A stretch of DNA of 54,261 nt from a virus. Shown piece by piece: positions 1 through 54,261 of this stretch. Position 1 is the first letter of the stretch. Each line of letters begins with the position of its first letter. The translations under genes and the position numbers were made by a program. The notes below the pieces were generated by a model that saw only the letters and a list, made by a program, of their open reading frames with translations, was not told the origin of the DNA and searched no databases. The DNA lies in IMG/VR virus record IMGVR_UViG_3300048822_000004, positions 1 through 54,261 of that record. One strand, given 5' to 3'.

Positions 1-1
1 A

Positions 2-358
2 AAACACATAATTATAGAAGATGAATCCAAACGAATTCCCGTATCAAATGCTTCGTTTGGCGCACAACAATTCACCATGAAAGATGTCAAATGTGATATA
101 TTAAAGCCTGATGATATTGTACTTGTACGAGTAAAAGGCTCTAAAGAAGACTTAGCACGAATAGACAAGCAAATGGTGGCTTATAAATATAGTATAAAGC
201 AGTCTTTCAAACTTGACTTAATACCTACAGACGAACCGAATAAAGTTTTTGTTGCACAAAACTTGACATTACCGCAGCAACTAGATGAAATTATTGAGAA
301 ACTCCAAGTAACTAAGGATCGTAAGGAAACTATTAAAAAACTCTGGAAGGACTTATGA
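2..358 (+). CDS. SbcD/gp47-like nuclease subunit, 3' end (partial)
   Basis: The frame is open from the left edge to the TGA at 356-358, with no stop before the first ATG at 77, so this is the C-terminal 118 residues of a gene cut by the window edge. It overlaps the next gene, an SbcC-like ATPase, by four bases (ATGA). That pairing is typical of SbcD-SbcC and T4 gp47-gp46 nuclease complexes. The visible part is the charged capping/C-terminal region and carries no catalytic phosphoesterase motif. SbcD identity is therefore inferred from position, not from motifs. A standalone 93-residue gene starting at 77 is possible but less likely. Confidence 0.6.
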   Translation, partial: KHIIIEDESKRIPVSNASFGAQQFTMKDVKCDILKPDDIVLVRVKGSKEDLARIDKQMVAYKYSIKQSFKLDLIPTDEPNKVFVAQNLTLPQQLDEIIEKLQVTKDRKETIKKLWKDL

Positions 359-1968
359 AAATCCTCAGTGTTCACCTAGAGAATTTCGCGAGTTATAAGG
401 AATTAGACTTCAATTTCAATGATAAGGGACTTGTACTAATACACGGTGCCACTGGATCAGGTAAATCGACATTATGTGATGCCATTCCTTGGGTTTTGTT
501 TGGGATTACGGCTAAGAACGGCAAATCCGATGATGTACTTAGCTGGGATGGCGGAGGTACATTTGGAACTATATCACTAGAAGTAAACGGTAAATCAGCT
601 CAAATAACCCGCAGTAGAAAGCCTAATGACTTATATTTCAGAACTGAAGATAACTTAGATGCTAATCCGAGTAGAGGTAAGGACCTTAACGACACGCAGA
701 GACTTATTAATGAGTTATTAGGCATTGATGCAGACCTGTATCTTACCGGAGCTTACTTTCACGAGTTTTCTCAGACCGCACAATTCTTTACTACTACCGC
801 TAAGAACCGTCGCGATATCACTGAGCAACTCGTAGACCTGACGCTACCAGTTAAACTACAAGATAAAATAAAAGAACAGAATAAAGTAAATACTATTGAA
901 ATCAATACTTTAAGTAATAAACTCTTTACCATCAACGCTAAACTTGAACTTCTAGAAGAAACTGCTAAGGAATCAAAAAATAGCAATATGCTATGGGCGC
1001 ATGAACAGGCTAACCGCATATCTACATTAGAGACTAAAAGAGATACATTCGAAGTTTCTAGACGTAGCAGTTTAAAATCATTGGAGTTAGAGCATAGTGT
1101 ATTAAAGTATCAATCTCCCCTCAATATTGACTTAAAAATAAACGAAATACAGAAATCAATGCCTCCAGAAAACGCGCCTTGCAAGACCTGCGGTATCCCT
1201 GGACCTAATCCTGATAGGGAATACGCACTACAAGCTTTGTCAGAATTAAAGCTCGAGAAACAAGAAAATGATAGGAATATCAAGAAGTCTCATGAAATAA
1301 CTACACGAATAAACGAATTAAAAGACCAAGAAAATCCATATATTCAAGAGATCATAGAAGCCAAGAACCAAACAAATCCTCATGTAAGCCAACTCCTTAA
1401 ATTTGAAAAAGATATAGATAAACAACAAAAACAGTTAGTCGCTGCACTTAAAACACTTGAGGAGTTAAAAGACAATCAATTAAATTTAGAATTACTGAGC
1501 GACGCCGTAGTATCGTTTCGTGCAGAACTCATTAGAAACACTGTAAAAGAACTTGAAACGAGGACTGTATCGCATCTTAGAGACTTCTTCGAGGGAGAAA
1601 TTTCAGTCGAATTCACAATTCAAGAAAATGATAAACTAGACGTTCTTATCCGTAAAGACGGAAATGAATGTAGTTACACACAGTTAAGTAAAGGCCAGCG
1701 CCAAATGCTTAAACTTTGTTTCGGCGTATCTGTAATGGAGTCGATCCAGCAATCCCACGCCTTAGAATTTAATCAGTTATTCTTCGATGAAAGCTTAGAT
1801 GGAATGGACGATAACAATAAGCTTCGCGCGGTCAAAATGCTAGAGACTTTAGCAAGTCAACGTGATAGTGTTTATATAGTGGAGCATTCAGAAGGTATCA
1901 AGGCACATATCGATCAAAAATACTTTGTGGAATTAAGAGATGGTAAAAGCACAATATGCCTAGCCTAA
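355..1968 (+). CDS. SbcC/T4 gp46-like recombination ATPase
   Basis: This 537-residue SMC-type ATPase has an N-terminal Walker A (GATGSGKST, about residues 31-39). Coiled-coil arms flank a zinc-hook CxxC (PCKTC, near residue 277). The C-terminal half has the ABC signature LSKGQRQ and a Walker B with FFDESLDGMD. It is much shorter than cellular SbcC, like phage gp46. With the preceding SbcD-like subunit it should form a nuclease that processes DNA ends for recombination-dependent replication. The start overlaps the upstream stop, so the two are translationally coupled. The family call is firm; the exact role in this phage is inferred. Confidence 0.93.
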   Translation: MKILSVHLENFASYKELDFNFNDKGLVLIHGATGSGKSTLCDAIPWVLFGITAKNGKSDDVLSWDGGGTFGTISLEVNGKSAQITRSRKPNDLYFRTEDNLDANPSRGKDLNDTQRLINELLGIDADLYLTGAYFHEFSQTAQFFTTTAKNRRDITEQLVDLTLPVKLQDKIKEQNKVNTIEINTLSNKLFTINAKLELLEETAKESKNSNMLWAHEQANRISTLETKRDTFEVSRRSSLKSLELEHSVLKYQSPLNIDLKINEIQKSMPPENAPCKTCGIPGPNPDREYALQALSELKLEKQENDRNIKKSHEITTRINELKDQENPYIQEIIEAKNQTNPHVSQLLKFEKDIDKQQKQLVAALKTLEELKDNQLNLELLSDAVVSFRAELIRNTVKELETRTVSHLRDFFEGEISVEFTIQENDKLDVLIRKDGNECSYTQLSKGQRQMLKLCFGVSVMESIQQSHALEFNQLFFDESLDGMDDNNKLRAVKMLETLASQRDSVYIVEHSEGIKAHIDQKYFVELRDGKSTICLA

Positions 1969-2270
1969 GTAAAATATACACTAGGAAACAAATCGATGCG
2001 ATGCGCGAAGAACTAATCGCAAAACATGGCGATAAGTGCAGCATATGCGGTAAGCCTCGTTCTAATTTTAAGAAAAACTTAAGCGTTGATCATTCGCATA
2101 AATCAGGACGCATTAGAGGCTTACTTTGCTTTAGATGTAATAAATTTCAACTAGGAAGACATACTATAGAAAGTCTCAATAATTTATTATATTATTTGTT
2201 TACATATGACTTACCTGTTAAGGATAGCGATTATTGGCAAACATTAAAAGCCATAGTGGAGCACAGATGA
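1956..2270 (+). CDS. Recombination endonuclease VII-like (HNH) nuclease
   Basis: A 104-residue protein with the endonuclease VII zinc/HNH core: CSIC, then SVDHSH, then RGLLCFRCN. In T4 this fold resolves branched DNA, and in many phages it also acts as a freestanding homing or packaging nuclease. The start overlaps the end of the SbcC-like gene by 13 bases, and the stop overlaps the next start (ATGA). A second relative lies after the capsid gene at 20787. Resolvase and selfish roles cannot be separated from sequence alone. Confidence 0.85.
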   Translation: MPSLSKIYTRKQIDAMREELIAKHGDKCSICGKPRSNFKKNLSVDHSHKSGRIRGLLCFRCNKFQLGRHTIESLNNLLYYLFTYDLPVKDSDYWQTLKAIVEHR

Positions 2271-2722
2271 TTACGTGGAAAGATTGGCATGAAGATAAAG
2301 CATACAGCGTGTCTTCTCATGGACAAGTTTACAGTCGTAAAACTAAAAAAATCTTAGCTGCAAATGACAACGGTAAAGGCTACAAATCAGTTAGTCTTAC
2401 AATAAATGGCATCGCAATTAGGCGCTATATTCACAGAATGGTCGCGCGTACTTTTTTGACTCAAGCAGCTAAGTATGAAGTTAACCATAAAGATTTGGAT
2501 AAAAGTAATAATTGGGTTGAAAATTTAGAAATTGTAACGAGATCTCAAAACCAACGCCATATGATACTTAATGGTAAGCATAATAAAGCTAAATTGACAA
2601 AAGAAGATGTTGAGTTTATTAGGGAGTCGAAAGTCTCTCAAAAAGAAATAGCAAAACTTTACGGAGTAAGTAACTCTACTATAAGCTCTATTAAAAATTT
2701 TAAAATTTGGAGTTGGCTGTGA
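2267..2722 (+). CDS. HNH homing endonuclease (NUMOD4-HNH type)
   Basis: The start is ATG 2267, which overlaps the upstream TGA and has GGAG six bases upstream. The N-terminus (WKDW...YSVSSHGQVYS) is NUMOD4-like. The HNH core follows (IHRMVARTF, EVNHKDLDKSNNWVENLEIVT), and a C-terminal helix-turn-helix (QKEIAKLYGVSNSTISSI) probably contacts the target site. About 151 residues, typical of freestanding phage homing endonucleases. It sits between recombination genes beside an endonuclease VII-like gene, a common homing hot spot. No intron or intein is visible. Confidence 0.9.
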   Translation: MITWKDWHEDKAYSVSSHGQVYSRKTKKILAANDNGKGYKSVSLTINGIAIRRYIHRMVARTFLTQAAKYEVNHKDLDKSNNWVENLEIVTRSQNQRHMILNGKHNKAKLTKEDVEFIRESKVSQKEIAKLYGVSNSTISSIKNFKIWSWL

Positions 2723-3411
2723 GCACAGTACTGTGTATTCCTGATACCCATTGTCCTTTTGAGCATAAAGACGCTATTTCATTCCTTAAGGCAGTAAAGA
2801 AAAAGTATAAGCCAAATATTATTGTTCATTTGGGAGACGAAGGAGATTTCCATTCCCTTGGTAACTATGATCATGACCCGGACGGAATGGCAGCAGGTCT
2901 TGAGTTACAAAAGACCGTAGAACATCTCCAGCCATTCTATAAACTATTTCCCAAAGTCAAAGTATGTACGTCTAATCATACCTCTCGTCCATTTCGTCAG
3001 GCCTATAAGTACGGAATGCCAAATGCCCTGCTTAAGGACTACAAAACATTCCTAGAAGCGCCTAAAGGCTGGGAATGGGCCGACGAATGGGAGATCGACG
3101 GTGTGATATACGAGCATGGCGAGGGTTTTACAGGAGCATCAGCGGCTATTAAATCAGCGCAAGGCAATATGCAACCTACCGTAATAGGACATATCCACTC
3201 ATTCGCTGGCATACAGTTCAACGCAAATAGTAAGCATCTCATCTATGGGTTCAATGTGGGATGTCTCATTGATAGACATGCCTATGCATTTAATTACGGT
3301 AAAAAACTCAAGAATAAACCGATACTTGGGTGTGGAGTCATAATCAATGGTACTCCTACGTTCATACCAATGAAACTTTTAAAGTCGGGTCGTTGGACAG
3401 GTAAACTCTAG
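2719..3411 (+). CDS. Calcineurin-like metallophosphoesterase
   Basis: The start is GTG 2719, overlapping the upstream stop (GTGA), with GGAG at 2709-2712. The roughly 230-residue protein has ordered metal-binding motifs: PDTHC, LGDEGD, SNHTSR, EHGEG and GHIHS. These match the D-x-H / GDxxD / GNH / H / GHxH pattern of two-metal phosphoesterases. The substrate could be nucleic acid, nucleotide or phosphoprotein. It is separate from SbcD, whose C-terminus lies at the left edge. Its place in the early cluster suggests a nucleic-acid role, which is an inference. Confidence 0.85.
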   Translation: MSTVLCIPDTHCPFEHKDAISFLKAVKKKYKPNIIVHLGDEGDFHSLGNYDHDPDGMAAGLELQKTVEHLQPFYKLFPKVKVCTSNHTSRPFRQAYKYGMPNALLKDYKTFLEAPKGWEWADEWEIDGVIYEHGEGFTGASAAIKSAQGNMQPTVIGHIHSFAGIQFNANSKHLIYGFNVGCLIDRHAYAFNYGKKLKNKPILGCGVIINGTPTFIPMKLLKSGRWTGKL

Positions 3412-3428
3412 TATGCTATACTCAAGTA

Positions 3429-3806
3429 ATGTTAACAGCATTATTTCTTTCAGTAAGTATATCTACAGGTTTACCCCCAGAGCTTCTTAGTTCTCTATGC
3501 TACGTAGAATCTAGACACAACGTAAAAGCAATCCATCACGACGACGGTACCCAAGATAGCTTGGGTATTTGTCAAATCCAATACACTGCAGCTAAAGAAA
3601 TGGGCTTCAAAGGGACGCGTAAAGAGCTTATGAAACCAGTCAATAATATTACTTATGCAGGTCTTTATTTAAAACATCAGATTACTAGATATAACTCTGT
3701 ACAAAAAGGCGTAATTGCTTATAATAGGGGAAATGCCAATGCCATTAGAACTACCGAATATCAACGCAAAGTCTTCAGGAGATGGAATGTTCAAACCAGG
3801 CGATGA
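3429..3806 (+). CDS. Lytic transglycosylase (SLT/lysozyme-like fold)
   Basis: A 125-residue protein with a hydrophobic N-terminus (MLTALFLSVSIS) that may be a signal sequence. It carries the SLT pattern: catalytic Glu in CYVESRHN, SLGICQIQ, a TYAGLYLKHQI helix, and IAYNRG. It should cleave peptidoglycan glycan strands and is the best endolysin-like enzyme in the window. It lies in the early/replication cluster, far from the holin at 48.8 kb, so a role in genome entry cannot be excluded. Its 3' end overlaps the next gene by 20 bases. Confidence 0.87.
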   Translation: MLTALFLSVSISTGLPPELLSSLCYVESRHNVKAIHHDDGTQDSLGICQIQYTAAKEMGFKGTRKELMKPVNNITYAGLYLKHQITRYNSVQKGVIAYNRGNANAIRTTEYQRKVFRRWNVQTRR

Positions 3807-4275
3807 AATCGTATGTATGAACGCAGATAAATTAGATTTAGAATTAAATGGTGTTTACATAGTCAAAACATACGAAGTAGGTGCGGACTATTTATACAGA
3901 GTTACTTTAGAAGGCCATAAAGGATGGTATTTTGCTGACCGCTTTCATTTAAAAAATGAAGAAAAAGCTTCTAAAAACGATCAAAATAAAATCGATATGA
4001 GTCTTATTCCTGCCGTTTCTATGCGAGAACATGCCAAAGCATTTATGGTAGGAGAGAAGAAATATGGGAGATACAATTATACGAAAGGCCATAAAGCAAG
4101 TCAGTTAGTAGCTGCGGCTATGCGCCATTTAACTGCGTGGTTTGAAAGGGAAGACCACGATCCTGTGGATGGTCAGCATCATCTTGGCAGTGTCATGGCA
4201 TGCTGCAGCATGATCCTTCGTCAACAGGAACTAGGTACATTAAAGGATGATAGATATGAAAATAACAAAAAGTGA
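3787..4275 (+). CDS. SH3-like domain fused to dATP/dGTP diphosphohydrolase-like domain (DUF5664)
   Basis: ATG 3787 is chosen because AGGAG lies five bases upstream. Residues 1 to about 58 look like a small SH3-type barrel (MFKPGDEIVCMNADKL...GWYFADRF). This matches in pattern the protein at 22134. Residues from about 75 on match the DUF5664 dATP/dGTP diphosphohydrolase N-terminal family: EKKYGRYNY, an RHLTAWFEREDHDP helix, and HHLGSVMACCSMIL. Such enzymes may shape nucleotide pools during phage replication. The fusion of the two parts is unusual and links it to the small SH3-like genes elsewhere in the window. Confidence 0.75.
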   Translation: MFKPGDEIVCMNADKLDLELNGVYIVKTYEVGADYLYRVTLEGHKGWYFADRFHLKNEEKASKNDQNKIDMSLIPAVSMREHAKAFMVGEKKYGRYNYTKGHKASQLVAAAMRHLTAWFEREDHDPVDGQHHLGSVMACCSMILRQQELGTLKDDRYENNKK

Positions 4276-4624
4276 ATACACAGTTTTTTGTGACGTCGAT
4301 CATTGCTTGATATTTCCTACCGATCCCGAAGTACCTGGCATGAAAGTACCTGTCTACGATGCGGTAACAAAAAAATACTTGACTATGATAGCTAACGAGT
4401 CTATGATAAGGCTTATGAAAGAAGAAAAACATCGTGGAGCACATATCAAAGTTTGGAGTCGCGGAGGGTGGGAGTGGGCTGCTAACGTAGTTAGGGCACT
4501 TGACTTAGTTCCTTATGTAGATGAAGTCCTCAGTAAGCCGCTGGCTTACATGGATGACCTAGAAATCGGAGACTGGCTTAAATATCGAGTTTACATTCCA
4601 CCAACAGTTCCTTATAAAAAATAA
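4256..4624 (+). CDS. HAD-like phosphatase
   Basis: ATG 4256 is preferred over 4247 because AAAGGA is correctly spaced only for the later codon. The protein of about 122 residues has HAD motif I (CDVDHCL), motif II (VWSRGGWEWA) and an acidic motif IV (YMDDLEIGDW). It resembles small phage HAD enzymes acting on nucleotides or polynucleotide 5'/3' phosphates. It overlaps the preceding nucleotide hydrolase by 20 bases, which fits a nucleotide-metabolism unit. The substrate is not deducible. Confidence 0.75.
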   Translation: MKITKSEYTVFCDVDHCLIFPTDPEVPGMKVPVYDAVTKKYLTMIANESMIRLMKEEKHRGAHIKVWSRGGWEWAANVVRALDLVPYVDEVLSKPLAYMDDLEIGDWLKYRVYIPPTVPYKK

Positions 4625-4642
4625 CCCAAACCAGGAGTAAAA

Positions 4643-5158
4643 ATGAGTCTAGAAGAAGTAGTATCGCTAGAAGCCGACGTAACGTACAGCCTTGGCAAGC
4701 TCAACAAAAAAACAGGTAAAGTAGACCCTAAAACTGTGGAAGGTTATTACCTTGGTTTTCGTAAAGTAGAAAACCGACTTGGTGAGAGCCAAATCCATTT
4801 TTTTAAAACAGAAAAAGGTAACGTAGCTATCTGGGGTTCTACAGATTTGAACCGTAAGCTCCAATCCGTTAAACTTGGCAACATGACAAAAGCTGAATTC
4901 GTCGGTATGAAAGAAACACCTAAAGGCGATATGCGTTCATTTAAAGTATATCAAGACCGTACTAACTTCATTGAAGTAGATGAAAATCTCTCGGCTTCTC
5001 CTGTCATTGAAGATGCCGACGAAGACGATGAAGTAGTTAATGACGAAGACGATAGTCAGGACGTATACCTCCCGCAGGGTATTAACACCGTTCAGCTATC
5101 TGCTTCTGAGCGGCAAGCAAAAGTACAAGCTTTATTGAATAAGAATAAAAAGAAGTAA
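4643..5158 (+). CDS. Single-stranded DNA-binding protein
   Basis: A 171-residue protein preceded by AGGAG. The N-terminal ~115 residues have an OB-fold-like pattern found in phage SSBs (GYYLGFRKVENRLGESQIHF, NVAIWGSTDLNRKL, EFVGMKETPKG). A strongly acidic linker follows (EDADEDDEVVNDEDD), then a short basic tail. Acidic tails of SSBs recruit partner proteins; here the acidic stretch is internal and the extreme C-terminus is basic, which is atypical. It sits directly before the structured RNA candidate and the primase-helicase. Confidence 0.75.
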   Translation: MSLEEVVSLEADVTYSLGKLNKKTGKVDPKTVEGYYLGFRKVENRLGESQIHFFKTEKGNVAIWGSTDLNRKLQSVKLGNMTKAEFVGMKETPKGDMRSFKVYQDRTNFIEVDENLSASPVIEDADEDDEVVNDEDDSQDVYLPQGINTVQLSASERQAKVQALLNKNKKK

Positions 5159-5163
5159 AGGTT

Positions 5164-5310
5164 AGGCTGTCAGTCGGTAGCTGTGGGAAGTTCCCACTGG
5201 AACCGAGGGTCTCTGTAGCAGGCGAACACTGGCCGCAATCCTGCGCAGCAGCATACGGAATTGGCCGTAAGACCGGCACCTAGGTGCGTAGCGAACATCA
5301 CAGCCTTTTT
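5164..5310 (+). ncRNA. Structured RNA candidate upstream of primase-helicase
   Basis: This 160-base gap holds clear nested complementarity. A closing helix AGGCTGT (5164-5170) pairs with ACAGCCT (5300-5306). A long hairpin uses TCGGT (5174-5178) with ACCGA (5202-5206), capped by GTGGG...CCCAC (5183-5197). A third helix pairs GCAGG (5218-5222) with CCTGC (5240-5244). A hairpin GCCG/CGGC (5264-5277) competes with the palindrome GCACCTAGGTGC (5276-5287). A T-run follows at 5306-5310, then the GAGG ribosome site for 5319. It could be an independent small RNA or a leader. It matches no class I recognise. Confidence 0.55.
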
Positions 5311-5318
5311 GAGGTAGT

Positions 5319-7112
5319 ATGCTTTGTCGTTTAATAGCTCCTGCATGGGCTACTAATCTTAAAAAAACTATGGAAGGTCAGTTCTCAGAAACTGACCTCA
5401 AGTCATTAAACGAACAAGGCTATAACGTTTATTTTTGGCCGAACCCTCCGGAAACTCCGGATAGTTCAAAACCCGTTGATGGTAGCCAAATAACATCTTT
5501 TTCTCAAGTCTTCGTAGATATGGATTTAAAAGATAAAGTCTACCCTAGTAAAGATGCATTCATTGAGACTATTTTAGCTGCTGATTTGGCCCCCACAAGG
5601 ATAATAGATTCTGGTCATGGTGTACATGTTTACTGGCGCGTTACTAATCTTGACGCCATGAGTTATTTAAGGTTTCAGCGCAGATTATGTAGACTATTTA
5701 ACACAGATGAAGCGGTAAGTAAGATAGCACAACTCATGCGTTTGCCAGGTACTTTTAACACTAAATCTAAGGAATACGTGCCTTGTACATTAGTGGCAGA
5801 AACAGATAATATATACACCGCAGAGGAATTCGATAAGCTGCTTCCCTCCATTACTAAAGAAGATGATACGTATTGCAAGCAGCACCACGATAAGACCTAC
5901 AACATAGGTGGTATTACCGAAATCTCAGAAGAAATGCCAGCTAAGTTTGGTGAGTTGATTTTAAATAATGCAGAAGTAAAGTCTTTATGGACTGGACCTA
6001 CCGATGATCGCAGTAGTAATGATTTTAGGTTAGGTCACTTAATGTTCGCAGCTGGTTTTACTAATCAAGAGGCTATGGCTGTGTTAGCTCAATCCGCCAA
6101 GGCTCTACAGCGCGCCCCGGTACATAGGGTAAGCTATGCTAAAAACATAGTAGATAAAATATGGACATTTGAAGGCGCTACAGAAACAGAGAAGATCCTA
6201 ACTCCTACAAGCGTACGTGATATCCTTATGAGACCACGGTCCGAGAATGGCGTACGTATCCGGACTTGGAAATACATAGACGATACTGAATACGGTTTTC
6301 GCACAGGACAAGTACTAGGACTTGTAGCAGGCTCTGGGGTCGGTAAAACTACAATGGCTTTAAATATATTCCTGGGCTTCGTTGAAAGCAATCCAGACTT
6401 AGATCATTTCTTTATTCCTTTAGAGCAGCCCGACAGAGAAATAGCTGATCGCTGGGCTTTGATGTGCAACGGCAAAGAACATCTCTATGATAAGGTACAT
6501 GTAATAAGTAACTATGACGATAACGGCGCTTTTAAGGACCTATCATTGGATGACATTAAAGCTCAGATAAATAATTTTATTGAGACTACAGGAAAGAAAG
6601 TCGGATGCGTCGTTATTGACCACATAGGTGTATTGTGTAACAATAACAAATTAGGCATGGAAGAAGGATTGAAAGGAATTTGTAAGGCCATGAAGGGGTT
6701 TGCTATGGAAACCAAAACATTCCTTATTATGCAATCCCAGACTTCTAGAGAAAAAGCGGGTATAGGCGATCTTGAAATCAATAAAGATGCAGCTTTTGGT
6801 ACAAGTGCATTTGAAAACTTTTGTGATTATCTCATTACTTTATGGCAGCCTTTGAAGCGAGTCTACTCTAAAGGCGCGCCTACCATACTTAGCTATAAGT
6901 TTTGTAAGATACGCCATAAAAAACAAGGCAAGGACGTAATACAAGAGGATACGCCTTACTCAGTCTTTTTTGATCCTGACACACAACTCATAAGGGAGCT
7001 TACAGAAATGGAAGATAAGAGTTTGAGTTACTGGGTAGGTCAAGCCACAGCCAGGCGCAAACTAGACCGAAAGACAGACGTGGTAAACTACACCTCTATC
7101 AGGTGGACATAA
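5319..7112 (+). CDS. Primase-helicase fusion (AEP-like primase plus DnaB/RecA-type helicase)
   Basis: A 597-residue protein with GAGG just upstream. The N-terminal third has archaeo-eukaryotic primase-like motifs: FVDMDLKD (catalytic acids), DSGHGVHVYWRV (the s-x-H motif) and MRLPGTFNTK. The C-terminal half is a RecA/DnaB-type ATPase with Walker A AGSGVGKTT, Walker B CVVIDHIGV and FLIMQSQTSREKAG. It should prime and unwind at the replication fork with the adjacent polymerase. Its ribosome site begins directly after the T-run of the upstream structured RNA, so leader control is possible. Confidence 0.88.
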   Translation: MLCRLIAPAWATNLKKTMEGQFSETDLKSLNEQGYNVYFWPNPPETPDSSKPVDGSQITSFSQVFVDMDLKDKVYPSKDAFIETILAADLAPTRIIDSGHGVHVYWRVTNLDAMSYLRFQRRLCRLFNTDEAVSKIAQLMRLPGTFNTKSKEYVPCTLVAETDNIYTAEEFDKLLPSITKEDDTYCKQHHDKTYNIGGITEISEEMPAKFGELILNNAEVKSLWTGPTDDRSSNDFRLGHLMFAAGFTNQEAMAVLAQSAKALQRAPVHRVSYAKNIVDKIWTFEGATETEKILTPTSVRDILMRPRSENGVRIRTWKYIDDTEYGFRTGQVLGLVAGSGVGKTTMALNIFLGFVESNPDLDHFFIPLEQPDREIADRWALMCNGKEHLYDKVHVISNYDDNGAFKDLSLDDIKAQINNFIETTGKKVGCVVIDHIGVLCNNNKLGMEEGLKGICKAMKGFAMETKTFLIMQSQTSREKAGIGDLEINKDAAFGTSAFENFCDYLITLWQPLKRVYSKGAPTILSYKFCKIRHKKQGKDVIQEDTPYSVFFDPDTQLIRELTEMEDKSLSYWVGQATARRKLDRKTDVVNYTSIRWT

Positions 7113-7115
7113 ATT

Positions 7116-7301
7116 ATGACACTCATTCAAAAAATTGATAGTATTATAGAGTTAGTTAAGTCCGGCATAATAGACCAGAACACAGCAAGATTTTTGTTGC
7201 ATAATACGGGCGACACACAAGATATAAAAATGTATGAGTTTTTAAACGAATGTGAGGCAGTAATTGCTAAAAGTAATAAGCGACTTACAGGGCTTGAATG
7301 A
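7116..7301 (+). CDS. Hypothetical 61-residue protein between helicase and polymerase
   Basis: No family recognised. It is helical and charged (MTLIQKIDSIIELVKSG...) with no membrane segment or cysteine pair. A weak AGGTGG lies upstream. It sits four bases after the helicase stop and overlaps the polymerase start by 38 bases, so it is probably a real co-translated gene. A small replisome accessory role is only a guess from context. Confidence 0.55.
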   Translation: MTLIQKIDSIIELVKSGIIDQNTARFLLHNTGDTQDIKMYEFLNECEAVIAKSNKRLTGLE

Positions 7302-9333
7302 TATTATAAATCTGATAGAAAATTCTGAATACATCGCAGTAGATACAGAGACTACAGGATTGACTAAATACGATGAAATCATAGGCATATCTTTATGCGC
7401 CAGCGAAAACACTTCATACTACATAATCACTGCTAGATGGGATAAGAACCAGCAAAAGCTTTTATATCCAGATAATGAATATAAGAAACGGGTTTGGGAA
7501 ATAGTTCAAATGCTCACGACCCGTAAACTTATAATGCATAATGCGATATTCGATTGCATGATGGTAGAGTCTTTCTTTAAAGTAAGACTTATTGACAGTC
7601 TACACACCGATACTATGATACTTGCGCATCTTCTTAACGAGAACCGCAGAGTAGGATTGAAAGATCTCGGTGTATCTATGTATGGAGACAGCGCGGCTGA
7701 AGAATCCCGCATAATGAAAGAAAGTATAGTAGAGAACGGAGGCAGCGTGACTAAAGGCGCTTTTGAGCTATACAAAGCCGATTCAGAGCTAATCGCTAAA
7801 TATGGCGCTAAAGATGCGTTATTGACATACAAGCTATTCACAGACTTAGTTCCTGAGTTATATGAACAGAATCTAGATAAGTTTTTTTATGAAGAAGAAT
7901 CAATGCCGCTTCTTAAAGGACCTACCTACGATCTAAACACCACTGGACTGATGGTAGACACTAATAAGCTAATCCAACTAGAAAAAACACTACAGGTGGA
8001 ATGCGCTGAAGCAAAAGCCTTTATATACAGAGAAATACAGCCGTTTATTAAAGACAAACCTAAGTTCAATATAGAAGCCCCACAGCAGCTTTCCTGGCTT
8101 TTATTTGGTGTGCTGGGCATGGAATTCAACACACTAACTAAAGTTGGTAAAGCAGTATGTAAAGAACTTATGAGTAAACTTCCTTATACTAAGGTAGCTA
8201 AACGAGACTTCATTGATATCTGTTTGCGTGACCAAGGAAAACCGTATGCTTTAGGCGGAATAGTTAATGGCAAGGCAACTAAGCCGAAGCTAATCAAGGC
8301 CCCCTGGTGTTACATAGTAGCTGATAAAAATACGCTTAAAAAGGTCTCGCATAGATTTAAGTGGATTGAAACCCTTTTAGAATATAAAAGAAAGAAAAAG
8401 CTTCTCAATACCTATGTCGAGGCTATTAAGACTAAGACTAGATATGGAGTACTTCAGCCTAGTTTTCTAATGCATGGGACTTCATCAGGACGATACTCTA
8501 GCAGAAACCCAAATCTACAGAATTTGCCTAGAGACGACCAGCGCATCAAGGAATGTTTTATTGCAAGACCAGGCAAGGTATTCGTGTCAGCGGACTATAG
8601 TCAGCTAGAACCCAGGGTGTTTAGCTACTATAGCCAAGAACCAAAACTCATGAATGCCTTTAACGGCGAATCAGACTTCTATAGTGTAGTAGGCATAGAA
8701 ATATTTGATAAACACGATGCGTTGCCTTTAAAAGAAGGTCATCCTAATGCATTCGGCGTGAAGTATAAGAAACTCAGAGACATATCAAAAACGATAACTC
8801 TTGCTAGAGCGTATGGTGCTACGCCATACCAATTAGCTACTGCCACAGGCAAGTCAGTAGAAGACACTGCAGAAGACATTGCTAGGCTGGATGAAAGATT
8901 CCCTGGAATTAAAAAAATGATGCTAGAAGCCCATGCATTAGCTAAGAAAGACGGGTATGTAACAAGTCTATTCGGTAGGAAACGTCGTATGCCGGAAGCT
9001 AAGAAGATTACTAAGATCTACGGAGACCAAGAGCACTCCGAGTTGCCGTATGAAGACAGAAGCCTTTTAAATTTGGCTTGTAACCACAGAATTCAGAGCA
9101 CAGGGGCATCCCTTTGTAATCGGGCTATGATAGCATTTCATAATAATATCAAGGACTTAGGATTGAATTGCAAGATCGTATCCCAGATACATGATGAAAT
9201 AGTAGTAGAATGTTTAGAAAAAGATGCAGAAAATGTAAGTTTGCTCTTGCAAAACGCTATGGAATGTACTAATATGATACCAGGACTCCAGCTAGAGGCC
9301 TTACCAAGAACAACGAAGACACTCGCAAAATGA
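7264..9333 (+). CDS. Family A DNA polymerase with 3'-5' exonuclease
   Basis: TTG 7264 is chosen as start because GAGG lies six bases upstream. The 689-residue protein has a DnaQ-like exonuclease domain (AVDTETTGL near residue 26, MHNAIFDCMM, and a later YGAKDALLTYKL). The polymerase domain has motif A (SADYSQLEPRVF), motif B (KTITLARAYGATPYQLA) and motif C (QIHDEIVVE). This is the T7-like replicative type without a 5' nuclease domain. All catalytic acids appear present, so it should be an active proofreading polymerase working with the upstream primase-helicase. Confidence 0.96.
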   Translation: MLKVISDLQGLNDIINLIENSEYIAVDTETTGLTKYDEIIGISLCASENTSYYIITARWDKNQQKLLYPDNEYKKRVWEIVQMLTTRKLIMHNAIFDCMMVESFFKVRLIDSLHTDTMILAHLLNENRRVGLKDLGVSMYGDSAAEESRIMKESIVENGGSVTKGAFELYKADSELIAKYGAKDALLTYKLFTDLVPELYEQNLDKFFYEEESMPLLKGPTYDLNTTGLMVDTNKLIQLEKTLQVECAEAKAFIYREIQPFIKDKPKFNIEAPQQLSWLLFGVLGMEFNTLTKVGKAVCKELMSKLPYTKVAKRDFIDICLRDQGKPYALGGIVNGKATKPKLIKAPWCYIVADKNTLKKVSHRFKWIETLLEYKRKKKLLNTYVEAIKTKTRYGVLQPSFLMHGTSSGRYSSRNPNLQNLPRDDQRIKECFIARPGKVFVSADYSQLEPRVFSYYSQEPKLMNAFNGESDFYSVVGIEIFDKHDALPLKEGHPNAFGVKYKKLRDISKTITLARAYGATPYQLATATGKSVEDTAEDIARLDERFPGIKKMMLEAHALAKKDGYVTSLFGRKRRMPEAKKITKIYGDQEHSELPYEDRSLLNLACNHRIQSTGASLCNRAMIAFHNNIKDLGLNCKIVSQIHDEIVVECLEKDAENVSLLLQNAMECTNMIPGLQLEALPRTTKTLAK

Positions 9334-9339
9334 GGCAAC

Positions 9340-9738
9340 ATGCTACAAAAACTAAAACTGTTACTTAAACAGCTTCTTGCTTACCTTCCTAGCAAACTTC
9401 CCGCAGGCAAGACAGAAATGCATAAATTCATGGATGAGATCATAGAGATTTCAGGAAAATTTGCAGACGTAGACTCTATGAAGTTTGCGATTTCTAGCAT
9501 GGTGTTACGCCTAGACTCTACGGCATCGCGCGTCAGCAAGCAATACTTCGCAAGATCATTGCGCAAGGCAGCAGCAAACCAGGTAGTAAGCGTTATCCTT
9601 AACGATATTAAGGACGCGCAAGCAGCAGCACAAAAACTTCAGCAAGAAGCATTAGCCGAAGCCGATAAACTCCAAGCCGAAGCCACGGCAACACCGCAAA
9701 GTAACGCTAGTGGCCAAACCAACAAAACAACTCCTTAA
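9340..9738 (+). CDS. Conserved podovirus-type protein of unknown function
   Basis: 132 residues, GAGG upstream. The middle (LPAGKTEMHKFMDEIIEISG, then KFAISSMVLRL and RSLRKAAANQVVS) resembles a protein seen in many podovirus-like genomes with no assigned function; I recall the pattern but cannot search it. The C-terminus is an Ala/Gln-rich helix followed by a low-complexity tail. It overlaps the next gene by 29 bases. It lies between polymerase and packaging genes, where DNA-associated proteins are common. Confidence 0.65.
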   Translation: MLQKLKLLLKQLLAYLPSKLPAGKTEMHKFMDEIIEISGKFADVDSMKFAISSMVLRLDSTASRVSKQYFARSLRKAAANQVVSVILNDIKDAQAAAQKLQQEALAEADKLQAEATATPQSNASGQTNKTTP

Positions 9739-10123
9739 GACTTGGTACGCCAAACTTAAGAAAGACGGATTTAAGGATATAGAACAGGATGAAGACAATC
9801 TAAAGGTATGGTCTAATGTATTTATAAGACCAGATGCCAATGTAAAGAACAGAAATGACTACAACGCCAGACCTAAAAGTGTAAGACAAAAGAAAGATGA
9901 ATTCGAAGCAAAAAGAGACTATTACTATTACGCAGAACATTTCCTCACAAACCATAAATTCCAATCCGAAAGAGAAAGAATTATATGGGAATATCACGTC
10001 CATGGAGTTAGTGCTCGTAACACATCTAGACTATTAGAGAAAGTAAAGATTAACATTAGTAAATCAGCAGTGAACGATATAGTAAAGAAACTCCAAATAA
10101 TCATGAAAGACCAGCTAAAGTGA
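9710..10123 (+). CDS. HTH-containing protein, possible small terminase or regulator
   Basis: GTG start at 9710. 137 residues, rich in Lys, Asn and Tyr. Near the C-terminus is a helix-turn-helix-like stretch (YHVHGVSARNTSRLLEKV... KSAVNDIVKKLQ). DNA-binding small terminase subunits and phage regulators have such elements, and TerL follows about 2 kb downstream. No other TerS candidate stands out. The stop overlaps the next start (GTGA). Confidence 0.5.
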   Translation: MAKPTKQLLKTWYAKLKKDGFKDIEQDEDNLKVWSNVFIRPDANVKNRNDYNARPKSVRQKKDEFEAKRDYYYYAEHFLTNHKFQSERERIIWEYHVHGVSARNTSRLLEKVKINISKSAVNDIVKKLQIIMKDQLK

Positions 10124-10404
10124 TAAAAGAAATAGGCGAAAATATAGAGAGTTTTCTTAATAAAAAAATAATTAAGATTAAAGGGTATGAAGAATTATTT
10201 ACACTCCATGGTGTATTTCGTTCAATTTCTTGGGATTCAACAGAGATGAGGTTCTTAAGTTATCCTAAAAAAGACTACTATGTGTTTATAACAATTTCAG
10301 ACCAAGAACTTATTGCCGCTAACAATATGTTACGAACACTTAACCACTATATAGAAATGCCTAATTTAACATGCCTAGAAAAAATTATTTATGACATCGA
10401 CTGA
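10120..10404 (+). CDS. Small protein ending in the LEKIIYDI tail
   Basis: 94 residues from a GTG that overlaps the previous stop. The core is not recognised; it has alternating hydrophobic strands (LFTLHGVFRSISW, YYVFITISD) and a helix. It ends in CLEKIIYDID, the C-terminal motif shared with proteins ending at 22355, 27306, 25191, 42963 and near 53412. The last codons contain the ATG of the following GNAT gene (10391), so the two are coupled. Confidence 0.7.
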   Translation: MIKEIGENIESFLNKKIIKIKGYEELFTLHGVFRSISWDSTEMRFLSYPKKDYYVFITISDQELIAANNMLRTLNHYIEMPNLTCLEKIIYDID

Positions 10405-10816
10405 GTTTTCAGAACATTACGACATCAGGGACTATCAGCCTTCAGATAAGAACTTCGTGCTTGCGACATTTCTACGAGGTGTTTATTACGGAGATAGTTG
10501 GTTTTCTCAAATCCGTAAAGACATATTTATGGATAACTATAAGCGTATAGCGGAATTCGCTATTGACTCAGGTAAGGTAACAGTTAAGGTGGCATGTCTG
10601 CGCGAAGACCCTGATATCATTATAGGTTATAGCATCCTTAGTTCAGACTTTCAAGCTGTTTCGTGGGTGTATGTAAAGAAAGCTTGGAGACTCAAAGGAA
10701 TAGCCAAAAGCCTTTTACCGAAATTTCCACAGTATATCACACACTTGACTAAGCTAGGACAAGAACTAATGCCTAAACTACCAACAGCGACTTTTAACCC
10801 ATTCTATGGCGCATAA
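10391..10816 (+). CDS. GNAT-type acetyltransferase
   Basis: 141 residues. The acetyl-CoA-binding segment is visible as WVYVKKAWRLKGIAKSLLP, and a central strand reads VACLREDPDIIIGYSIL. Such small GNAT proteins are frequent near terminase genes of podovirus-like phages; their targets are unknown. The start codon lies inside the tail codons of the preceding gene. A second GNAT-like protein and a truncated copy occur at 35.4-36.0 kb. Confidence 0.72.
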   Translation: MTSTEFSEHYDIRDYQPSDKNFVLATFLRGVYYGDSWFSQIRKDIFMDNYKRIAEFAIDSGKVTVKVACLREDPDIIIGYSILSSDFQAVSWVYVKKAWRLKGIAKSLLPKFPQYITHLTKLGQELMPKLPTATFNPFYGA

Positions 10817-11006
10817 AATGGGAGTAGCTCAACTCGACCCAGGAGCATTGGCTAATGCGGCGGCCAATCAAAATCAGAAACTTAACAACAATCTGGGAAC
10901 TATAGTAACAACTCCTAAGTTTTGGAAAGAACAAGTAGAAAAACAGAGAATGGATGATTTCATAAAACAATGCGAAACAGTAACAAAGGAGACAAACAAT
11001 GTCTAA
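10806..11006 (+). CDS. Hypothetical 66-residue protein
   Basis: Overlaps the GNAT gene end by 11 bases and has no clear ribosome site. The C-terminal segment KQRMDDFIKQCETVTKET resembles the segment shared by the proteins at 11479, 11706 and 11951 (RVMREFVNKCAEIKG type). It may be a distant member of that small family. The function is unknown. Confidence 0.5.
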   Translation: MAHKMGVAQLDPGALANAAANQNQKLNNNLGTIVTTPKFWKEQVEKQRMDDFIKQCETVTKETNNV

Positions 11007-11262
11007 GTTTTTTAAGTCCAAGAAAGTAAACCTAAATCCCGCTAAGCCAGAGCCGCGTAAGCTAGAAGATATTACGAAAGAGCTTAACAATGAATGCTGG
11101 GCTTTAGGTCAACTAGAATATCAGATCTACGTTCTTCAGCAAGAAGCAGAACGAAAAAACAAGAAAATCCAAGAGCTTAACTACGAAGGAGCTAGCCGTA
11201 AAGAATTAGACTCTAAAGCCGCCGCTGACGCCCCTAAGCAAGAGGTGTCGAATGGGAACTAA
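10999..11262 (+). CDS. Hypothetical coiled-coil protein
   Basis: 87 residues with GGAG upstream. The basic N-terminus (MSKFFKSKKVNLNP) is followed by a charged helix (LEYQIYVLQQEAERKNKKIQEL) likely to form a coiled coil, and an Ala-rich tail. It overlaps its neighbours at both ends within the small-gene string before TerL. No family is recognised. Confidence 0.6.
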   Translation: MSKFFKSKKVNLNPAKPEPRKLEDITKELNNECWALGQLEYQIYVLQQEAERKNKKIQELNYEGASRKELDSKAAADAPKQEVSNGN

Positions 11263-11479
11263 AATCAAGGAAGCAACATTGTCAGGGCCTATTCATACGA
11301 TTAAATCAGGTCATATCAAGAAAGAGCTTAGTAACCAAAATTCACCTACCCATAAGGCGGTAGGCATGGAGCTTAAGTCCATTGAAGGCGGCACTTTCGT
11401 AGAGCTTACTGTACAGCACTCAAAAGAGAAAATCCTTGTGCCTTATACAGACTTTCGCAATTTAGTCCCCGGTGAATAA
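11252..11479 (+). CDS. Hypothetical small beta-rich protein
   Basis: 75 residues with AGGTG upstream, overlapping both neighbours. The C-terminal half (MELKSIEGGTFVELTVQHSKEKILVPYTDFRNLV) looks like a small beta barrel, the type seen in several phage proteins that accompany packaging genes. No catalytic motif is visible. The ATG overlaps the upstream stop, implying coupled translation. Confidence 0.6.
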   Translation: MGTKIKEATLSGPIHTIKSGHIKKELSNQNSPTHKAVGMELKSIEGGTFVELTVQHSKEKILVPYTDFRNLVPGE

Positions 11480-11706
11480 TGAACAGTAAAGACATGATAC
11501 GCGGTCTTATAGATTCATATAATGGCGAAACTAAAGACGAAAGAGTTATGCGAGAATTCGTTAATAAATGCGCTGAAATTAAAGGCTTAACGCAAATTCC
11601 AGAGCCTGAAAAAGAATGCCTTAAAAGCATAATTTATAAGCCTAACCCATTCTTCGAAGAATTAAAAAGGAACAGTGAAACGAAAGTTAAACCCACAGGT
11701 GAATAA
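11479..11706 (+). CDS. Tandem paralog 1 (ERVMREFVNKCAEIKG family)
   Basis: 75 residues. Residues 20-40 include DERVMREFVNKCAEIKGL, which is repeated exactly in the next gene. The flanks differ, so selection seems focused on this helix. The start overlaps the upstream stop (TAATG). It is the first of at least three adjacent paralogs just before TerL. Function unknown. Confidence 0.65.
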   Translation: MNSKDMIRGLIDSYNGETKDERVMREFVNKCAEIKGLTQIPEPEKECLKSIIYKPNPFFEELKRNSETKVKPTGE

Positions 11707-11954
11707 TGGCTAATCAATCCGCGAACAGTATGATAGAAGCGCTTAAAAAAATTTATGGCGCAGGTGAGACGGAAGACGAAAGAGTTATGCGAGAATTCGT
11801 TAATAAATGTGCAGAGATTAAAGGTTTGCCACAGACTCCAGCACCTGAAAATTGGTTCTTGAAAGACATATTTAATAGAGGCAATCCACTTCTTAAAATA
11901 ATTAATGATGAAGCTAAAGGCTCTTATGTGCCAGTTCCAATAAAGGTAAAATGA
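11706..11954 (+). CDS. Tandem paralog 2 (ERVMREFVNKCAEIKG family)
   Basis: 82 residues. It carries the same DERVMREFVNKCAEIKGL block as the preceding gene, with a different C-terminus (NPLLKIINDEAKGSYVPVP). The DNA of the shared block is nearly identical, indicating recent tandem duplication. It overlaps both neighbours. Unknown function. Confidence 0.65.
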   Translation: MANQSANSMIEALKKIYGAGETEDERVMREFVNKCAEIKGLPQTPAPENWFLKDIFNRGNPLLKIINDEAKGSYVPVPIKVK

Positions 11955-12103
11955 GCTATTCTGTAACACCTCCAACAAGGAAAGACAGGCTACTTCAAAA
12001 TTTCATTAATCGCTGCTTAGAAGTAACTAAAAGAGATAGGGTCATAAAAGCCTTTTTAAAACCAAATGAAAAGAATAGTAAAAGATCAGACGACAAAAAC
12101 TGA
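11951..12103 (+). CDS. Tandem paralog 3, 50-residue divergent copy
   Basis: A short frame starting at ATG 11951 (ATGA overlap with the previous stop) and ending at 12103, inside the TerL start region. Its segment KDRLLQNFINRCLEVTKRDR aligns with ERVMREFVNKCAEIKG of the two genes before it. It is probably real, but short and overlapping TerL by 38 bases. Confidence 0.5.
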   Translation: MSYSVTPPTRKDRLLQNFINRCLEVTKRDRVIKAFLKPNEKNSKRSDDKN

Positions 12104-13514
12104 AGTAGATCAGTTTTGGCACCGTAAGTTCAATATAACTTCCTTTCTGTTCGATAGACAGCTCGCATTCGTTCAAGACCCTAGCCCATTTAAAGTAGCG
12201 GTTTGTAGCCGCAGAGCCGGTAAGACCGTTGCCTGCGCAGCCCACCTAGTGCATACAGCTATTAATAATCCAAATACTACAAGTCTTTACATAACACTTA
12301 CTGGTACTAGCGGTAAGCGTATCATCTGGAAAGAATTTAAGAATTTACTAAGGAATTTTAAACTAGAGAATGACGCTAAACTCAACGAAGTAGAACTATC
12401 AGTGACATTTCGTAACGGCGCAGTGATTTACGTAGTAGGAGCAGGAGATTCAGCAGAAATCAATAAATACAGGGGTTTAGCTCTTAAACTTGTGTATATC
12501 GATGAGTGCCAGTCCTTTAAAGAATACATCAAGGATTTAATAGACGACGTAATAGGCCCAGCTCTCATAGATTATGCAGGCGAACTATGCCTTATAGGAA
12601 CACCAGGGCCAGTGCCGGCAGGGTATTTCCATGAATGCGCAGCCGAAGGTAGCGATAGTGTATGGTCTAGACACGCATGGACTTTTTGGGATAACCCGTT
12701 TATACCAATCACATCTAAAAAGACCCATCAAGAAGTATTCGACAGAGAGATGAAGCGTCGAGGTATATCGGACCTTAATAATCCTAGTGTTCAAAGGGAG
12801 TGGTTTGGTAAGTGGAAGATCGATGATGACTCATTAATACTTCATTACCGAGAAGCCAAGAATAACTACGATGTCCTGCCTCCCCATAAGCAGTATAATT
12901 ACATAATGGGCGTAGACGTGGGCTTTAGAGATGCCGACGCTATAGCCATTCTGGCATGGTCTGAGGCTGATAAGGTAACGTATCTAATCGAAGAAATCAT
13001 TACTACGAAGCAAGACACCACTGCATTAGCTACTCAAATCAAGGACTTAGAGAAGAAGTACAAGATCGATAAAATCGTTATGGATATGGGAGCACTTGGT
13101 AAAAAGATAGGCGAGGAATTCATTAGACGATGGCACATACCAGTAGAACCTGCTGATAAGACCAGGAAGATAGAAAACCTGGCCTTGTTAGATGATGCCC
13201 TTAGGAATGGTACTTTCAAAGCCAAAACAAAGTCTACATTCGCTCAAGATACCTATAAGGTAGAAAAAGACGTAGATAAATCCACGCCTGAAAAAACAGT
13301 CATAAGTACAAGATTTCACTCAGATATAATTGATTCTGTGCTTTATGCTTTCAAAATCAGTCCTGCCTATGCTTACGTAAAACCTACAGAGAAGCCTAAG
13401 TATGGTACGAAAGAATGGGCAGATGCCGAAAATGATGCCATGTGGGAAAAAGAACTCGAGGGATATAAGCAGGATGATTCCTACCAGAAATGGCTAAGCG
13501 GAGAAGAAAACTAA
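12066..13514 (+). CDS. terL: Terminase large subunit
   Basis: 482 residues. The ATPase domain has Walker A CSRRAGKT (about residues 47-54) and Walker B LVYIDECQSF. The RNase H-like nuclease domain has its acidic residues in MGVDVGFRDADAIAIL, IVMDMGALG and FHSDIIDSVLYAF. It powers genome packaging into the prohead and cuts DNA. The start lies within the preceding small frame. The late promoter-like repeat at 13540 follows directly after it. Confidence 0.95.
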   Translation: MKRIVKDQTTKTEVDQFWHRKFNITSFLFDRQLAFVQDPSPFKVAVCSRRAGKTVACAAHLVHTAINNPNTTSLYITLTGTSGKRIIWKEFKNLLRNFKLENDAKLNEVELSVTFRNGAVIYVVGAGDSAEINKYRGLALKLVYIDECQSFKEYIKDLIDDVIGPALIDYAGELCLIGTPGPVPAGYFHECAAEGSDSVWSRHAWTFWDNPFIPITSKKTHQEVFDREMKRRGISDLNNPSVQREWFGKWKIDDDSLILHYREAKNNYDVLPPHKQYNYIMGVDVGFRDADAIAILAWSEADKVTYLIEEIITTKQDTTALATQIKDLEKKYKIDKIVMDMGALGKKIGEEFIRRWHIPVEPADKTRKIENLALLDDALRNGTFKAKTKSTFAQDTYKVEKDVDKSTPEKTVISTRFHSDIIDSVLYAFKISPAYAYVKPTEKPKYGTKEWADAENDAMWEKELEGYKQDDSYQKWLSGEEN

Positions 13515-13539
13515 TCAATTAAATACTATAGCACACGTT

Positions 13540-13557
13540 GGACTGTATCGCAATATA
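13540..13557 (+). promoter_or_regulatory. Late-block repeat, copy 1 (GGACTGTATCGCAATATA)
   Basis: One of five near-identical intergenic copies in the window. It lies 19 bases before the TTG start at 13576, which opens the head gene block. Position before gene blocks suggests a phage-specific promoter or activator site. It does not match sigma70 or sigma54 spacing. Confidence 0.6.
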
Positions 13558-13575
13558 GAACATTTGAGGTGAGCT

Positions 13576-13824
13576 TTGCTGCCGTTCCTACGTAAAAAAC
13601 AAGAAGAAGGCTCCTCACCCACATTATCCATTAAAACAAGAACCCCAGATAAAAAAGAAGATAGCGACGACGCAGGGCTTAATGCCTGTGCTCAAGACCT
13701 ATTAGATGCAGTACAAGCCAGAGACGTATCAGGCGTTGCAGCCGCATTGAAAGCAGCCTTTGAGATAGCTGATTCTCAGCCTCATGAAGAAGGCCCTCAC
13801 ACTTACGAAGACCAAAAGGAATAA
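13576..13824 (+). CDS. Conserved small protein opening the head block
   Basis: 82 residues from TTG 13576, supported by GAGGTGA upstream. The N-terminus MLPFLRKKQEEGSSPTLSIK resembles short phage proteins seen near packaging genes. The middle is an Ala/Asp-rich helix (CAQDLLDAVQARDVSGVAAALKAA arrangement), the tail acidic. No enzyme motif. It is the first gene after a late-block repeat. Confidence 0.65.
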   Translation: MLPFLRKKQEEGSSPTLSIKTRTPDKKEDSDDAGLNACAQDLLDAVQARDVSGVAAALKAAFEIADSQPHEEGPHTYEDQKE

Positions 13825-13826
13825 TA

Positions 13827-14234
13827 ATGGCAGTCAATATGACCCAAACAGTAAACGGACTATCTACTACAACTCTTAATATCCCTACTACGGATTTCTA
13901 CACTGTTTCAGGTACTCTTGAACTACCAAAGACAGGCCCAGTGGCAACACAAGGCCCTGGTGGTGGCGCAGGTACAGGCGCTGGCGGCACTGTAGGTGGC
14001 ACAGGCCAAATGGTTCCTTCCCAAGTAGTAGTAACGGTGAACCATAATGGTACTCCGATCTATACAGGTGCTGCAGGCGCTAAAGGATTTATTACAGGTG
14101 CGGCTTGTACTGCAGGAGATACGCTTACAGTAGTACTCACGTCTAGTGAGAACTCAACTCAAGCCGATCCACAGCTAAACGCAGTTAAATGCACTATAGT
14201 TTTAATTGAAGGTTTTAATCTAGGCGAAGCATAA
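13827..14234 (+). CDS. Small beta structural protein, paralog A
   Basis: 135 residues with a glycine-rich insert near residues 38-65. The C-terminal half (VVVTVNHNGTPIYTGAAGAKG, then GDTLTVVLTSS and QLNAVKCTIVLIEG) is shared with the next gene. The beta-sandwich pattern and place between TerL and portal suggest a head decoration or other virion surface role. Ends one base into the next ATG. Confidence 0.65.
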   Translation: MAVNMTQTVNGLSTTTLNIPTTDFYTVSGTLELPKTGPVATQGPGGGAGTGAGGTVGGTGQMVPSQVVVTVNHNGTPIYTGAAGAKGFITGAACTAGDTLTVVLTSSENSTQADPQLNAVKCTIVLIEGFNLGEA

Positions 14235-14557
14235 TGAATTTCAATATAAACGAGACATTCGTAGGGCTTCGCACTATACAGCTAGCCTGTCTAACACCAG
14301 GGCCTACTGTCATAGTAGGTAAGCTGTCTTTACCAAAGGTAAGCCAAGGCGACTCAGGCGCTTCTACCTGTGTAGTAACAGTGAATCAAAATGGCACGCC
14401 TATATACACAGGCAACCCAGGCGCAGACGGCTTTAGAACAGGCGTAACCACACTCCCCGGTGACATCGTAACTATCACGACTAGTTCTAGCAGCCCTGTA
14501 GACCAACAACTCAACGCAGTAAAAATGACTTTGTCTTTATGGCAAGGTGGAGAATAG
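14234..14557 (+). CDS. Small beta structural protein, paralog B
   Basis: 107 residues. It shares VTVNQNGTPIYTG, GDIVTI and QQLNAVKMTLSLWQG with the preceding gene, so the two are tandem paralogs. It lacks the glycine insert. Related patterns occur in the proteins at 47950 and 48278 near the fibres. Probably a virion component; role inferred. Confidence 0.65.
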   Translation: MNFNINETFVGLRTIQLACLTPGPTVIVGKLSLPKVSQGDSGASTCVVTVNQNGTPIYTGNPGADGFRTGVTTLPGDIVTITTSSSSPVDQQLNAVKMTLSLWQGGE

Positions 14558-14558
14558 A

Positions 14559-15992
14559 ATGCCACTAATCAAGGGTAAGTCCAAAAAAGCAATGTCAGAG
14601 AATATCGAAACTGAAATGCACGCAGGCAAGCCGCAAAAGCAAGCCATTGCAATCGCGTATGCTACACGCAAAGCCGCAATGAAGCCTAAAAAGAAAGCCT
14701 CAGGCGGTACTGTTGAATCAGGCAGCCGTGATATGAACTACGCTGATGGCGGACTACTCGGTAAAGACGATGTAGTATCGGCTTCTAATGAGAAGCGTCC
14801 CATGCCTAAAAATCGTTATAACGACTCTAAGAACATATCGCAGAACTCAGGCGATAAACCTCTTAGAGACAGCGACTGGACAGACACACCTACAGAGCGC
14901 CAAGCCAAAGCAAACGATATTAGAGGCAGAACTCAAAAGATAAAACACCCCAGCATGGTGAAATCAGACGTCCTTCAAGTCCGTCTCCGCGACGAAGAAG
15001 ACGATCTCCAAGACTCAGCAGGCACCAACGAAGGCCCGCAACGTCAGCCTCCAGAACACGACAATGAAGAAGGTCCTGATCGCTCAGGTACAGAGCCTCA
15101 TAAACAAACCGCTATTAGCACAGGCCGTAAGGTCATGGCTAAAGGCGGTAAAGTCGAATCAAGTGATTACGACGATACAGACCCTAATGCTGCTACAGAT
15201 AGCTTTAAAGACGACACGCCTTCAGAAGACGAAGGCGCAGAAATGGCTAGACATCATAACGAAGAATACCAGCGCCAGACTTCTGGCAATCCCGACATGT
15301 CTAAGCCGCATAATAAAGACCAGTCTAGCGCATATAGCAACGAAGAAGACTCAGAAGACGCCTATGGCGAAGATGATTTAGACCAAGCCCCTTCGGCCTT
15401 TGCTGACGGCGGAGAAGTAGAAGAAGATGATAGCGCTTTAGGAGATACATCTACAGGCAATACAAAGCCTTATTCAGCTGAAGATAATTACAATAAAAAC
15501 GCTATGGAAGCTCGTAAAAAATCAGCATATGATTCGGCAGATACAGCTGGATATGCATACGGCGGTGAGGCCGAAATGGAAGGCGAGCACCATGACTCTA
15601 TTGCGGCAGCTATTATGGCTAACCGTGAGCGTATGCATGCAGAAATCGACTCAGGCGCTCGTGATCTAGACGAAGCCGTCCGTATGGCACGAGGCGGCGA
15701 AATCACTGAAGAAAGAGGCCATATCCTTTCTGAAGGTGCAATGGACTCCGATGACTCCTCACAAGTAGACCTTCGCCGTAATGCCGAGGAAGATCAAAAC
15801 CAAGAAGATCAAGCCTCGTTTCATGCACTAGAAAAAGAAAACTACAATGAATCTAGTGGTTTAGATGATCTCGACTACGACACTAGTAGATCAGTAGGCG
15901 ACAGAGAAGAATCAGACGACTCTGACAAAAAAGACATGGTGGACAGTATTCGTAAGAAGATGCGTCCCAAATGGAAGTTATCTGAAACCTAA
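14559..15992 (+). CDS. Acidic GG-motif protein with MPLIKGKSKKA N-terminus
   Basis: ATG 14559 is preferred because GGAG lies six bases upstream. Residues 1-45 (MPLIKGKSKKAMSENIETEM, HAGKPQKQAIAIAY) form a small basic domain widespread in phage head clusters. The rest is very acidic and disordered. It is punctuated by A-x-G-G motifs: ASGGTV, YADGGLL, AKGGKV, ADGGEV, AYGGEA and ARGGEI. These recur in two internal virion proteins downstream. About 477 residues; possibly a DNA-associated or scaffolding-type protein. Function unknown. Confidence 0.65.
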   Translation: MPLIKGKSKKAMSENIETEMHAGKPQKQAIAIAYATRKAAMKPKKKASGGTVESGSRDMNYADGGLLGKDDVVSASNEKRPMPKNRYNDSKNISQNSGDKPLRDSDWTDTPTERQAKANDIRGRTQKIKHPSMVKSDVLQVRLRDEEDDLQDSAGTNEGPQRQPPEHDNEEGPDRSGTEPHKQTAISTGRKVMAKGGKVESSDYDDTDPNAATDSFKDDTPSEDEGAEMARHHNEEYQRQTSGNPDMSKPHNKDQSSAYSNEEDSEDAYGEDDLDQAPSAFADGGEVEEDDSALGDTSTGNTKPYSAEDNYNKNAMEARKKSAYDSADTAGYAYGGEAEMEGEHHDSIAAAIMANRERMHAEIDSGARDLDEAVRMARGGEITEERGHILSEGAMDSDDSSQVDLRRNAEEDQNQEDQASFHALEKENYNESSGLDDLDYDTSRSVGDREESDDSDKKDMVDSIRKKMRPKWKLSET

Positions 15993-16099
15993 TGGATGAT
16001 GATTCGTTATATCTCATCCTAGCATTCGTATGCTTTTGTATTGGCTTCATAGGATTACTTAAAACAATAGAGCCTAATAATGATTCTAAAAACGATTAA
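15992..16099 (+). CDS. 35-residue single-pass membrane protein
   Basis: A short frame whose ATG overlaps the upstream stop (TAATG) and whose end overlaps the next gene by 20 bases. It has an acidic start (MDDDSLY), one hydrophobic helix (LILAFVCFCIGFIGLL) and a polar tail. The position and the clean membrane segment support a real gene. Function unknown. Confidence 0.5.
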   Translation: MDDDSLYLILAFVCFCIGFIGLLKTIEPNNDSKND

Positions 16100-16343
16100 A
16101 GACCTTGATAAGCTCATAAAGCTCTGCAAGAAGCAGGGAATCTCCGGCATCAAGGTAGGAAACGTAGAGTTTAACCTAGAGCCTATTAAGCCGTCTAGCA
16201 TAGAGCCTATATCACCTGAGGCTACTGTCAAGGTTCCTAAGTTCAATGGAAGCCTAGAACCTGACAAAATCGACAGCGATCAGCTCACAGACGAGCAACT
16301 AATGTATTACTCAGTTAAGCCAGAGCCTGGAGCGGATAGCTAA
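16080..16343 (+). CDS. Hypothetical protein before portal
   Basis: 87 residues. The N-terminal helix (LKTIKDLDKLIKLCKKQGISGIKVGNVEF part) is basic, the C-terminus proline- and acid-rich. The pattern resembles small phage proteins between packaging genes and portal. It abuts the portal start. No function assigned. Confidence 0.55.
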   Translation: MILKTIKDLDKLIKLCKKQGISGIKVGNVEFNLEPIKPSSIEPISPEATVKVPKFNGSLEPDKIDSDQLTDEQLMYYSVKPEPGADS

Positions 16344-18247
16344 TGAAAGTCACTAATAAACCCGCCAACAAAGCCCAGGTAACATTTAAGACTCGACCAG
16401 ACATCGAGTCCATGACTCTTTCGCCTTGGTGGGAATTTAAAGAGCCTGACAAAGCCGCTATGTATCTCCTTACGGCGGCTGCCTACCTAAAAGAAGCCCA
16501 GAACTATAGATATAAGCAAGCAGCTATTTATGCGAGATTATATGGAAATCAAAGTCTTTATGCTTTCGCTGGGTCCAATATTAATAAAATGGACCAAACG
16601 AAAGGGCTTCCGCAAGAGCGTCCCACGTTTAACCTTATACAAAGTGTCACTGACACATTGGTCTCTCGCCTTTCACAGAGTCGGCCTGCGCCTGTGTTCC
16701 TCACCGACAATGGAGACTACAAGCAAAGGACCTTATCTAAAAAGCTTAATAACTTCGTTCAAGGTGAATTTTATCAGACCGATGCTTATGAAAAAGCCAC
16801 TATCGCATTACGAGACGCCCTAGTCCAGGGCACAGGCGTACTACATACTTATGAGACACCAGACCATAAAGTAGGCCTTGAGCGCGTACTCCTGACAGAG
16901 CTTCTCATAGACCCTACAGAAGCCATGTATGGCGAGCCTAGGCAACTCTATCGTTTAAAGCTAGTAGACAGAGAAGTCCTTAAGGCTAACTTCCCTAAGT
17001 TTAAAGATAAATTAGAGATAGCAGCCAAGGGCTATCCAGATAACAGCACAGAAGCCTCTAAAACCGTTTCAGACCTAGTAATGGTTGTAGAAGCCTGGCA
17101 TCTGCCGTCAGGTAAGAACATCGGGGATGGACGTCATACGATTGCTTGCAGCTCTGGTTATCTTTTAGATGAAGAATACACTAAGGATCGTTTCCCATTT
17201 TCATTCATACACTATAGCCCACGTCTCCTAGGATTCTGGTCTCAAGGTGTTGCAGAACAGCTCATGGGGACGCAAATGGATCTCAACTCCATTCTATTCA
17301 CTATCTCAAAAGCCATTAAACTCGTAGGAGTTCCTCGTGTATTTCAAGAAGAAGGCTCAAAAATCTCCAACGCTGCGCATAACAATGATATCGGTGTCAT
17401 TGTTAAGTACAGAGGCACAAAACCAGAATATGAAGTCGCACCGTGCAATGCGCCTGAACTCTACGCAGAGCGAGATAAGCTGATCGCTTATGGATACCAA
17501 CAATCCGGCGTATCGGCTCTACAAGCATCTTCTCAAAAACCTCAAGGCCTTGACTCAGGTGAAGCTATCCGAACGTACGATGATATATCTACGGATCGCT
17601 TTGCTTCTTTATCTCGCCGCTACGATAATCTATTCATCGACCTTGCTTATCAAATCGTAGATCTTGCTAAAGACATTGCTATCGAACAGGGCTCTTATCA
17701 AACCGTTTATCCTAACAAGGACGGCACGAGAGAGATAGACCTTCCCCATGCCCAGCTCGTAGATGATCCCTTTATCATCCAGTGTTTTACGCAGTCCAGC
17801 CTACCTAAAGACCCCGCAGGCCGTCTCTCTAAGATAACGGAAATGGTTCAGGCCGGAATGATTACGGTTCAGGAAGGTCGTAGGTTATTAGACTACCCAG
17901 ACCTTGAACAGATAGAGAAGCTCGCTAATGCCGCTGAAGAACGTATATTTCAAATCCTAGATGAGATCATCGAGACTGGGACATACACTCCTCCAGACCC
18001 TTTCATGAACCTGGACTTAGCCACTCAACTCACAACCCAGTATATAAACCTTTATGGCCAAGCCAAACTAGAAGAATCTAAGGCCCAGAAGCTCAGAGAT
18101 TTCTTTACTCAAGTCCAAACCCTGAAGCAAGCCGCTATGCCGCCGCCAATGCCTCAGGCAGGCGCGCCAGGCCCGCAGGCTAACCCACAACCCGCGCCTC
18201 AGTCACCATTGATTCCAAATAGCCCTAATCCACCGCCCCAGCAATAA
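16343..18247 (+). CDS. Portal protein
   Basis: 634 residues, the size of podovirus-type portals. Visible features: YARLYGNQSLYAFAG, NLIQSVTDTLVSRLSQSRP, a TELLIDP motif, EQLMGTQMDLNSIL, and a helical C-terminus ending in a Pro/Gln-rich tail. It should form the dodecameric channel at the capsid vertex, docking terminase and later the adaptor at 28146. It sits directly before scaffold and capsid genes, as expected. Confidence 0.88.
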   Translation: MKVTNKPANKAQVTFKTRPDIESMTLSPWWEFKEPDKAAMYLLTAAAYLKEAQNYRYKQAAIYARLYGNQSLYAFAGSNINKMDQTKGLPQERPTFNLIQSVTDTLVSRLSQSRPAPVFLTDNGDYKQRTLSKKLNNFVQGEFYQTDAYEKATIALRDALVQGTGVLHTYETPDHKVGLERVLLTELLIDPTEAMYGEPRQLYRLKLVDREVLKANFPKFKDKLEIAAKGYPDNSTEASKTVSDLVMVVEAWHLPSGKNIGDGRHTIACSSGYLLDEEYTKDRFPFSFIHYSPRLLGFWSQGVAEQLMGTQMDLNSILFTISKAIKLVGVPRVFQEEGSKISNAAHNNDIGVIVKYRGTKPEYEVAPCNAPELYAERDKLIAYGYQQSGVSALQASSQKPQGLDSGEAIRTYDDISTDRFASLSRRYDNLFIDLAYQIVDLAKDIAIEQGSYQTVYPNKDGTREIDLPHAQLVDDPFIIQCFTQSSLPKDPAGRLSKITEMVQAGMITVQEGRRLLDYPDLEQIEKLANAAEERIFQILDEIIETGTYTPPDPFMNLDLATQLTTQYINLYGQAKLEESKAQKLRDFFTQVQTLKQAAMPPPMPQAGAPGPQANPQPAPQSPLIPNSPNPPPQQ

Positions 18248-18256
18248 GGAAAAACA

Positions 18257-19312
18257 ATGAAAGTAACACCCGTAGCATCACCATTAGCTGTTCAGCAAAC
18301 CAGTACTAACACAGCAGCGGTATCGGACGCCAAAGCCCGTGCCGTAGCAATACTGTCAGGTAAAGCCGCACCGACCCAAGGACAAGCCCAGGAAACACCT
18401 GTCAGTAACCCTAATCAAGTCTCAGCTGAGGAATTATCGGCTATACGCGCTCCTACAGAAGCCCCCGCTACCCAGGTAGAGGCCCAGGCTGAAGCACCTC
18501 AAGGCGAGGCTGATAAGCATCCAGAAGTACCAGAGAAAAAAGACCCAAAGGCAAGTCAGGAATGGGCTAGACTTGCCCGCCAAGAACGTATCCTGCGCCA
18601 GCGCGCCAAGGAACAGGATCAGAAGTTCCGACAACGTGAAGAAGCAATTAAGGCCAGAGAGGCCGAAGCCGCCTCTAAAGCCGATTTATATCAGAAAGGG
18701 TATATTTCAGTTGAGGAGCTAAAGAGAGATCTATTAAGCGCTACTGAGAAGGCAGGACTTAGTTACGATGAAGTAGCTCAGCAGATGTTGAACACTACTA
18801 AAATCGATCCTAGACTTCAGTCTCATATAGACCGCTTACAAGCCAAAATCGACAGCTTAGAGAAAGCCACTATTGAAGGCAACGAAAGAGCCACGAAACA
18901 ACAACAGGACTCCTACAACGCAGCTGTTAAACAAATCAAGACTGATGTAGCTAACTTAGTGAAAACAGACCCGAATTTCGAAACTGTTGCTAAGACTAAC
19001 AGTGTCAACGACGTCGTAGAACTCATTACTAGGACTTATGAGAAAGACGGCATCCTGTTGACAGTGGAAGAAGCCGCTCAGGAAGTCGAAAATTATCTTA
19101 TCGATGAAGCATTGAAATTAACTCGTATCGAAAAAATTAAGCGCAAGCTCCAGCCTATGGCCAATAGTTCTGGTGAGAAGACAGCGCAATCCGCAGCTAC
19201 AAAAGGGGCCGCTCAACCCCAAATGAAAACCTTGACTAACGCCGTATCTAGTACTCGGAAGCTGAGTGCCAGGGAACGCGCCTTGTTAGCATTTCGAGGT
19301 GAGCTTAAATAG
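18257..19312 (+). CDS. Scaffolding-type protein
   Basis: 351 residues with AAGGA upstream. Disordered Ala/Pro/Gln/Glu-rich N-terminus, then a long charged coiled coil (QEWARLARQERILRQRAKEQ onward), and a basic helical C-terminus (ARERALLAFRGELK). Placement between portal and major capsid protein and this composition are typical of scaffolds that direct prohead assembly. There is no protease motif. The assignment rests on context and composition. Confidence 0.8.
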   Translation: MKVTPVASPLAVQQTSTNTAAVSDAKARAVAILSGKAAPTQGQAQETPVSNPNQVSAEELSAIRAPTEAPATQVEAQAEAPQGEADKHPEVPEKKDPKASQEWARLARQERILRQRAKEQDQKFRQREEAIKAREAEAASKADLYQKGYISVEELKRDLLSATEKAGLSYDEVAQQMLNTTKIDPRLQSHIDRLQAKIDSLEKATIEGNERATKQQQDSYNAAVKQIKTDVANLVKTDPNFETVAKTNSVNDVVELITRTYEKDGILLTVEEAAQEVENYLIDEALKLTRIEKIKRKLQPMANSSGEKTAQSAATKGAAQPQMKTLTNAVSSTRKLSARERALLAFRGELK

Positions 19313-19319
19313 TATAGCC

Positions 19320-19340
19320 GTATACTGAAATTCAGTATAC
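19320..19340. promoter_or_regulatory. Palindrome before major capsid gene
   Basis: A perfect inverted repeat: GTATACTGAA and TTCAGTATAC around a single A. It lies in the 91-base gap between scaffold and capsid genes. It lacks a T-run, so it is not a classic terminator. It could be an operator, or an RNA hairpin that protects or processes the abundant capsid mRNA. Confidence 0.5.
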
Positions 19341-19403
19341 CTATATACCATGCTTGGCATAGGGTTAAGTATTGGAAATAATTAAATAAATAAAGGAAAT
19401 ACA

Positions 19404-20705
19404 ATGGCAGCAGTATATGCTAATAGTAGCAACCAAATCGCTGCGTTAAAAGAATTGTATACCGACGATAAAGAGTATATGAAGGACCTTGTTTACAAGG
19501 AAAATCCCTTCCTAGCTCTTGTACCTAAGGATGAAAGCCCGGACGGCTTTGCGGGAAAATATATTCCCGTACCGCTCGAATACGGCAATCCTATGGGTCG
19601 TGCGCATACATTTGCTAACGCACAGAACCAACAAACCGCGACTTCACTCGTAAGCTATTTCGTTTACGTCATTCAAGATTACCAACTCGTGACTATCACG
19701 AACCTCTTGATGGAGCAAACGAAAACTAATGCAGGTGCATTCGTAGATGCAGCAAAGCTCCAAATGGATGGTGGCTTTCGCAATATCACGAATAACATCG
19801 CATTCGAACTCTTCGGTGATGGTACAGCGACTCGCGGTACTTCAACTGCGGCTTCGACACAAACCGGTGGCGTAGCAGTAGGCGGAGTAGTATTGCCTCT
19901 CACGAACGCGCAACAAATCGTGCAGTTCGAAGTAGGTCAACTACTCGTGGCTTCTGCAACTCCTGGCGGCGCACCTTCAGCAGACACCGTACTTGTTACG
20001 GCTGTGGATCGTGCAAACGGTATCGTATCTGGTACAGCTTCGGCAGCAGTTCTGTCGGCTAACTGGGCAATCGGTACTGGTAACGCCTACCTCTCGGTAT
20101 CTGGAGATATCCCGACTACTGGAGCGACGAATACAGGCTCATTCCTGGCATTGTCAGGTCTTGCAGCATGGATTCCGATCGCTACTCCGGCAGTAACGGA
20201 TAACTTCTGGGGTGTTAACCGTAGTGCAGACCCGACCCGTCTTGCAGGCCTGCGTTACAACGCAACTGCTCAGACGATCGAGGAAGGCATCACAAACGCA
20301 CTAGCATTCACTAACCGTGAAGGCGGTAAACCAGACCTTTGCATTATGGACTTTGCTTCATATGCAGCTCTAGTTAACGCTCTCGGCGCGAAAGTCCAAT
20401 ACGTTCAAGTCAACCACGATGAAGTAGAAGTAGCATTCGAAGGTATTACGTTCCAATCAGCATATGGTCGCGTAACGATCCTTGCTGACCGCTCGTGCCC
20501 TCCGACTACTGCATATCTATTGACGATGGCGACTTGGAAGCTTCGTTCATTAGGCAAAGTGCCTCATATTTTGACATATGGCATGGAAGGCCTCGAAGGT
20601 CTAAGAGTCGGAAACGCCGATGCTTTGGAGATTCGTATTGGCTATTACGGAAACCTAATCTGTAGTGCCCCGGGCTTCAATTGTGTGGTACAATTAAGTT
20701 CTTAG
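19404..20705 (+). CDS. Major capsid protein (HK97-like fold)
   Basis: 433 residues with AAAGGAA upstream. Recognisable by position after the scaffold and by the pattern ENPFLALVPKDESPDGFAGK, NITNNIAFELFGDGT and a C-terminal EIRIGYYGNLICSAPG. Residues about 150-230 form a Gly/Ala/Thr-rich insertion (VGQLLVASATPG... VLVTAVDRANGIVSG) that looks like an extra beta domain within the capsid fold. A hairpin terminator follows at 20751. Confidence 0.88.
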   Translation: MAAVYANSSNQIAALKELYTDDKEYMKDLVYKENPFLALVPKDESPDGFAGKYIPVPLEYGNPMGRAHTFANAQNQQTATSLVSYFVYVIQDYQLVTITNLLMEQTKTNAGAFVDAAKLQMDGGFRNITNNIAFELFGDGTATRGTSTAASTQTGGVAVGGVVLPLTNAQQIVQFEVGQLLVASATPGGAPSADTVLVTAVDRANGIVSGTASAAVLSANWAIGTGNAYLSVSGDIPTTGATNTGSFLALSGLAAWIPIATPAVTDNFWGVNRSADPTRLAGLRYNATAQTIEEGITNALAFTNREGGKPDLCIMDFASYAALVNALGAKVQYVQVNHDEVEVAFEGITFQSAYGRVTILADRSCPPTTAYLLTMATWKLRSLGKVPHILTYGMEGLEGLRVGNADALEIRIGYYGNLICSAPGFNCVVQLSS

Positions 20706-20712
20706 CTAGTAT

Positions 20713-20740
20713 TGCAAGAATTATAAAAAAAGTTCTTGCA
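20713..20740 (+). other. First hairpin after capsid gene
   Basis: TGCAAGAA (20713-20720) and TTCTTGCA (20733-20740) form an 8-bp inverted repeat with an A-rich loop. There is no T-run behind it. It may stabilise the 3' end of capsid mRNA, upstream of the real terminator. Confidence 0.5.
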
Positions 20741-20750
20741 TAATAGCCTG

Positions 20751-20786
20751 ACTCCTGTTATCTTAATTGGTAACAGGAGTTTTTTT
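20751..20786 (+). terminator. Rho-independent terminator after capsid gene
   Basis: ACTCCTGTTA (20751-20760) pairs with TAACAGGAGT (20771-20780), a 10-bp perfect stem, followed by seven T. It should end the head transcript. Its 3' arm contains AGGAG, the only ribosome site for the ATG at 20787, so the stem would hide that site. Confidence 0.9.
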
Positions 20787-21224
20787 ATGTTTAAAATATG
20801 TAATAAATGTTCTAAAGAAAAACCTTTAACAGAATTTTTTAAAGATAAATCTAACAAAACAGACGGCTATTATTCTATTTGTAAGGACTGTAAAACTAAA
20901 TCAACTTTAGCTTATCGAGCTAAAAATAAAGATTTATATAATGCTAAAATGCGTGCCTATAGAAAAATTAACTACCAAGCAGAACGATTATACCGATATA
21001 AGTTAACAGTAGCCCAGCATCAGGCAATGCTCGCAGAACAAAACCACGTCTGTGCTATCTGCAAGTGCCCGCCTAAAGGCAAACGACCTTTAGTAGTTGA
21101 TCATAGACATTCGGACGGTAAAGTCCGAGGATTACTATGTTATGGCTGTAATAGAGCACTACATGTATTAGAATCGATCGATCTGCTTCAAAAAGCACAA
21201 GACTACCTTAAGAAATATGAATAA
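20787..21224 (+). CDS. Endonuclease VII-like nuclease with N-terminal zinc ribbon
   Basis: ATG 20787 is taken as start, directly after the terminator T-run; an upstream extension to 20736 would cross the hairpin. The N-terminus has a CxxC pair (ICNKCSKEKP) and CKDCK. The C-terminal core is HVCAIC, VVDHRH, then VRGLLCYGCNRAL. Same family as the gene at 1956. Insertion directly behind the capsid gene is typical of freestanding homing nucleases. The ribosome site lies in the terminator stem. Confidence 0.85.
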   Translation: MFKICNKCSKEKPLTEFFKDKSNKTDGYYSICKDCKTKSTLAYRAKNKDLYNAKMRAYRKINYQAERLYRYKLTVAQHQAMLAEQNHVCAICKCPPKGKRPLVVDHRHSDGKVRGLLCYGCNRALHVLESIDLLQKAQDYLKKYE

Positions 21225-21243
21225 CCTTGACTTAATTTAACCC

Positions 21244-21279
21244 CTAAAGTTTGACAGAAATCCTCCGATAAGTTAATAT
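21244..21279 (+). promoter_or_regulatory. Sigma70-like promoter, GATAAG family, copy 1
   Basis: TTGACA (21251-21256), 17-base spacer, TAATAT (21274-21279). It carries CTAAAGT (21244) and CCGATAAG (21265) at the exact spacing seen before 22410 and 26325. It should drive the methyltransferase gene. Confidence 0.8.
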
Positions 21280-21323
21280 AAATTTATGATACATGCAATT
21301 TGGGCATTTAGCGAGGTGTTTAA

Positions 21324-22046
21324 ATGAGCGACTCAGTATTACTATTAGGCGACTGCCTAGAATTAATGAAAGACATTCCAGACAAATCAATAGACCTTGT
21401 GCTGACTGATCCGCCTTACGGAACTACAGCTTGTAAATGGGATAGTGTTATTCCTTTTGAACCAATGTGGGCTGAATTAAAACGAGTAAGAAAAGACAAT
21501 GCGGCTATTTGTTTGTTTGGGAGTGAGCCATTTAGTTCTTCTTTGAGATTTAGCAATAGGGACGAATATAGGTACTGTTGGACTTGGAAAAAGCAACGCG
21601 CTGGGGGCTTCCCAATGGCTAATAAAAGGCCGCTTAAAAATATCGAACTGATATCTGTTTTTTCATTTAAACAATCAAAGTATTACCCTCAAGGACTTGT
21701 TGATTGCCTTATAGATCAACGACGAAAATCAAAATTATGTGCTTTCGTTAAATCAATTAAAAATCATGGCGGTATTCAGACAAAAACTAATTACCCCAAA
21801 ATGCTTTTAGAGGGCTTTAAACAAGATTTTAAAACGGTTCACCCGACTCAAAAGCCAGTCGCCCTACTCGAATACCTAATCAAAACCTACACGCTTGAAG
21901 GCAACACAGTCTTAGACTTCACTATGGGCAGCGGATCGACTGGCGTGGCTTGTAAAAACCTAGGCCGCAAATTCATAGGCATTGAGAAAGACGAAAACTA
22001 CTTTAAAATCGCTGAAAAACGCATAGAAGAAGCAGGTAATAAATGA
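21324..22046 (+). CDS. DNA methyltransferase (N6-adenine/N4-cytosine, DPPY type)
   Basis: 240 residues. Catalytic motif IV TDPPYGT comes first (about residue 30), and the AdoMet motif I (VLDFTMGSGSTG) is near the C-terminus after HPTQKPVALL. That order is the beta class. It probably modifies phage DNA against host restriction; no cognate restriction enzyme is seen. GAGG lies upstream, and it has its own sigma70-like promoter at 21251. The target is unknown. Confidence 0.9.
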   Translation: MSDSVLLLGDCLELMKDIPDKSIDLVLTDPPYGTTACKWDSVIPFEPMWAELKRVRKDNAAICLFGSEPFSSSLRFSNRDEYRYCWTWKKQRAGGFPMANKRPLKNIELISVFSFKQSKYYPQGLVDCLIDQRRKSKLCAFVKSIKNHGGIQTKTNYPKMLLEGFKQDFKTVHPTQKPVALLEYLIKTYTLEGNTVLDFTMGSGSTGVACKNLGRKFIGIEKDENYFKIAEKRIEEAGNK

Positions 22047-22108
22047 AATTAGGAGTATCCCTCATCCCTCAGGCCGTAATCGCCAAATCAATGATAAAAA
22101 ATTTATAG
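22043..22108 (+). CDS. Possible 21-residue peptide
   Basis: ATG overlaps the methyltransferase stop (ATGA). It encodes MKLGVSLIPQAVIAKSMIKN plus Leu. It is too short to judge; it could be a real microprotein or the remnant of a larger gene. Confidence 0.25.
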   Translation: MKLGVSLIPQAVIAKSMIKNL

Positions 22109-22133
22109 ACAATAAGCTCAAGGAATGCAGAAA

Positions 22134-22355
22134 ATGGCTGAATTCAAAGTAGACGATACGGTAATAATGGTACACGCGGATAACTTATCACTTGTGGCTA
22201 GAGATCTTATTGGCGTTCCTCACCAAGTCATAGGAGTGATAGGAGATTGCTTATTAATTGACCCTCAAGATAAAAACCAAGGCTGGTTTGCATGGAGATT
22301 CATAAAAGCTACGGAATTGTCTCAACTCGAGAAAATAATTTACGATATCCCCTAA
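22134..22355 (+). CDS. SH3-like small protein with LEKIIYDI tail
   Basis: ATG 22134 is chosen (AGGA at 22121-22124); an ATG at 22125 has no room for a ribosome site. The 73-residue core (FKVDDTVIMVHADNLSLVA, then GWFAWRF) matches in pattern the N-terminal domain of the dATP/dGTP hydrolase fusion at 3787. It ends in QLEKIIYDIP, the shared tail. Six bases after the stop the next GATAAG promoter region begins. Function unknown. Confidence 0.72.
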   Translation: MAEFKVDDTVIMVHADNLSLVARDLIGVPHQVIGVIGDCLLIDPQDKNQGWFAWRFIKATELSQLEKIIYDIP

Positions 22356-22387
22356 AGTTTGCTTTAGAACTGCCGATAAGCTATTAT
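22352..22387 (+). promoter_or_regulatory. Sigma70-like promoter, GATAAG family, copy 2
   Basis: CTAAAGT (22352), TTGCTT (22359-22364), CCGATAAG (22373) and TATTAT (22382-22387) with a 17-base spacer. It sits 22 bases before the MoxR gene start and should drive the MoxR-VWA operon. Confidence 0.8.
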
Positions 22388-22409
22388 AACAAGAAACCAA
22401 GGAGTAATA

Positions 22410-23513
22410 ATGATTATCAAGGATTTTAAAGAGAGTCTTCAGTATCTAACAAAAGCAGAACTAACCCCGTTCGTGTGGGGACATGCCGGGATTGGCAAGA
22501 CTGAGAGCATTAAGCAGTGGGCAGTAGAGAAAGGATATAAATTCTTTCCTTTCTACTTAGGTACGATGTCTGATACAGGCGATATACTAGGGCTTGCAGA
22601 GTTTACGAAACGAGCCAAGGGTGGTAAATCCACTGATTTCGCGCCTCCTGGATGGCTTCTTGATATGATAGACTACTGCAATGAAAACCCTGATTCTGGC
22701 GCAGTAGTCTTCCTAGATGAGTTTAACCGCGCTAGGAAAGATATCATGAACGGTATGTTCTCGTTTGCACTGGATAAGCGCTTCCATACTATACAGTTAC
22801 CTAAGAACTGTCATGTAATCGCTGCTGGTAATCCTCCTACGGATGAGTACTGCACTACTGATGTTGATGAAGCCGCTCTTATGGCTCGTTTCGTACATAT
22901 CAAGCTTGAGCCTTCGATTCAAGAATGGGTAGAGTACGCTAAAGACAGAAGCTTAGATAGTAATCTCATAGGTTTTATTCAAGATCAGCCTAATCTATTA
23001 GAAGACAAGCGATCAGAGTTTCTGCTGCCTATCAAGGTGGATCGTCGCGCCTACTCACGATTAGATAAGTTATTCAAGCTAAATACACCGGCGCATCTCA
23101 TGGAAAGCCTTATGCCTGGCATTATCGGTCTTGAAAGAACTATTGCTTATAAGCAATATCTCAAGGAAATCGATAAGCCGCTTACAGGAGAGCAAGTCCT
23201 TCGCCATGAAAGACCTGATCTCATCGAGAAGTGGAGTAATTCCGATAACGTAGCGGCTTCATTTCTTAACATCACCTGTGATAGCCTTGTCGAGGTACTT
23301 AATAAAAGAGATGCAGCTAAAGACCTCTTAAAGGCAGATGAAAAGAGTAATCTCATGTGGTTCTTGTCTGCAGCTCCTAAGGATATCTCCTATCGAGTTA
23401 TATACACGTTAGTGACCTCTAATAACTCATTATTTAAGAACTTCTTTACTGATGAGAAGTACGAGAAACAAATCGCGGAGCTTACGTTAGCCGCTAAAGG
23501 AAAGACTAAATAA
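22410..23513 (+). CDS. MoxR-family AAA+ ATPase
   Basis: 367 residues with AAGGAG upstream. Walker A is GHAGIGKT (about residues 25-32), Walker B AVVFLDEFNR, sensor region VIAAGNPP; the C-terminal half is helical. MoxR ATPases act as chaperones with a VWA partner, and such a partner is the next gene, overlapping by one base. The pair heads an operon with an Ala-rich repeat protein and a protease. Role in the phage is unknown. Confidence 0.9.
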   Translation: MIIKDFKESLQYLTKAELTPFVWGHAGIGKTESIKQWAVEKGYKFFPFYLGTMSDTGDILGLAEFTKRAKGGKSTDFAPPGWLLDMIDYCNENPDSGAVVFLDEFNRARKDIMNGMFSFALDKRFHTIQLPKNCHVIAAGNPPTDEYCTTDVDEAALMARFVHIKLEPSIQEWVEYAKDRSLDSNLIGFIQDQPNLLEDKRSEFLLPIKVDRRAYSRLDKLFKLNTPAHLMESLMPGIIGLERTIAYKQYLKEIDKPLTGEQVLRHERPDLIEKWSNSDNVAASFLNITCDSLVEVLNKRDAAKDLLKADEKSNLMWFLSAAPKDISYRVIYTLVTSNNSLFKNFFTDEKYEKQIAELTLAAKGKTK

Positions 23514-24673
23514 TGGAATTCAAGAATAAAGATGTCGTAAGCCAAGCCATAGTAAATCTATTCGAATCGGAAAGATTCTATGCTGAGCTGATATGTCAGA
23601 TGCGTAGATTCGTATCTGATAAGATACGAACGGCAGGGGTTTGTGTTAAAGATCAAATCGAACTCCACATAAACCCTGAGTTCTTCGAAAGTCTTACATT
23701 ACAAGAACGTGTATCTGTTCTTAAGCATGAATGCGAGCACATCCTTAGAGACCATATCGGCAGGGCTAAGGAACTAGCCCCAGATATTTACGATAATAAA
23801 AAGAAGGACTTAGAAGACAATATCATTAACAACATGAAGCACAAGACTTTAAATATTTCAATGGATTGTGCCATCAACGGCAATATGACTAACCTACCAG
23901 AAGGAGGAGTATTTCCTAAGCAATTCGATCTTGAGAATGGCCAAACCATGGAATGGTATCTAGCGCAGCTAAAAGACAATGAAAAAGCAAAGCAGCTCAT
24001 GAAATTCGATGATCATGAGCTTTGGGGCGAATCAGATGGTGATAAGGAAATCCTTAAAGAGAAGGTTCGTCAAGCCGTTAATAAGGCTGCTAAAAGTACT
24101 CGTGCGGCAGGTAAAATGACCGCAAACAATGAGCTACTCGTATCAGAACTCAACAAAGCCGTGGTGAATTGGCGCCAACAGCTCAAACGGTTCGCTGCAC
24201 GTACTATCGAGACTGCCCTAGACACTAGTAAAAAGAAAAGGAATCGCCGCTACGGTATATTATTTCCGGGTACTATAAAAACAGAAAGTCTTCATATAGG
24301 AGTTGCTATAGATACTTCTGGTAGCGTTTCTGATGAAAGTTTGAAACAATTCATGAGTGAAATCGGCAATATAGCTAAATATGCCAAAGTAACGGTTATT
24401 GAAGCAGACACAGAGATCAAGAACAGTTATATTTATGATCCTAAAAAGAAATACAGAGTCTCAGGCAGAGGCGGAACTGCTTACAAACCTGCCTTCGACT
24501 TCTTCAACGATAAAAATAATGAAGTAGACGCCATGATTTACTTTGGGGATATGGATTGTTATGATACAGAGGCTTTAATTAAGCCTAAATACCCTGTGTT
24601 ATGGGCTATAGTAGGAGGTCAAAATCCTCCAGCTAATTTCGGAGCACAAATCAGAATAGAGGTTAAAGATTAA
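23513..24673 (+). CDS. VWA-domain protein with HExxH peptidase-like N-terminus
   Basis: 386 residues. The N-terminal domain has HECEH (residues 72-76) and NISMDCAINGNM, as in VWA-containing metallopeptidase-like proteins (DUF2201 type). The C-terminal domain has a MIDAS pattern: IDTSGSVS near 266, RGGTAY near 322, FGDMD near 346. It pairs with the upstream MoxR ATPase, a known ATPase-adaptor combination. Whether the HExxH is active cannot be told. The stop overlaps the next start. Confidence 0.87.
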   Translation: MEFKNKDVVSQAIVNLFESERFYAELICQMRRFVSDKIRTAGVCVKDQIELHINPEFFESLTLQERVSVLKHECEHILRDHIGRAKELAPDIYDNKKKDLEDNIINNMKHKTLNISMDCAINGNMTNLPEGGVFPKQFDLENGQTMEWYLAQLKDNEKAKQLMKFDDHELWGESDGDKEILKEKVRQAVNKAAKSTRAAGKMTANNELLVSELNKAVVNWRQQLKRFAARTIETALDTSKKKRNRRYGILFPGTIKTESLHIGVAIDTSGSVSDESLKQFMSEIGNIAKYAKVTVIEADTEIKNSYIYDPKKKYRVSGRGGTAYKPAFDFFNDKNNEVDAMIYFGDMDCYDTEALIKPKYPVLWAIVGGQNPPANFGAQIRIEVKD

Positions 24674-25191
24674 TGAGTGACAATAAAAAAATTGATTATT
24701 TCGAAAAGATAGGAAAACTACTCAATAAATCGCCAAAACCGATATATATTGCTTTTGCGCTGTACTGCGCTAGAGACCAACTCCATAATATTAAAGATAA
24801 AAACATCTACAATGAATGCCATAAAGCCTTAGCTATTACAGAGGCTTTTATTAAAGGCCAAGCCACTCAATCAGAAATAGAAGCAGCCTACAGCGCGGCC
24901 TACAGCGCGGCCAGCAGCTCGGCCTACAGCTCGGCCCACACGGCCCACGCGGCCAACAGCGCGGCCCACGCGGCCAGCAGCGCGGCCCACGCGGCACACA
25001 GCGCGGCCTACAGCGCGGCCTACAGCGCGGCCTACGCGGCCTACGTGGCCTACGTGGCCTACGCGGCCTACGCGGCCCACGCGGCCCACGCGGCCTATAA
25101 CAATAAATTAGAAGAGTATTTTGAAAAATTAGAGGATATGCTACGAAATCTACACAGAATTGAAAAAATAGTGTTTAATATATGCGATTAA
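24673..25191 (+). CDS. Ala-Ala-X repeat protein, copy 1
   Basis: 172 residues. Residues 1-70 form a conserved domain (NKSPKPIYIAFALYCARDQL, NIYNECHKALAITEAF). Residues about 71-142 are nearly pure A-A-x triplets with x = Tyr, His, Ser, Asn or Val. A helical tail ends in HRIEKIVFNICD, a variant of the LEKIIYDI tail. The N-terminal pattern plus Ala repeats recalls helical Imm5-like proteins, a tentative link. Fourth position in the MoxR-VWA-protease operon is seen directly. The paralog at 42963 is almost identical outside the repeat. Confidence 0.8.
   Translation: MSDNKKIDYFEKIGKLLNKSPKPIYIAFALYCARDQLHNIKDKNIYNECHKALAITEAFIKGQATQSEIEAAYSAAYSAASSSAYSSAHTAHAANSAAHAASSAAHAAHSAAYSAAYSAAYAAYVAYVAYAAYAAHAAHAAYNNKLEEYFEKLEDMLRNLHRIEKIVFNICD
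24884..25098 (+). repeat. GC-rich GCGGCC-type codon repeat
   Basis: About 215 bases built from GCGGCC followed by TAC, CAC, AGC, AAC or GTG codons. It is far more GC-rich than its surroundings and encodes the A-A-x run. Near-palindromic units could promote slippage or recombination with the second array at 43056-43268. Confidence 0.9.
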
Positions 25192-25811
25192 TTTTAATAC
25201 TCATATTCATACCTAGCGTATCGATTGCAAAACTAAGAGTTGCAGTACTAGACACTGGCGTAGATACAGAGATAACAAACGCTCCTTTGTGCTCTAAAGC
25301 ATCTCCTGACTCTAGCAATATAAAGCACGGGACTTCAATAGTTGATTTAATTGCTAAAAATGCAGGTAAAGCTGATTATTGCATAGAGTCTTATAGAATA
25401 TATACCAATAAATGGGATAAAAAGGCTTATTTCAATGTTCTTAGGTATTTACTAAAGAATCCACCAGATATCATTAACCTCAGTATTCAAGGCACAGGAG
25501 AAAGCCCCACAGAGACTAAACTCATTAAACAACTCCTCAACAAAGGCGTGACGATATTAGTAGCGGCTGGTAACTATGGAGAAGTCCTGTCTAAAAAGTC
25601 TTGTAATGTATACCCGGCTTGTGCTGATAACAGGATAATAGTTGTAGGTACATACTCGCCTAGCAGCGATAAAGGCGACAGGATTAACATACTTACCCAT
25701 AAAGACAGTGGGTGCGTTGGAGCTTATTGTTTGTCAGGAACTAGTCAAGCCACTGCAATAGAGACTGGCCGTTTCATTAATTTCTTGAGTACTAAGGAAA
25801 ACGCCAAGTAA
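25182..25811 (+). CDS. Secreted subtilisin-like serine protease (S8)
   Basis: 209 residues with an N-terminal signal sequence (MRLILILIFIPSVSIA). The catalytic triad is visible: Asp24 in AVLDTGVD, His49 in KHGTS, Ser188 in SGTSQAT; LVAAGNYG supplies the oxyanion Asn. It is smaller than typical S8 enzymes and lacks a prodomain. The ATG lies inside the tail codons of the repeat protein gene. It should act outside the cytoplasm, an unusual phage cargo, perhaps with the MoxR-VWA module. Confidence 0.87.
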   Translation: MRLILILIFIPSVSIAKLRVAVLDTGVDTEITNAPLCSKASPDSSNIKHGTSIVDLIAKNAGKADYCIESYRIYTNKWDKKAYFNVLRYLLKNPPDIINLSIQGTGESPTETKLIKQLLNKGVTILVAAGNYGEVLSKKSCNVYPACADNRIIVVGTYSPSSDKGDRINILTHKDSGCVGAYCLSGTSQATAIETGRFINFLSTKENAK

Positions 25812-26037
25812 ACACTATTTTACGATCTACTATGGTTTGTCCAACAAAAGCCCCGCCTACCAAAAAGAATTTTTCATCGTTAGGCACGAGTTTACTCATA
25901 TCATTCAATGTCTTATTAATGCCGTCATTAGCGCCTGTGTAGCGAGCAAAGGCATCTGCAGACTTCTGTACAGATTTTCCGTTACTAGCAAGTCCTGCTG
26001 TGAATAGCATTATAAACAGTAAGGCATTAGATTCCAA
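25792..26037 (-). CDS. Small exported hypothetical protein
   Basis: 81 residues from a TTG that overlaps the end of the upstream minus-strand gene by 11 bases. The N-terminus (MESNALLFIMLFTAGLAS) is signal-like; the rest is polar (ARYTGANDGINKTLNDM, FFLVGGAFVGQTIVDRK). It converges with the protease gene and overlaps it by 20 bases. No family recognised. Confidence 0.5.
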   Translation of the reverse strand: MESNALLFIMLFTAGLASNGKSVQKSADAFARYTGANDGINKTLNDMSKLVPNDEKFFLVGGAFVGQTIVDRKIVFTWRFP

Positions 26038-26239
26038 GAATCACCATGCCTGGATAGTCCACAGAATTGACAGGACGATCAGACCCGTCAAACACCACAA
26101 GTATGTCTGGCATACCTCTACCCGAGTATTCGATTTTAATGATTTCGCCTTCTCTATGGCTATCCCTATCGTAAACCCTAATACCAGGATAAAGAGAGTT
26201 AGGATCGACAGCACGCAATAACCTATTATTCTCATACAT
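26027..26239 (-). CDS. SH3/KOW-like small protein, likely leaderless
   Basis: ATG 26239 is chosen because it falls at the expected +1 of the promoter at 26246-26273; the upstream GTG at 26254 lies inside the promoter spacer. About 70 residues: YPGIRVYDRDSHREGEIIKI, then ILVVFDGSDRPVNSVDYPG. This reads as a small barrel domain. It shares its DNA with a membrane-type frame (26041-26235). Confidence 0.6.
   Translation of the reverse strand: MYENNRLLRAVDPNSLYPGIRVYDRDSHREGEIIKIEYSGRGMPDILVVFDGSDRPVNSVDYPGMVILGI
26041..26235 (-). CDS. Overlapping frame encoding a two-helix membrane protein
   Basis: 64 residues, nested in another frame of the same strand as the SH3-like gene. It has two hydrophobic segments (VLSILTLFILVLGFTIGIAI and CLTGLIVLSILWTIQAW) around a charged loop. 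It starts four bases after the SH3-like ATG. It may be true overprinting or a chance by-product of a beta-rich gene; no ribosome site supports it. Confidence 0.3.
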   Translation of the reverse strand: MRIIGYCVLSILTLFILVLGFTIGIAIEKAKSLKSNTRVEVCQTYLWCLTGLIVLSILWTIQAW

Positions 26240-26245
26240 ATCTAT

Positions 26246-26273
26246 ATGATACACGAGTTGAAAAAAAAGTCAA
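26246..26273 (-). promoter_or_regulatory. Minus-strand sigma70-like promoter
   Basis: Reading the minus strand: TTGACT (26268-26273), 16-base spacer, TATCAT (26246-26251). Expected start of transcription is 26239, the ATG itself, so the mRNA would be leaderless. It lies back to back with the plus-strand promoter at 26280. Confidence 0.6.
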
Positions 26274-26279
26274 ATCCTG

Positions 26280-26314
26280 CTAAAGTAATTCCTAGGTCGA
26301 CCGATAAGTACTAT
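26280..26314 (+). promoter_or_regulatory. GATAAG-family promoter, copy 3
   Basis: CTAAAGT (26280) and CCGATAAG (26301) at the same 21-base offset as at 21244 and 22352, then TACTAT (26309-26314). The -35 position (TAATTC) is poor, suggesting the conserved blocks matter themselves. AGGAGG and ATG 26325 follow at once. Confidence 0.65.
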
Positions 26315-26324
26315 AGGAGGTAAC

Positions 26325-26555
26325 ATGGAATTCAATAAAACGTATAGTAATTGGGTAATGCATAATAAAGAGCATCTCAATATCAGAGAGGTAGAAACAC
26401 ACGGCAAGGATTTAAAGGACTTCTTAGCCAACGCCATGATTTATATAGAGACTTGGCACGGCGGGGAAGGTCCAGATTACAGTGTCGATGATCTTTCTAG
26501 TAAAGACTATGACATGCTTGTAAAAGAATTCACTGAATACTTGGAGGGAACATGA
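26325..26555 (+). CDS. Hypothetical small acidic protein
   Basis: 76 residues with a strong AGGAGGT ribosome site. Helical and acidic (NKEHLNIREVETHGKDLKDF, LVKEFTEYLEGT). First of a chain of small overlapping genes downstream of the third GATAAG promoter. No family recognised; small early-type host-interaction proteins look like this. Confidence 0.6.
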   Translation: MEFNKTYSNWVMHNKEHLNIREVETHGKDLKDFLANAMIYIETWHGGEGPDYSVDDLSSKDYDMLVKEFTEYLEGT

Positions 26556-26755
26556 GAGCAAGTAACGTAGTGAAATTAAACACTAAAATCAAACCAGACG
26601 ATAGCGGTGTCTATAGAACTAAGCATTTCTATAGAGATCAATACACTGCTATGTTTCAGCATATGAATAACATGATTAAGACATACGGTAAAGGCCAAGT
26701 AGCTATAATGATCCGCGATCTCATCGCATCGGGAGGATTGAATGGTAACGATTAA
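26552..26755 (+). CDS. Hypothetical small basic protein
   Basis: 67 residues overlapping the previous stop (ATGA) and the next start. Basic and helical (QYTAMFQHMNNMIKTYGKGQ), without cysteine or membrane segments. Unknown function; kept because of tight coupling in the operon. Confidence 0.55.
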   Translation: MRASNVVKLNTKIKPDDSGVYRTKHFYRDQYTAMFQHMNNMIKTYGKGQVAIMIRDLIASGGLNGND

Positions 26756-26927
26756 AAAGATTGAAACACCTAACTACGTAATTTTGTTAGAAGAAACTGA
26801 GGACTGTCGTTACATAGTAAGATATAAGAGATCTTCAATGGAAGAATACTCATACTTTAGCTTCCAGGATTACAAGTTCGCCAGCGAGATGTTCGACTAT
26901 AATTTAATAGCATTGGAGGGCCATTGA
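26742..26927 (+). CDS. Hypothetical small beta-rich protein
   Basis: 61 residues: VTIKKIETPNYVILLEETED, CRYIVRYKRSS, then a helix. It looks like a small alpha/beta fold. The ATG overlaps the upstream gene by 14 bases, and the stop overlaps a TTG that opens the frameshifted relic downstream. Function unknown. Confidence 0.55.
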   Translation: MVTIKKIETPNYVILLEETEDCRYIVRYKRSSMEEYSYFSFQDYKFASEMFDYNLIALEGH

Positions 26928-27020
26928 AAATCAAGAAGGGTCAAATCTACATGGATTTTAATTTCAGAGATATCTGAAAAAATAACTGAATTAGAGAGGA
27001 TTATATGGGAAATAGACTGA
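26924..27020 (+). pseudogene. Frameshifted relic of a small SH3-like gene with LERIIWEID tail
   Basis: A TTG overlapping the previous stop (TTGA) begins MKIKKGQIYMDFNF, the start of a typical small barrel protein, but stops at 26977. In the +1 frame directly after, ISEKITELERIIWEID ends with TGA at 27018-27020, a clear match to the LEKIIYDI tail. The core between start and tail is missing, so an internal deletion with frameshift is likely. Confidence 0.65.
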
Positions 27021-27094
27021 ATTATGACCAAAAAGTATATATTTTAGCTATTCTAGCCTGTTTTTTAGCTATAGGTGTGATGTGGATGAAGTAA
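27005..27094 (+). CDS. 29-residue single-pass membrane protein
   Basis: ATG 27005 has AGAGAGG in good position. The peptide MGNRLNYDQKVYILAILACF continues LAIGVMWMK: a polar start and one hydrophobic helix. The start lies within the tail codons of the relic upstream, and the end overlaps the next GTG start. Likely real; could influence host membrane or lysis. Confidence 0.5.
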   Translation: MGNRLNYDQKVYILAILACFLAIGVMWMK

Positions 27095-27306
27095 AGACCG
27101 GACAGCTCAGAATGGACCGCATATTTGGTTTATATATGGTAGGAAAAAAAGTCAACGGAGAATTCAATATATTGTGGAAATATACCGGCTATAAACAAAT
27201 AAAAGATCAACAGGTCTTTACTTTTAGTCCTCATACGCTGAGTTTAGATAAGCTCGTAGTTGATGAAGTGACATTACTAGAAAAAATCATATACGATATC
27301 CTATAA
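27082..27306 (+). CDS. Small protein with LEKIIYDI tail
   Basis: 74 residues from GTG 27082. The core (GQLRMDRIFGLYMVGKKVNG, FNILWKYTGYKQIKDQQVFT) reads as a small beta barrel. The tail is LLEKIIYDIL. It is the last gene of the accessory island before the late-block repeat at 27323. Function unknown. Confidence 0.68.
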   Translation: MDEVKTGQLRMDRIFGLYMVGKKVNGEFNILWKYTGYKQIKDQQVFTFSPHTLSLDKLVVDEVTLLEKIIYDIL

Positions 27307-27322
27307 CCAATATAATGACTCT

Positions 27323-27337
27323 GGACTGTATCGCAAT
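27323..27337 (+). promoter_or_regulatory. Late-block repeat, copy 2
   Basis: GGACTGTATCGCAAT, identical in its core to the copies at 13540, 36022, 42906 and 43514. It lies 100 bases before the structural gene at 27438. The leader between contains short hairpins, such as GTAGG/CCTAC near 27395-27415. Confidence 0.6.
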
Positions 27338-27437
27338 TACAGAACCAGGGATTACCTCTGTTCTTCCCGCTATGCTAGCCACAGCTAACGGTGAGTAGGA
27401 CTAACTACCCTACATAACGTGGCAAATAGAGGTAATT

Positions 27438-28115
27438 ATGGCTAACAGGAACTATCCTAACGGCGGACGTCTTTACATGCGTCACGTCAAACCCGCAAAC
27501 ATTACATGCTCTTTCATCGTAGATAGTACGAACGGCAATGGCTTTGGTATTAGAAGCCTTAAAGGCCCAGGCCTTGCCAATGTATTTATGCACACTACGG
27601 CTACCCCTGCTGGTGGTAACCCGAATCCTGCTTCAGGTCTTATCATGGTTCAACTCCAAGACAATTATTTTGCAAGCATTACAGGCGGTAACACGCTTGG
27701 TTCGCCTGTCTCAGGCACTCCCCTTACGTCTGTAACATCTGGAAATGCCTACACAATCGTAAGCGTTGGTACTACTACTCAAGCCCAGTGGCAAGCCTTA
27801 GGCCTTCCTACAGGCATGGTGCCAAACGTAGGTTCTACATTCATCGCAACAACTACTGGCGCTATCCCAGGCACGGGTTCTGTAGAAGCTCCTCTTGCAA
27901 CAGGTACTGGTATTACCAATATTGAGATTATCGGCGACCCTAACCAAACAATCGCTACTACTAATCCTCCCCAGCCCGGCTTTGGCGCTACTATTATCAT
28001 GCAATGCATGAAAAACGGAGTATTGACAGCACCGGCTAATGGCACTGTGATTAGTCTGAGCTTCTTAATGAACGAAAGCTCTGTTAGTGCAGGCAGTCCT
28101 ACACCAGGGAACTAA
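27438..28115 (+). CDS. Virion structural protein with inserted beta module
   Basis: 225 residues starting MANRNYPNGGRLYMRHVKPA. The flanks (LIMVQLQDNYFAS and ITNIEIIGDPNQT, GTVISLSFLMNESS) form a beta structural protein. Residues about 100-150 (AYTIVSVGTTTQAQWQALG onward to GSTFIATTTGAI) look like a module that phage structural proteins often carry as an insert. First gene after a late-block repeat, before the adaptor; a head or tail surface role is likely. Confidence 0.7.
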   Translation: MANRNYPNGGRLYMRHVKPANITCSFIVDSTNGNGFGIRSLKGPGLANVFMHTTATPAGGNPNPASGLIMVQLQDNYFASITGGNTLGSPVSGTPLTSVTSGNAYTIVSVGTTTQAQWQALGLPTGMVPNVGSTFIATTTGAIPGTGSVEAPLATGTGITNIEIIGDPNQTIATTNPPQPGFGATIIMQCMKNGVLTAPANGTVISLSFLMNESSVSAGSPTPGN

Positions 28116-28145
28116 GTCTTAAGTCTCTGTTATTAAAGGAGATTT

Positions 28146-29216
28146 ATGGCAGGAGCACCAGGAACGCCTACAAATTTTATAGCCCAGACTGCAAATATGC
28201 AGAATCTCGTCAGCTGGAATCTTTCAGCTGGCGCGACTTCCTACATAGTACAGCGTAGTCTAGACAATGTTACATATAACACTATCGCAACTATTACTGG
28301 CAGTCCTCTAGCAACGTCTTATCTTGATACAGCCGTTACATCAGGCACCCAGTACTGGTATCAGGTAGCATCTTCTAGTACGGGCGGTACAAGCCCTTAC
28401 ACAATACCGCAGACAGTGACTCCAGCACCTACAGGCGAATGGAGTCTAGGCGCACTTCGCTTAGCAGCTCAGCAACGTGCCGACAGAGTTAATAGTCAGT
28501 TCGTAACTACGGCTGAGTGGAATTCCTACATAAAACAAGCAATGTTTGAGCTATACGACCTTCTCGTTACGTGCTATGAAGATTACTTCTTAGCAACACC
28601 ACTTCAGTTCATGGCTGACGGCGTTACGTTTCAGTTCCCACTCCCTAATGGCGTAAACAGTTATTTCAATGGTATTACGCTACAGCCTGGGTATATCGCT
28701 CCACCATTCTATAAAATCATGGGAGTAGACCTTGCCCTTAATAATGCCAATAATTCGTACGTTACGATTAATAAGTTTAATTTTATTGATAGAAATCGTT
28801 TCGTTTACCCTAACACGGCCTCTACTATATACGGCGTTTTTAACCTTCAGTATCGCGTACTTGGCAACGTCATTGAGTTTATACCTACTCCAGCTGGCGG
28901 CCAAGGAATAAGGATTTGGTATATCCCTAGAATGACTGAGCTTTTACAAGACACCGATACTACGAATTTCGGTATTTCAGGCTGGCAAGAATATGTAATC
29001 GTACGTGCGGCTAAGTATGCGTTAGATAAGGAAGAATCAGATACTACTATCCTTACACAGGAAATCGCATTTCTCAAAGCCCGTATAGAAGAAACTGCTA
29101 GTAACAGAGATGCCGGTCAACCCGACAGGATTAGTGATACGCGCAGCGGTAATGGCAACGGCTGGGGGACTGGGGGCTTTGGCTCAGGTTACAACGGCGG
29201 CACAGGTGGTTACTGA
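28146..29216 (+). CDS. Head-tail adaptor (P22 gp4-like) with N-terminal Fn3 domain
   Basis: 356 residues. Residues about 1-95 are a fibronectin type III domain (PTNFIAQTANMQNLVSWNLS, SYIVQRSLD, TQYWYQVAS). Residues about 100-320 fit adaptor proteins of short-tailed phages (AEWNSYIKQAMFELYDLLV, a late ISGWQEYVIVRAAKYALDKE). A Gly/Asn-rich tail ends it. The Fn3 fusion is unusual for an adaptor and may decorate the tail. It is followed by an inserted minus-strand HNH gene. Confidence 0.75.
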   Translation: MAGAPGTPTNFIAQTANMQNLVSWNLSAGATSYIVQRSLDNVTYNTIATITGSPLATSYLDTAVTSGTQYWYQVASSSTGGTSPYTIPQTVTPAPTGEWSLGALRLAAQQRADRVNSQFVTTAEWNSYIKQAMFELYDLLVTCYEDYFLATPLQFMADGVTFQFPLPNGVNSYFNGITLQPGYIAPPFYKIMGVDLALNNANNSYVTINKFNFIDRNRFVYPNTASTIYGVFNLQYRVLGNVIEFIPTPAGGQGIRIWYIPRMTELLQDTDTTNFGISGWQEYVIVRAAKYALDKEESDTTILTQEIAFLKARIEETASNRDAGQPDRISDTRSGNGNGWGTGGFGSGYNGGTGGY

Positions 29217-29222
29217 ATGATT

Positions 29223-29687
29223 TCAAGTACTTACAAGTTTCTTAGCTCGCCGCCTATTAGATTCAGCAATTTTAGCTCGTGTCTCAGCAGAATGCGTTTT
29301 GCCATAAAAAGGGTTACTACTTCCGGGCATTGGTGGCGGGATATGCTTAGAATTACGTCCTTTTTTAATCATATCAGCCGTATTGTCTTTAGGCGTGCCG
29401 AGGAATAGATGCTTTGGATTAATGCAACTAGGATTATCGCAAGTATGACAAATCAACTGATCAGCCTTAAGCGATCCTATAGTGAGACCTTTGCTTATTT
29501 CATAGGCAACTCTATGAGCTCTAAGATTTCTGCTTTGGTAAGTAATTTTACCATATCCATTCTTGTCTCTAAGTTTATACCAATTCCAACACAAGGAATT
29601 GTCTGGTTGAAATCCATCAGTAGCTGGTATATTCGCGTAACTATCAGTGAAAAATCGTTGTTCAAGAGGCAGTTTGTATTTACCCAT
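29223..29687 (-). CDS. HNH homing endonuclease with NUMOD3-like tail
   Basis: ATG 29687 is chosen because it abuts a consensus promoter. HNH core: NLRAHRVAYEISKG, LICHTCDNPSCINPKHLFLG. The C-terminus NPFYGKTHSAETRAKIAES is a NUMOD3-type DNA-binding motif. It lies opposite to the surrounding late genes, filling exactly the gap between the adaptor stop and the next start. That suggests insertion of a selfish gene with its own promoter. Confidence 0.9.
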   Translation of the reverse strand: MGKYKLPLEQRFFTDSYANIPATDGFQPDNSLCWNWYKLRDKNGYGKITYQSRNLRAHRVAYEISKGLTIGSLKADQLICHTCDNPSCINPKHLFLGTPKDNTADMIKKGRNSKHIPPPMPGSSNPFYGKTHSAETRAKIAESNRRRAKKLVST

Positions 29688-29694
29688 AAGCCTT

Positions 29695-29722
29695 ATTATA
29701 CACAAAATCGTATGGGTGTCAA
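29695..29722 (-). promoter_or_regulatory. Consensus sigma70 promoter of the HNH gene
   Basis: Minus strand: TTGACA (29717-29722), 16-base spacer, TATAAT (29695-29700). The expected start of transcription is next to the ATG at 29687, so little or no leader would be present. Both hexamers are perfect. Confidence 0.85.
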
Positions 29723-29725
29723 CTA

Positions 29726-30022
29726 ATGGCACAGCTCCCACAACGGCTTACACTGACGCAGACCCAGCAGCAATGGGCTTCTATTCTAAATCCTTTGCTA
29801 TCGAATCAGCTAACACAAGGTCAACTCCTTACAGGCGTGACCCTTAAAGACGGCCAAAACGTCGTTAATCATAAGCTTGGCAGGCCCTTAGTAGGATGGT
29901 TCGTTGTAGGACAGAACGCTATGGCGAGCCTGTGGGACAGCCAGGCTAGTAACCAGACGCCTCAGCTAACACTGGTGCTTAACTCTAACGCGGCGGTCAC
30001 CGTTGCATTGTGGTGCTTTTAA
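29726..30022 (+). CDS. Small conserved tail-associated protein
   Basis: 98 residues. The pattern QQWASILNPLLSNQLTQGQL, VNHKLGRPLVGWFVV and ASLWDSQASNQTPQLTLVLN resembles a small beta protein found between adaptor and fibre genes in podovirus-like phages. No ribosome site is visible, probably because the HNH gene inserted just upstream. It ends one base into the fibre ATG. Confidence 0.68.
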   Translation: MAQLPQRLTLTQTQQQWASILNPLLSNQLTQGQLLTGVTLKDGQNVVNHKLGRPLVGWFVVGQNAMASLWDSQASNQTPQLTLVLNSNAAVTVALWCF

Positions 30023-31755
30023 TGGCTAATACGATATCCCCTAACATGAATCTCATAGTACCGTCGGTCGGAAACGAATCTGGGCCGCAGTATGCGACAG
30101 ACATCAATAACAGTTTGGCGCTTATAGACCAACACGACCATAGCCCTGGTAAAGGCGTTAAAATCACGCCTGCCGGTATGAATATCAACGCTACACTGAC
30201 TTTCAACAGTAATGCCGCTACGAATCTCTTATATACGTCGTATACAGCTGAGTCGTCACCAAGTACTGCCCTTCAGTCCATATCTGTGGCACCCGTAAGC
30301 GGAATAGATGAGCTGTTCTACACAGATAGCAACGGTACTACTACACAAATCACTACGAATGGCAAGGTAGACGCCACTATAGCTACTATAGCAGGGCTAT
30401 CCTATAACGCCACTACGAATTCGTGGAGTTTTACTGATCCTGTCTCGCCTTACTATCCATCAAACCTGTACATTGCAAATCTATATTTACAAACTACTAC
30501 CGGTACTTATAATACCGAGATCGTACCGCCTACTTCGGGCAGCTATCAAATCACTCTCCCCGTACCAATGGCGGAAGGTTATTCAGGAATGCCTAACTTC
30601 TTGAATATGAATCCCAGCGGACAAATCGTAAATACCTATTATCTCGATAATACGACTTTGAACGCCTCTGGTAACGTAATTCAAGTCAAACCTGGCGGAA
30701 TAGGCCCTACACAGCTTAGCGCAGCCGCTTTGTCTGAATTTACTACATGGAATGTACAAGATCTCGATTCAAACGGTACTTGGACAGCGCCTACAGGCGT
30801 TAACCAGATATTTATATTGGGATGGGGCGGAGGCTCAGGCGGAGGCGGTGGTGCTGCTTACTCAGCTACTTCTGGTCCTGCAGGAGGAGCAGTAGTTTCT
30901 GGAGGCGGCGGCTATGGTTCGTCTCCATCATTGGTTACTGTGCCTGTAACCCCAGGTACTACATATAACGTAATCATAGGAGCAGGAGGCGCCGGAGGAG
31001 CAGGGGGCGTTACTACGTATTCACCGGCTAGTGGCAATAACGGTTCGATAGGATCGGATAGCTTATTTGTTTTAAACGGTACGACATTCACTGGAACTAC
31101 TACGAATGGATCTAATGTAATCACAAGCGTATCTAGTGTTGCTGGTCTTGCCGTCGGTCAAATCGTTAACGGAACTAATTTACCTGCCAATTCCGTAATC
31201 GCAATAGTTGGCAGTACTACAGTTACTCTCCTCCAAAAGGCCACCGGTAGTGCATCAGGCACAGTATTTACGCCTGCTACGTTCCTTGTTAGATTTCAAG
31301 GCGCTCAAACCGTAGGTGCAGGTGGTCCTGCAGTTACTACTGGCGGAGGCTTTACAGGCTCTCCAGGAACGGATGTATACGCCGCAGCCGGGGGCCAAAC
31401 AGCTGGTGGTGGGGGCGGGGGCGCCACAACTACCCAAACAGGCGCAGGAGCGAATGGCAATAACTCTAATTATGCTTCTGGCGGGTTAGGCGGAACTAGC
31501 AGTGCCGGTACTTTAGGCATTCCTGCTGCAGGCGCGGGCGGAGGCGGGGCTGGTTACGGCGAAGGTGCGAATGGTGCTAACGGATATACATCGGGTTCTA
31601 CTGCTAATAACGGGTCTTCAGGCGCAGCTAATTCAGGCGCTGGCGGAGGCGGTGGTGGAATGATTTACTATAATGCTGCAGGAACTGTTACGGGCGGTAC
31701 AGGCGGAGCAGGTGGTTCTGGCGGATTAATCCTTTATTGGTTAGGAGCGGCATAA
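30022..31755 (+). CDS. Tail fibre with glycine-rich C-terminal domain
   Basis: ATG 30022 overlaps the previous stop; about 577 residues. The N-terminus (ATDINNSLALIDQHDHSPGK) is the virion-attachment pattern of podovirus fibres. The C-terminal half has glycine-rich blocks (GGGSGGGGGAAY, IIGAGGAGGAGG, AGGGGGGM) as in glycine-rich phage adhesins. A beta module is inserted (NGSNVITSVSSVAGLAVGQI), which recurs in the next protein. Likely receptor binding. Confidence 0.8.
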   Translation: MANTISPNMNLIVPSVGNESGPQYATDINNSLALIDQHDHSPGKGVKITPAGMNINATLTFNSNAATNLLYTSYTAESSPSTALQSISVAPVSGIDELFYTDSNGTTTQITTNGKVDATIATIAGLSYNATTNSWSFTDPVSPYYPSNLYIANLYLQTTTGTYNTEIVPPTSGSYQITLPVPMAEGYSGMPNFLNMNPSGQIVNTYYLDNTTLNASGNVIQVKPGGIGPTQLSAAALSEFTTWNVQDLDSNGTWTAPTGVNQIFILGWGGGSGGGGGAAYSATSGPAGGAVVSGGGGYGSSPSLVTVPVTPGTTYNVIIGAGGAGGAGGVTTYSPASGNNGSIGSDSLFVLNGTTFTGTTTNGSNVITSVSSVAGLAVGQIVNGTNLPANSVIAIVGSTTVTLLQKATGSASGTVFTPATFLVRFQGAQTVGAGGPAVTTGGGFTGSPGTDVYAAAGGQTAGGGGGGATTTQTGAGANGNNSNYASGGLGGTSSAGTLGIPAAGAGGGGAGYGEGANGANGYTSGSTANNGSSGAANSGAGGGGGGMIYYNAAGTVTGGTGGAGGSGGLILYWLGAA

Positions 31756-34700
31756 TTGGCCCTTCAAAAGCAACCCGTATCTATAAACTTCATTCAAGGT
31801 GTAAACACCAAGCCTGATCCTTATCAAATCCCGGTCGGCTCGTTTGCCATGATGAATAACTCAGTCTTTACAACTCTTGGAAGGCTGAGTAAACGAAACG
31901 GCTTTCAAAACATTACTAGCCTCCCACAGCTTGACGGCCAAACCAATTTACTTCAAACCAATATAACGACTCTTAATGACACCCTTGTTATTACAGGTAC
32001 TGATCTCTATGCATTCAATGCGGATGCAAACCAGTGGAATAACAAAGGAATCGTACAACCCGTACAGCTCTCTACTAATACCATAACGAGGACTTCTACG
32101 TCTCAATATGGATCAGATGTAGCCGTCGCCTCCAATGGTATGGCATGTACGGTTTACATGGATACGAACGGGAATAGCTATTATCAAATCTCAGACTCGG
32201 CTACTGGGCAATCTATACTCCCTAGAGTTGCGCTAGAAGCTACTGCCGCTAATCCAAGAGCCTTTGTACTTGGTGGTATTTATTTCGTAGTGACTTATAT
32301 AACATCTACTTTAGCTCTTAAGTACGTGTCAATACCTATAGCAAACGTATCTAACCCAAGAGCGGCTGCGACATTTAGCGCCTCTGTAACGTCTCAAAAC
32401 GCGGGATATGATGGCATATCTATCGGCGGCCTTTTATTTCTGTCTTGGTCTTATTCTACTACTTCTATAGCTACAGGCTTTATAACTACTTCGTTAGCGC
32501 AGTCCGCAGCTGTGCAGTCCGCGACTACCGGCGCGACTTCATTAGTAAGTCTAACCCCTGATACAATCAATAATATCCTCTATGTTACGTACTACTCAGG
32601 CGGATCAGTGTACAGTATTAGTTATACTTACGGGCTAATACCTAAGATGACTGCCACTACTGATGTAACGGCAGCTAACATAGCTACACTCACTAGTATT
32701 ATAAATAATGGAATACTCTACGTTTTTTATGAAACTACTAATCTCGTAACTGTATTACAAGGTTCTGATCAGAATTACATATCAGGCGTACAAGTCGTTA
32801 CGTCCATGATAGGCGCGGGTACTCCAGGAACACCATATGTAATACTGAGATCTCTAGGACTTGCTTCTAAAGCTTTCATTCAATATCAATACACATTGAC
32901 TTCATCGCCTAACGTCCTGATTACATCGAATGTACTTCCCACGACTGCGTACACGTTGCTTGGTTCTACGATTTACATGCTTGCGGCTTATGGAGAGCCT
33001 GCCACGCCTGCACCTCCTTCAGCTCCAGATACTCCGCCCACCTCTAATCAGCCTACGTATCTTTTGATAGATAGCACAGGCCAGATATATATGCGTCTCG
33101 CCTATTCTAATGGTGGAGGATACGAGATCACTCAAGTCTTGTCTAGCGTTCCGTACGTAAACAGCAACTGGTATGTATCTTATCTCTATAAGGATTTACT
33201 CACTTCTGTAAACAAAAACACGGCTACTGGATTGCCTTCAGCTGCTATATACACGCAGACTGGAGTAAATCTAGCTACTTTCACGATTAATGATAATCAA
33301 CAATACTCGTCTGAAATAGCGGGAAGTTTACACCTCACGGGTGGGATGCTCTGGCAATACGATGGTGTAGAGCCTGTAGAACATGGATTTCATGTCTGGC
33401 CGGAAGATCAAAGCATTGTGAATAACATGACTGGCGGAGGACTTGCGCCTCAGGTGTATTACTATCAGTTCACTTATGAGTGGACAGATGCCACGGGTAA
33501 CATCCATCGCTCAGCACCTAGTATCCCTATTACTACAACACTCACAACTACTCCCATTACCTTTACTTCTACTTTTGCTTCCGGAGTATCTAGCATAACA
33601 GCCTCTAGCGTTGCTGGTCTTAAAGTCGGACAGGTGTTGACAGACATTTCTACACCAACGCCTGTCACGTTTCAGTCCGTATTTGCTGCTGGCGAGACAT
33701 TCCTTACCATTACAAGTCCTTCAGGTACATTATATGTCGGCGATATCATTACTGATACTACGACCTCCACTAATATACAAGCCAATACGACTATCGTTAG
33801 TATATCGGGAAGTACTGTAGAGATCTCTCAGCCTACTATAGGAGCATCAGCTACTACCCCTGGCGATACGATTTCTACAATTACATCTAATACGTTACAG
33901 GCCAACACTACTATAACAAGTATTAATGGGACGACGCTAGGCCTGAGTCTACCTACCACAGCGCCTTCTACGGGATCTAATACCCTTCAGACAGTAGATA
34001 CGGGTTCTACGACGATTTACGTTCCTACTCTAAGGTTAACATCTAAACAACCCGATCCAATCGAAGTCGCTGCAGGTAACCCAGTCACTAACCCTGTACG
34101 CATAGTAGGCTATCGCTGGAGTGAAGCCCAGCAAAGCTATTACCAGTTCACTAGTATTCAAAACCCAATCATAAACAATCCAACAGTGGATTATGTAACG
34201 ATTACAGATACTTTGCCGGATAATCAAATCGTTGGGAATGCCTTGATTTACACTACTGGCAGCGTTGTAGAAGATATAGCAGCTCCTGCATCTACTGCCT
34301 CTGCATTGTTTAATAACAGACTTTGGCTTGTAGATGCAGAAGATCAGAACCTTTTGTGGTTCTCTAAGCAAGTAATCGAAGCCGTTCCTGTAGAAATGAG
34401 CGATCTCTTGACGCTCTATGTAGCACCTACTTCAGGTGCTCAAGGTTCTACCGGTGTTATAACGGCATTAGCTCCTATGGATGACAAACTCATTATTTTT
34501 AAAAAAGATGCGATATATTATATCAATGGCACAGGTCCGGACAACACTGGCGCTAACAGCCAATATTCAGACCCGATTTTCATTACTAGTGCTGTGGGCT
34601 GTAATAATCCAAGTTCTATAGTACTAATGCAAAATGGATTGATGTTTCAATCCGATAAAGGCATTTGGCTATTAGGTAGAGATCTAAGTACTAACTACAT

Positions 34701-35415
34701 TGGTGCACCAGTAGAGTCCTATAACTCCATCCCAGTAGTATCGGCGCAAAGTATACCAGCCACGACTCAAGTCCGGTTTATTTTAAATAACAGTATTACA
34801 CTCATGTACGACTATTACGTAAATCAGTGGGGAACGCATTCAAACATCTCTGCTATTTCTGGTACTTTATATCAAAGTTATCAAACCTATTTGAATTCTT
34901 TTGGTCAGATATTTCAAGAAACGCCTAATACTTATGTGGATGGCTCTGAGCCTGTCCTTATGAGCTTTACAACGTCTTGGATTAATATAGCCGGACTCCA
35001 AGGATACGAGCGGTTTTACTTCGGTTATCTCCTTGGTACATACTTCACTCCATTCACGCTGAACGTTCAACTAGCCTATGACTATAATGCTAGCGCGGTA
35101 CAAAATATCACGATCACTCCTGATAATTACGTACCTAACTGGGGCGGCGAAGCACAGTGGGGATCAGGTAATAGCTGGGGTTCTAGTACGATAGCGCAGC
35201 CTGGTAACGGTAGTACGGCTAATATATTTGAGACTCGCTTTTTCCCACAATTCCAGAAATGTGAGTCGTTTCAAGTAACTATATCAGAAGTCTATGACTC
35301 ATCATTAGGCATTCAAGCAGGCCAAGGACTTTCGCTTTCAGGATTGAATCTCATCGTAGGTATGAAGAAAGGTTATAGGACGCAACGTGCTTCAAGAAGT
35401 TTTGGATCAAATTAG
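31756..35415 (+). CDS. Large tail protein, P22 gp10-like (tail needle/hub region)
   Basis: 1219 residues from TTG 31756 with AGGAG upstream. The N-terminus (NFIQGVNTKPDPYQIPVGSF, GRLSKRNGFQNI) and the C-terminal half (NNRLWLVDAEDQNLLWFSKQ, KLIIFKKDAIYYINGTG) fit propeller-like tail proteins of short-tailed phages. Residues about 600-740 carry two or three copies of a beta module (SSITASSVAGLKVGQVL). It is the main tail tube or hub candidate. Confidence 0.72.
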   Translation: MALQKQPVSINFIQGVNTKPDPYQIPVGSFAMMNNSVFTTLGRLSKRNGFQNITSLPQLDGQTNLLQTNITTLNDTLVITGTDLYAFNADANQWNNKGIVQPVQLSTNTITRTSTSQYGSDVAVASNGMACTVYMDTNGNSYYQISDSATGQSILPRVALEATAANPRAFVLGGIYFVVTYITSTLALKYVSIPIANVSNPRAAATFSASVTSQNAGYDGISIGGLLFLSWSYSTTSIATGFITTSLAQSAAVQSATTGATSLVSLTPDTINNILYVTYYSGGSVYSISYTYGLIPKMTATTDVTAANIATLTSIINNGILYVFYETTNLVTVLQGSDQNYISGVQVVTSMIGAGTPGTPYVILRSLGLASKAFIQYQYTLTSSPNVLITSNVLPTTAYTLLGSTIYMLAAYGEPATPAPPSAPDTPPTSNQPTYLLIDSTGQIYMRLAYSNGGGYEITQVLSSVPYVNSNWYVSYLYKDLLTSVNKNTATGLPSAAIYTQTGVNLATFTINDNQQYSSEIAGSLHLTGGMLWQYDGVEPVEHGFHVWPEDQSIVNNMTGGGLAPQVYYYQFTYEWTDATGNIHRSAPSIPITTTLTTTPITFTSTFASGVSSITASSVAGLKVGQVLTDISTPTPVTFQSVFAAGETFLTITSPSGTLYVGDIITDTTTSTNIQANTTIVSISGSTVEISQPTIGASATTPGDTISTITSNTLQANTTITSINGTTLGLSLPTTAPSTGSNTLQTVDTGSTTIYVPTLRLTSKQPDPIEVAAGNPVTNPVRIVGYRWSEAQQSYYQFTSIQNPIINNPTVDYVTITDTLPDNQIVGNALIYTTGSVVEDIAAPASTASALFNNRLWLVDAEDQNLLWFSKQVIEAVPVEMSDLLTLYVAPTSGAQGSTGVITALAPMDDKLIIFKKDAIYYINGTGPDNTGANSQYSDPIFITSAVGCNNPSSIVLMQNGLMFQSDKGIWLLGRDLSTNYIGAPVESYNSIPVVSAQSIPATTQVRFILNNSITLMYDYYVNQWGTHSNISAISGTLYQSYQTYLNSFGQIFQETPNTYVDGSEPVLMSFTTSWINIAGLQGYERFYFGYLLGTYFTPFTLNVQLAYDYNASAVQNITITPDNYVPNWGGEAQWGSGNSWGSSTIAQPGNGSTANIFETRFFPQFQKCESFQVTISEVYDSSLGIQAGQGLSLSGLNLIVGMKKGYRTQRASRSFGSN

Positions 35416-35803
35416 AATTGAACCCTTTAGGGTATCTAAGCATATGAAACTGTTACAGGAAATGCTTGTATCTCAAGATTACAATGTACCTGTTCTAGAT
35501 ACAAGCGTACCTAAAATAGGGTATATAGCAATGCTTGGAGATCAGCCTATAGCGGCATGTTTTCTTCGTAGAGTCGAGTGTGACGTGGTAGCTCAGATAG
35601 ACGGACTAACGTCTAATAAGCACTTCGGGAGTGTTCTAAGACACGAGGCTATATCACAAATAGTAGAGACTTTGATAAACGAGGCTAAAACTTTAAAACT
35701 ACAAGGCTTGATAGCCTTCACTACTGACTTAACTATAGTCAATAGATTCGAAGCTACGGGTTTTATTACGTTAAACCATAATTTATTGAGTTTAACATTC
35801 TAG
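35387..35803 (+). CDS. GNAT-like protein
   Basis: 138 residues from GTG 35387 (AGGA upstream), overlapping the tail gene by 29 bases. The pattern IGYIAMLGDQPIAACFLRRV, then EAISQIVETLINEAKTLKLQ and LNHNLLSLTF fits an acetyltransferase-type fold lacking a strong P-loop. Such genes sit between tail and internal virion genes in related phages. The next gene repeats its C-terminal third. Confidence 0.6.
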   Translation: MLQEVLDQIRIEPFRVSKHMKLLQEMLVSQDYNVPVLDTSVPKIGYIAMLGDQPIAACFLRRVECDVVAQIDGLTSNKHFGSVLRHEAISQIVETLINEAKTLKLQGLIAFTTDLTIVNRFEATGFITLNHNLLSLTF

Positions 35804-35810
35804 GAGAACT

Positions 35811-36020
35811 ATGTCTTTCTTAAATTCGTTATTAGGCGGAAGTTCAGGAGCAGGCTATCAAGCCATTGATATGATAGTAGATCAACTCATCATTGAAGCA
35901 AAAGCACTGGAAATCCAGGGACTTATGGCTTTTACACACGACGAAGGCGTACTAAAGAGAGCAAAAAGCCGAGGATTCAATATCCTAGGCGAGAAATTAA
36001 TATCCATAAGTTTCAAGTAA
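35811..36020 (+). CDS. Chimeric short gene: virion-type N-terminus plus GNAT remnant
   Basis: 69 residues with AGGAG upstream. The start MSFLNSLLGGSSGAGYQ resembles the start of internal virion proteins (compare the gene at 36078). The remainder (IVDQLIIEAKALEIQGLMAF, FNILGEKLISISF) repeats the C-terminal third of the preceding GNAT-like protein. It looks like a recombinational fusion or relic; whether it works is unknown. Confidence 0.55.
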   Translation: MSFLNSLLGGSSGAGYQAIDMIVDQLIIEAKALEIQGLMAFTHDEGVLKRAKSRGFNILGEKLISISFK

Positions 36021-36021
36021 T

Positions 36022-36039
36022 GGACTGTATCGCAATATA
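36022..36039 (+). promoter_or_regulatory. Late-block repeat, copy 3
   Basis: GGACTGTATCGCAATATA, identical to the 13540 copy. It lies 38 bases before the proposed start of the internal virion gene at 36078. Confidence 0.6.
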
Positions 36040-36077
36040 GACGACTTGAAGACACTAGTCATATCTAGAGGTGTATC

Positions 36078-37568
36078 ATAAGCTTTATATCAGGTCTTTT
36101 AGGACTAGCAGGCGGCGTAGCTGGAACTGGCTTTAGTGCTCCTTCCAGTGCTAATATACTTCAACCAACAACTGCAGCTCAGGCAACTACAGCCTATAAT
36201 CAAAATCAGACGGCATTACAACAGCAGCAAAATTTTTTAAATGCTGTTCAAGCCCAGAATGGGCTAGGTAATCAATCCCAAGTATATAATCAGCTCCAAA
36301 ACATAGCCTCAGGCCAAGGCCCTAATCCAGCTCAAGCCATGCTTAATCAGGCTACTGGCCAAAACGTAGCGTCTCAAGCCTCACTTATGGCAGGGCAGCG
36401 TGGATCAGGAGCTAATGCGGGTTTGATGGCTCGGCAAGCCGCTCAGCAAGGCGCCGCGACTCAGCAGCAAGCCGTAGGCCAAGGCGCTACTATGCAAGCA
36501 AACCAAAGTTTGAATGCATTGTCAGCTGCTGGCAATATGGCTAACAATCAAGCCGCGCAGCAAGCACAGGCCACAAGTGCCGTTACTAATGCGAATCAAT
36601 CAGAACAATCCAACATATTAAATGCAATAGCAGGTCAAAATAACGCCAATGTAGGCATGCAATCCAATATAAATTCTGCTAACACAGCCTTAGCGGGACA
36701 GGAAATGCAATCCCAGAATCAATTATTGGGTAGTATGATGCCTTCGGCTGGTTCGGCTATGCAAATGCTAGCTGATGGTGGTGAAGCGACGGAAGGCGAT
36801 TCTGGCGTTCAAGTATCGGCACCACAAGTATCCTCTGTATCTATTCCGTCTACTTCGAATCCTTTTACGTCTTCTAGTGGTGGCGGTGGTAAAGGCGGAG
36901 GATTACTAGCCTTACTAGCAGATGGCGGCGGCGTTCAAGTATCGGCACCACAAATTTCTGCAATATCCATACCTTCGATATCTAACCCATTTCAAAGTTC
37001 TCAATCCCCTAAGCAAAGTCAGTCTTCAGGCGCTGGGCCAAAATCTACGGTCGGCAAAGCATTTGCTAGTGCTAATAACACAGGTTCTGGTAATCAAAGT
37101 TTTCAGCCTAAAACACTTGGAGATTATGCCATAAATGGCATTAAGAGTCTTTTTAGCTCTCCTGATCCCAATTCCCAAAAGGTTACTTCCCAAGATATTG
37201 CTACGCCAGGCCAAGGAAATGCTCCAGACACATACAGCGCCCCTGGCGCTATAGATGTAACAGACCAAACAAAAATGGCACACGGCGGTAAAGTACCTGC
37301 TTTAGTAAGCCCTGGCGAGATACGCATTAAAGCCAAGGACGTCAAGAAAGTCGCCGAAGGAAAGAAATCTCCGATGTCCGGTGAGAAAATCCCAGGTAAG
37401 CCTAAAGTCGGAGGCGCTAAAAACGATTATGCTAATGATACCGTGCCTAAGACCTTGAATGAAGGCGACATTATTCTTCCGCGTAGTGTTACTCAGTCAA
37501 AGCATCCTCACTGGGCCGCACATAAATTCGTTCAAGACATCATGATGCAAAAACACAGAAAGAAATAA
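36078..37568 (+). CDS. Internal virion protein with proposed ATA start and GG motifs
   Basis: The frame is open from the TAG at 36066-36068. AGAGGTG (36067-36073) sits ideally for an ATA codon at 36078, giving SFISGLLGLAGGVAG after the initiator; the first ATG is not until 36339 and lacks a ribosome site. 496 residues: Gln/Ala-rich coil, then LADGGEA, LADGGGV and AHGGKV motifs. A duplicated VQVSAPQ segment follows, and a C-terminal ALVSPGEIRI...GDIILPRSVT domain. Likely ejected with DNA. Confidence 0.65.
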   Translation: MSFISGLLGLAGGVAGTGFSAPSSANILQPTTAAQATTAYNQNQTALQQQQNFLNAVQAQNGLGNQSQVYNQLQNIASGQGPNPAQAMLNQATGQNVASQASLMAGQRGSGANAGLMARQAAQQGAATQQQAVGQGATMQANQSLNALSAAGNMANNQAAQQAQATSAVTNANQSEQSNILNAIAGQNNANVGMQSNINSANTALAGQEMQSQNQLLGSMMPSAGSAMQMLADGGEATEGDSGVQVSAPQVSSVSIPSTSNPFTSSSGGGGKGGGLLALLADGGGVQVSAPQISAISIPSISNPFQSSQSPKQSQSSGAGPKSTVGKAFASANNTGSGNQSFQPKTLGDYAINGIKSLFSSPDPNSQKVTSQDIATPGQGNAPDTYSAPGAIDVTDQTKMAHGGKVPALVSPGEIRIKAKDVKKVAEGKKSPMSGEKIPGKPKVGGAKNDYANDTVPKTLNEGDIILPRSVTQSKHPHWAAHKFVQDIMMQKHRKK

Positions 37569-39922
37569 TGGCTAATGTTAAGTTAGATTTTTCTAAGATG
37601 CGACATGTCTCGACTGACGAGCATACTACTACACTTAAGCATCCAGATGGCCATGAAATCCGATTAAGTCATAAATCACTGTCTCCTGATAACCAAAAAG
37701 CCCTTGCTGCTCTAGCTAAGATGTCGTCTCAAGCCCAGACGCCGCTTCAAGCCAATCAAGCCTCACAGCAAATGGCTGAGGGCGGACGAATAAAAGCTGC
37801 TTGGGGCTTTGGATCAAACCCAGTCTCCGATGATCCGAGCTCACCTAAATACGACCACAGTGAAGCCGTCGGTAAATATGGAGTGGATGCTGCTAATACC
37901 CGTGAAATCCGAAGTATGCACGGTCAAGATCTCGAGACAGGAGATCCAATAGTACAAACTGCGCCGGCTCCATCAGCACTAGTAAACAGAATGCCGGCAT
38001 CAGACACTCCTGCTCCCCAATCTAATGCAAAAGGCGGAGAAATCTCGCCTATGAGCATGCCCACGACTGTTACAGGGCAAGCCAAGGGCGGTATTCAAAG
38101 TCTTAGCGAACCTGGACACCCTGGTGATACGACTTGTCAAGCCTGCGGCGGTCCTATCCGTAAAGCCTATGCCGATCCAGACCAGCCCGTTTCTCAAGAT
38201 GACAGCGCTCCTCAAGTACCGACTAATTTAGATCCAGACTCTGCAGGTGTTCCAGCCTCTGTTCCTAATTACAGAGATCCACAGCAGGCTACTTCAGAGC
38301 CTATTTCAAAAGAAGATCCTGACAGGGCTAGAACTAAAGAAATATACAATAGAATGATGAGTAACGTTATTCCTAAAGGTATGACAGCTCCCATTGCTAT
38401 TGCCCAGTTTGGTAAGGATGGGCAGTCTCCTCAGCAGTTCAATTCTAATAATTGGATAAAAGCACAAAAACAAGAAACTGACGAAAAAGCGGTGAATGCT
38501 GCTGCCATCTCTCAGCAACAGCAAGACATAATTAAAGAAAATCAAGCCCGCGTAAGTGCAGGTTTAGCGCCTCTACCGGTTCCTGACGTGCCGAATGGTC
38601 CTCAAATCCCAGGCACGCCTGAGAATCCTCCAGAACCTAACGCGATTAATCCTTCAGGTCAGCCTGTCGATGCCATAGATCAGGGCACTCAGAACATGCT
38701 CACGATGTCTAACCAAGGGTTTATGAGACAATTGCTTGGTATAGAAGGCACAGGCGCTGCTCAAAGCCAATTCGCACAGCAGCAAGCCAAGATTTATGAT
38801 ACACAAGCCAAGGCAGAGAGAAACATCCTGAATAACTATCAAGATGCCTACCATAGCATTGATGGTGAAATGAATGCCGTGAGAGATGATATCGCTAATA
38901 ACCATATCACACCTGAGAAATATTGGACGGGCGATAAAGACGGCAACGGAAGCCACAGTAAAATAGCTAGTGCTATAGGTATGATAATCGCAGGATTTAA
39001 TCCTACTAATAAGCCTAATGCAGCAATTGATTTCCTTAAGTTCAATATGGAACAGAATCTTAAGGCGCAAGCCGCGGAAATGACTAAGAAACAAAATGTT
39101 CTTACGTCTCTCCAGAATAAGTTCCGCAATATGAACGATACCATGAACTTCGCTAGACTTACGAATGCCCAGATGGCATATGCTCAACTCCAGAAAGCAG
39201 CAGCCAATGCTACTGGCGGACCTAATGGACTTGCAGCTATGGAAGCATTACAGAAGGGCGGAGCACTCCTTCAACAATATGCTCCTCTCCAGCAAAAAAT
39301 CGCTATGTCTCAAACCATGATGCATATGGCGGCTAACTCTACAGGTGATCCAGACCTTGAGGTTGCGCAGTCTAATAAGATGGCTCGTTATGCCACGGCT
39401 TTAGGTGACACAGCTATGGCTAAACAATGGCAAGACGCCACAGTCCCCGGCGTAGGTGTTACTCGTAACCTTGCGCCTGTACCCGATGCTGTTAAAACCC
39501 AAATCTCTACGCATAAAACCGTTAGTGATATAATGAATCAAGCCCTTGAGATTGCCAAACAGCCTATTCCTACAAATCCGGCTGAGTATGCCAAATATGA
39601 AGCCCGCGCTTCTACTATTCAGGGCCAGCTTATAGGCATGGTGAAACAAGCCCAGCATGACGGCGTATATAAGCCTTCAGAAGCAGAATTTCTTACTTCT
39701 CAAATAGGCGGAAGTCCAGGTTCTATTTTCAGAAATTTCAGCGCTATTCCTAAGATCGAAGAGCTTCAGGAAGTCAAGCAAAACGAGTATAACAACCTCC
39801 TTCATACCTATAATCTGCCTACTCGTCAACTCCCTAAAGCTACACAACAGCCTCAGACTAAGACAGTTAATGGCGTGACTTATAGACGCGGTCCTAACGG
39901 CGAAGCCATTCCAGTCAAATAA
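37568..39922 (+). CDS. Internal virion protein with GG motifs
   Basis: 784 residues; the ATG overlaps the previous stop. The N-terminal domain (KLDFSKMRHVSTDEHTTTLK) is followed by AEGGRI, AKGGEI and AKGGIQ motifs. A CQAC GG segment is next, then a disordered Pro/Gln region and a long helical C-terminal half. Size and place match ejection proteins of short-tailed phages, which form a trans-envelope conduit. No lysozyme motif was seen. Confidence 0.65.
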   Translation: MANVKLDFSKMRHVSTDEHTTTLKHPDGHEIRLSHKSLSPDNQKALAALAKMSSQAQTPLQANQASQQMAEGGRIKAAWGFGSNPVSDDPSSPKYDHSEAVGKYGVDAANTREIRSMHGQDLETGDPIVQTAPAPSALVNRMPASDTPAPQSNAKGGEISPMSMPTTVTGQAKGGIQSLSEPGHPGDTTCQACGGPIRKAYADPDQPVSQDDSAPQVPTNLDPDSAGVPASVPNYRDPQQATSEPISKEDPDRARTKEIYNRMMSNVIPKGMTAPIAIAQFGKDGQSPQQFNSNNWIKAQKQETDEKAVNAAAISQQQQDIIKENQARVSAGLAPLPVPDVPNGPQIPGTPENPPEPNAINPSGQPVDAIDQGTQNMLTMSNQGFMRQLLGIEGTGAAQSQFAQQQAKIYDTQAKAERNILNNYQDAYHSIDGEMNAVRDDIANNHITPEKYWTGDKDGNGSHSKIASAIGMIIAGFNPTNKPNAAIDFLKFNMEQNLKAQAAEMTKKQNVLTSLQNKFRNMNDTMNFARLTNAQMAYAQLQKAAANATGGPNGLAAMEALQKGGALLQQYAPLQQKIAMSQTMMHMAANSTGDPDLEVAQSNKMARYATALGDTAMAKQWQDATVPGVGVTRNLAPVPDAVKTQISTHKTVSDIMNQALEIAKQPIPTNPAEYAKYEARASTIQGQLIGMVKQAQHDGVYKPSEAEFLTSQIGGSPGSIFRNFSAIPKIEELQEVKQNEYNNLLHTYNLPTRQLPKATQQPQTKTVNGVTYRRGPNGEAIPVK

Positions 39923-39930
39923 GGTGAATA

Positions 39931-42675
39931 ATGGACTTTGATAGTCTACCTAATGATGCTGCAACACCTGCTACGCCTACACCTGCTCCAACTGGAACGC
40001 CTACACAGAATACGCAGCCCCCAGTTAGTTTTGACTCCTTGAAAGACGACTCAGAAACCTATGGAACACCAGGTCAGCAAGCCATTGCAGGTTTGGAAGG
40101 CGTAGGTCGTGGTCTATTAGGACCTTTAGCTACAGGAGCTGAGCGGATATTTGATGTACCAGCCCAGGATATCTTGGCTCGTCAAAAGGCTAATCCCTGG
40201 ACTGCAGGTATAGGCGAAGCCGCAGGTCTTACAGGAGGGCTGCTTACAGGCACAGGCGAGGCCGCCTTGATGACCAAGGCAGGCGAGCTAGGTGTGGAAG
40301 GCCTGGGGCTTGCTACGAAGGCTGGTGAGGCTACTAGCCTTGCCCATAAGATAGGCTCATCTGCTGTGCAGCAAGCCATAGAGATGGGCGTACTGTCAGG
40401 TTCAGATGAGACTAGTAAGCTTATCTTGCAAGATCCCAACACCAGTGCCGAGTCAGCATTAGCTAATATAGGAATAGGTTCAGCTATAGGGGCAGCATTT
40501 GGTGCTACAGGCGCTGTGGTTAGTCCTTTATGGAAGGCTACGTTTGGTCCTAAGCTAGAGGAATTCCTTAATGCAGCTAAGAACCAAGTAGACGGAAAAA
40601 GCATGATAGCCCTTTCTGAGGGCGTCAGTAAAGACCTAGAGACATTGGGTGTAAATCCCACAGCCCTTCAGCGTGCCGACCTTTCCGATACGCCATTCGT
40701 TACTGATAAAGTAGCTAATCTTAAGCGTTCCGAGAATGCCTCAATGCTTGCCGAACAGGAAGCTTTGAAAAAGCAAGTCTCTGATTCCGTGCTACAGCCT
40801 TTAGGCTCCAATTTAGAAGATCTCAAAGTCTACGATAACGATGATGCGGGACGTCAAATCGCAGGTAAGATCAACGATAAGATCAAGGAAACTTTTGAGC
40901 CTCTCTGGAAAGGCATGGACGAACGCAATGCCACGGCAGCTAAACTACCTACTTCGGATGATTCAAAGTTGGCACTAATGGATAGACTTAGAGAGCGAGG
41001 TGTAACGGACTTCGCTCCTAATTCACCGCATGCCGATCTATTCTACGATGCCGGTGAGAGACAACTCTCTTTTAAAACCATTGCAGACTTTGATAAATAC
41101 GATTCAGAACTTCGTGGCGCCTTAAGTAAGGCATCTCGTTCCGGCGACTTTGAAGAAGCCAAGGCCTATTCAACTATCCGAAATATGCTTAAAGACTATA
41201 AAAACCAAGTCATCGCATCGTCGGCAGATAATGCCGAACGGGCAGGTGTTATAGGCGCAGGAGATGCAGGCGCTAACCTCATCGCATCTCGCAATGCCTT
41301 AAATAAAGAATACGCCATGGCTGAGGCTGTACGCGAACAGCTCGGAGATCATTTCAATATAAATTCTAGGAATTCCAGAGATTTCATGAAACAGCTCACA
41401 GAGAATATGACACCTGAACAGGTCCTAAAGAAATTCTCGATTAAAAACAACATGGACGGGGCTAGATTCTTACAAGAGAATTTTCCTGAAGCATTTCAAG
41501 AAGTAATCAAGAATGAACGTCGCGCAATCCTTAAACCAGCCATAAACGAAGCTGGAGATATAAACGTAAATAAACTAGGAACCATCATAGACAAGACTAA
41601 GGCTGGTAAAGACTCTTATCTCAAAACGATACTACCTCAGGAATTCCTAGATAGAGCAGAAGCTGGTAGCCGTGTGTTGAAACAAATCACTAGCCCTAGA
41701 GACAGCGGCACACCCGCAGGTCTATGGGGAATTGTAAAGCATTTAGGCGGCTCTGCTATGGGAGCTGCAGGTCTTTTAATGGGCCATAATCCTTTGGCAT
41801 ACGTAGTGGCTGGTGAAGCCGCAGCGCGTCTTGGCAAGGAAGGCCCAGAGGCAGCTAGGCTTGCACTACTTCGTTTCATGGGATCTACAGAACCTATCGA
41901 CGCTCCTGGCTTTAAAGCCATGGCTAACTTCATTAGTAATGTAAAAAAGAACCAAGACACCCTGTCCAACGCCGTTAAAAATACCCTGAAGCCAGGCGCA
42001 ATGGTATTGGCTCGTAATGCCATACCTGATAGTTCGGATAGAGAAAAACTAGAGAAATCACTTAGTAAAGTCCAAAATCAGCCCAATCAGTTCGCGCAAG
42101 GCCAGAATAGTGAACTCGGTCATTACATGCAACAACACCAGCAAGCCGTCTCAGCCACGCAAACCAGAGTTGCTCAATACCTACAAAACTTAAAGCCTAA
42201 GACTAATCAGCCTGGTGTTTTAGATAAGACTATAGAGCCTACAAAGGCAGAGAAGTCTCGTTATGCCAGAGCACAAGACATCGCTATTAATCCCAATGTA
42301 GTACTTGCTCGCATCAAGAATGGCTCGCTTCAAGCTTCTGATATCCAAGATCTAAACGGCATGTATCCTGGTCTTTATAACCAGATGATGCAAAAGCTCA
42401 CTAATGAAATAGGGAGTATGCAATCCGAGAATGGCATGATTCCGTACAAGACCAGGATGTCTTTAAGCCTATTCCTAGGTAATCCTTTAGACGCTACAAT
42501 GCAGCCCATGTCTATACAATCCGCACAGATGGCATTACAGCCCCAGCAACAGCCACAACAACAGGGTAAGCCTAAGAAAGTAACTAAAGAAGCCGGCAAA
42601 GGACTTCAAAAAGGTGCGGTTAAGTATCAGACTTCTGATCAGGCGGCTGAGTCGGATCGATCTTCTCGAGAATAG
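39931..42675 (+). CDS. Large internal core/ejection-type protein
   Basis: 914 residues. The N-terminus is Pro/Thr-rich (TPATPTPAPTGTPTQN). Gly/Ala-rich, possibly membrane-active segments follow at about residues 75-200 (AAGLTGGLLTGTGEAALMTK, IGIGSAIGAAFGATGAVVS). The rest is a long helical region with a Gln-rich end (PQQQPQQQ). Amphipathic Gly/Ala stretches suit a protein that crosses the host envelope on DNA entry. The 3' end overlaps a minus-strand gene by 56 bases. Confidence 0.65.
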   Translation: MDFDSLPNDAATPATPTPAPTGTPTQNTQPPVSFDSLKDDSETYGTPGQQAIAGLEGVGRGLLGPLATGAERIFDVPAQDILARQKANPWTAGIGEAAGLTGGLLTGTGEAALMTKAGELGVEGLGLATKAGEATSLAHKIGSSAVQQAIEMGVLSGSDETSKLILQDPNTSAESALANIGIGSAIGAAFGATGAVVSPLWKATFGPKLEEFLNAAKNQVDGKSMIALSEGVSKDLETLGVNPTALQRADLSDTPFVTDKVANLKRSENASMLAEQEALKKQVSDSVLQPLGSNLEDLKVYDNDDAGRQIAGKINDKIKETFEPLWKGMDERNATAAKLPTSDDSKLALMDRLRERGVTDFAPNSPHADLFYDAGERQLSFKTIADFDKYDSELRGALSKASRSGDFEEAKAYSTIRNMLKDYKNQVIASSADNAERAGVIGAGDAGANLIASRNALNKEYAMAEAVREQLGDHFNINSRNSRDFMKQLTENMTPEQVLKKFSIKNNMDGARFLQENFPEAFQEVIKNERRAILKPAINEAGDINVNKLGTIIDKTKAGKDSYLKTILPQEFLDRAEAGSRVLKQITSPRDSGTPAGLWGIVKHLGGSAMGAAGLLMGHNPLAYVVAGEAAARLGKEGPEAARLALLRFMGSTEPIDAPGFKAMANFISNVKKNQDTLSNAVKNTLKPGAMVLARNAIPDSSDREKLEKSLSKVQNQPNQFAQGQNSELGHYMQQHQQAVSATQTRVAQYLQNLKPKTNQPGVLDKTIEPTKAEKSRYARAQDIAINPNVVLARIKNGSLQASDIQDLNGMYPGLYNQMMQKLTNEIGSMQSENGMIPYKTRMSLSLFLGNPLDATMQPMSIQSAQMALQPQQQPQQQGKPKKVTKEAGKGLQKGAVKYQTSDQAAESDRSSRE

Positions 42676-42862
42676 GATCTACTGAAATTCCTTTGTAATT
42701 CGCTATATTAGCTTGTACGCATTCTTTTGCTTTTTCTAGACTGTCGAATTCCAAATTCTTACCGAATACATTATTACCTATACGCCAGCCATGTTCTTCA
42801 TAAAAGAACTCTACTAGGAATTTAGAATCAAGGTTTTTTATTCTTAGTTTTATTGGTTTCAT
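42620..42862 (-). CDS. Hypothetical small minus-strand protein
   Basis: 80 residues with an antiparallel alpha/beta pattern (FLVEFFYEEHGWRIGNNVFG, SLEKAKECVQANI). It follows the promoter at 42874-42902 with a leader of only a few bases. It overlaps the internal virion gene end by 56 bases. Accessory cargo in a late region; function unknown. Confidence 0.6.
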   Translation of the reverse strand: MKPIKLRIKNLDSKFLVEFFYEEHGWRIGNNVFGKNLEFDSLEKAKECVQANIANYKGISVDPILEKIDPTQPPDQKSDT

Positions 42863-42873
42863 TGGCTTTAAAT

Positions 42874-42933
42874 ATAATAGCTTATCTGCGTTTAAATGTC
42901 AATTAGGACTGTATCACAATATGAACCCTAGAG
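42874..42933. repeat. 60-bp direct repeat, left copy, with back-to-back signals
   Basis: It matches 43482-43541 at 58 of 60 positions. On the minus strand it holds TTGACA (42897-42902), a 17-base spacer and TATTAT (42874-42879), driving the gene at 42862. On the plus strand it holds late-block repeat copy 4 (42906-42922, with one change, ATCACA). A 17-base piece (42934-42950) identical to 43633-43649 directly follows it. Confidence 0.88.
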
Positions 42934-42962
42934 AGCGTCACATCTACGCCTCGCTATATTAA

Positions 42963-43466
42963 TTACTCATTGATGTTATAAATTATTCTTTCAATTCTGT
43001 GTAGATTTCGTAGCATATCCTCTAATTTTTCATAATACTCTTTTAATTTATTGCCTCTGGCCACGTAGGCCGCGTAGGCCGCGTAGGCCACGTAGGCCAC
43101 GTAGGCCGCGTGGGCCGCGCTGTAGGCCGCGCTGCTGGCCGCGCTGTAGGCCGCGCTGTGTGCCGCGTGGGCCGCGCTGCTGGCCGCGTAGGCCGCGTGG
43201 GCCGCGCTGCTGGCCGTGCTGCTGGCCGCGCTGTAGGCCGCGCTGTGTGCCGCGCTGTAGGCTGCTTCTATTTCTGATTGAGTGGCTTGGCCTTTAATAA
43301 AAGCCTCTGTAATAGCTAGGGCTTTATGGCATTTATTGTAGATGTTTTTATCTTTAATATTATGGAGTTGGTCTCTAGCGCAGTACAGCGCAAAAGCAAC
43401 ATATATTGGTTTTGGCGATTTATTGAGTAGGTTTTCTATTTCTTCGAAATAATCAATTTTTGCCAT
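42963..43466 (-). CDS. Ala-Ala-X repeat protein, copy 2
   Basis: 167 residues with GGAGGA before the ATG. It is nearly identical to copy 1 over residues 1-70 (NKSPKPIYVAFALYCARDQL) and in the tail (EKLEDMLRNLHRIERIIYNI). The A-A-x block differs in order and length. It is expressed from the consensus promoter at 43482-43510 on the strand opposite to the late genes. Flanking 60-bp repeats suggest it arrived as a cassette. The near-identity of copies implies recent duplication. Confidence 0.8.
   Translation of the reverse strand: MAKIDYFEEIENLLNKSPKPIYVAFALYCARDQLHNIKDKNIYNKCHKALAITEAFIKGQATQSEIEAAYSAAHSAAYSAASSTASSAAHAAYAASSAAHAAHSAAYSAASSAAYSAAHAAYVAYVAYAAYAAYVARGNKLKEYYEKLEDMLRNLHRIERIIYNINE
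43056..43268 (-). repeat. GC-rich GCGGCC-type codon repeat, second array
   Basis: About 210 bases of the same codon array as at 24884-25098, in opposite orientation. The two arrays form a dispersed inverted repeat 18 kb apart, able to pair and in principle to invert or shuffle repeat units. Confidence 0.9.
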
Positions 43467-43481
43467 TAATCCTCCAAAAAC

Positions 43482-43541
43482 ATAATAGCTTATCTGCGTT
43501 TAAATGTCAAATAGGACTGTATCGCAATATGAACCCTAGAG
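43482..43541. repeat. 60-bp direct repeat, right copy, with back-to-back signals
   Basis: Minus strand: TTGACA (43505-43510), 17-base spacer, TATTAT (43482-43487), a near-perfect sigma70 promoter for the Ala-repeat gene. Its spacer ends in CAGATAAG, related to the CCGATAAG promoters. Plus strand: late-block repeat copy 5 (43514-43530), 43 bases before the gene at 43573. Confidence 0.9.
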
Positions 43542-43572
43542 TTTATAAGCTCTTATCCCACAAGGAAGGCAT

Positions 43573-43944
43573 ATGGCATCTCGCCCTTTAGCTGGCCCCT
43601 ACTCCGTTATAACGAACGCCAGCATGACTACAAGCGTCACATCTACGCCAACTATAATCCAAAATCTATCAATGATCGGCTATGATATCTCATGGACCGG
43701 CACGCCTACAGGCACATTTTCAATACAAATATCAAATACTTATGCTCTTAACGCCGCTGGAGTAGTGACTAACCCCGGCGATTGGACTACCGTTACTCTC
43801 AGCACAGTACCAGCTGCTACAGGCAGTCCAGGAAACGGTTTCATCGACATTGACGCTATGAGTGCCTATGCTATTCGCCTTGTTTATACCGCTGTTTCAG
43901 GCACAGGCGTCTTAAACGCAGTAGTTTCAGCTAAGGTTACATAA
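43573..43944 (+). CDS. Small beta protein preceding fibre, paralog 1
   Basis: 123 residues with AAGGAAGG upstream. Beta-sandwich pattern: MIGYDISWTGTPTGTFSIQI, GDWTTVTL, YAIRLVYTAVSGTGVLNAVV. The same order is found in the protein at 45469. Paired with the fibre gene that follows, it may be a fibre chaperone or a receptor-binding or baseplate-like subunit. Function inferred only from context. Confidence 0.65.
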   Translation: MASRPLAGPYSVITNASMTTSVTSTPTIIQNLSMIGYDISWTGTPTGTFSIQISNTYALNAAGVVTNPGDWTTVTLSTVPAATGSPGNGFIDIDAMSAYAIRLVYTAVSGTGVLNAVVSAKVT

Positions 43945-45461
43945 TGAGTCAGTTCTACGCTAAATACCCTGTATTAGGGGGCACAGGTGTTACTGGTCTG
44001 AATGGTTTGACAGGCTCCCTTACCCTTGTAGCTGGCGCTGGTATATCTGTTACTCCTTCTGGCACTAACATTACTATTACTAATACATCGCCTAGCTTAG
44101 GCGGAACTGTAACGAACTTCTCTTTTACTAATGGGAACGGCTTTACAGGTACCGTAACTAATCCTACTACGACTCCTGCCTTATCTCTTACTGGAAGGCT
44201 GACAGGAGATATTACTGGAACACTTACAGCCACGGCTTTAACAGCTACGACTAATAGCACACTCACAACGCTTTCGGCATTGTCATTGCCGTATTCTCAA
44301 TTAACTGGAGCTCCTACACCTCTGACTTTTACTTTGCCTCTTGTAAACACGTCCGGAACAGTTTCAGCAAACGTTTTTACTGGGCCGCCGCTTATTACAG
44401 GAGCTATCACATGGACGGCAGTTACAGGCGCTACGACTGGTTCTGGCGGGAGTATTACAGATACCGCTACTAGCGGATGGGGAAATTCAGGCGCGTTTTC
44501 ATCTCAAAGCTTTACGAGTGGCAGCATTATTTCCTTTACTTTTTTGGCGGGAACTGTAGGACTTTGCGGATTTAGTGCCACTAACACAGGTAATGCAGAT
44601 ACCGATGTACAATTCGGAATTAATTTCTCAAGCGGCTATGCAATTATTTATGAAAATGCAGTAAATAAATATTCTATAGGTCCAAGCACAACATCGGATG
44701 TCTTTAGTATTCAATTGTATTTAGGACAAGTAACCTATTATAAGAATGGTACTCTTGTTTATACTTCTTTAGCAGTGCCAGCTTCTACGCTGTATGGTAA
44801 GACTTCAATTCACGATAACGGTACTGGTCTTTCATCTGCATCTTTCAGTATGCCAGGAGTAACTAATGGCACTAGTGGTATCGTACCAGCGCCGCTTGCA
44901 GGTCAAGAAAATTACTTTTTACAAGGAAATGGTAGTTGGGGCTTAGTTCCTTCAAGTTATGCAAACCAAAGTCTTTCGAACTTGACGTCTCCTACGTCAG
45001 TAGGACAGGATTTACTATCGAACGGTACTACGATGTTAGGCGAACTCGGAACGCCTTGGCCTAATGAATACATCACTACATTATCCGTAACCTCTGCGGG
45101 TTACGTTTGGGGTACTCTTAATTCTAATGTAAACACAGGATTCGGTATACAAAGTATGTTTCCTGGGAATAGCGCTAACCCAGGTGGGCCACTTTCTATA
45201 ACTACTATTAATACACCTACTTATGCGTCAGGCAATATTACTATAGCAACAGGCAATGCATCTAGTTCTACTTCTGGTAATATAGTGCTACAAACAGGAA
45301 CGGCTTCTACTACTAGAGGCTCGATTCAGCTAAACGCCTTGTATGCTGTACTGCCTATGCAAACTACAGATCCTACAGGGACAGCGGGTGCTATTTACTA
45401 TAACACTACTAGCAATACGATTAGATGGTATAACGGAACTGTCTGGGCTACTTTAGTTTAA
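43944..45461 (+). CDS. Tail fibre 1 with lectin/SPRY-like domain
   Basis: 505 residues. The N-terminal shaft is repetitive (VTNFSFTNGNGFTGTVTNPT, TLTTLSALSLPYSQLTG). Residues about 150-305 look like a concanavalin/SPRY-type beta domain (VQFGINFSSGYAIIYENAVN, VTYYKNGTLVYTS). A C-terminal GAIYYNTTSNTIRWYNGTVW motif is common in phage fibres. The shaft DNA is nearly identical to that of the gene at 45869. Likely receptor binding. Confidence 0.78.
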   Translation: MSQFYAKYPVLGGTGVTGLNGLTGSLTLVAGAGISVTPSGTNITITNTSPSLGGTVTNFSFTNGNGFTGTVTNPTTTPALSLTGRLTGDITGTLTATALTATTNSTLTTLSALSLPYSQLTGAPTPLTFTLPLVNTSGTVSANVFTGPPLITGAITWTAVTGATTGSGGSITDTATSGWGNSGAFSSQSFTSGSIISFTFLAGTVGLCGFSATNTGNADTDVQFGINFSSGYAIIYENAVNKYSIGPSTTSDVFSIQLYLGQVTYYKNGTLVYTSLAVPASTLYGKTSIHDNGTGLSSASFSMPGVTNGTSGIVPAPLAGQENYFLQGNGSWGLVPSSYANQSLSNLTSPTSVGQDLLSNGTTMLGELGTPWPNEYITTLSVTSAGYVWGTLNSNVNTGFGIQSMFPGNSANPGGPLSITTINTPTYASGNITIATGNASSSTSGNIVLQTGTASTTRGSIQLNALYAVLPMQTTDPTGTAGAIYYNTTSNTIRWYNGTVWATLV

Positions 45462-45468
45462 AGGACAT

Positions 45469-45867
45469 ATGAGTAAAAAAGATTCTACCCCTATAATGAA
45501 CGCCGCCTTAGGTAATGGAACATTGCCAGCCACAGGTACTGTTAATTCAATCGGCATAGAGATCAATCAACTCTACTCATGGTCGATACAAGCCGAATGG
45601 ACTGGCGCGCCTGTAGGAGTATTTCAAATCCAAGTATCTAATGATATCGTGCCCTTAGCGCCTTCTACTAGCAATCCCGTAGGACCTGATCCGGCGGCTT
45701 TAGTTACGAATTGGAGTAATTACACTAATTCCCAGGTAACAACTCTAGGAACTTCAGGCAACTGGACGTGGATTGCAGGGTTAGCGGCTTATAAATGGGT
45801 GCGTCTAAGCTATACGGCTACTTCTGGTACAGGCACAGTAACAGCTAACTTCTTCGCTAAAGGCTAA
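45469..45867 (+). CDS. Small beta protein preceding fibre, paralog 2
   Basis: 132 residues. Shares the order WSIQAEWTGAPVGVFQIQVS, a WTW core, and WVRLSYTATSGTGTVTANFF with the protein at 43573. With the following fibre it forms the second copy of a two-gene unit, so the fibre locus is a tandem duplication. Confidence 0.65.
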   Translation: MSKKDSTPIMNAALGNGTLPATGTVNSIGIEINQLYSWSIQAEWTGAPVGVFQIQVSNDIVPLAPSTSNPVGPDPAALVTNWSNYTNSQVTTLGTSGNWTWIAGLAAYKWVRLSYTATSGTGTVTANFFAKG

Positions 45868-45868
45868 T

Positions 45869-47752
45869 GTGGCAATTCAATCCGGCACCACAGATCTAGG
45901 CTCTAATATAGGCAATGGCACGGAAGGTGTCATAAGTATTAATGGCCTTGAAGGCGCATTATCGCTAATGCCAGGAACTGGAATAGCAATTACTACTTCT
46001 GGCTCAAATATAATTATATCTAATACTGAGGCCGGTGGTTCTGTAACGAACTTCTCTTTCGTTAATGGCGGAGGCTTTACAGGTACCGTAACTAATCCTA
46101 CTACGACTCCTGCCTTGTCCCTAACAGGTACATTATCTGGTGATGTAACAGGACCGCTCACGGCTACAGCACTTACAGCTACTACTAATAGCACACTCAC
46201 AACACTTTCGGCATTGTCATTGCCTGGATCTCAAGTCACCGGTAATATCGCAGGCAATGCCGGTAATATTACAGCCACGACTAACTCGACTTTAACTACA
46301 TTATCTGCTTTAAGCCTTCCCACTTCACAGCTAACAGGAATTCTTACTATAGCTCATGGCGGTACGGGGCTAGGCACGGCACCTTCTAATGGCCAACTCC
46401 TAATAGGAAACGGGACAGGATACACACAGTCCACGCTTACGGCTGGGTCGGGTGTATCAATAGTTAACGGCGCAGGCTCTATAACACTGTCTGCTACAGG
46501 ATCGGGCGGTACTGTAACGTCTGTATCGGTAGCTTCAGCTAATGGTTTTGCCGGTACTGTCGCTAACCCTACCACTACTCCTGCCTTGACTTTATCTACA
46601 ACAGTTACTGGTATTCTGTACGGTAATGGCACGTCTGTTGCAACTGCTGTGGCTGGTAACTTTCCTACTTTGAACCAAAACACGACAGGAACTGCTGCGA
46701 ATATAACAGCAACAACGAATAGCACGCTCACTACATTGTCGGCTCTTAGTCTTCCTACTTCACAACTCACCGGTGTGCTTCCAATAGCAAACGGCGGAAC
46801 TGGAACGACTACATCTACTGGCACAGGATCAGTAGTACTATCGAACAGTCCTACACTTGTAACACCTGCCCTGGGGACTCCGGCATCTGGCGTGGCTACT
46901 AACTTGACCGGCCTTCCTTTGACAACAGGTGTTACGGGAACTTTAGCTCCAGCTAATGGCGGTACTGGATCTACAGCAGTACCGACTAACGGTCAATTAT
47001 TGATTGGTAACGGAACTACTTATACAACGGCAACTTTAGGAACAGGCACGAATGTCACGGCTACTGCCGGGGCCGGTACTTTATCTTTAGGCGCTAAAGG
47101 GCTATTAGTTTCTGTAACTACTCTTACTTCAGGGACGACATTCACTACAGCTGCTGGTGTTACTAGTATATATGCGACTCTTATTGGTGGTGGTGGAGGA
47201 GGCGCAAGCGCTAATTCTACAGGAACAGGGCAAGGATCAGCGGGCGGAGGAGGCGGAGGTGCGGGTTCTGTAGAAACTGGACTATTAACTGTTACGCCTT
47301 CTACGGCATATACAATAGCCATAGGTGCTGGTGGAGCAGGCGGAGCAGCTGGTGGTGCTAATGCAGGAGCTACAGGAGGCAACACTACTCTTACTGTAGG
47401 CGCTACTACCTATACGGCTTCTGGAGGCGTAGGCGGCGCGGCTAGTGTTAGTTCTGCTGGCATTACAGGGGCTACAGGAGGAGCAGGTGGCGCAGCAACT
47501 AATGGTTTAGTAAATATCCCAGGACAAACAGGATTTTCTAGTTTAATAGATGGAAATACTTATGTAACTAGCGGAGCAGGTGGTGGCGGCGCTACTTATG
47601 GTTTTGGCGGTAGTCAAATATCGCCTACAGCTGCAGGAGCGGCTGGTGTGGGACACGGTTCGGGAGGCTCAGGCGGTGCGGCAGTTAACACGAATTCAGT
47701 GGCGGGTGGAGCAGGTAGTAATGGTCTTATAATCATCTACCAATATACATAA
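45869..47752 (+). CDS. Tail fibre 2 with glycine-rich tip
   Basis: 627 residues from GTG 45869. It has repeated shaft units (TATTNSTLTTLSALSLP appears several times; SGGTVTSVSVASANGFAGTV). The C-terminal glycine-rich domain (LIGGGGGGASANS, GGGGGGAGSVETG, AIGAGGAGGAAGG) resembles adhesin tips and the end of the fibre at 30022. It shares the shaft with fibre 1 but not the tip, so the duplication has diversified receptor-binding ends. Confidence 0.78.
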   Translation: MAIQSGTTDLGSNIGNGTEGVISINGLEGALSLMPGTGIAITTSGSNIIISNTEAGGSVTNFSFVNGGGFTGTVTNPTTTPALSLTGTLSGDVTGPLTATALTATTNSTLTTLSALSLPGSQVTGNIAGNAGNITATTNSTLTTLSALSLPTSQLTGILTIAHGGTGLGTAPSNGQLLIGNGTGYTQSTLTAGSGVSIVNGAGSITLSATGSGGTVTSVSVASANGFAGTVANPTTTPALTLSTTVTGILYGNGTSVATAVAGNFPTLNQNTTGTAANITATTNSTLTTLSALSLPTSQLTGVLPIANGGTGTTTSTGTGSVVLSNSPTLVTPALGTPASGVATNLTGLPLTTGVTGTLAPANGGTGSTAVPTNGQLLIGNGTTYTTATLGTGTNVTATAGAGTLSLGAKGLLVSVTTLTSGTTFTTAAGVTSIYATLIGGGGGGASANSTGTGQGSAGGGGGGAGSVETGLLTVTPSTAYTIAIGAGGAGGAAGGANAGATGGNTTLTVGATTYTASGGVGGAASVSSAGITGATGGAGGAATNGLVNIPGQTGFSSLIDGNTYVTSGAGGGGATYGFGGSQISPTAAGAAGVGHGSGGSGGAAVNTNSVAGGAGSNGLIIIYQYT

Positions 47753-47943
47753 TGGTTTATATATACGCTAAAATATTGAATGGATTAGTTATTAATATGC
47801 AGCTTTGTCAACCCACGGATTATTTTGATCCCGCATATATTTGGGTTCAAATCACTACCCAAGTATGCACGGATGGCAGTCCTATACAAATAGGCTGCAC
47901 TACTACAGATAACGTAAACTTTAACCCGCCTACGGGCTATTAA
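47752..47943 (+). CDS. Small fibre-associated hypothetical protein
   Basis: 63 residues overlapping the fibre 2 stop by one base. It reads as a short beta protein (YAKILNGLVINMQLCQPTDY, WVQITTQVCTDG) with four cysteines. Phage fibre genes are often followed by small attachment or assembly factors. Function not established. Confidence 0.55.
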   Translation: MVYIYAKILNGLVINMQLCQPTDYFDPAYIWVQITTQVCTDGSPIQIGCTTTDNVNFNPPTGY

Positions 47944-47949
47944 GGATAT

Positions 47950-48276
47950 ATGAATACCCAGCAAGAATCAGTAATGAACGGATTAAATACAGACCAATGC
48001 GCTGTACCATCTGCAGGTATGTACTCACTGACAGTGAGATCTACTCTAATACCGGCGTCTGGTATTGTAATAACAGCGACACAGACTGGAAGTACAACGA
48101 CGACTTTTACGTCTGCAACTACCTCGCCTGTCTCACCAGATAATCAGCTTACCGCTCAATTTAATTGTGCAGCGGGTGATATAATCACGGTTGCTGTTAC
48201 ATCTAGTACGGCATTTCCTGCCGACCAGCCGCCCAGCCTTCTTAAAACAACTATTAACTTAAGACAAGGACGCTAA
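47950..48276 (+). CDS. Small beta structural protein, paralog C
   Basis: 108 residues. The ending GDIITVAVTSSTAFPADQPP, then LLKTTINLRQG resembles the endings of the proteins at 13827 and 14234 (GDxxTVxxTSS...QxLxxxxxxxxLxxG). The repeated family suggests a shared virion fold. Located after the fibres, before the lysis genes. Confidence 0.6.
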   Translation: MNTQQESVMNGLNTDQCAVPSAGMYSLTVRSTLIPASGIVITATQTGSTTTTFTSATTSPVSPDNQLTAQFNCAAGDIITVAVTSSTAFPADQPPSLLKTTINLRQGR

Positions 48277-48277
48277 T

Positions 48278-48634
48278 ATGGCCACGATAGTAATTCCAAA
48301 CTTTAATACTGCTAAATCATATGTAGGACTCAATTCCTATGTATACACGGTAACACAGGCGGGTGTATCAACCGCAACGCTACAAGTAAGTCCTAGAGCC
48401 AGTTCCACTCTAACAGCATCTATAACTCAGGCAGGAAGCGCTACAGCGAGTTCATCTGTTACACTTAACAGCATCCCCACCACGAATCCGAGTCATATAT
48501 GCACAGTACGGCTTACAATGAATTTAGCCGTGGGTGACACCGTTACGTACGCGCTGACTTCCTCTACTCCTATAGACCAAGAATTAAACACGACTGAAAC
48601 TATTATTAACTTCCTTCAAGGCCAAGTGAACTAA
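48278..48634 (+). CDS. Small beta structural protein, paralog D
   Basis: 118 residues. Ends GDTVTYALTSSTPIDQELNT, then TIINFLQGQVN, the same terminal pattern as paralogs A-C. Thr/Ser-rich beta strands throughout. Directly follows paralog C. Probable virion component. Confidence 0.6.
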   Translation: MATIVIPNFNTAKSYVGLNSYVYTVTQAGVSTATLQVSPRASSTLTASITQAGSATASSSVTLNSIPTTNPSHICTVRLTMNLAVGDTVTYALTSSTPIDQELNTTETIINFLQGQVN

Positions 48635-48638
48635 TGCC

Positions 48639-48845
48639 ATGGACGACAAAAGACTAGATCGTATTGAAAATAGGCTTGATTCCATAGATTACAACTTAGA
48701 AAAACATATGAAGCGCTCAGATAATCTTGAAGAACAAATCAAGCCTATGAAAGAGCTTATGGTAGATATGAGGGCTTTTTATCGGGTTTTAAAGATATTA
48801 GCCGTAATAGCCACTATTGTAGAAGGATTTAGGCTGATCAAGTGA
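48639..48845 (+). CDS. Coiled-coil protein with C-terminal membrane helix
   Basis: 68 residues: a charged coiled coil (DKRLDRIENRLDSIDYNLEK) then a hydrophobic C-terminal helix (YRVLKILAVIATIVEGFRLI). Its layout resembles XhlA-type lysis accessory proteins. The stop overlaps the start of the holin-like gene, supporting a lysis cassette role. Confidence 0.65.
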   Translation: MDDKRLDRIENRLDSIDYNLEKHMKRSDNLEEQIKPMKELMVDMRAFYRVLKILAVIATIVEGFRLIK

Positions 48846-49069
48846 AACGCTGGCTAAAAGACCTATTTTCGGAATCTTCTGATATTTCTTCGATGAGAGT
48901 AATGGCCATGATAGCGTTATTCGCGTCTATTGGACTGGCTTTTACAGGGCATGACTCATCTGCACTGGTTTTTGTTGGTGCAGCTATGGGCGGTAAAGTT
49001 TCTCAAAAATACATAGAAGTAAATGGCGAAAAAAATACCACGGCTGAAGGTAGGAATGATGAAACATAA
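48842..49069 (+). CDS. Holin-like membrane protein
   Basis: 75 residues from GTG 48842 (GTGA overlap). Two hydrophobic segments (MRVMAMIALFASIGLAFTG and SALVFVGAAMGG), then KVSQKYIE and a polar tail, a pattern of small phage holins. It would time lysis by opening the membrane. The nearest muralytic enzyme is the transglycosylase at 3.4 kb. The 3' end overlaps the protease gene. Confidence 0.7.
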   Translation: MKRWLKDLFSESSDISSMRVMAMIALFASIGLAFTGHDSSALVFVGAAMGGKVSQKYIEVNGEKNTTAEGRNDET

Positions 49070-49805
49070 GATCACTAAAGACGAAATAGTATTGATGACA
49101 CTCGCGTCGGTGTGTATCATATTAGCATTATGTTTCTTTCTGACATCTTGCACTAAAGCCAAGAATGTTTCTTCTGACGCATATATACGAGATAGAGTAC
49201 TTCAGCTTAAAGGAGCGAGAGGCACATGCACTGGAATACAGGTAAAAGCTCCTAGCGGTAACGTATACACACTTACGGCTGGTCATTGCAAGGAAATCCT
49301 AGACGAGGATAACAGTGCCATGTCTATCGATGAGCAAGGCAACGAAAAAAGAATTTATATGTTAGACATAGACGAAGGTATGGATCTCATGCTTATGACG
49401 TCTCCTAACGTTAAAAGCATTGAAATAGCCAAAAAGACCATGAAACACGAGCATGTCCACACGTTGACACACGGGCATATGCATGAAACCTATCGTACGG
49501 ATGGCGAACTATTAGAGGAGCAGAAGCTTCAAGTACCTGAAGATATCGTTATTACGGAGTTAGACGCCAAACAATGTGAGGCTCGTCAATTCCACGAAAC
49601 CGTAGATGCAGGCTTTGTAATTCTTTGCGTTCGTGACTTCTACGAAACCATGATGACAGCCCAGGTATACCCTGGAAGCAGCGGCGGTCCTGTTTTAGAC
49701 GATAGTGGCAAACTAGTAGGTATAGTATCTATATCAGAAGCAGGAACTATCTATAGTGGTGCCGTACAGTTACATCAAATCCAGTCATTTCTTAAGACTA
49801 GATAA
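49056..49805 (+). CDS. Trypsin-like serine protease lipoprotein
   Basis: ATG 49056 is chosen (GAAGG five bases upstream). Residues 10-32 form a lipoprotein signal ending in LTSC (Cys32). The triad is visible: His77 in LTAGHC, Asp110 in DEGMDLMLM, Ser209 in YPGSSGGPV. About 249 residues, a chymotrypsin-fold enzyme probably anchored to the cell envelope. It is coupled to the holin-like gene, so it would be made late. Substrate unknown. Confidence 0.85.
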   Translation: MMKHKITKDEIVLMTLASVCIILALCFFLTSCTKAKNVSSDAYIRDRVLQLKGARGTCTGIQVKAPSGNVYTLTAGHCKEILDEDNSAMSIDEQGNEKRIYMLDIDEGMDLMLMTSPNVKSIEIAKKTMKHEHVHTLTHGHMHETYRTDGELLEEQKLQVPEDIVITELDAKQCEARQFHETVDAGFVILCVRDFYETMMTAQVYPGSSGGPVLDDSGKLVGIVSISEAGTIYSGAVQLHQIQSFLKTR

Positions 49806-50354
49806 TTAAAATTGTATTAAACTGTAGAAATCTACAGGCGCATTATTAACTAACGCTTCAACATATGCAGATTCGTTAAGTCCCAGCATACTACCTTCTT
49901 CAGTATTAAATGCATATGGATACATTATACTGAGCGGCTGCCCGTAAGTAAAGTCAAATATATGTCCATAATGAAATATACAATGTCCTAATTCATGGAA
50001 GACTATTTGTTCTTTAAGTATATCGCTGTCCTGTATGCTAGCCCAGTATACAGGATCTATCCTAATCTCTGCTTGAATATCGTTGTAAATACATTCTCCT
50101 ACCAAATCAGAACCTTCTATCGAAGTAGTAAATCCGGCTGACACGTAATACGTAGGAAACCCAGTCTCGGATACAAACCTTTCAAAATAAGGCTCTATAG
50201 CGGGATCTACGCCCTGAAACATAGCTATATTAGGACTTACAGGATTCCAGTAATTACAACCTGATAAAAATACTAGTAATATTAATGCGAATGCGCCGCA
50301 GGCCATCATCCAAAAAAGTGCGCGCATAAAATCGCGTTTAAATTCATCGTCCAC
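49806..50354 (-). CDS. Zinc metalloprotease-like lipoprotein (HELGH)
   Basis: 182 residues from GTG 50354. A membrane signal ends in FLSGC (Cys33). Zinc site HELGH at 120-124 with further His at 128 and 131; a later SIMYP (142-146) resembles a metzincin Met-turn, though the third ligand spacing differs from the classical HExxHxxGxxH. Its stop directly abuts the stop of the trypsin-like gene. Envelope location is inferred. Confidence 0.75.
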   Translation of the reverse strand: MDDEFKRDFMRALFWMMACGAFALILLVFLSGCNYWNPVSPNIAMFQGVDPAIEPYFERFVSETGFPTYYVSAGFTTSIEGSDLVGECIYNDIQAEIRIDPVYWASIQDSDILKEQIVFHELGHCIFHYGHIFDFTYGQPLSIMYPYAFNTEEGSMLGLNESAYVEALVNNAPVDFYSLIQF

Positions 50355-50425
50355 AAACTTCTACCTATTAGGTCGCTATTTAAAAACCCGCTTACAATGC
50401 TTGTTTAATATATCGAAAAATCATA

Positions 50426-50659
50426 TTAAGAATTCTCGTCTTTTTTAACATGTGCTGCTGACAATGCAGCTGTTTCTAATTCTTTCAAAAGTTCTTTGGC
50501 TTGCCAGATAACATCTTCGCATCCTTGCAATGGATGAATATGGGTCTCGGCTGCGCCTATGAGACGATCTAATCTTGCTATTGCTACTTCTAGCTTCGAT
50601 TCGCGTAAAGGATTATTTCTGACGGCCCAGTCAGCCCATTTAAAGCTATCCTTACTCAT
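50426..50659 (-). CDS. Hypothetical helical protein
   Basis: ATG 50659 is preferred because AGGTG lies upstream; a GTG at 50668 is possible. About 77 residues, helical (ESKLEVAIARLDRLIGAAET, VIWQAKELLKELETAAL), no cysteine pair or membrane segment. It overlaps a tiny upstream frame. Function unknown. Confidence 0.55.
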   Translation of the reverse strand: MSKDSFKWADWAVRNNPLRESKLEVAIARLDRLIGAAETHIHPLQGCEDVIWQAKELLKELETAALSAAHVKKDENS

Positions 50660-50699
50660 CTTTGGCACCTGCTGATGAAAATTCTTTTGGTTTGCTCAT
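50652..50699 (-). CDS. Possible 15-residue leader peptide
   Basis: AGGAG is followed by ATG 50699, then MSKPKEFSSAGAKDE and stop, overlapping the start of the next gene. The good ribosome site suggests it is translated and may couple translation into the gene at 50659. Confidence 0.35.
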   Translation of the reverse strand: MSKPKEFSSAGAKDE

Positions 50700-50727
50700 C
50701 GCATCAACTCCTGCGTCTTAGACTGTT

Positions 50728-51114
50728 TTATTCAATAACCAAAGTAAACTCATTCACATTATCTTGTAATTCCATGAACTTTGCAAATGTTAATTCACTA
50801 TTCATAATCATATCGCCATTTTTTTGATCGCCTACCAAAATACAACCGTCGCTATCTGAGTTGTAATTCCCGATATGAATCAATATTCCAGTCACAGGCT
50901 TACCTTCAAAATCCGGTACGTTTTGAAGTTCGAAAGTCTTGTAAGGCAGCCGATTCGGCGCGTGTCTAAGGCATGTATACGTACCAGGAGCTACTTTCGG
51001 AGTTCCGTTGAAACTATGTTCTAAAGTAACTCCTATTTTATTGCCTTTATCATCATACATTTCCCCAAACACGCCATTCGGGGAAAATTCTTCTCTTTTA
51101 ATAGTAATGTCCAT
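50728..51114 (-). CDS. DUF5675-like protein
   Basis: 128 residues with AGGTGAT before the ATG. The pattern PGTYTCLRHAPNRLPYKTFE, then GILIHIGNYNSDSDGCILVG is that of the DUF5675 family found in many phages, with a His and Cys in an L,D-transpeptidase-like arrangement. Involvement in the cell wall is possible but unproven. Confidence 0.78.
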   Translation of the reverse strand: MDITIKREEFSPNGVFGEMYDDKGNKIGVTLEHSFNGTPKVAPGTYTCLRHAPNRLPYKTFELQNVPDFEGKPVTGILIHIGNYNSDSDGCILVGDQKNGDMIMNSELTFAKFMELQDNVNEFTLVIE

Positions 51115-51121
51115 ATATCAC

Positions 51122-51157
51122 CTAGTGTGTAAAAGCCGAAGCCGGTACAGGGTTCAT
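51122..51157 (-). pseudogene. Short duplicated remnant (MNPVPASAFTH)
   Basis: Behind TAATTCTAGGAGTATCTATG, a copy of the sequence that precedes the gene at 51712, an 11-codon frame ends in PVPASAFTH. The PA14 lipoprotein ends in SPVPAFAFTH. It looks like a rearrangement scar built from the neighbouring gene junction. Confidence 0.45.
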
Positions 51158-51171
51158 AGATACTCCTAGAA

Positions 51172-51447
51172 TTAAATCCCAGACCTAAACCTAGACCCAG
51201 ACCAAGACCCAGACCAAGACCCAGACCAAGACCCAGACCAAGACCCAAACCAAGACCCAAACCAAGACCCAGACCCAGACCCAGACCCAGACCCAGACTC
51301 AGACCAAGACCCAGACCCAGACCAAGACCCAGACCCAGACCTAGACCAAGACCTAGACCCAGACCCAGACTCAGACCTAGACCTAGACCCAGGCCAAGAC
51401 CCAGACCCAGACCTAGACCTATTTCGGTAACTTTTAGGACTAACCAT
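51172..51447 (-). CDS. Low-complexity Ser-Gly-Ser-Trp repeat frame
   Basis: ATG 51447 overlaps the upstream stop. After MVSPKSYRNRS it reads only SGSW, SGSG, SRS and similar for about 75 residues, then a stop. The run follows from the hexanucleotide satellite, which leaves all frames open, so coding is doubtful despite the coupled start. Confidence 0.3.
   Translation of the reverse strand: MVSPKSYRNRSRSGSGSWPGSRSRSESGSGSRSWSRSGSGSWSGSGSWSESGSGSGSGSGSWFGSWFGSWSGSWSGSWSGSWSGSRFRSGI
51179..51420. repeat. Hexanucleotide satellite (AGACCC/AGACCA/AGACCT)
   Basis: About 40 tandem copies of a six-base unit, AGACC plus C, A or T, over 242 bases, with a few variants. It has almost no stop codon in any frame. 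It lies between two 20-bp direct repeats (51155-51174 and 51710-51729). Slippage expansion is the likely origin. Confidence 0.92.
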
Positions 51448-51712
51448 TTTTAGACTTTCCAAATGATTCGATTAGATTAGTTTGTACATACCATTCTTTA
51501 GTATGAAGCTTCTGAATATCTGCGTAATTTTTATCAGACCATGTTCCTGTAGCGTATACGATGGCAGGATCTTTTAATTTAACAAAAGTTTTATTAACTC
51601 CTGTAAGTTTTCCTTCATAAAAATATCCGGCGCACATAAGTAGTACGCGTTCGCCTAACAACGCGTCTAATCCTTCTCCTTCAACTTCTTGAACTTGAAC
51701 TAGTTTTTTCAT
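51440..51712 (-). CDS. Conserved small phage protein of unknown function
   Basis: 90 residues with AGGAG before the ATG. VQEVEGEGLDALLGERVLLM, then YFYEGKLTGVNKTFVKLKDP and EWYVQTNLIESFG form an SH3/Sm-like barrel pattern I recognise from many tailed phages, always without known function. It lacks the LEKIIYDI tail. Between the PA14 lipoprotein and the satellite. Confidence 0.7.
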   Translation of the reverse strand: MKKLVQVQEVEGEGLDALLGERVLLMCAGYFYEGKLTGVNKTFVKLKDPAIVYATGTWSDKNYADIQKLHTKEWYVQTNLIESFGKSKNG

Positions 51713-51726
51713 AGATACTCCTAGAA

Positions 51727-52395
51727 TTAATGAGTGAAAGCAAAAGCCGGTACTGGAGATAAAGTTCCCAACCCGGCGTTAGTCGGCCCTTGCCACTTCA
51801 ACGTGAGGCCAATCTGGGTCGGCAAGCTTTGGAAGTACAATAGATTAAATTTATGTTGACCTGCAAATAACTGTACATTATTAACCACAGTCGTTGGATA
51901 GTCTTGAGATTCCGGCATGTTGATGAGCACGACGTTATCAATAGCTAGCTCAGAACCGTCATCACTAGACAATGAAAATGTGTAGAGTCCAGTTTCAGAT
52001 ACTGAAATATATCCATAACAATCCAAAGCCCAGTTAGTAGTACCTAATTCGGTGGCTTGCGTAGGTGTAATACCATTAAACACAGCCGTGTCTAAAGTCT
52101 GTGGATTATCAAGACTAGGTAAAACGGCATCTGTAAACAACAACGTGCCAGTAGAATACAAAGTGTCCCAGTTTACTGTGCCTTGATACGAAGCCGTAGT
52201 AATGGCATATCCATCACACGCGATGCCAGGGCTAATGCCGCTATTTCCTTGAGGGCCGGTAGCTCCTACCGCGCCTTGAGGACCTGTCGCGCCAATAGAA
52301 CCTGCAGGCCCGGTAGGACCAGCCGGAATTGACTGGAATGAGTCGTCTGCACATCCCATAAGACCTAACGCTAAAATCACTATTACTGTTTTCAT
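51727..52395 (-). CDS. Lipoprotein with collagen-like repeats and PA14 domain
   Basis: 222 residues with GGAGG before the ATG. Lipoprotein signal ends in LMGC (Cys15). Residues about 24-55 are Gly-x-y collagen-like repeats (PAGPTGPAGSIGATGPQG). The C-terminal part is PA14-like (ETGLYTFSLSSDDGSELAID, LFAGQHKFNLLYFQ, LTLKWQGP), a carbohydrate-binding beta fold. It should be displayed on the host surface, for example for superinfection exclusion or adhesion. It overlaps the helicase gene by four bases. Confidence 0.8.
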   Translation of the reverse strand: MKTVIVILALGLMGCADDSFQSIPAGPTGPAGSIGATGPQGAVGATGPQGNSGISPGIACDGYAITTASYQGTVNWDTLYSTGTLLFTDAVLPSLDNPQTLDTAVFNGITPTQATELGTTNWALDCYGYISVSETGLYTFSLSSDDGSELAIDNVVLINMPESQDYPTTVVNNVQLFAGQHKFNLLYFQSLPTQIGLTLKWQGPTNAGLGTLSPVPAFAFTH

Positions 52396-53411
52396 ATTCC
52401 CTCCTTGTGGGTCAGTTCTAACTTTAAAGGAGTTACACCGTATTCGTCAAGGAGAATCTTTTTCTGGGCATTATAATGTCTCATTAAAAACCTATGGCTT
52501 CTATCCTTGAATATAATTACTTTGGCGGATGTTTTATCTTGATACTTTCTTACTGCCCTACCTATTTGTTGCTGAAACTGACTTTTGGCTTTGCCTAGAC
52601 CTGCTATTACTACATACTCGCACGGCTTAGTGTCTATGCCCTCTCCTAGTATGCCTGTAGTACCTATGAGTGTCTTTATTCCGCCATTATTGAATTGGCG
52701 GATATAATCCCTGGATTCTTCGTCTTCGCCCGATATGAAAGGAAAGCCCGTGAGCTCAGACAGTATCTTTCCATGAGCTACCTCTTTTACTAAGCATAGC
52801 GTGGGAGCGTCTAACCGACCTAACAACGCGCCTATCATGATATTCCTGGTTTCATTATTTATTACAAGATTGTCATAGACTTCTCGGTATGTAAAGGCAT
52901 CTGTGGCTTGTTTAGGCACTTCTAGGTAATAGGCTTCTACTGGAACTATATAACCTCTAGTTATGGCATCTATATAGTTTAGCTTATAGATTACTTCTCC
53001 GCAGATGGCCTCAAAAAGCAAGGTTTCCTCGTCGTCGTTTCTGAAAGGTGTCGCAGTAAGCATGAAGCGGTAGTAGATGCCTCCCCAAACCCTTTTATTT
53101 AGCCTGCGGTACGTTTTAGCAGCTGCATGGTGTGCCTCGTCTAAGATCAATACAGAGAATCTCATGGTGAGGCTATTAAGGGCGTTAGAATCGATATTTT
53201 CAACAGTTACATAATTGAGATCAGATAGAACGTATTGCATTTGGCGTTTTATCTCAAGCGTTGGTACTACTACTAAAGTAGGAAGTCCTAGAGCTTCTAT
53301 AATCATGCGCGCTACATGGGTTTTACCAGTGCCCGTAGGCATTGATATAATGCCTCTGTGATGTTTTAATGCTGCCTTTACGGCTTTATTTTGATCTAAG
53401 TAAGGCTTCAT
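52392..53411 (-). CDS. SF2 DEAH-type helicase core (UvsW-like)
   Basis: 339 residues. Motifs in order: I PTGTGKT, II LDEAHH, III TATPF, IV-V ISGEDEES...GTTGILGEGID, VI QQQIGRAVRKY. It begins abruptly at KPYLDQNKAVKAALKHHRGI, where related helicases have an N-terminal domain. A matching domain is encoded separately at 53637-53891, with another gene in between. The ATG lies inside the tail codons of that gene. It should remodel branched DNA. Confidence 0.88.
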   Translation of the reverse strand: MKPYLDQNKAVKAALKHHRGIISMPTGTGKTHVARMIIEALGLPTLVVVPTLEIKRQMQYVLSDLNYVTVENIDSNALNSLTMRFSVLILDEAHHAAAKTYRRLNKRVWGGIYYRFMLTATPFRNDDEETLLFEAICGEVIYKLNYIDAITRGYIVPVEAYYLEVPKQATDAFTYREVYDNLVINNETRNIMIGALLGRLDAPTLCLVKEVAHGKILSELTGFPFISGEDEESRDYIRQFNNGGIKTLIGTTGILGEGIDTKPCEYVVIAGLGKAKSQFQQQIGRAVRKYQDKTSAKVIIFKDRSHRFLMRHYNAQKKILLDEYGVTPLKLELTHKEGI

Positions 53412-53640
53412 CTATGTCGTATATAATGTTTTCTAGTTTGGTGCCATGGTATTCTGTATCTTCTTTAGCAATACTGTAAGATGCCCAGCTTTCTTCCTTT
53501 GTAACTGTATTTTCAGAGTCGTATATGTACTTATAAAATACTCTATTTTCTTCTTTTTCGATACGAGTCACTTCGTATATAATAAACCTATTAACTGGCA
53601 CTTTAAACCAATAGCGAATACCGACTTTAAACTCTTTCAA
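53386..53640 (-). CDS. SH3-like gene with LENIIYDID motif, inserted in the helicase
   Basis: 84 residues from a TTG that overlaps the previous stop (TTGA). The core (FKVGIRYWFKVPVNRFIIYE, then RVFYKYIYDSENTVTK) is barrel-like. KLENIIYDID matches the shared tail but is followed by eight extra residues (EALLRSK and a preceding Asp), because the frame reads into the helicase start. It lies between the helicase N-terminal domain and core. Confidence 0.7.
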   Translation of the reverse strand: MKEFKVGIRYWFKVPVNRFIIYEVTRIEKEENRVFYKYIYDSENTVTKEESWASYSIAKEDTEYHGTKLENIIYDIDEALLRSK

Positions 53641-53891
53641 GGTTTTACTCTTAAATCATTGATTCTAAAGGATATTTTATTAGTAATTAGCCAAATCACT
53701 ACTCTATTGTAAAGCCCAGAAGGAAAGTCTCCTTTCCTACCAAGGAGGCTTCGCTTCTTAGGCCCATATTTAGAGAAATATCCACTCTTACCGCCTATGA
53801 CGTAGCTAAGCTCAGTCTTTAAGGACTTTTCTTGTTTAGCTGTTAAACCCTTAATACTACTGTAACTATTATCTATTTCTAATATAACCAT
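53637..53891 (-). CDS. Separate N-terminal domain of the UvsW-like helicase
   Basis: 84 residues: DNSYSSIKGLTAKQEKSLKT, then KKRSLLGRKGDFPSGLYNRV and a final INDLRVKP. This pattern normally precedes KPYxxQ in phage SF2 helicases. First gene of the minus-strand operon; its ATG sits at the expected transcription start of the promoter at 53897-53925, so the mRNA may be leaderless. The split helicase may work as two chains. Confidence 0.65.
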   Translation of the reverse strand: MVILEIDNSYSSIKGLTAKQEKSLKTELSYVIGGKSGYFSKYGPKKRSLLGRKGDFPSGLYNRVVIWLITNKISFRINDLRVKP

Positions 53892-53896
53892 GTCTA

Positions 53897-53925
53897 ATAA
53901 TACAATTATTTCGTTGTAAAGTCAA
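53897..53925 (-). promoter_or_regulatory. Sigma70-like promoter of the minus-strand operon
   Basis: Minus strand: TTGACT (53920-53925), 17-base spacer, TATTAT (53897-53902). The expected start falls on the ATG of the gene at 53891. It should transcribe the operon from the helicase down to the metalloprotease. Confidence 0.8.
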
Positions 53926-53933
53926 AATAAAGC

Positions 53934-53962
53934 TTGACAGCCTTGCGGACGGCTAGTACAAC
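53934..53962 (+). promoter_or_regulatory. Sigma70-like promoter facing right
   Basis: TTGACA (53934-53939), 17-base spacer, TACAAC (53957-53962), divergent from the promoter at 53897. AGCC/GGCT (inverted around 53940-53953) sits in the spacer and may be an operator. A second inverted pair, AGTTGT (54077) and ACAACT (54096), lies nearer the next gene. It likely drives the early rightward operon. Confidence 0.6.
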
Positions 53963-54122
53963 TAATGCATTGGCTTTTGCTTTACGCCTTTTTTTAATGT
54001 TTTTTGTTTCAAGTACCTATAACGCATCAGCATAGGCTTTAGAGACGACCTTGAAATTTAATAAAAATCATGATAGAGTTGTTTATGAGAGTAGGACAAC
54101 TATACCTTTATGGAGGTGAGAA

Positions 54123-54261
54123 ATGACTGTTGGGGCAATCGTATGGTGTACTATTACTGTGACCATAAACATACTTGGTATCAATGACAATGGTTACTCC
54201 ACAGTCGCTGAAGGAGCCGTTTTAAATGTTAGGGGCGAAGACCTTGTAGTGGATTTCTCTG
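54123..54261 (+). CDS. Small hypothetical early gene, 5' end (partial)
   Basis: GGAGGTGAG then ATG 54123. The frame stays open to the window edge (46 codons): MTVGAIVWCTITVTINILG, NDNGYSTVAEGAVLNVRGED. It reads as a short beta/alpha early protein. As first gene behind the rightward promoter it probably begins the early operon that, if the genome is circularly permuted, continues toward the SbcD-like gene at the left edge. Confidence 0.6.
   Translation, partial: MTVGAIVWCTITVTINILGINDNGYSTVAEGAVLNVRGEDLVVDFS

Follow-up and report, generated by a model that had tools for sequence, protein, structure and literature searches.

Tailed genes of the virus window

The window analysed here is the whole 54 kb stretch of the virus record IMG/VR IMGVR_UViG_3300048822_000004. 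It codes for small proteins that end in a common tail, in this phage of the version LEKIIYDI, and for a MoxR-type AAA+ ATPase followed by a metallopeptidase-vWA fusion protein (table 1). The latter two genes are flanked by tailed genes, and their own products end without a tail (...AAKGKTK for MoxR and ...RIEVKD for the vWA protein).

Table 1. Features of the window carrying the tail or lying next to tailed genes.
Feature	Position	Strand	Remarks
Tailed small protein	10120..10404	+	tail NLTCLEKIIYDI at 10363-10398, with one further residue before the stop
Tailed SH3-like protein, MAEFKVDDTV start	22134..22355	+	tail ELSQLEKIIYDI at 22314-22349; alignment A4
MoxR-type AAA+ ATPase	22410..23513	+	Pfam AAA_5, 2.9e-5; alignment A2; candidate partner machine
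Metallopeptidase-vWA fusion	23513..24673	+	DUF2201_N 6.8e-22, DUF2201 4.3e-16; alignment A1; candidate partner machine
Ala-repeat helical protein	24673..25191	+	tail NLHRIEKIVFNI at 25147-25182
Small subtilase-like peptidase (S8)	25182..25811	+	Pfam Peptidase_S8 8.5e-7; adjoins Ala-repeat gene
Apparently decayed tailed gene	26924..27020	+	SH3-like head KIKKGQIY (TTG start after GGAGG), head stop 26975-26977
Tail part of the same gene	other frame than head	+	...ITELERIIWEID, ending at stop 27018-27020
Tailed small protein	27082..27306	+	tail EVTLLEKIIYDI at 27265-27300
Second Ala-repeat helical protein	42963..43466	-	tail NLHRIERIIYNI at 43007-42972; AlphaFold2 model m753bf8b0051c
Tailed SH3-like protein	53386..53640	-	tail HGTKLENIIYDI at 53448-53413; 8 residues beyond tail

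A preliminary description of this DNA had named six C-terminal tails, all of which were found and had been placed correctly. When the six frames were scanned with a relaxed motif, the motif of the window tails was found to start 9-16 residues upstream of the stop codon; two further matches lie in non-coding reverse frames. The scan also revealed a seventh tail, missed in that description: ELERIIWEID, on the + strand (L of LERII at 26991), which forms the end of a 30-codon open frame. Upstream of it GGAGG is followed by a TTG that opens KIKKGQIYMDFNFRDI in a different frame, and these two pieces look like the two ends, head and tail, of one decayed carrier gene.

The window MoxR protein has the intact Walker A (GHAGIGKT) and Walker B (VFLDEFN) motifs of an AAA+ ATPase; of the Pfam models, AAA_5 is above its cut-off and bpMoxR below. 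The vWA protein carries both the zincin motif (HECEH, of the HExxH type) and the MIDAS motif (DTSGSVS). In the relatives, HECxH is intact in the members checked, and the MIDAS and Walker motifs are present in nearly all.

Some other genes of the region were recorded separately. The S8-type peptidase has a signal-like start; roughly half of the tailed phages have it, as do some untailed ones. A scaffold-like protein is encoded upstream of the capsid gene (18257-19312), and its C-terminus, LSAxERAxLAFxGELK, is very conserved across the lineage. The capsid gene reads as split or interrupted in G001 (L045), G005 (L113), G012 and G014, and genes of HNH or GIY-YIG type lie close to it, as might be seen after the insertion of mobile introns.

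Carrier proteins

In the related phages, the tail is borne by two unrelated kinds of proteins, putative SH3-like barrels and predicted Ala-repeat helical solenoids; G008 and G011 have a third family of carriers with a related ending. The carriers outside the Ala-repeat family are about 70-100 residues long and often begin with FKxGD, a start that suggests an SH3-like fold. For most of them no family was found in Pfam or PHROGs. A KOW match is weak and limited to one of 29 non-Ala carriers (E=0.0074), and a PDB profile search with the barrels returned no match. The AlphaFold2 model of a barrel has its core mostly below pLDDT 70, with LEKIIY predicted as a helix at pLDDT about 80-86.

The SH3-like cores are extremely divergent, with a mean column identity of 15% (alignment A4). 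Weak similarity between cores, seen in 21 of 703 pairs at E<0.05, indicates that they probably constitute one very divergent and fast-evolving superfamily. The cores had been described as different from one another; this is true of the Ala-repeat family, which is separate, and probably not of the SH3-like carriers among themselves. The core of the SH3-like protein at 53386..53640 has a relative in G006, at 1197 (39% over 59 aa, E=1.7e-11), which is likewise tailed.

The Ala-repeat proteins match phrog_18326 over the N-terminal domain and the repeats (E=4.9e-13 and 4.8e-11), and the match stops short of the tail. The AlphaFold2 model is a helical solenoid (pTM 0.77) with a separate short terminal helix predicted at lower confidence, and a fold search with it found nothing significant. 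Assignment as an Imm5-like immunity protein was rejected, the Imm5_like score being 17 bits against a Pfam gathering cut-off of 25.

The SH3-like start and the weak core similarity shared by many carriers would also be expected if the tail had no partner and were no more than the best-conserved segment of a single old family, a helix packed against its own barrel, which the Ala-repeat proteins gained by fusion; AlphaFold2 packing is not confident in either direction. We consider this explanation improbable. The tail is also found on the Ala-repeat proteins, which have a different fold; its version tends to be common to both cores within a phage; barrels of the same type occur without it; and its presence follows MoxR/vWA (see below). 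The tail is absent from SH3-like proteins of MoxR-negative relatives, as collected with a permissive start pattern, which picks up unrelated proteins too.

Position of the tail and level of selection

The consensus tail consists of a hydrophobic residue and an N-cap S/T-x-x-E, followed by L-E-[KR]-[IV]-[IV]-[YFW]-[GDN]-[IV]. A profile was built from 53 curated tails and scored over all ORFs of 31 records. At a score of at least 12 there are 59 C-terminal, 9 internal and 4 reversed-profile matches; at a score of at least 18 there are 55 C-terminal matches and none of the two other kinds. The shared C-terminal tail seen in the preliminary description is thus confirmed, and the motif is far from being equally common at internal positions.

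Because the profile was trained on the same tails, a training-free comparison was added, in which the C-termini of non-homologous small proteins were compared within each genome and no motif was supplied. Strong pairs were C-terminal in four cases and internal in one for the window, and C-terminal in 52 cases and internal in none for G014. In most MoxR-positive records the tail ranks with the strongest signals; no comparable signal was obtained from the MoxR-negative records, save one borderline pair in G027. The profile counts and the training-free comparison together rule out a chance origin of the tail.

The variation at third codon positions, noticed at the outset in the window tails, was borne out by an identical-codon rate of 0.475, compared with 0.417 expected. 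At identical tail residues within a phage, the same codon is used at a rate of 0.455, and 0.404 is expected from codon usage. The synonymous codons are therefore near random, which indicates that selection acts on the protein and that the tails are not the result of recent copying; a DNA-level element or recent gene conversion is ruled out on the same grounds.

Among 56 carriers, 0 to 12 residues follow the tail. This differs from an ssrA-type C-degron, in which the signal lies at the free C-terminus, so a degradation tag of that type, one of the roles first suggested, is not supported. More generally, a tag that targets short-lived proteins of the phage for breakdown by a host protease would fit the C-terminal position and the small size of the carriers, but we regard it as very unlikely: the free end is not the signal, a generic hydrophobic degron would be neither as conserved nor as phage-specific as the tail, and the presence of the tail goes with that of a phage module.

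A motif scan of bacterial genomes found the exact motif in bacterial proteins without C-terminal enrichment. Of 111 stretches, 80 were examined; 5 of the 34 matches in longer open frames lie near the stop codon, and none represents a family of small proteins. A host C-terminal motif was rejected on this basis.

An iterated, drifting profile reached the scaffold C-termini in most relatives, as it might if the tail were a signal for packaging into the capsid, related to the scaffold C-terminal helix LSAxERAxLAF. However, they are missing from the matches of a profile built with scaffolds left out, and scaffold C-termini are nearly constant also in MoxR-negative phages that have no tails. The link was rejected as a product of profile drift, with an overlap that is mainly the general helix-cap pattern L-S/T-x-x-E, and a packaging signal appears extremely improbable.

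Versions of the tail in related phages

Each phage has its own version of the tail: LEKVIYGV in G014, LTxFEKAVLGL in G010, LCxLERLALGV in G013, MSELEKLLLNI in G015, where only the Ala-repeat family carries it, and the shorter [PLV][ST]E[LI]xxE[LF][LM] in G009. When the Ala-repeat proteins were compared with the other carriers, tails were more alike within a phage than between phages (permutation P=0.002; P=0.03 without the two most extreme phages). Excluding G009, the value is about 0.001 overall, and it weakens to 0.04-0.09 without the third-family phages and G010, so that the presence of one version on both cores of a phage is a tendency and not a rule.

G016 (L259-L264) is a distant 104 kb phage with MoxR (42% identical), vWA and an Ala-repeat protein. 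Several of its small proteins end in TELxxxLYG, with a modest excess over internal sites that is suggestive only.

Two other shared C-terminal elements were observed in the lineage. A zinc-finger-like end, C[ED]CG...H..WC, is found on small proteins, some of them SH3-like, of phages without MoxR/vWA (L143:18989-19234, L162:7861-8163, L182:11656-12219 and 12216-12539, L203:6954-7277) and also in one MoxR/vWA carrier (L010:5286-5678); it may represent a second tag comparable to the tail. The element HDWKxYxGF...YxYCxxC is present on small proteins of MoxR-negative relatives (L153:13766-13993, L175:14192-14839, L181:13896-14204).

Association of the tail with MoxR/vWA

The lineage, one of uncultured phages, comprises more than 100 virus contigs, gathered by searches with MoxR, vWA and the very conserved capsid protein; the genome sets were thus in part found through MoxR itself. 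The tail profile is present in 7 of 10 MoxR/vWA-positive loci and in 1 of 39 comparable negative loci (Fisher P=1e-5, relatedness ignored). Two of the three positive loci missed by the profile come from a single phage type (G009/G007), whose proteins share a tail version of their own. The MoxR-positive record G012 has no tail beyond one homologous family. The 14 longer MoxR/vWA-negative records, about 717 kb, contain one weak tail match, in G027, where a weak tail is carried by Ala-repeat proteins; this record is of 37 kb, and part of the genome may be missing from it.

Comparison of gene content among near-complete genomes singled out MoxR and vWA as the only genes present in 7/7 positives and 0/10 negatives; the positives were picked by MoxR status, which equals tail status only if the variants of G009 and G015 are counted, the latter being confined to one family. 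The low-complexity Ala-repeat family was masked in this comparison, yet it is present in every positive. On the portal tree, MoxR presence changes about 7 times and is not clearly more clustered than shuffled labels, so common descent alone is insufficient to explain the link between tail and MoxR. All four well-supported independent pairs on the tree are as expected or tied, too few for significance.

Tailed genes are concentrated around the pair, with 21 observed within 6 kb (10.1 expected, P=0.0004). In G014 the pair has been relocated in the genome, and there too it is surrounded by tailed genes. Tails distant from the cassette are likewise restricted to MoxR-positive phages. The divergence of the tails is correlated with that of MoxR (r=0.56), but several other genes do equally well, and coevolution therefore does not single out MoxR. 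No clear shared tails were seen in the stretches examined of N4, SBP1, PA5oct and PBS1, which have relatives of MoxR or MoxR/vWA; the machine thus does not require tails. Among cultured phages, the best terminase matches have about 25% identity, and no match to the Ala-repeat protein was found at E<=1e-5 with the low-complexity filter on. A prophage/host search of bacterial genomes revealed no capsid relative.

Some of these results would suit a tail that docks to a different partner, either from the host or another protein of the phage, with the MoxR/vWA link reflecting the same hosts or a shared accessory cassette. Tail divergence tracks not only MoxR but also the scaffold, the helicase and other genes, phages with MoxR/vWA that lie outside the lineage are without tails, and no capsid relative that would point to a host is present in the genome collection. 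We regard a different partner as possible but doubtful, since MoxR and vWA are the only phage genes that match perfectly in the comparison of gene content, even the tails far from the cassette are confined to MoxR-positive phages, and bacterial proteins show no C-terminal enrichment of the exact motif.

A putative docking helix

The preliminary description saw the tail as a tag that joins varied cargo to one partner; it made no connection with the MoxR/vWA pair next to the tailed genes. This is partly supported: it agrees with the C-terminal enrichment, the random synonymous codons, the phage-specific versions, the sharing of the tail by two unrelated core types and a presence that tracks a phage AAA+ machine. 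A short, protein-selected and phage-specific tail on unrelated cores is most simply explained by a shared docking partner, and we think it likely that the tailed proteins have one such partner; the odds that this partner is MoxR/vWA are about even.

As the tail occurs almost only in MoxR/vWA phages, we propose that it brings diverse proteins to that machine. The tail would be a short self-contained docking helix, carried by SH3-like barrels and Ala-repeat solenoids, and the phage's own machine, the MoxR AAA+ ATPase together with the metallopeptidase-vWA co-protein, is its most probable partner; the cores would be adaptors or clients. On the genomic association, we give this reading a probability of roughly 0.5. 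Docking, partner identity and outcome are here inferred. As adaptors, the cores would recognize different host or phage targets, which the tail would hand to the ATPase for remodelling or cleavage; as clients, the tailed proteins would themselves be remodelled. A modular system in which rapidly diversifying SH3-like and Ala-repeat binders, all with a phage-specific docking helix at their end, deliver targets from host or phage to MoxR/vWA for unfolding or cleavage is a more tentative suggestion, somewhat short of even chances. The tag marks candidate clients or adaptors by sequence, which supplies a list that can be tested directly and a means of finding more, and the adaptor role, if true, would account for a class of small phage proteins of unknown function.

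Comparison with known systems

MoxR-vWA pairs are widespread, and in Schitoviridae relatives of MoxR and vWA are annotated as adjacent (SBP1; N4, where gp24 and gp25 are neighbours). Group 2.2 jumbo phages are described as having a MoxR AAA+ protein and a vWA protein with an N-terminal metallopeptidase, the same kind of gene pair as in the window, and a function in the assembly of virions was proposed for it (Iyer et al. 2021, PMC7824862); the portion of the article considered here mentions no shared tail or adaptor set, whereas in the window lineage a tailed set accompanies the pair. In the MoxR-vWA ternary conflict systems of hosts, a MoxR-vWA core is served by variable components with effector-associated domains (Kaur et al. 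2020, PMC7159879). The variable components around the core resemble those of the window lineage, but the effector-associated domain is a folded domain common to effectors and core proteins of a host defence locus; the tail is a stretch of about 12 residues, belongs to a phage, is not on MoxR or vWA, and is thus not a domain of that type.

Our narrow literature queries gave no description of such a tail or of its link to MoxR/vWA, and no clients of phage MoxR-vWA pairs were found in the literature. The gene pair is already known from jumbo phages and a shared docking motif is a known principle; the tail is apparently new. T4 gp33/gp55 and the SSB tips have short shared C-terminal peptides for clamp or SSB binding. 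Like the tail, these are short C-terminal peptides on unrelated proteins that serve one hub, but they have no sequence resemblance to it, and no sliding clamp was noticed in the window. Poxvirus ankyrin-repeat/PRANC proteins dock to host SCF ubiquitin ligases. Like the proposed phage system, they combine variable repeat cores, one C-terminal docking motif and a protein-processing machine; this is an analogy and not homology, and the candidate partner here is probably phage-encoded. If the adaptor role is true, the tailed proteins would be a phage counterpart of such virus families, which plug many binders into one protein-processing machine.
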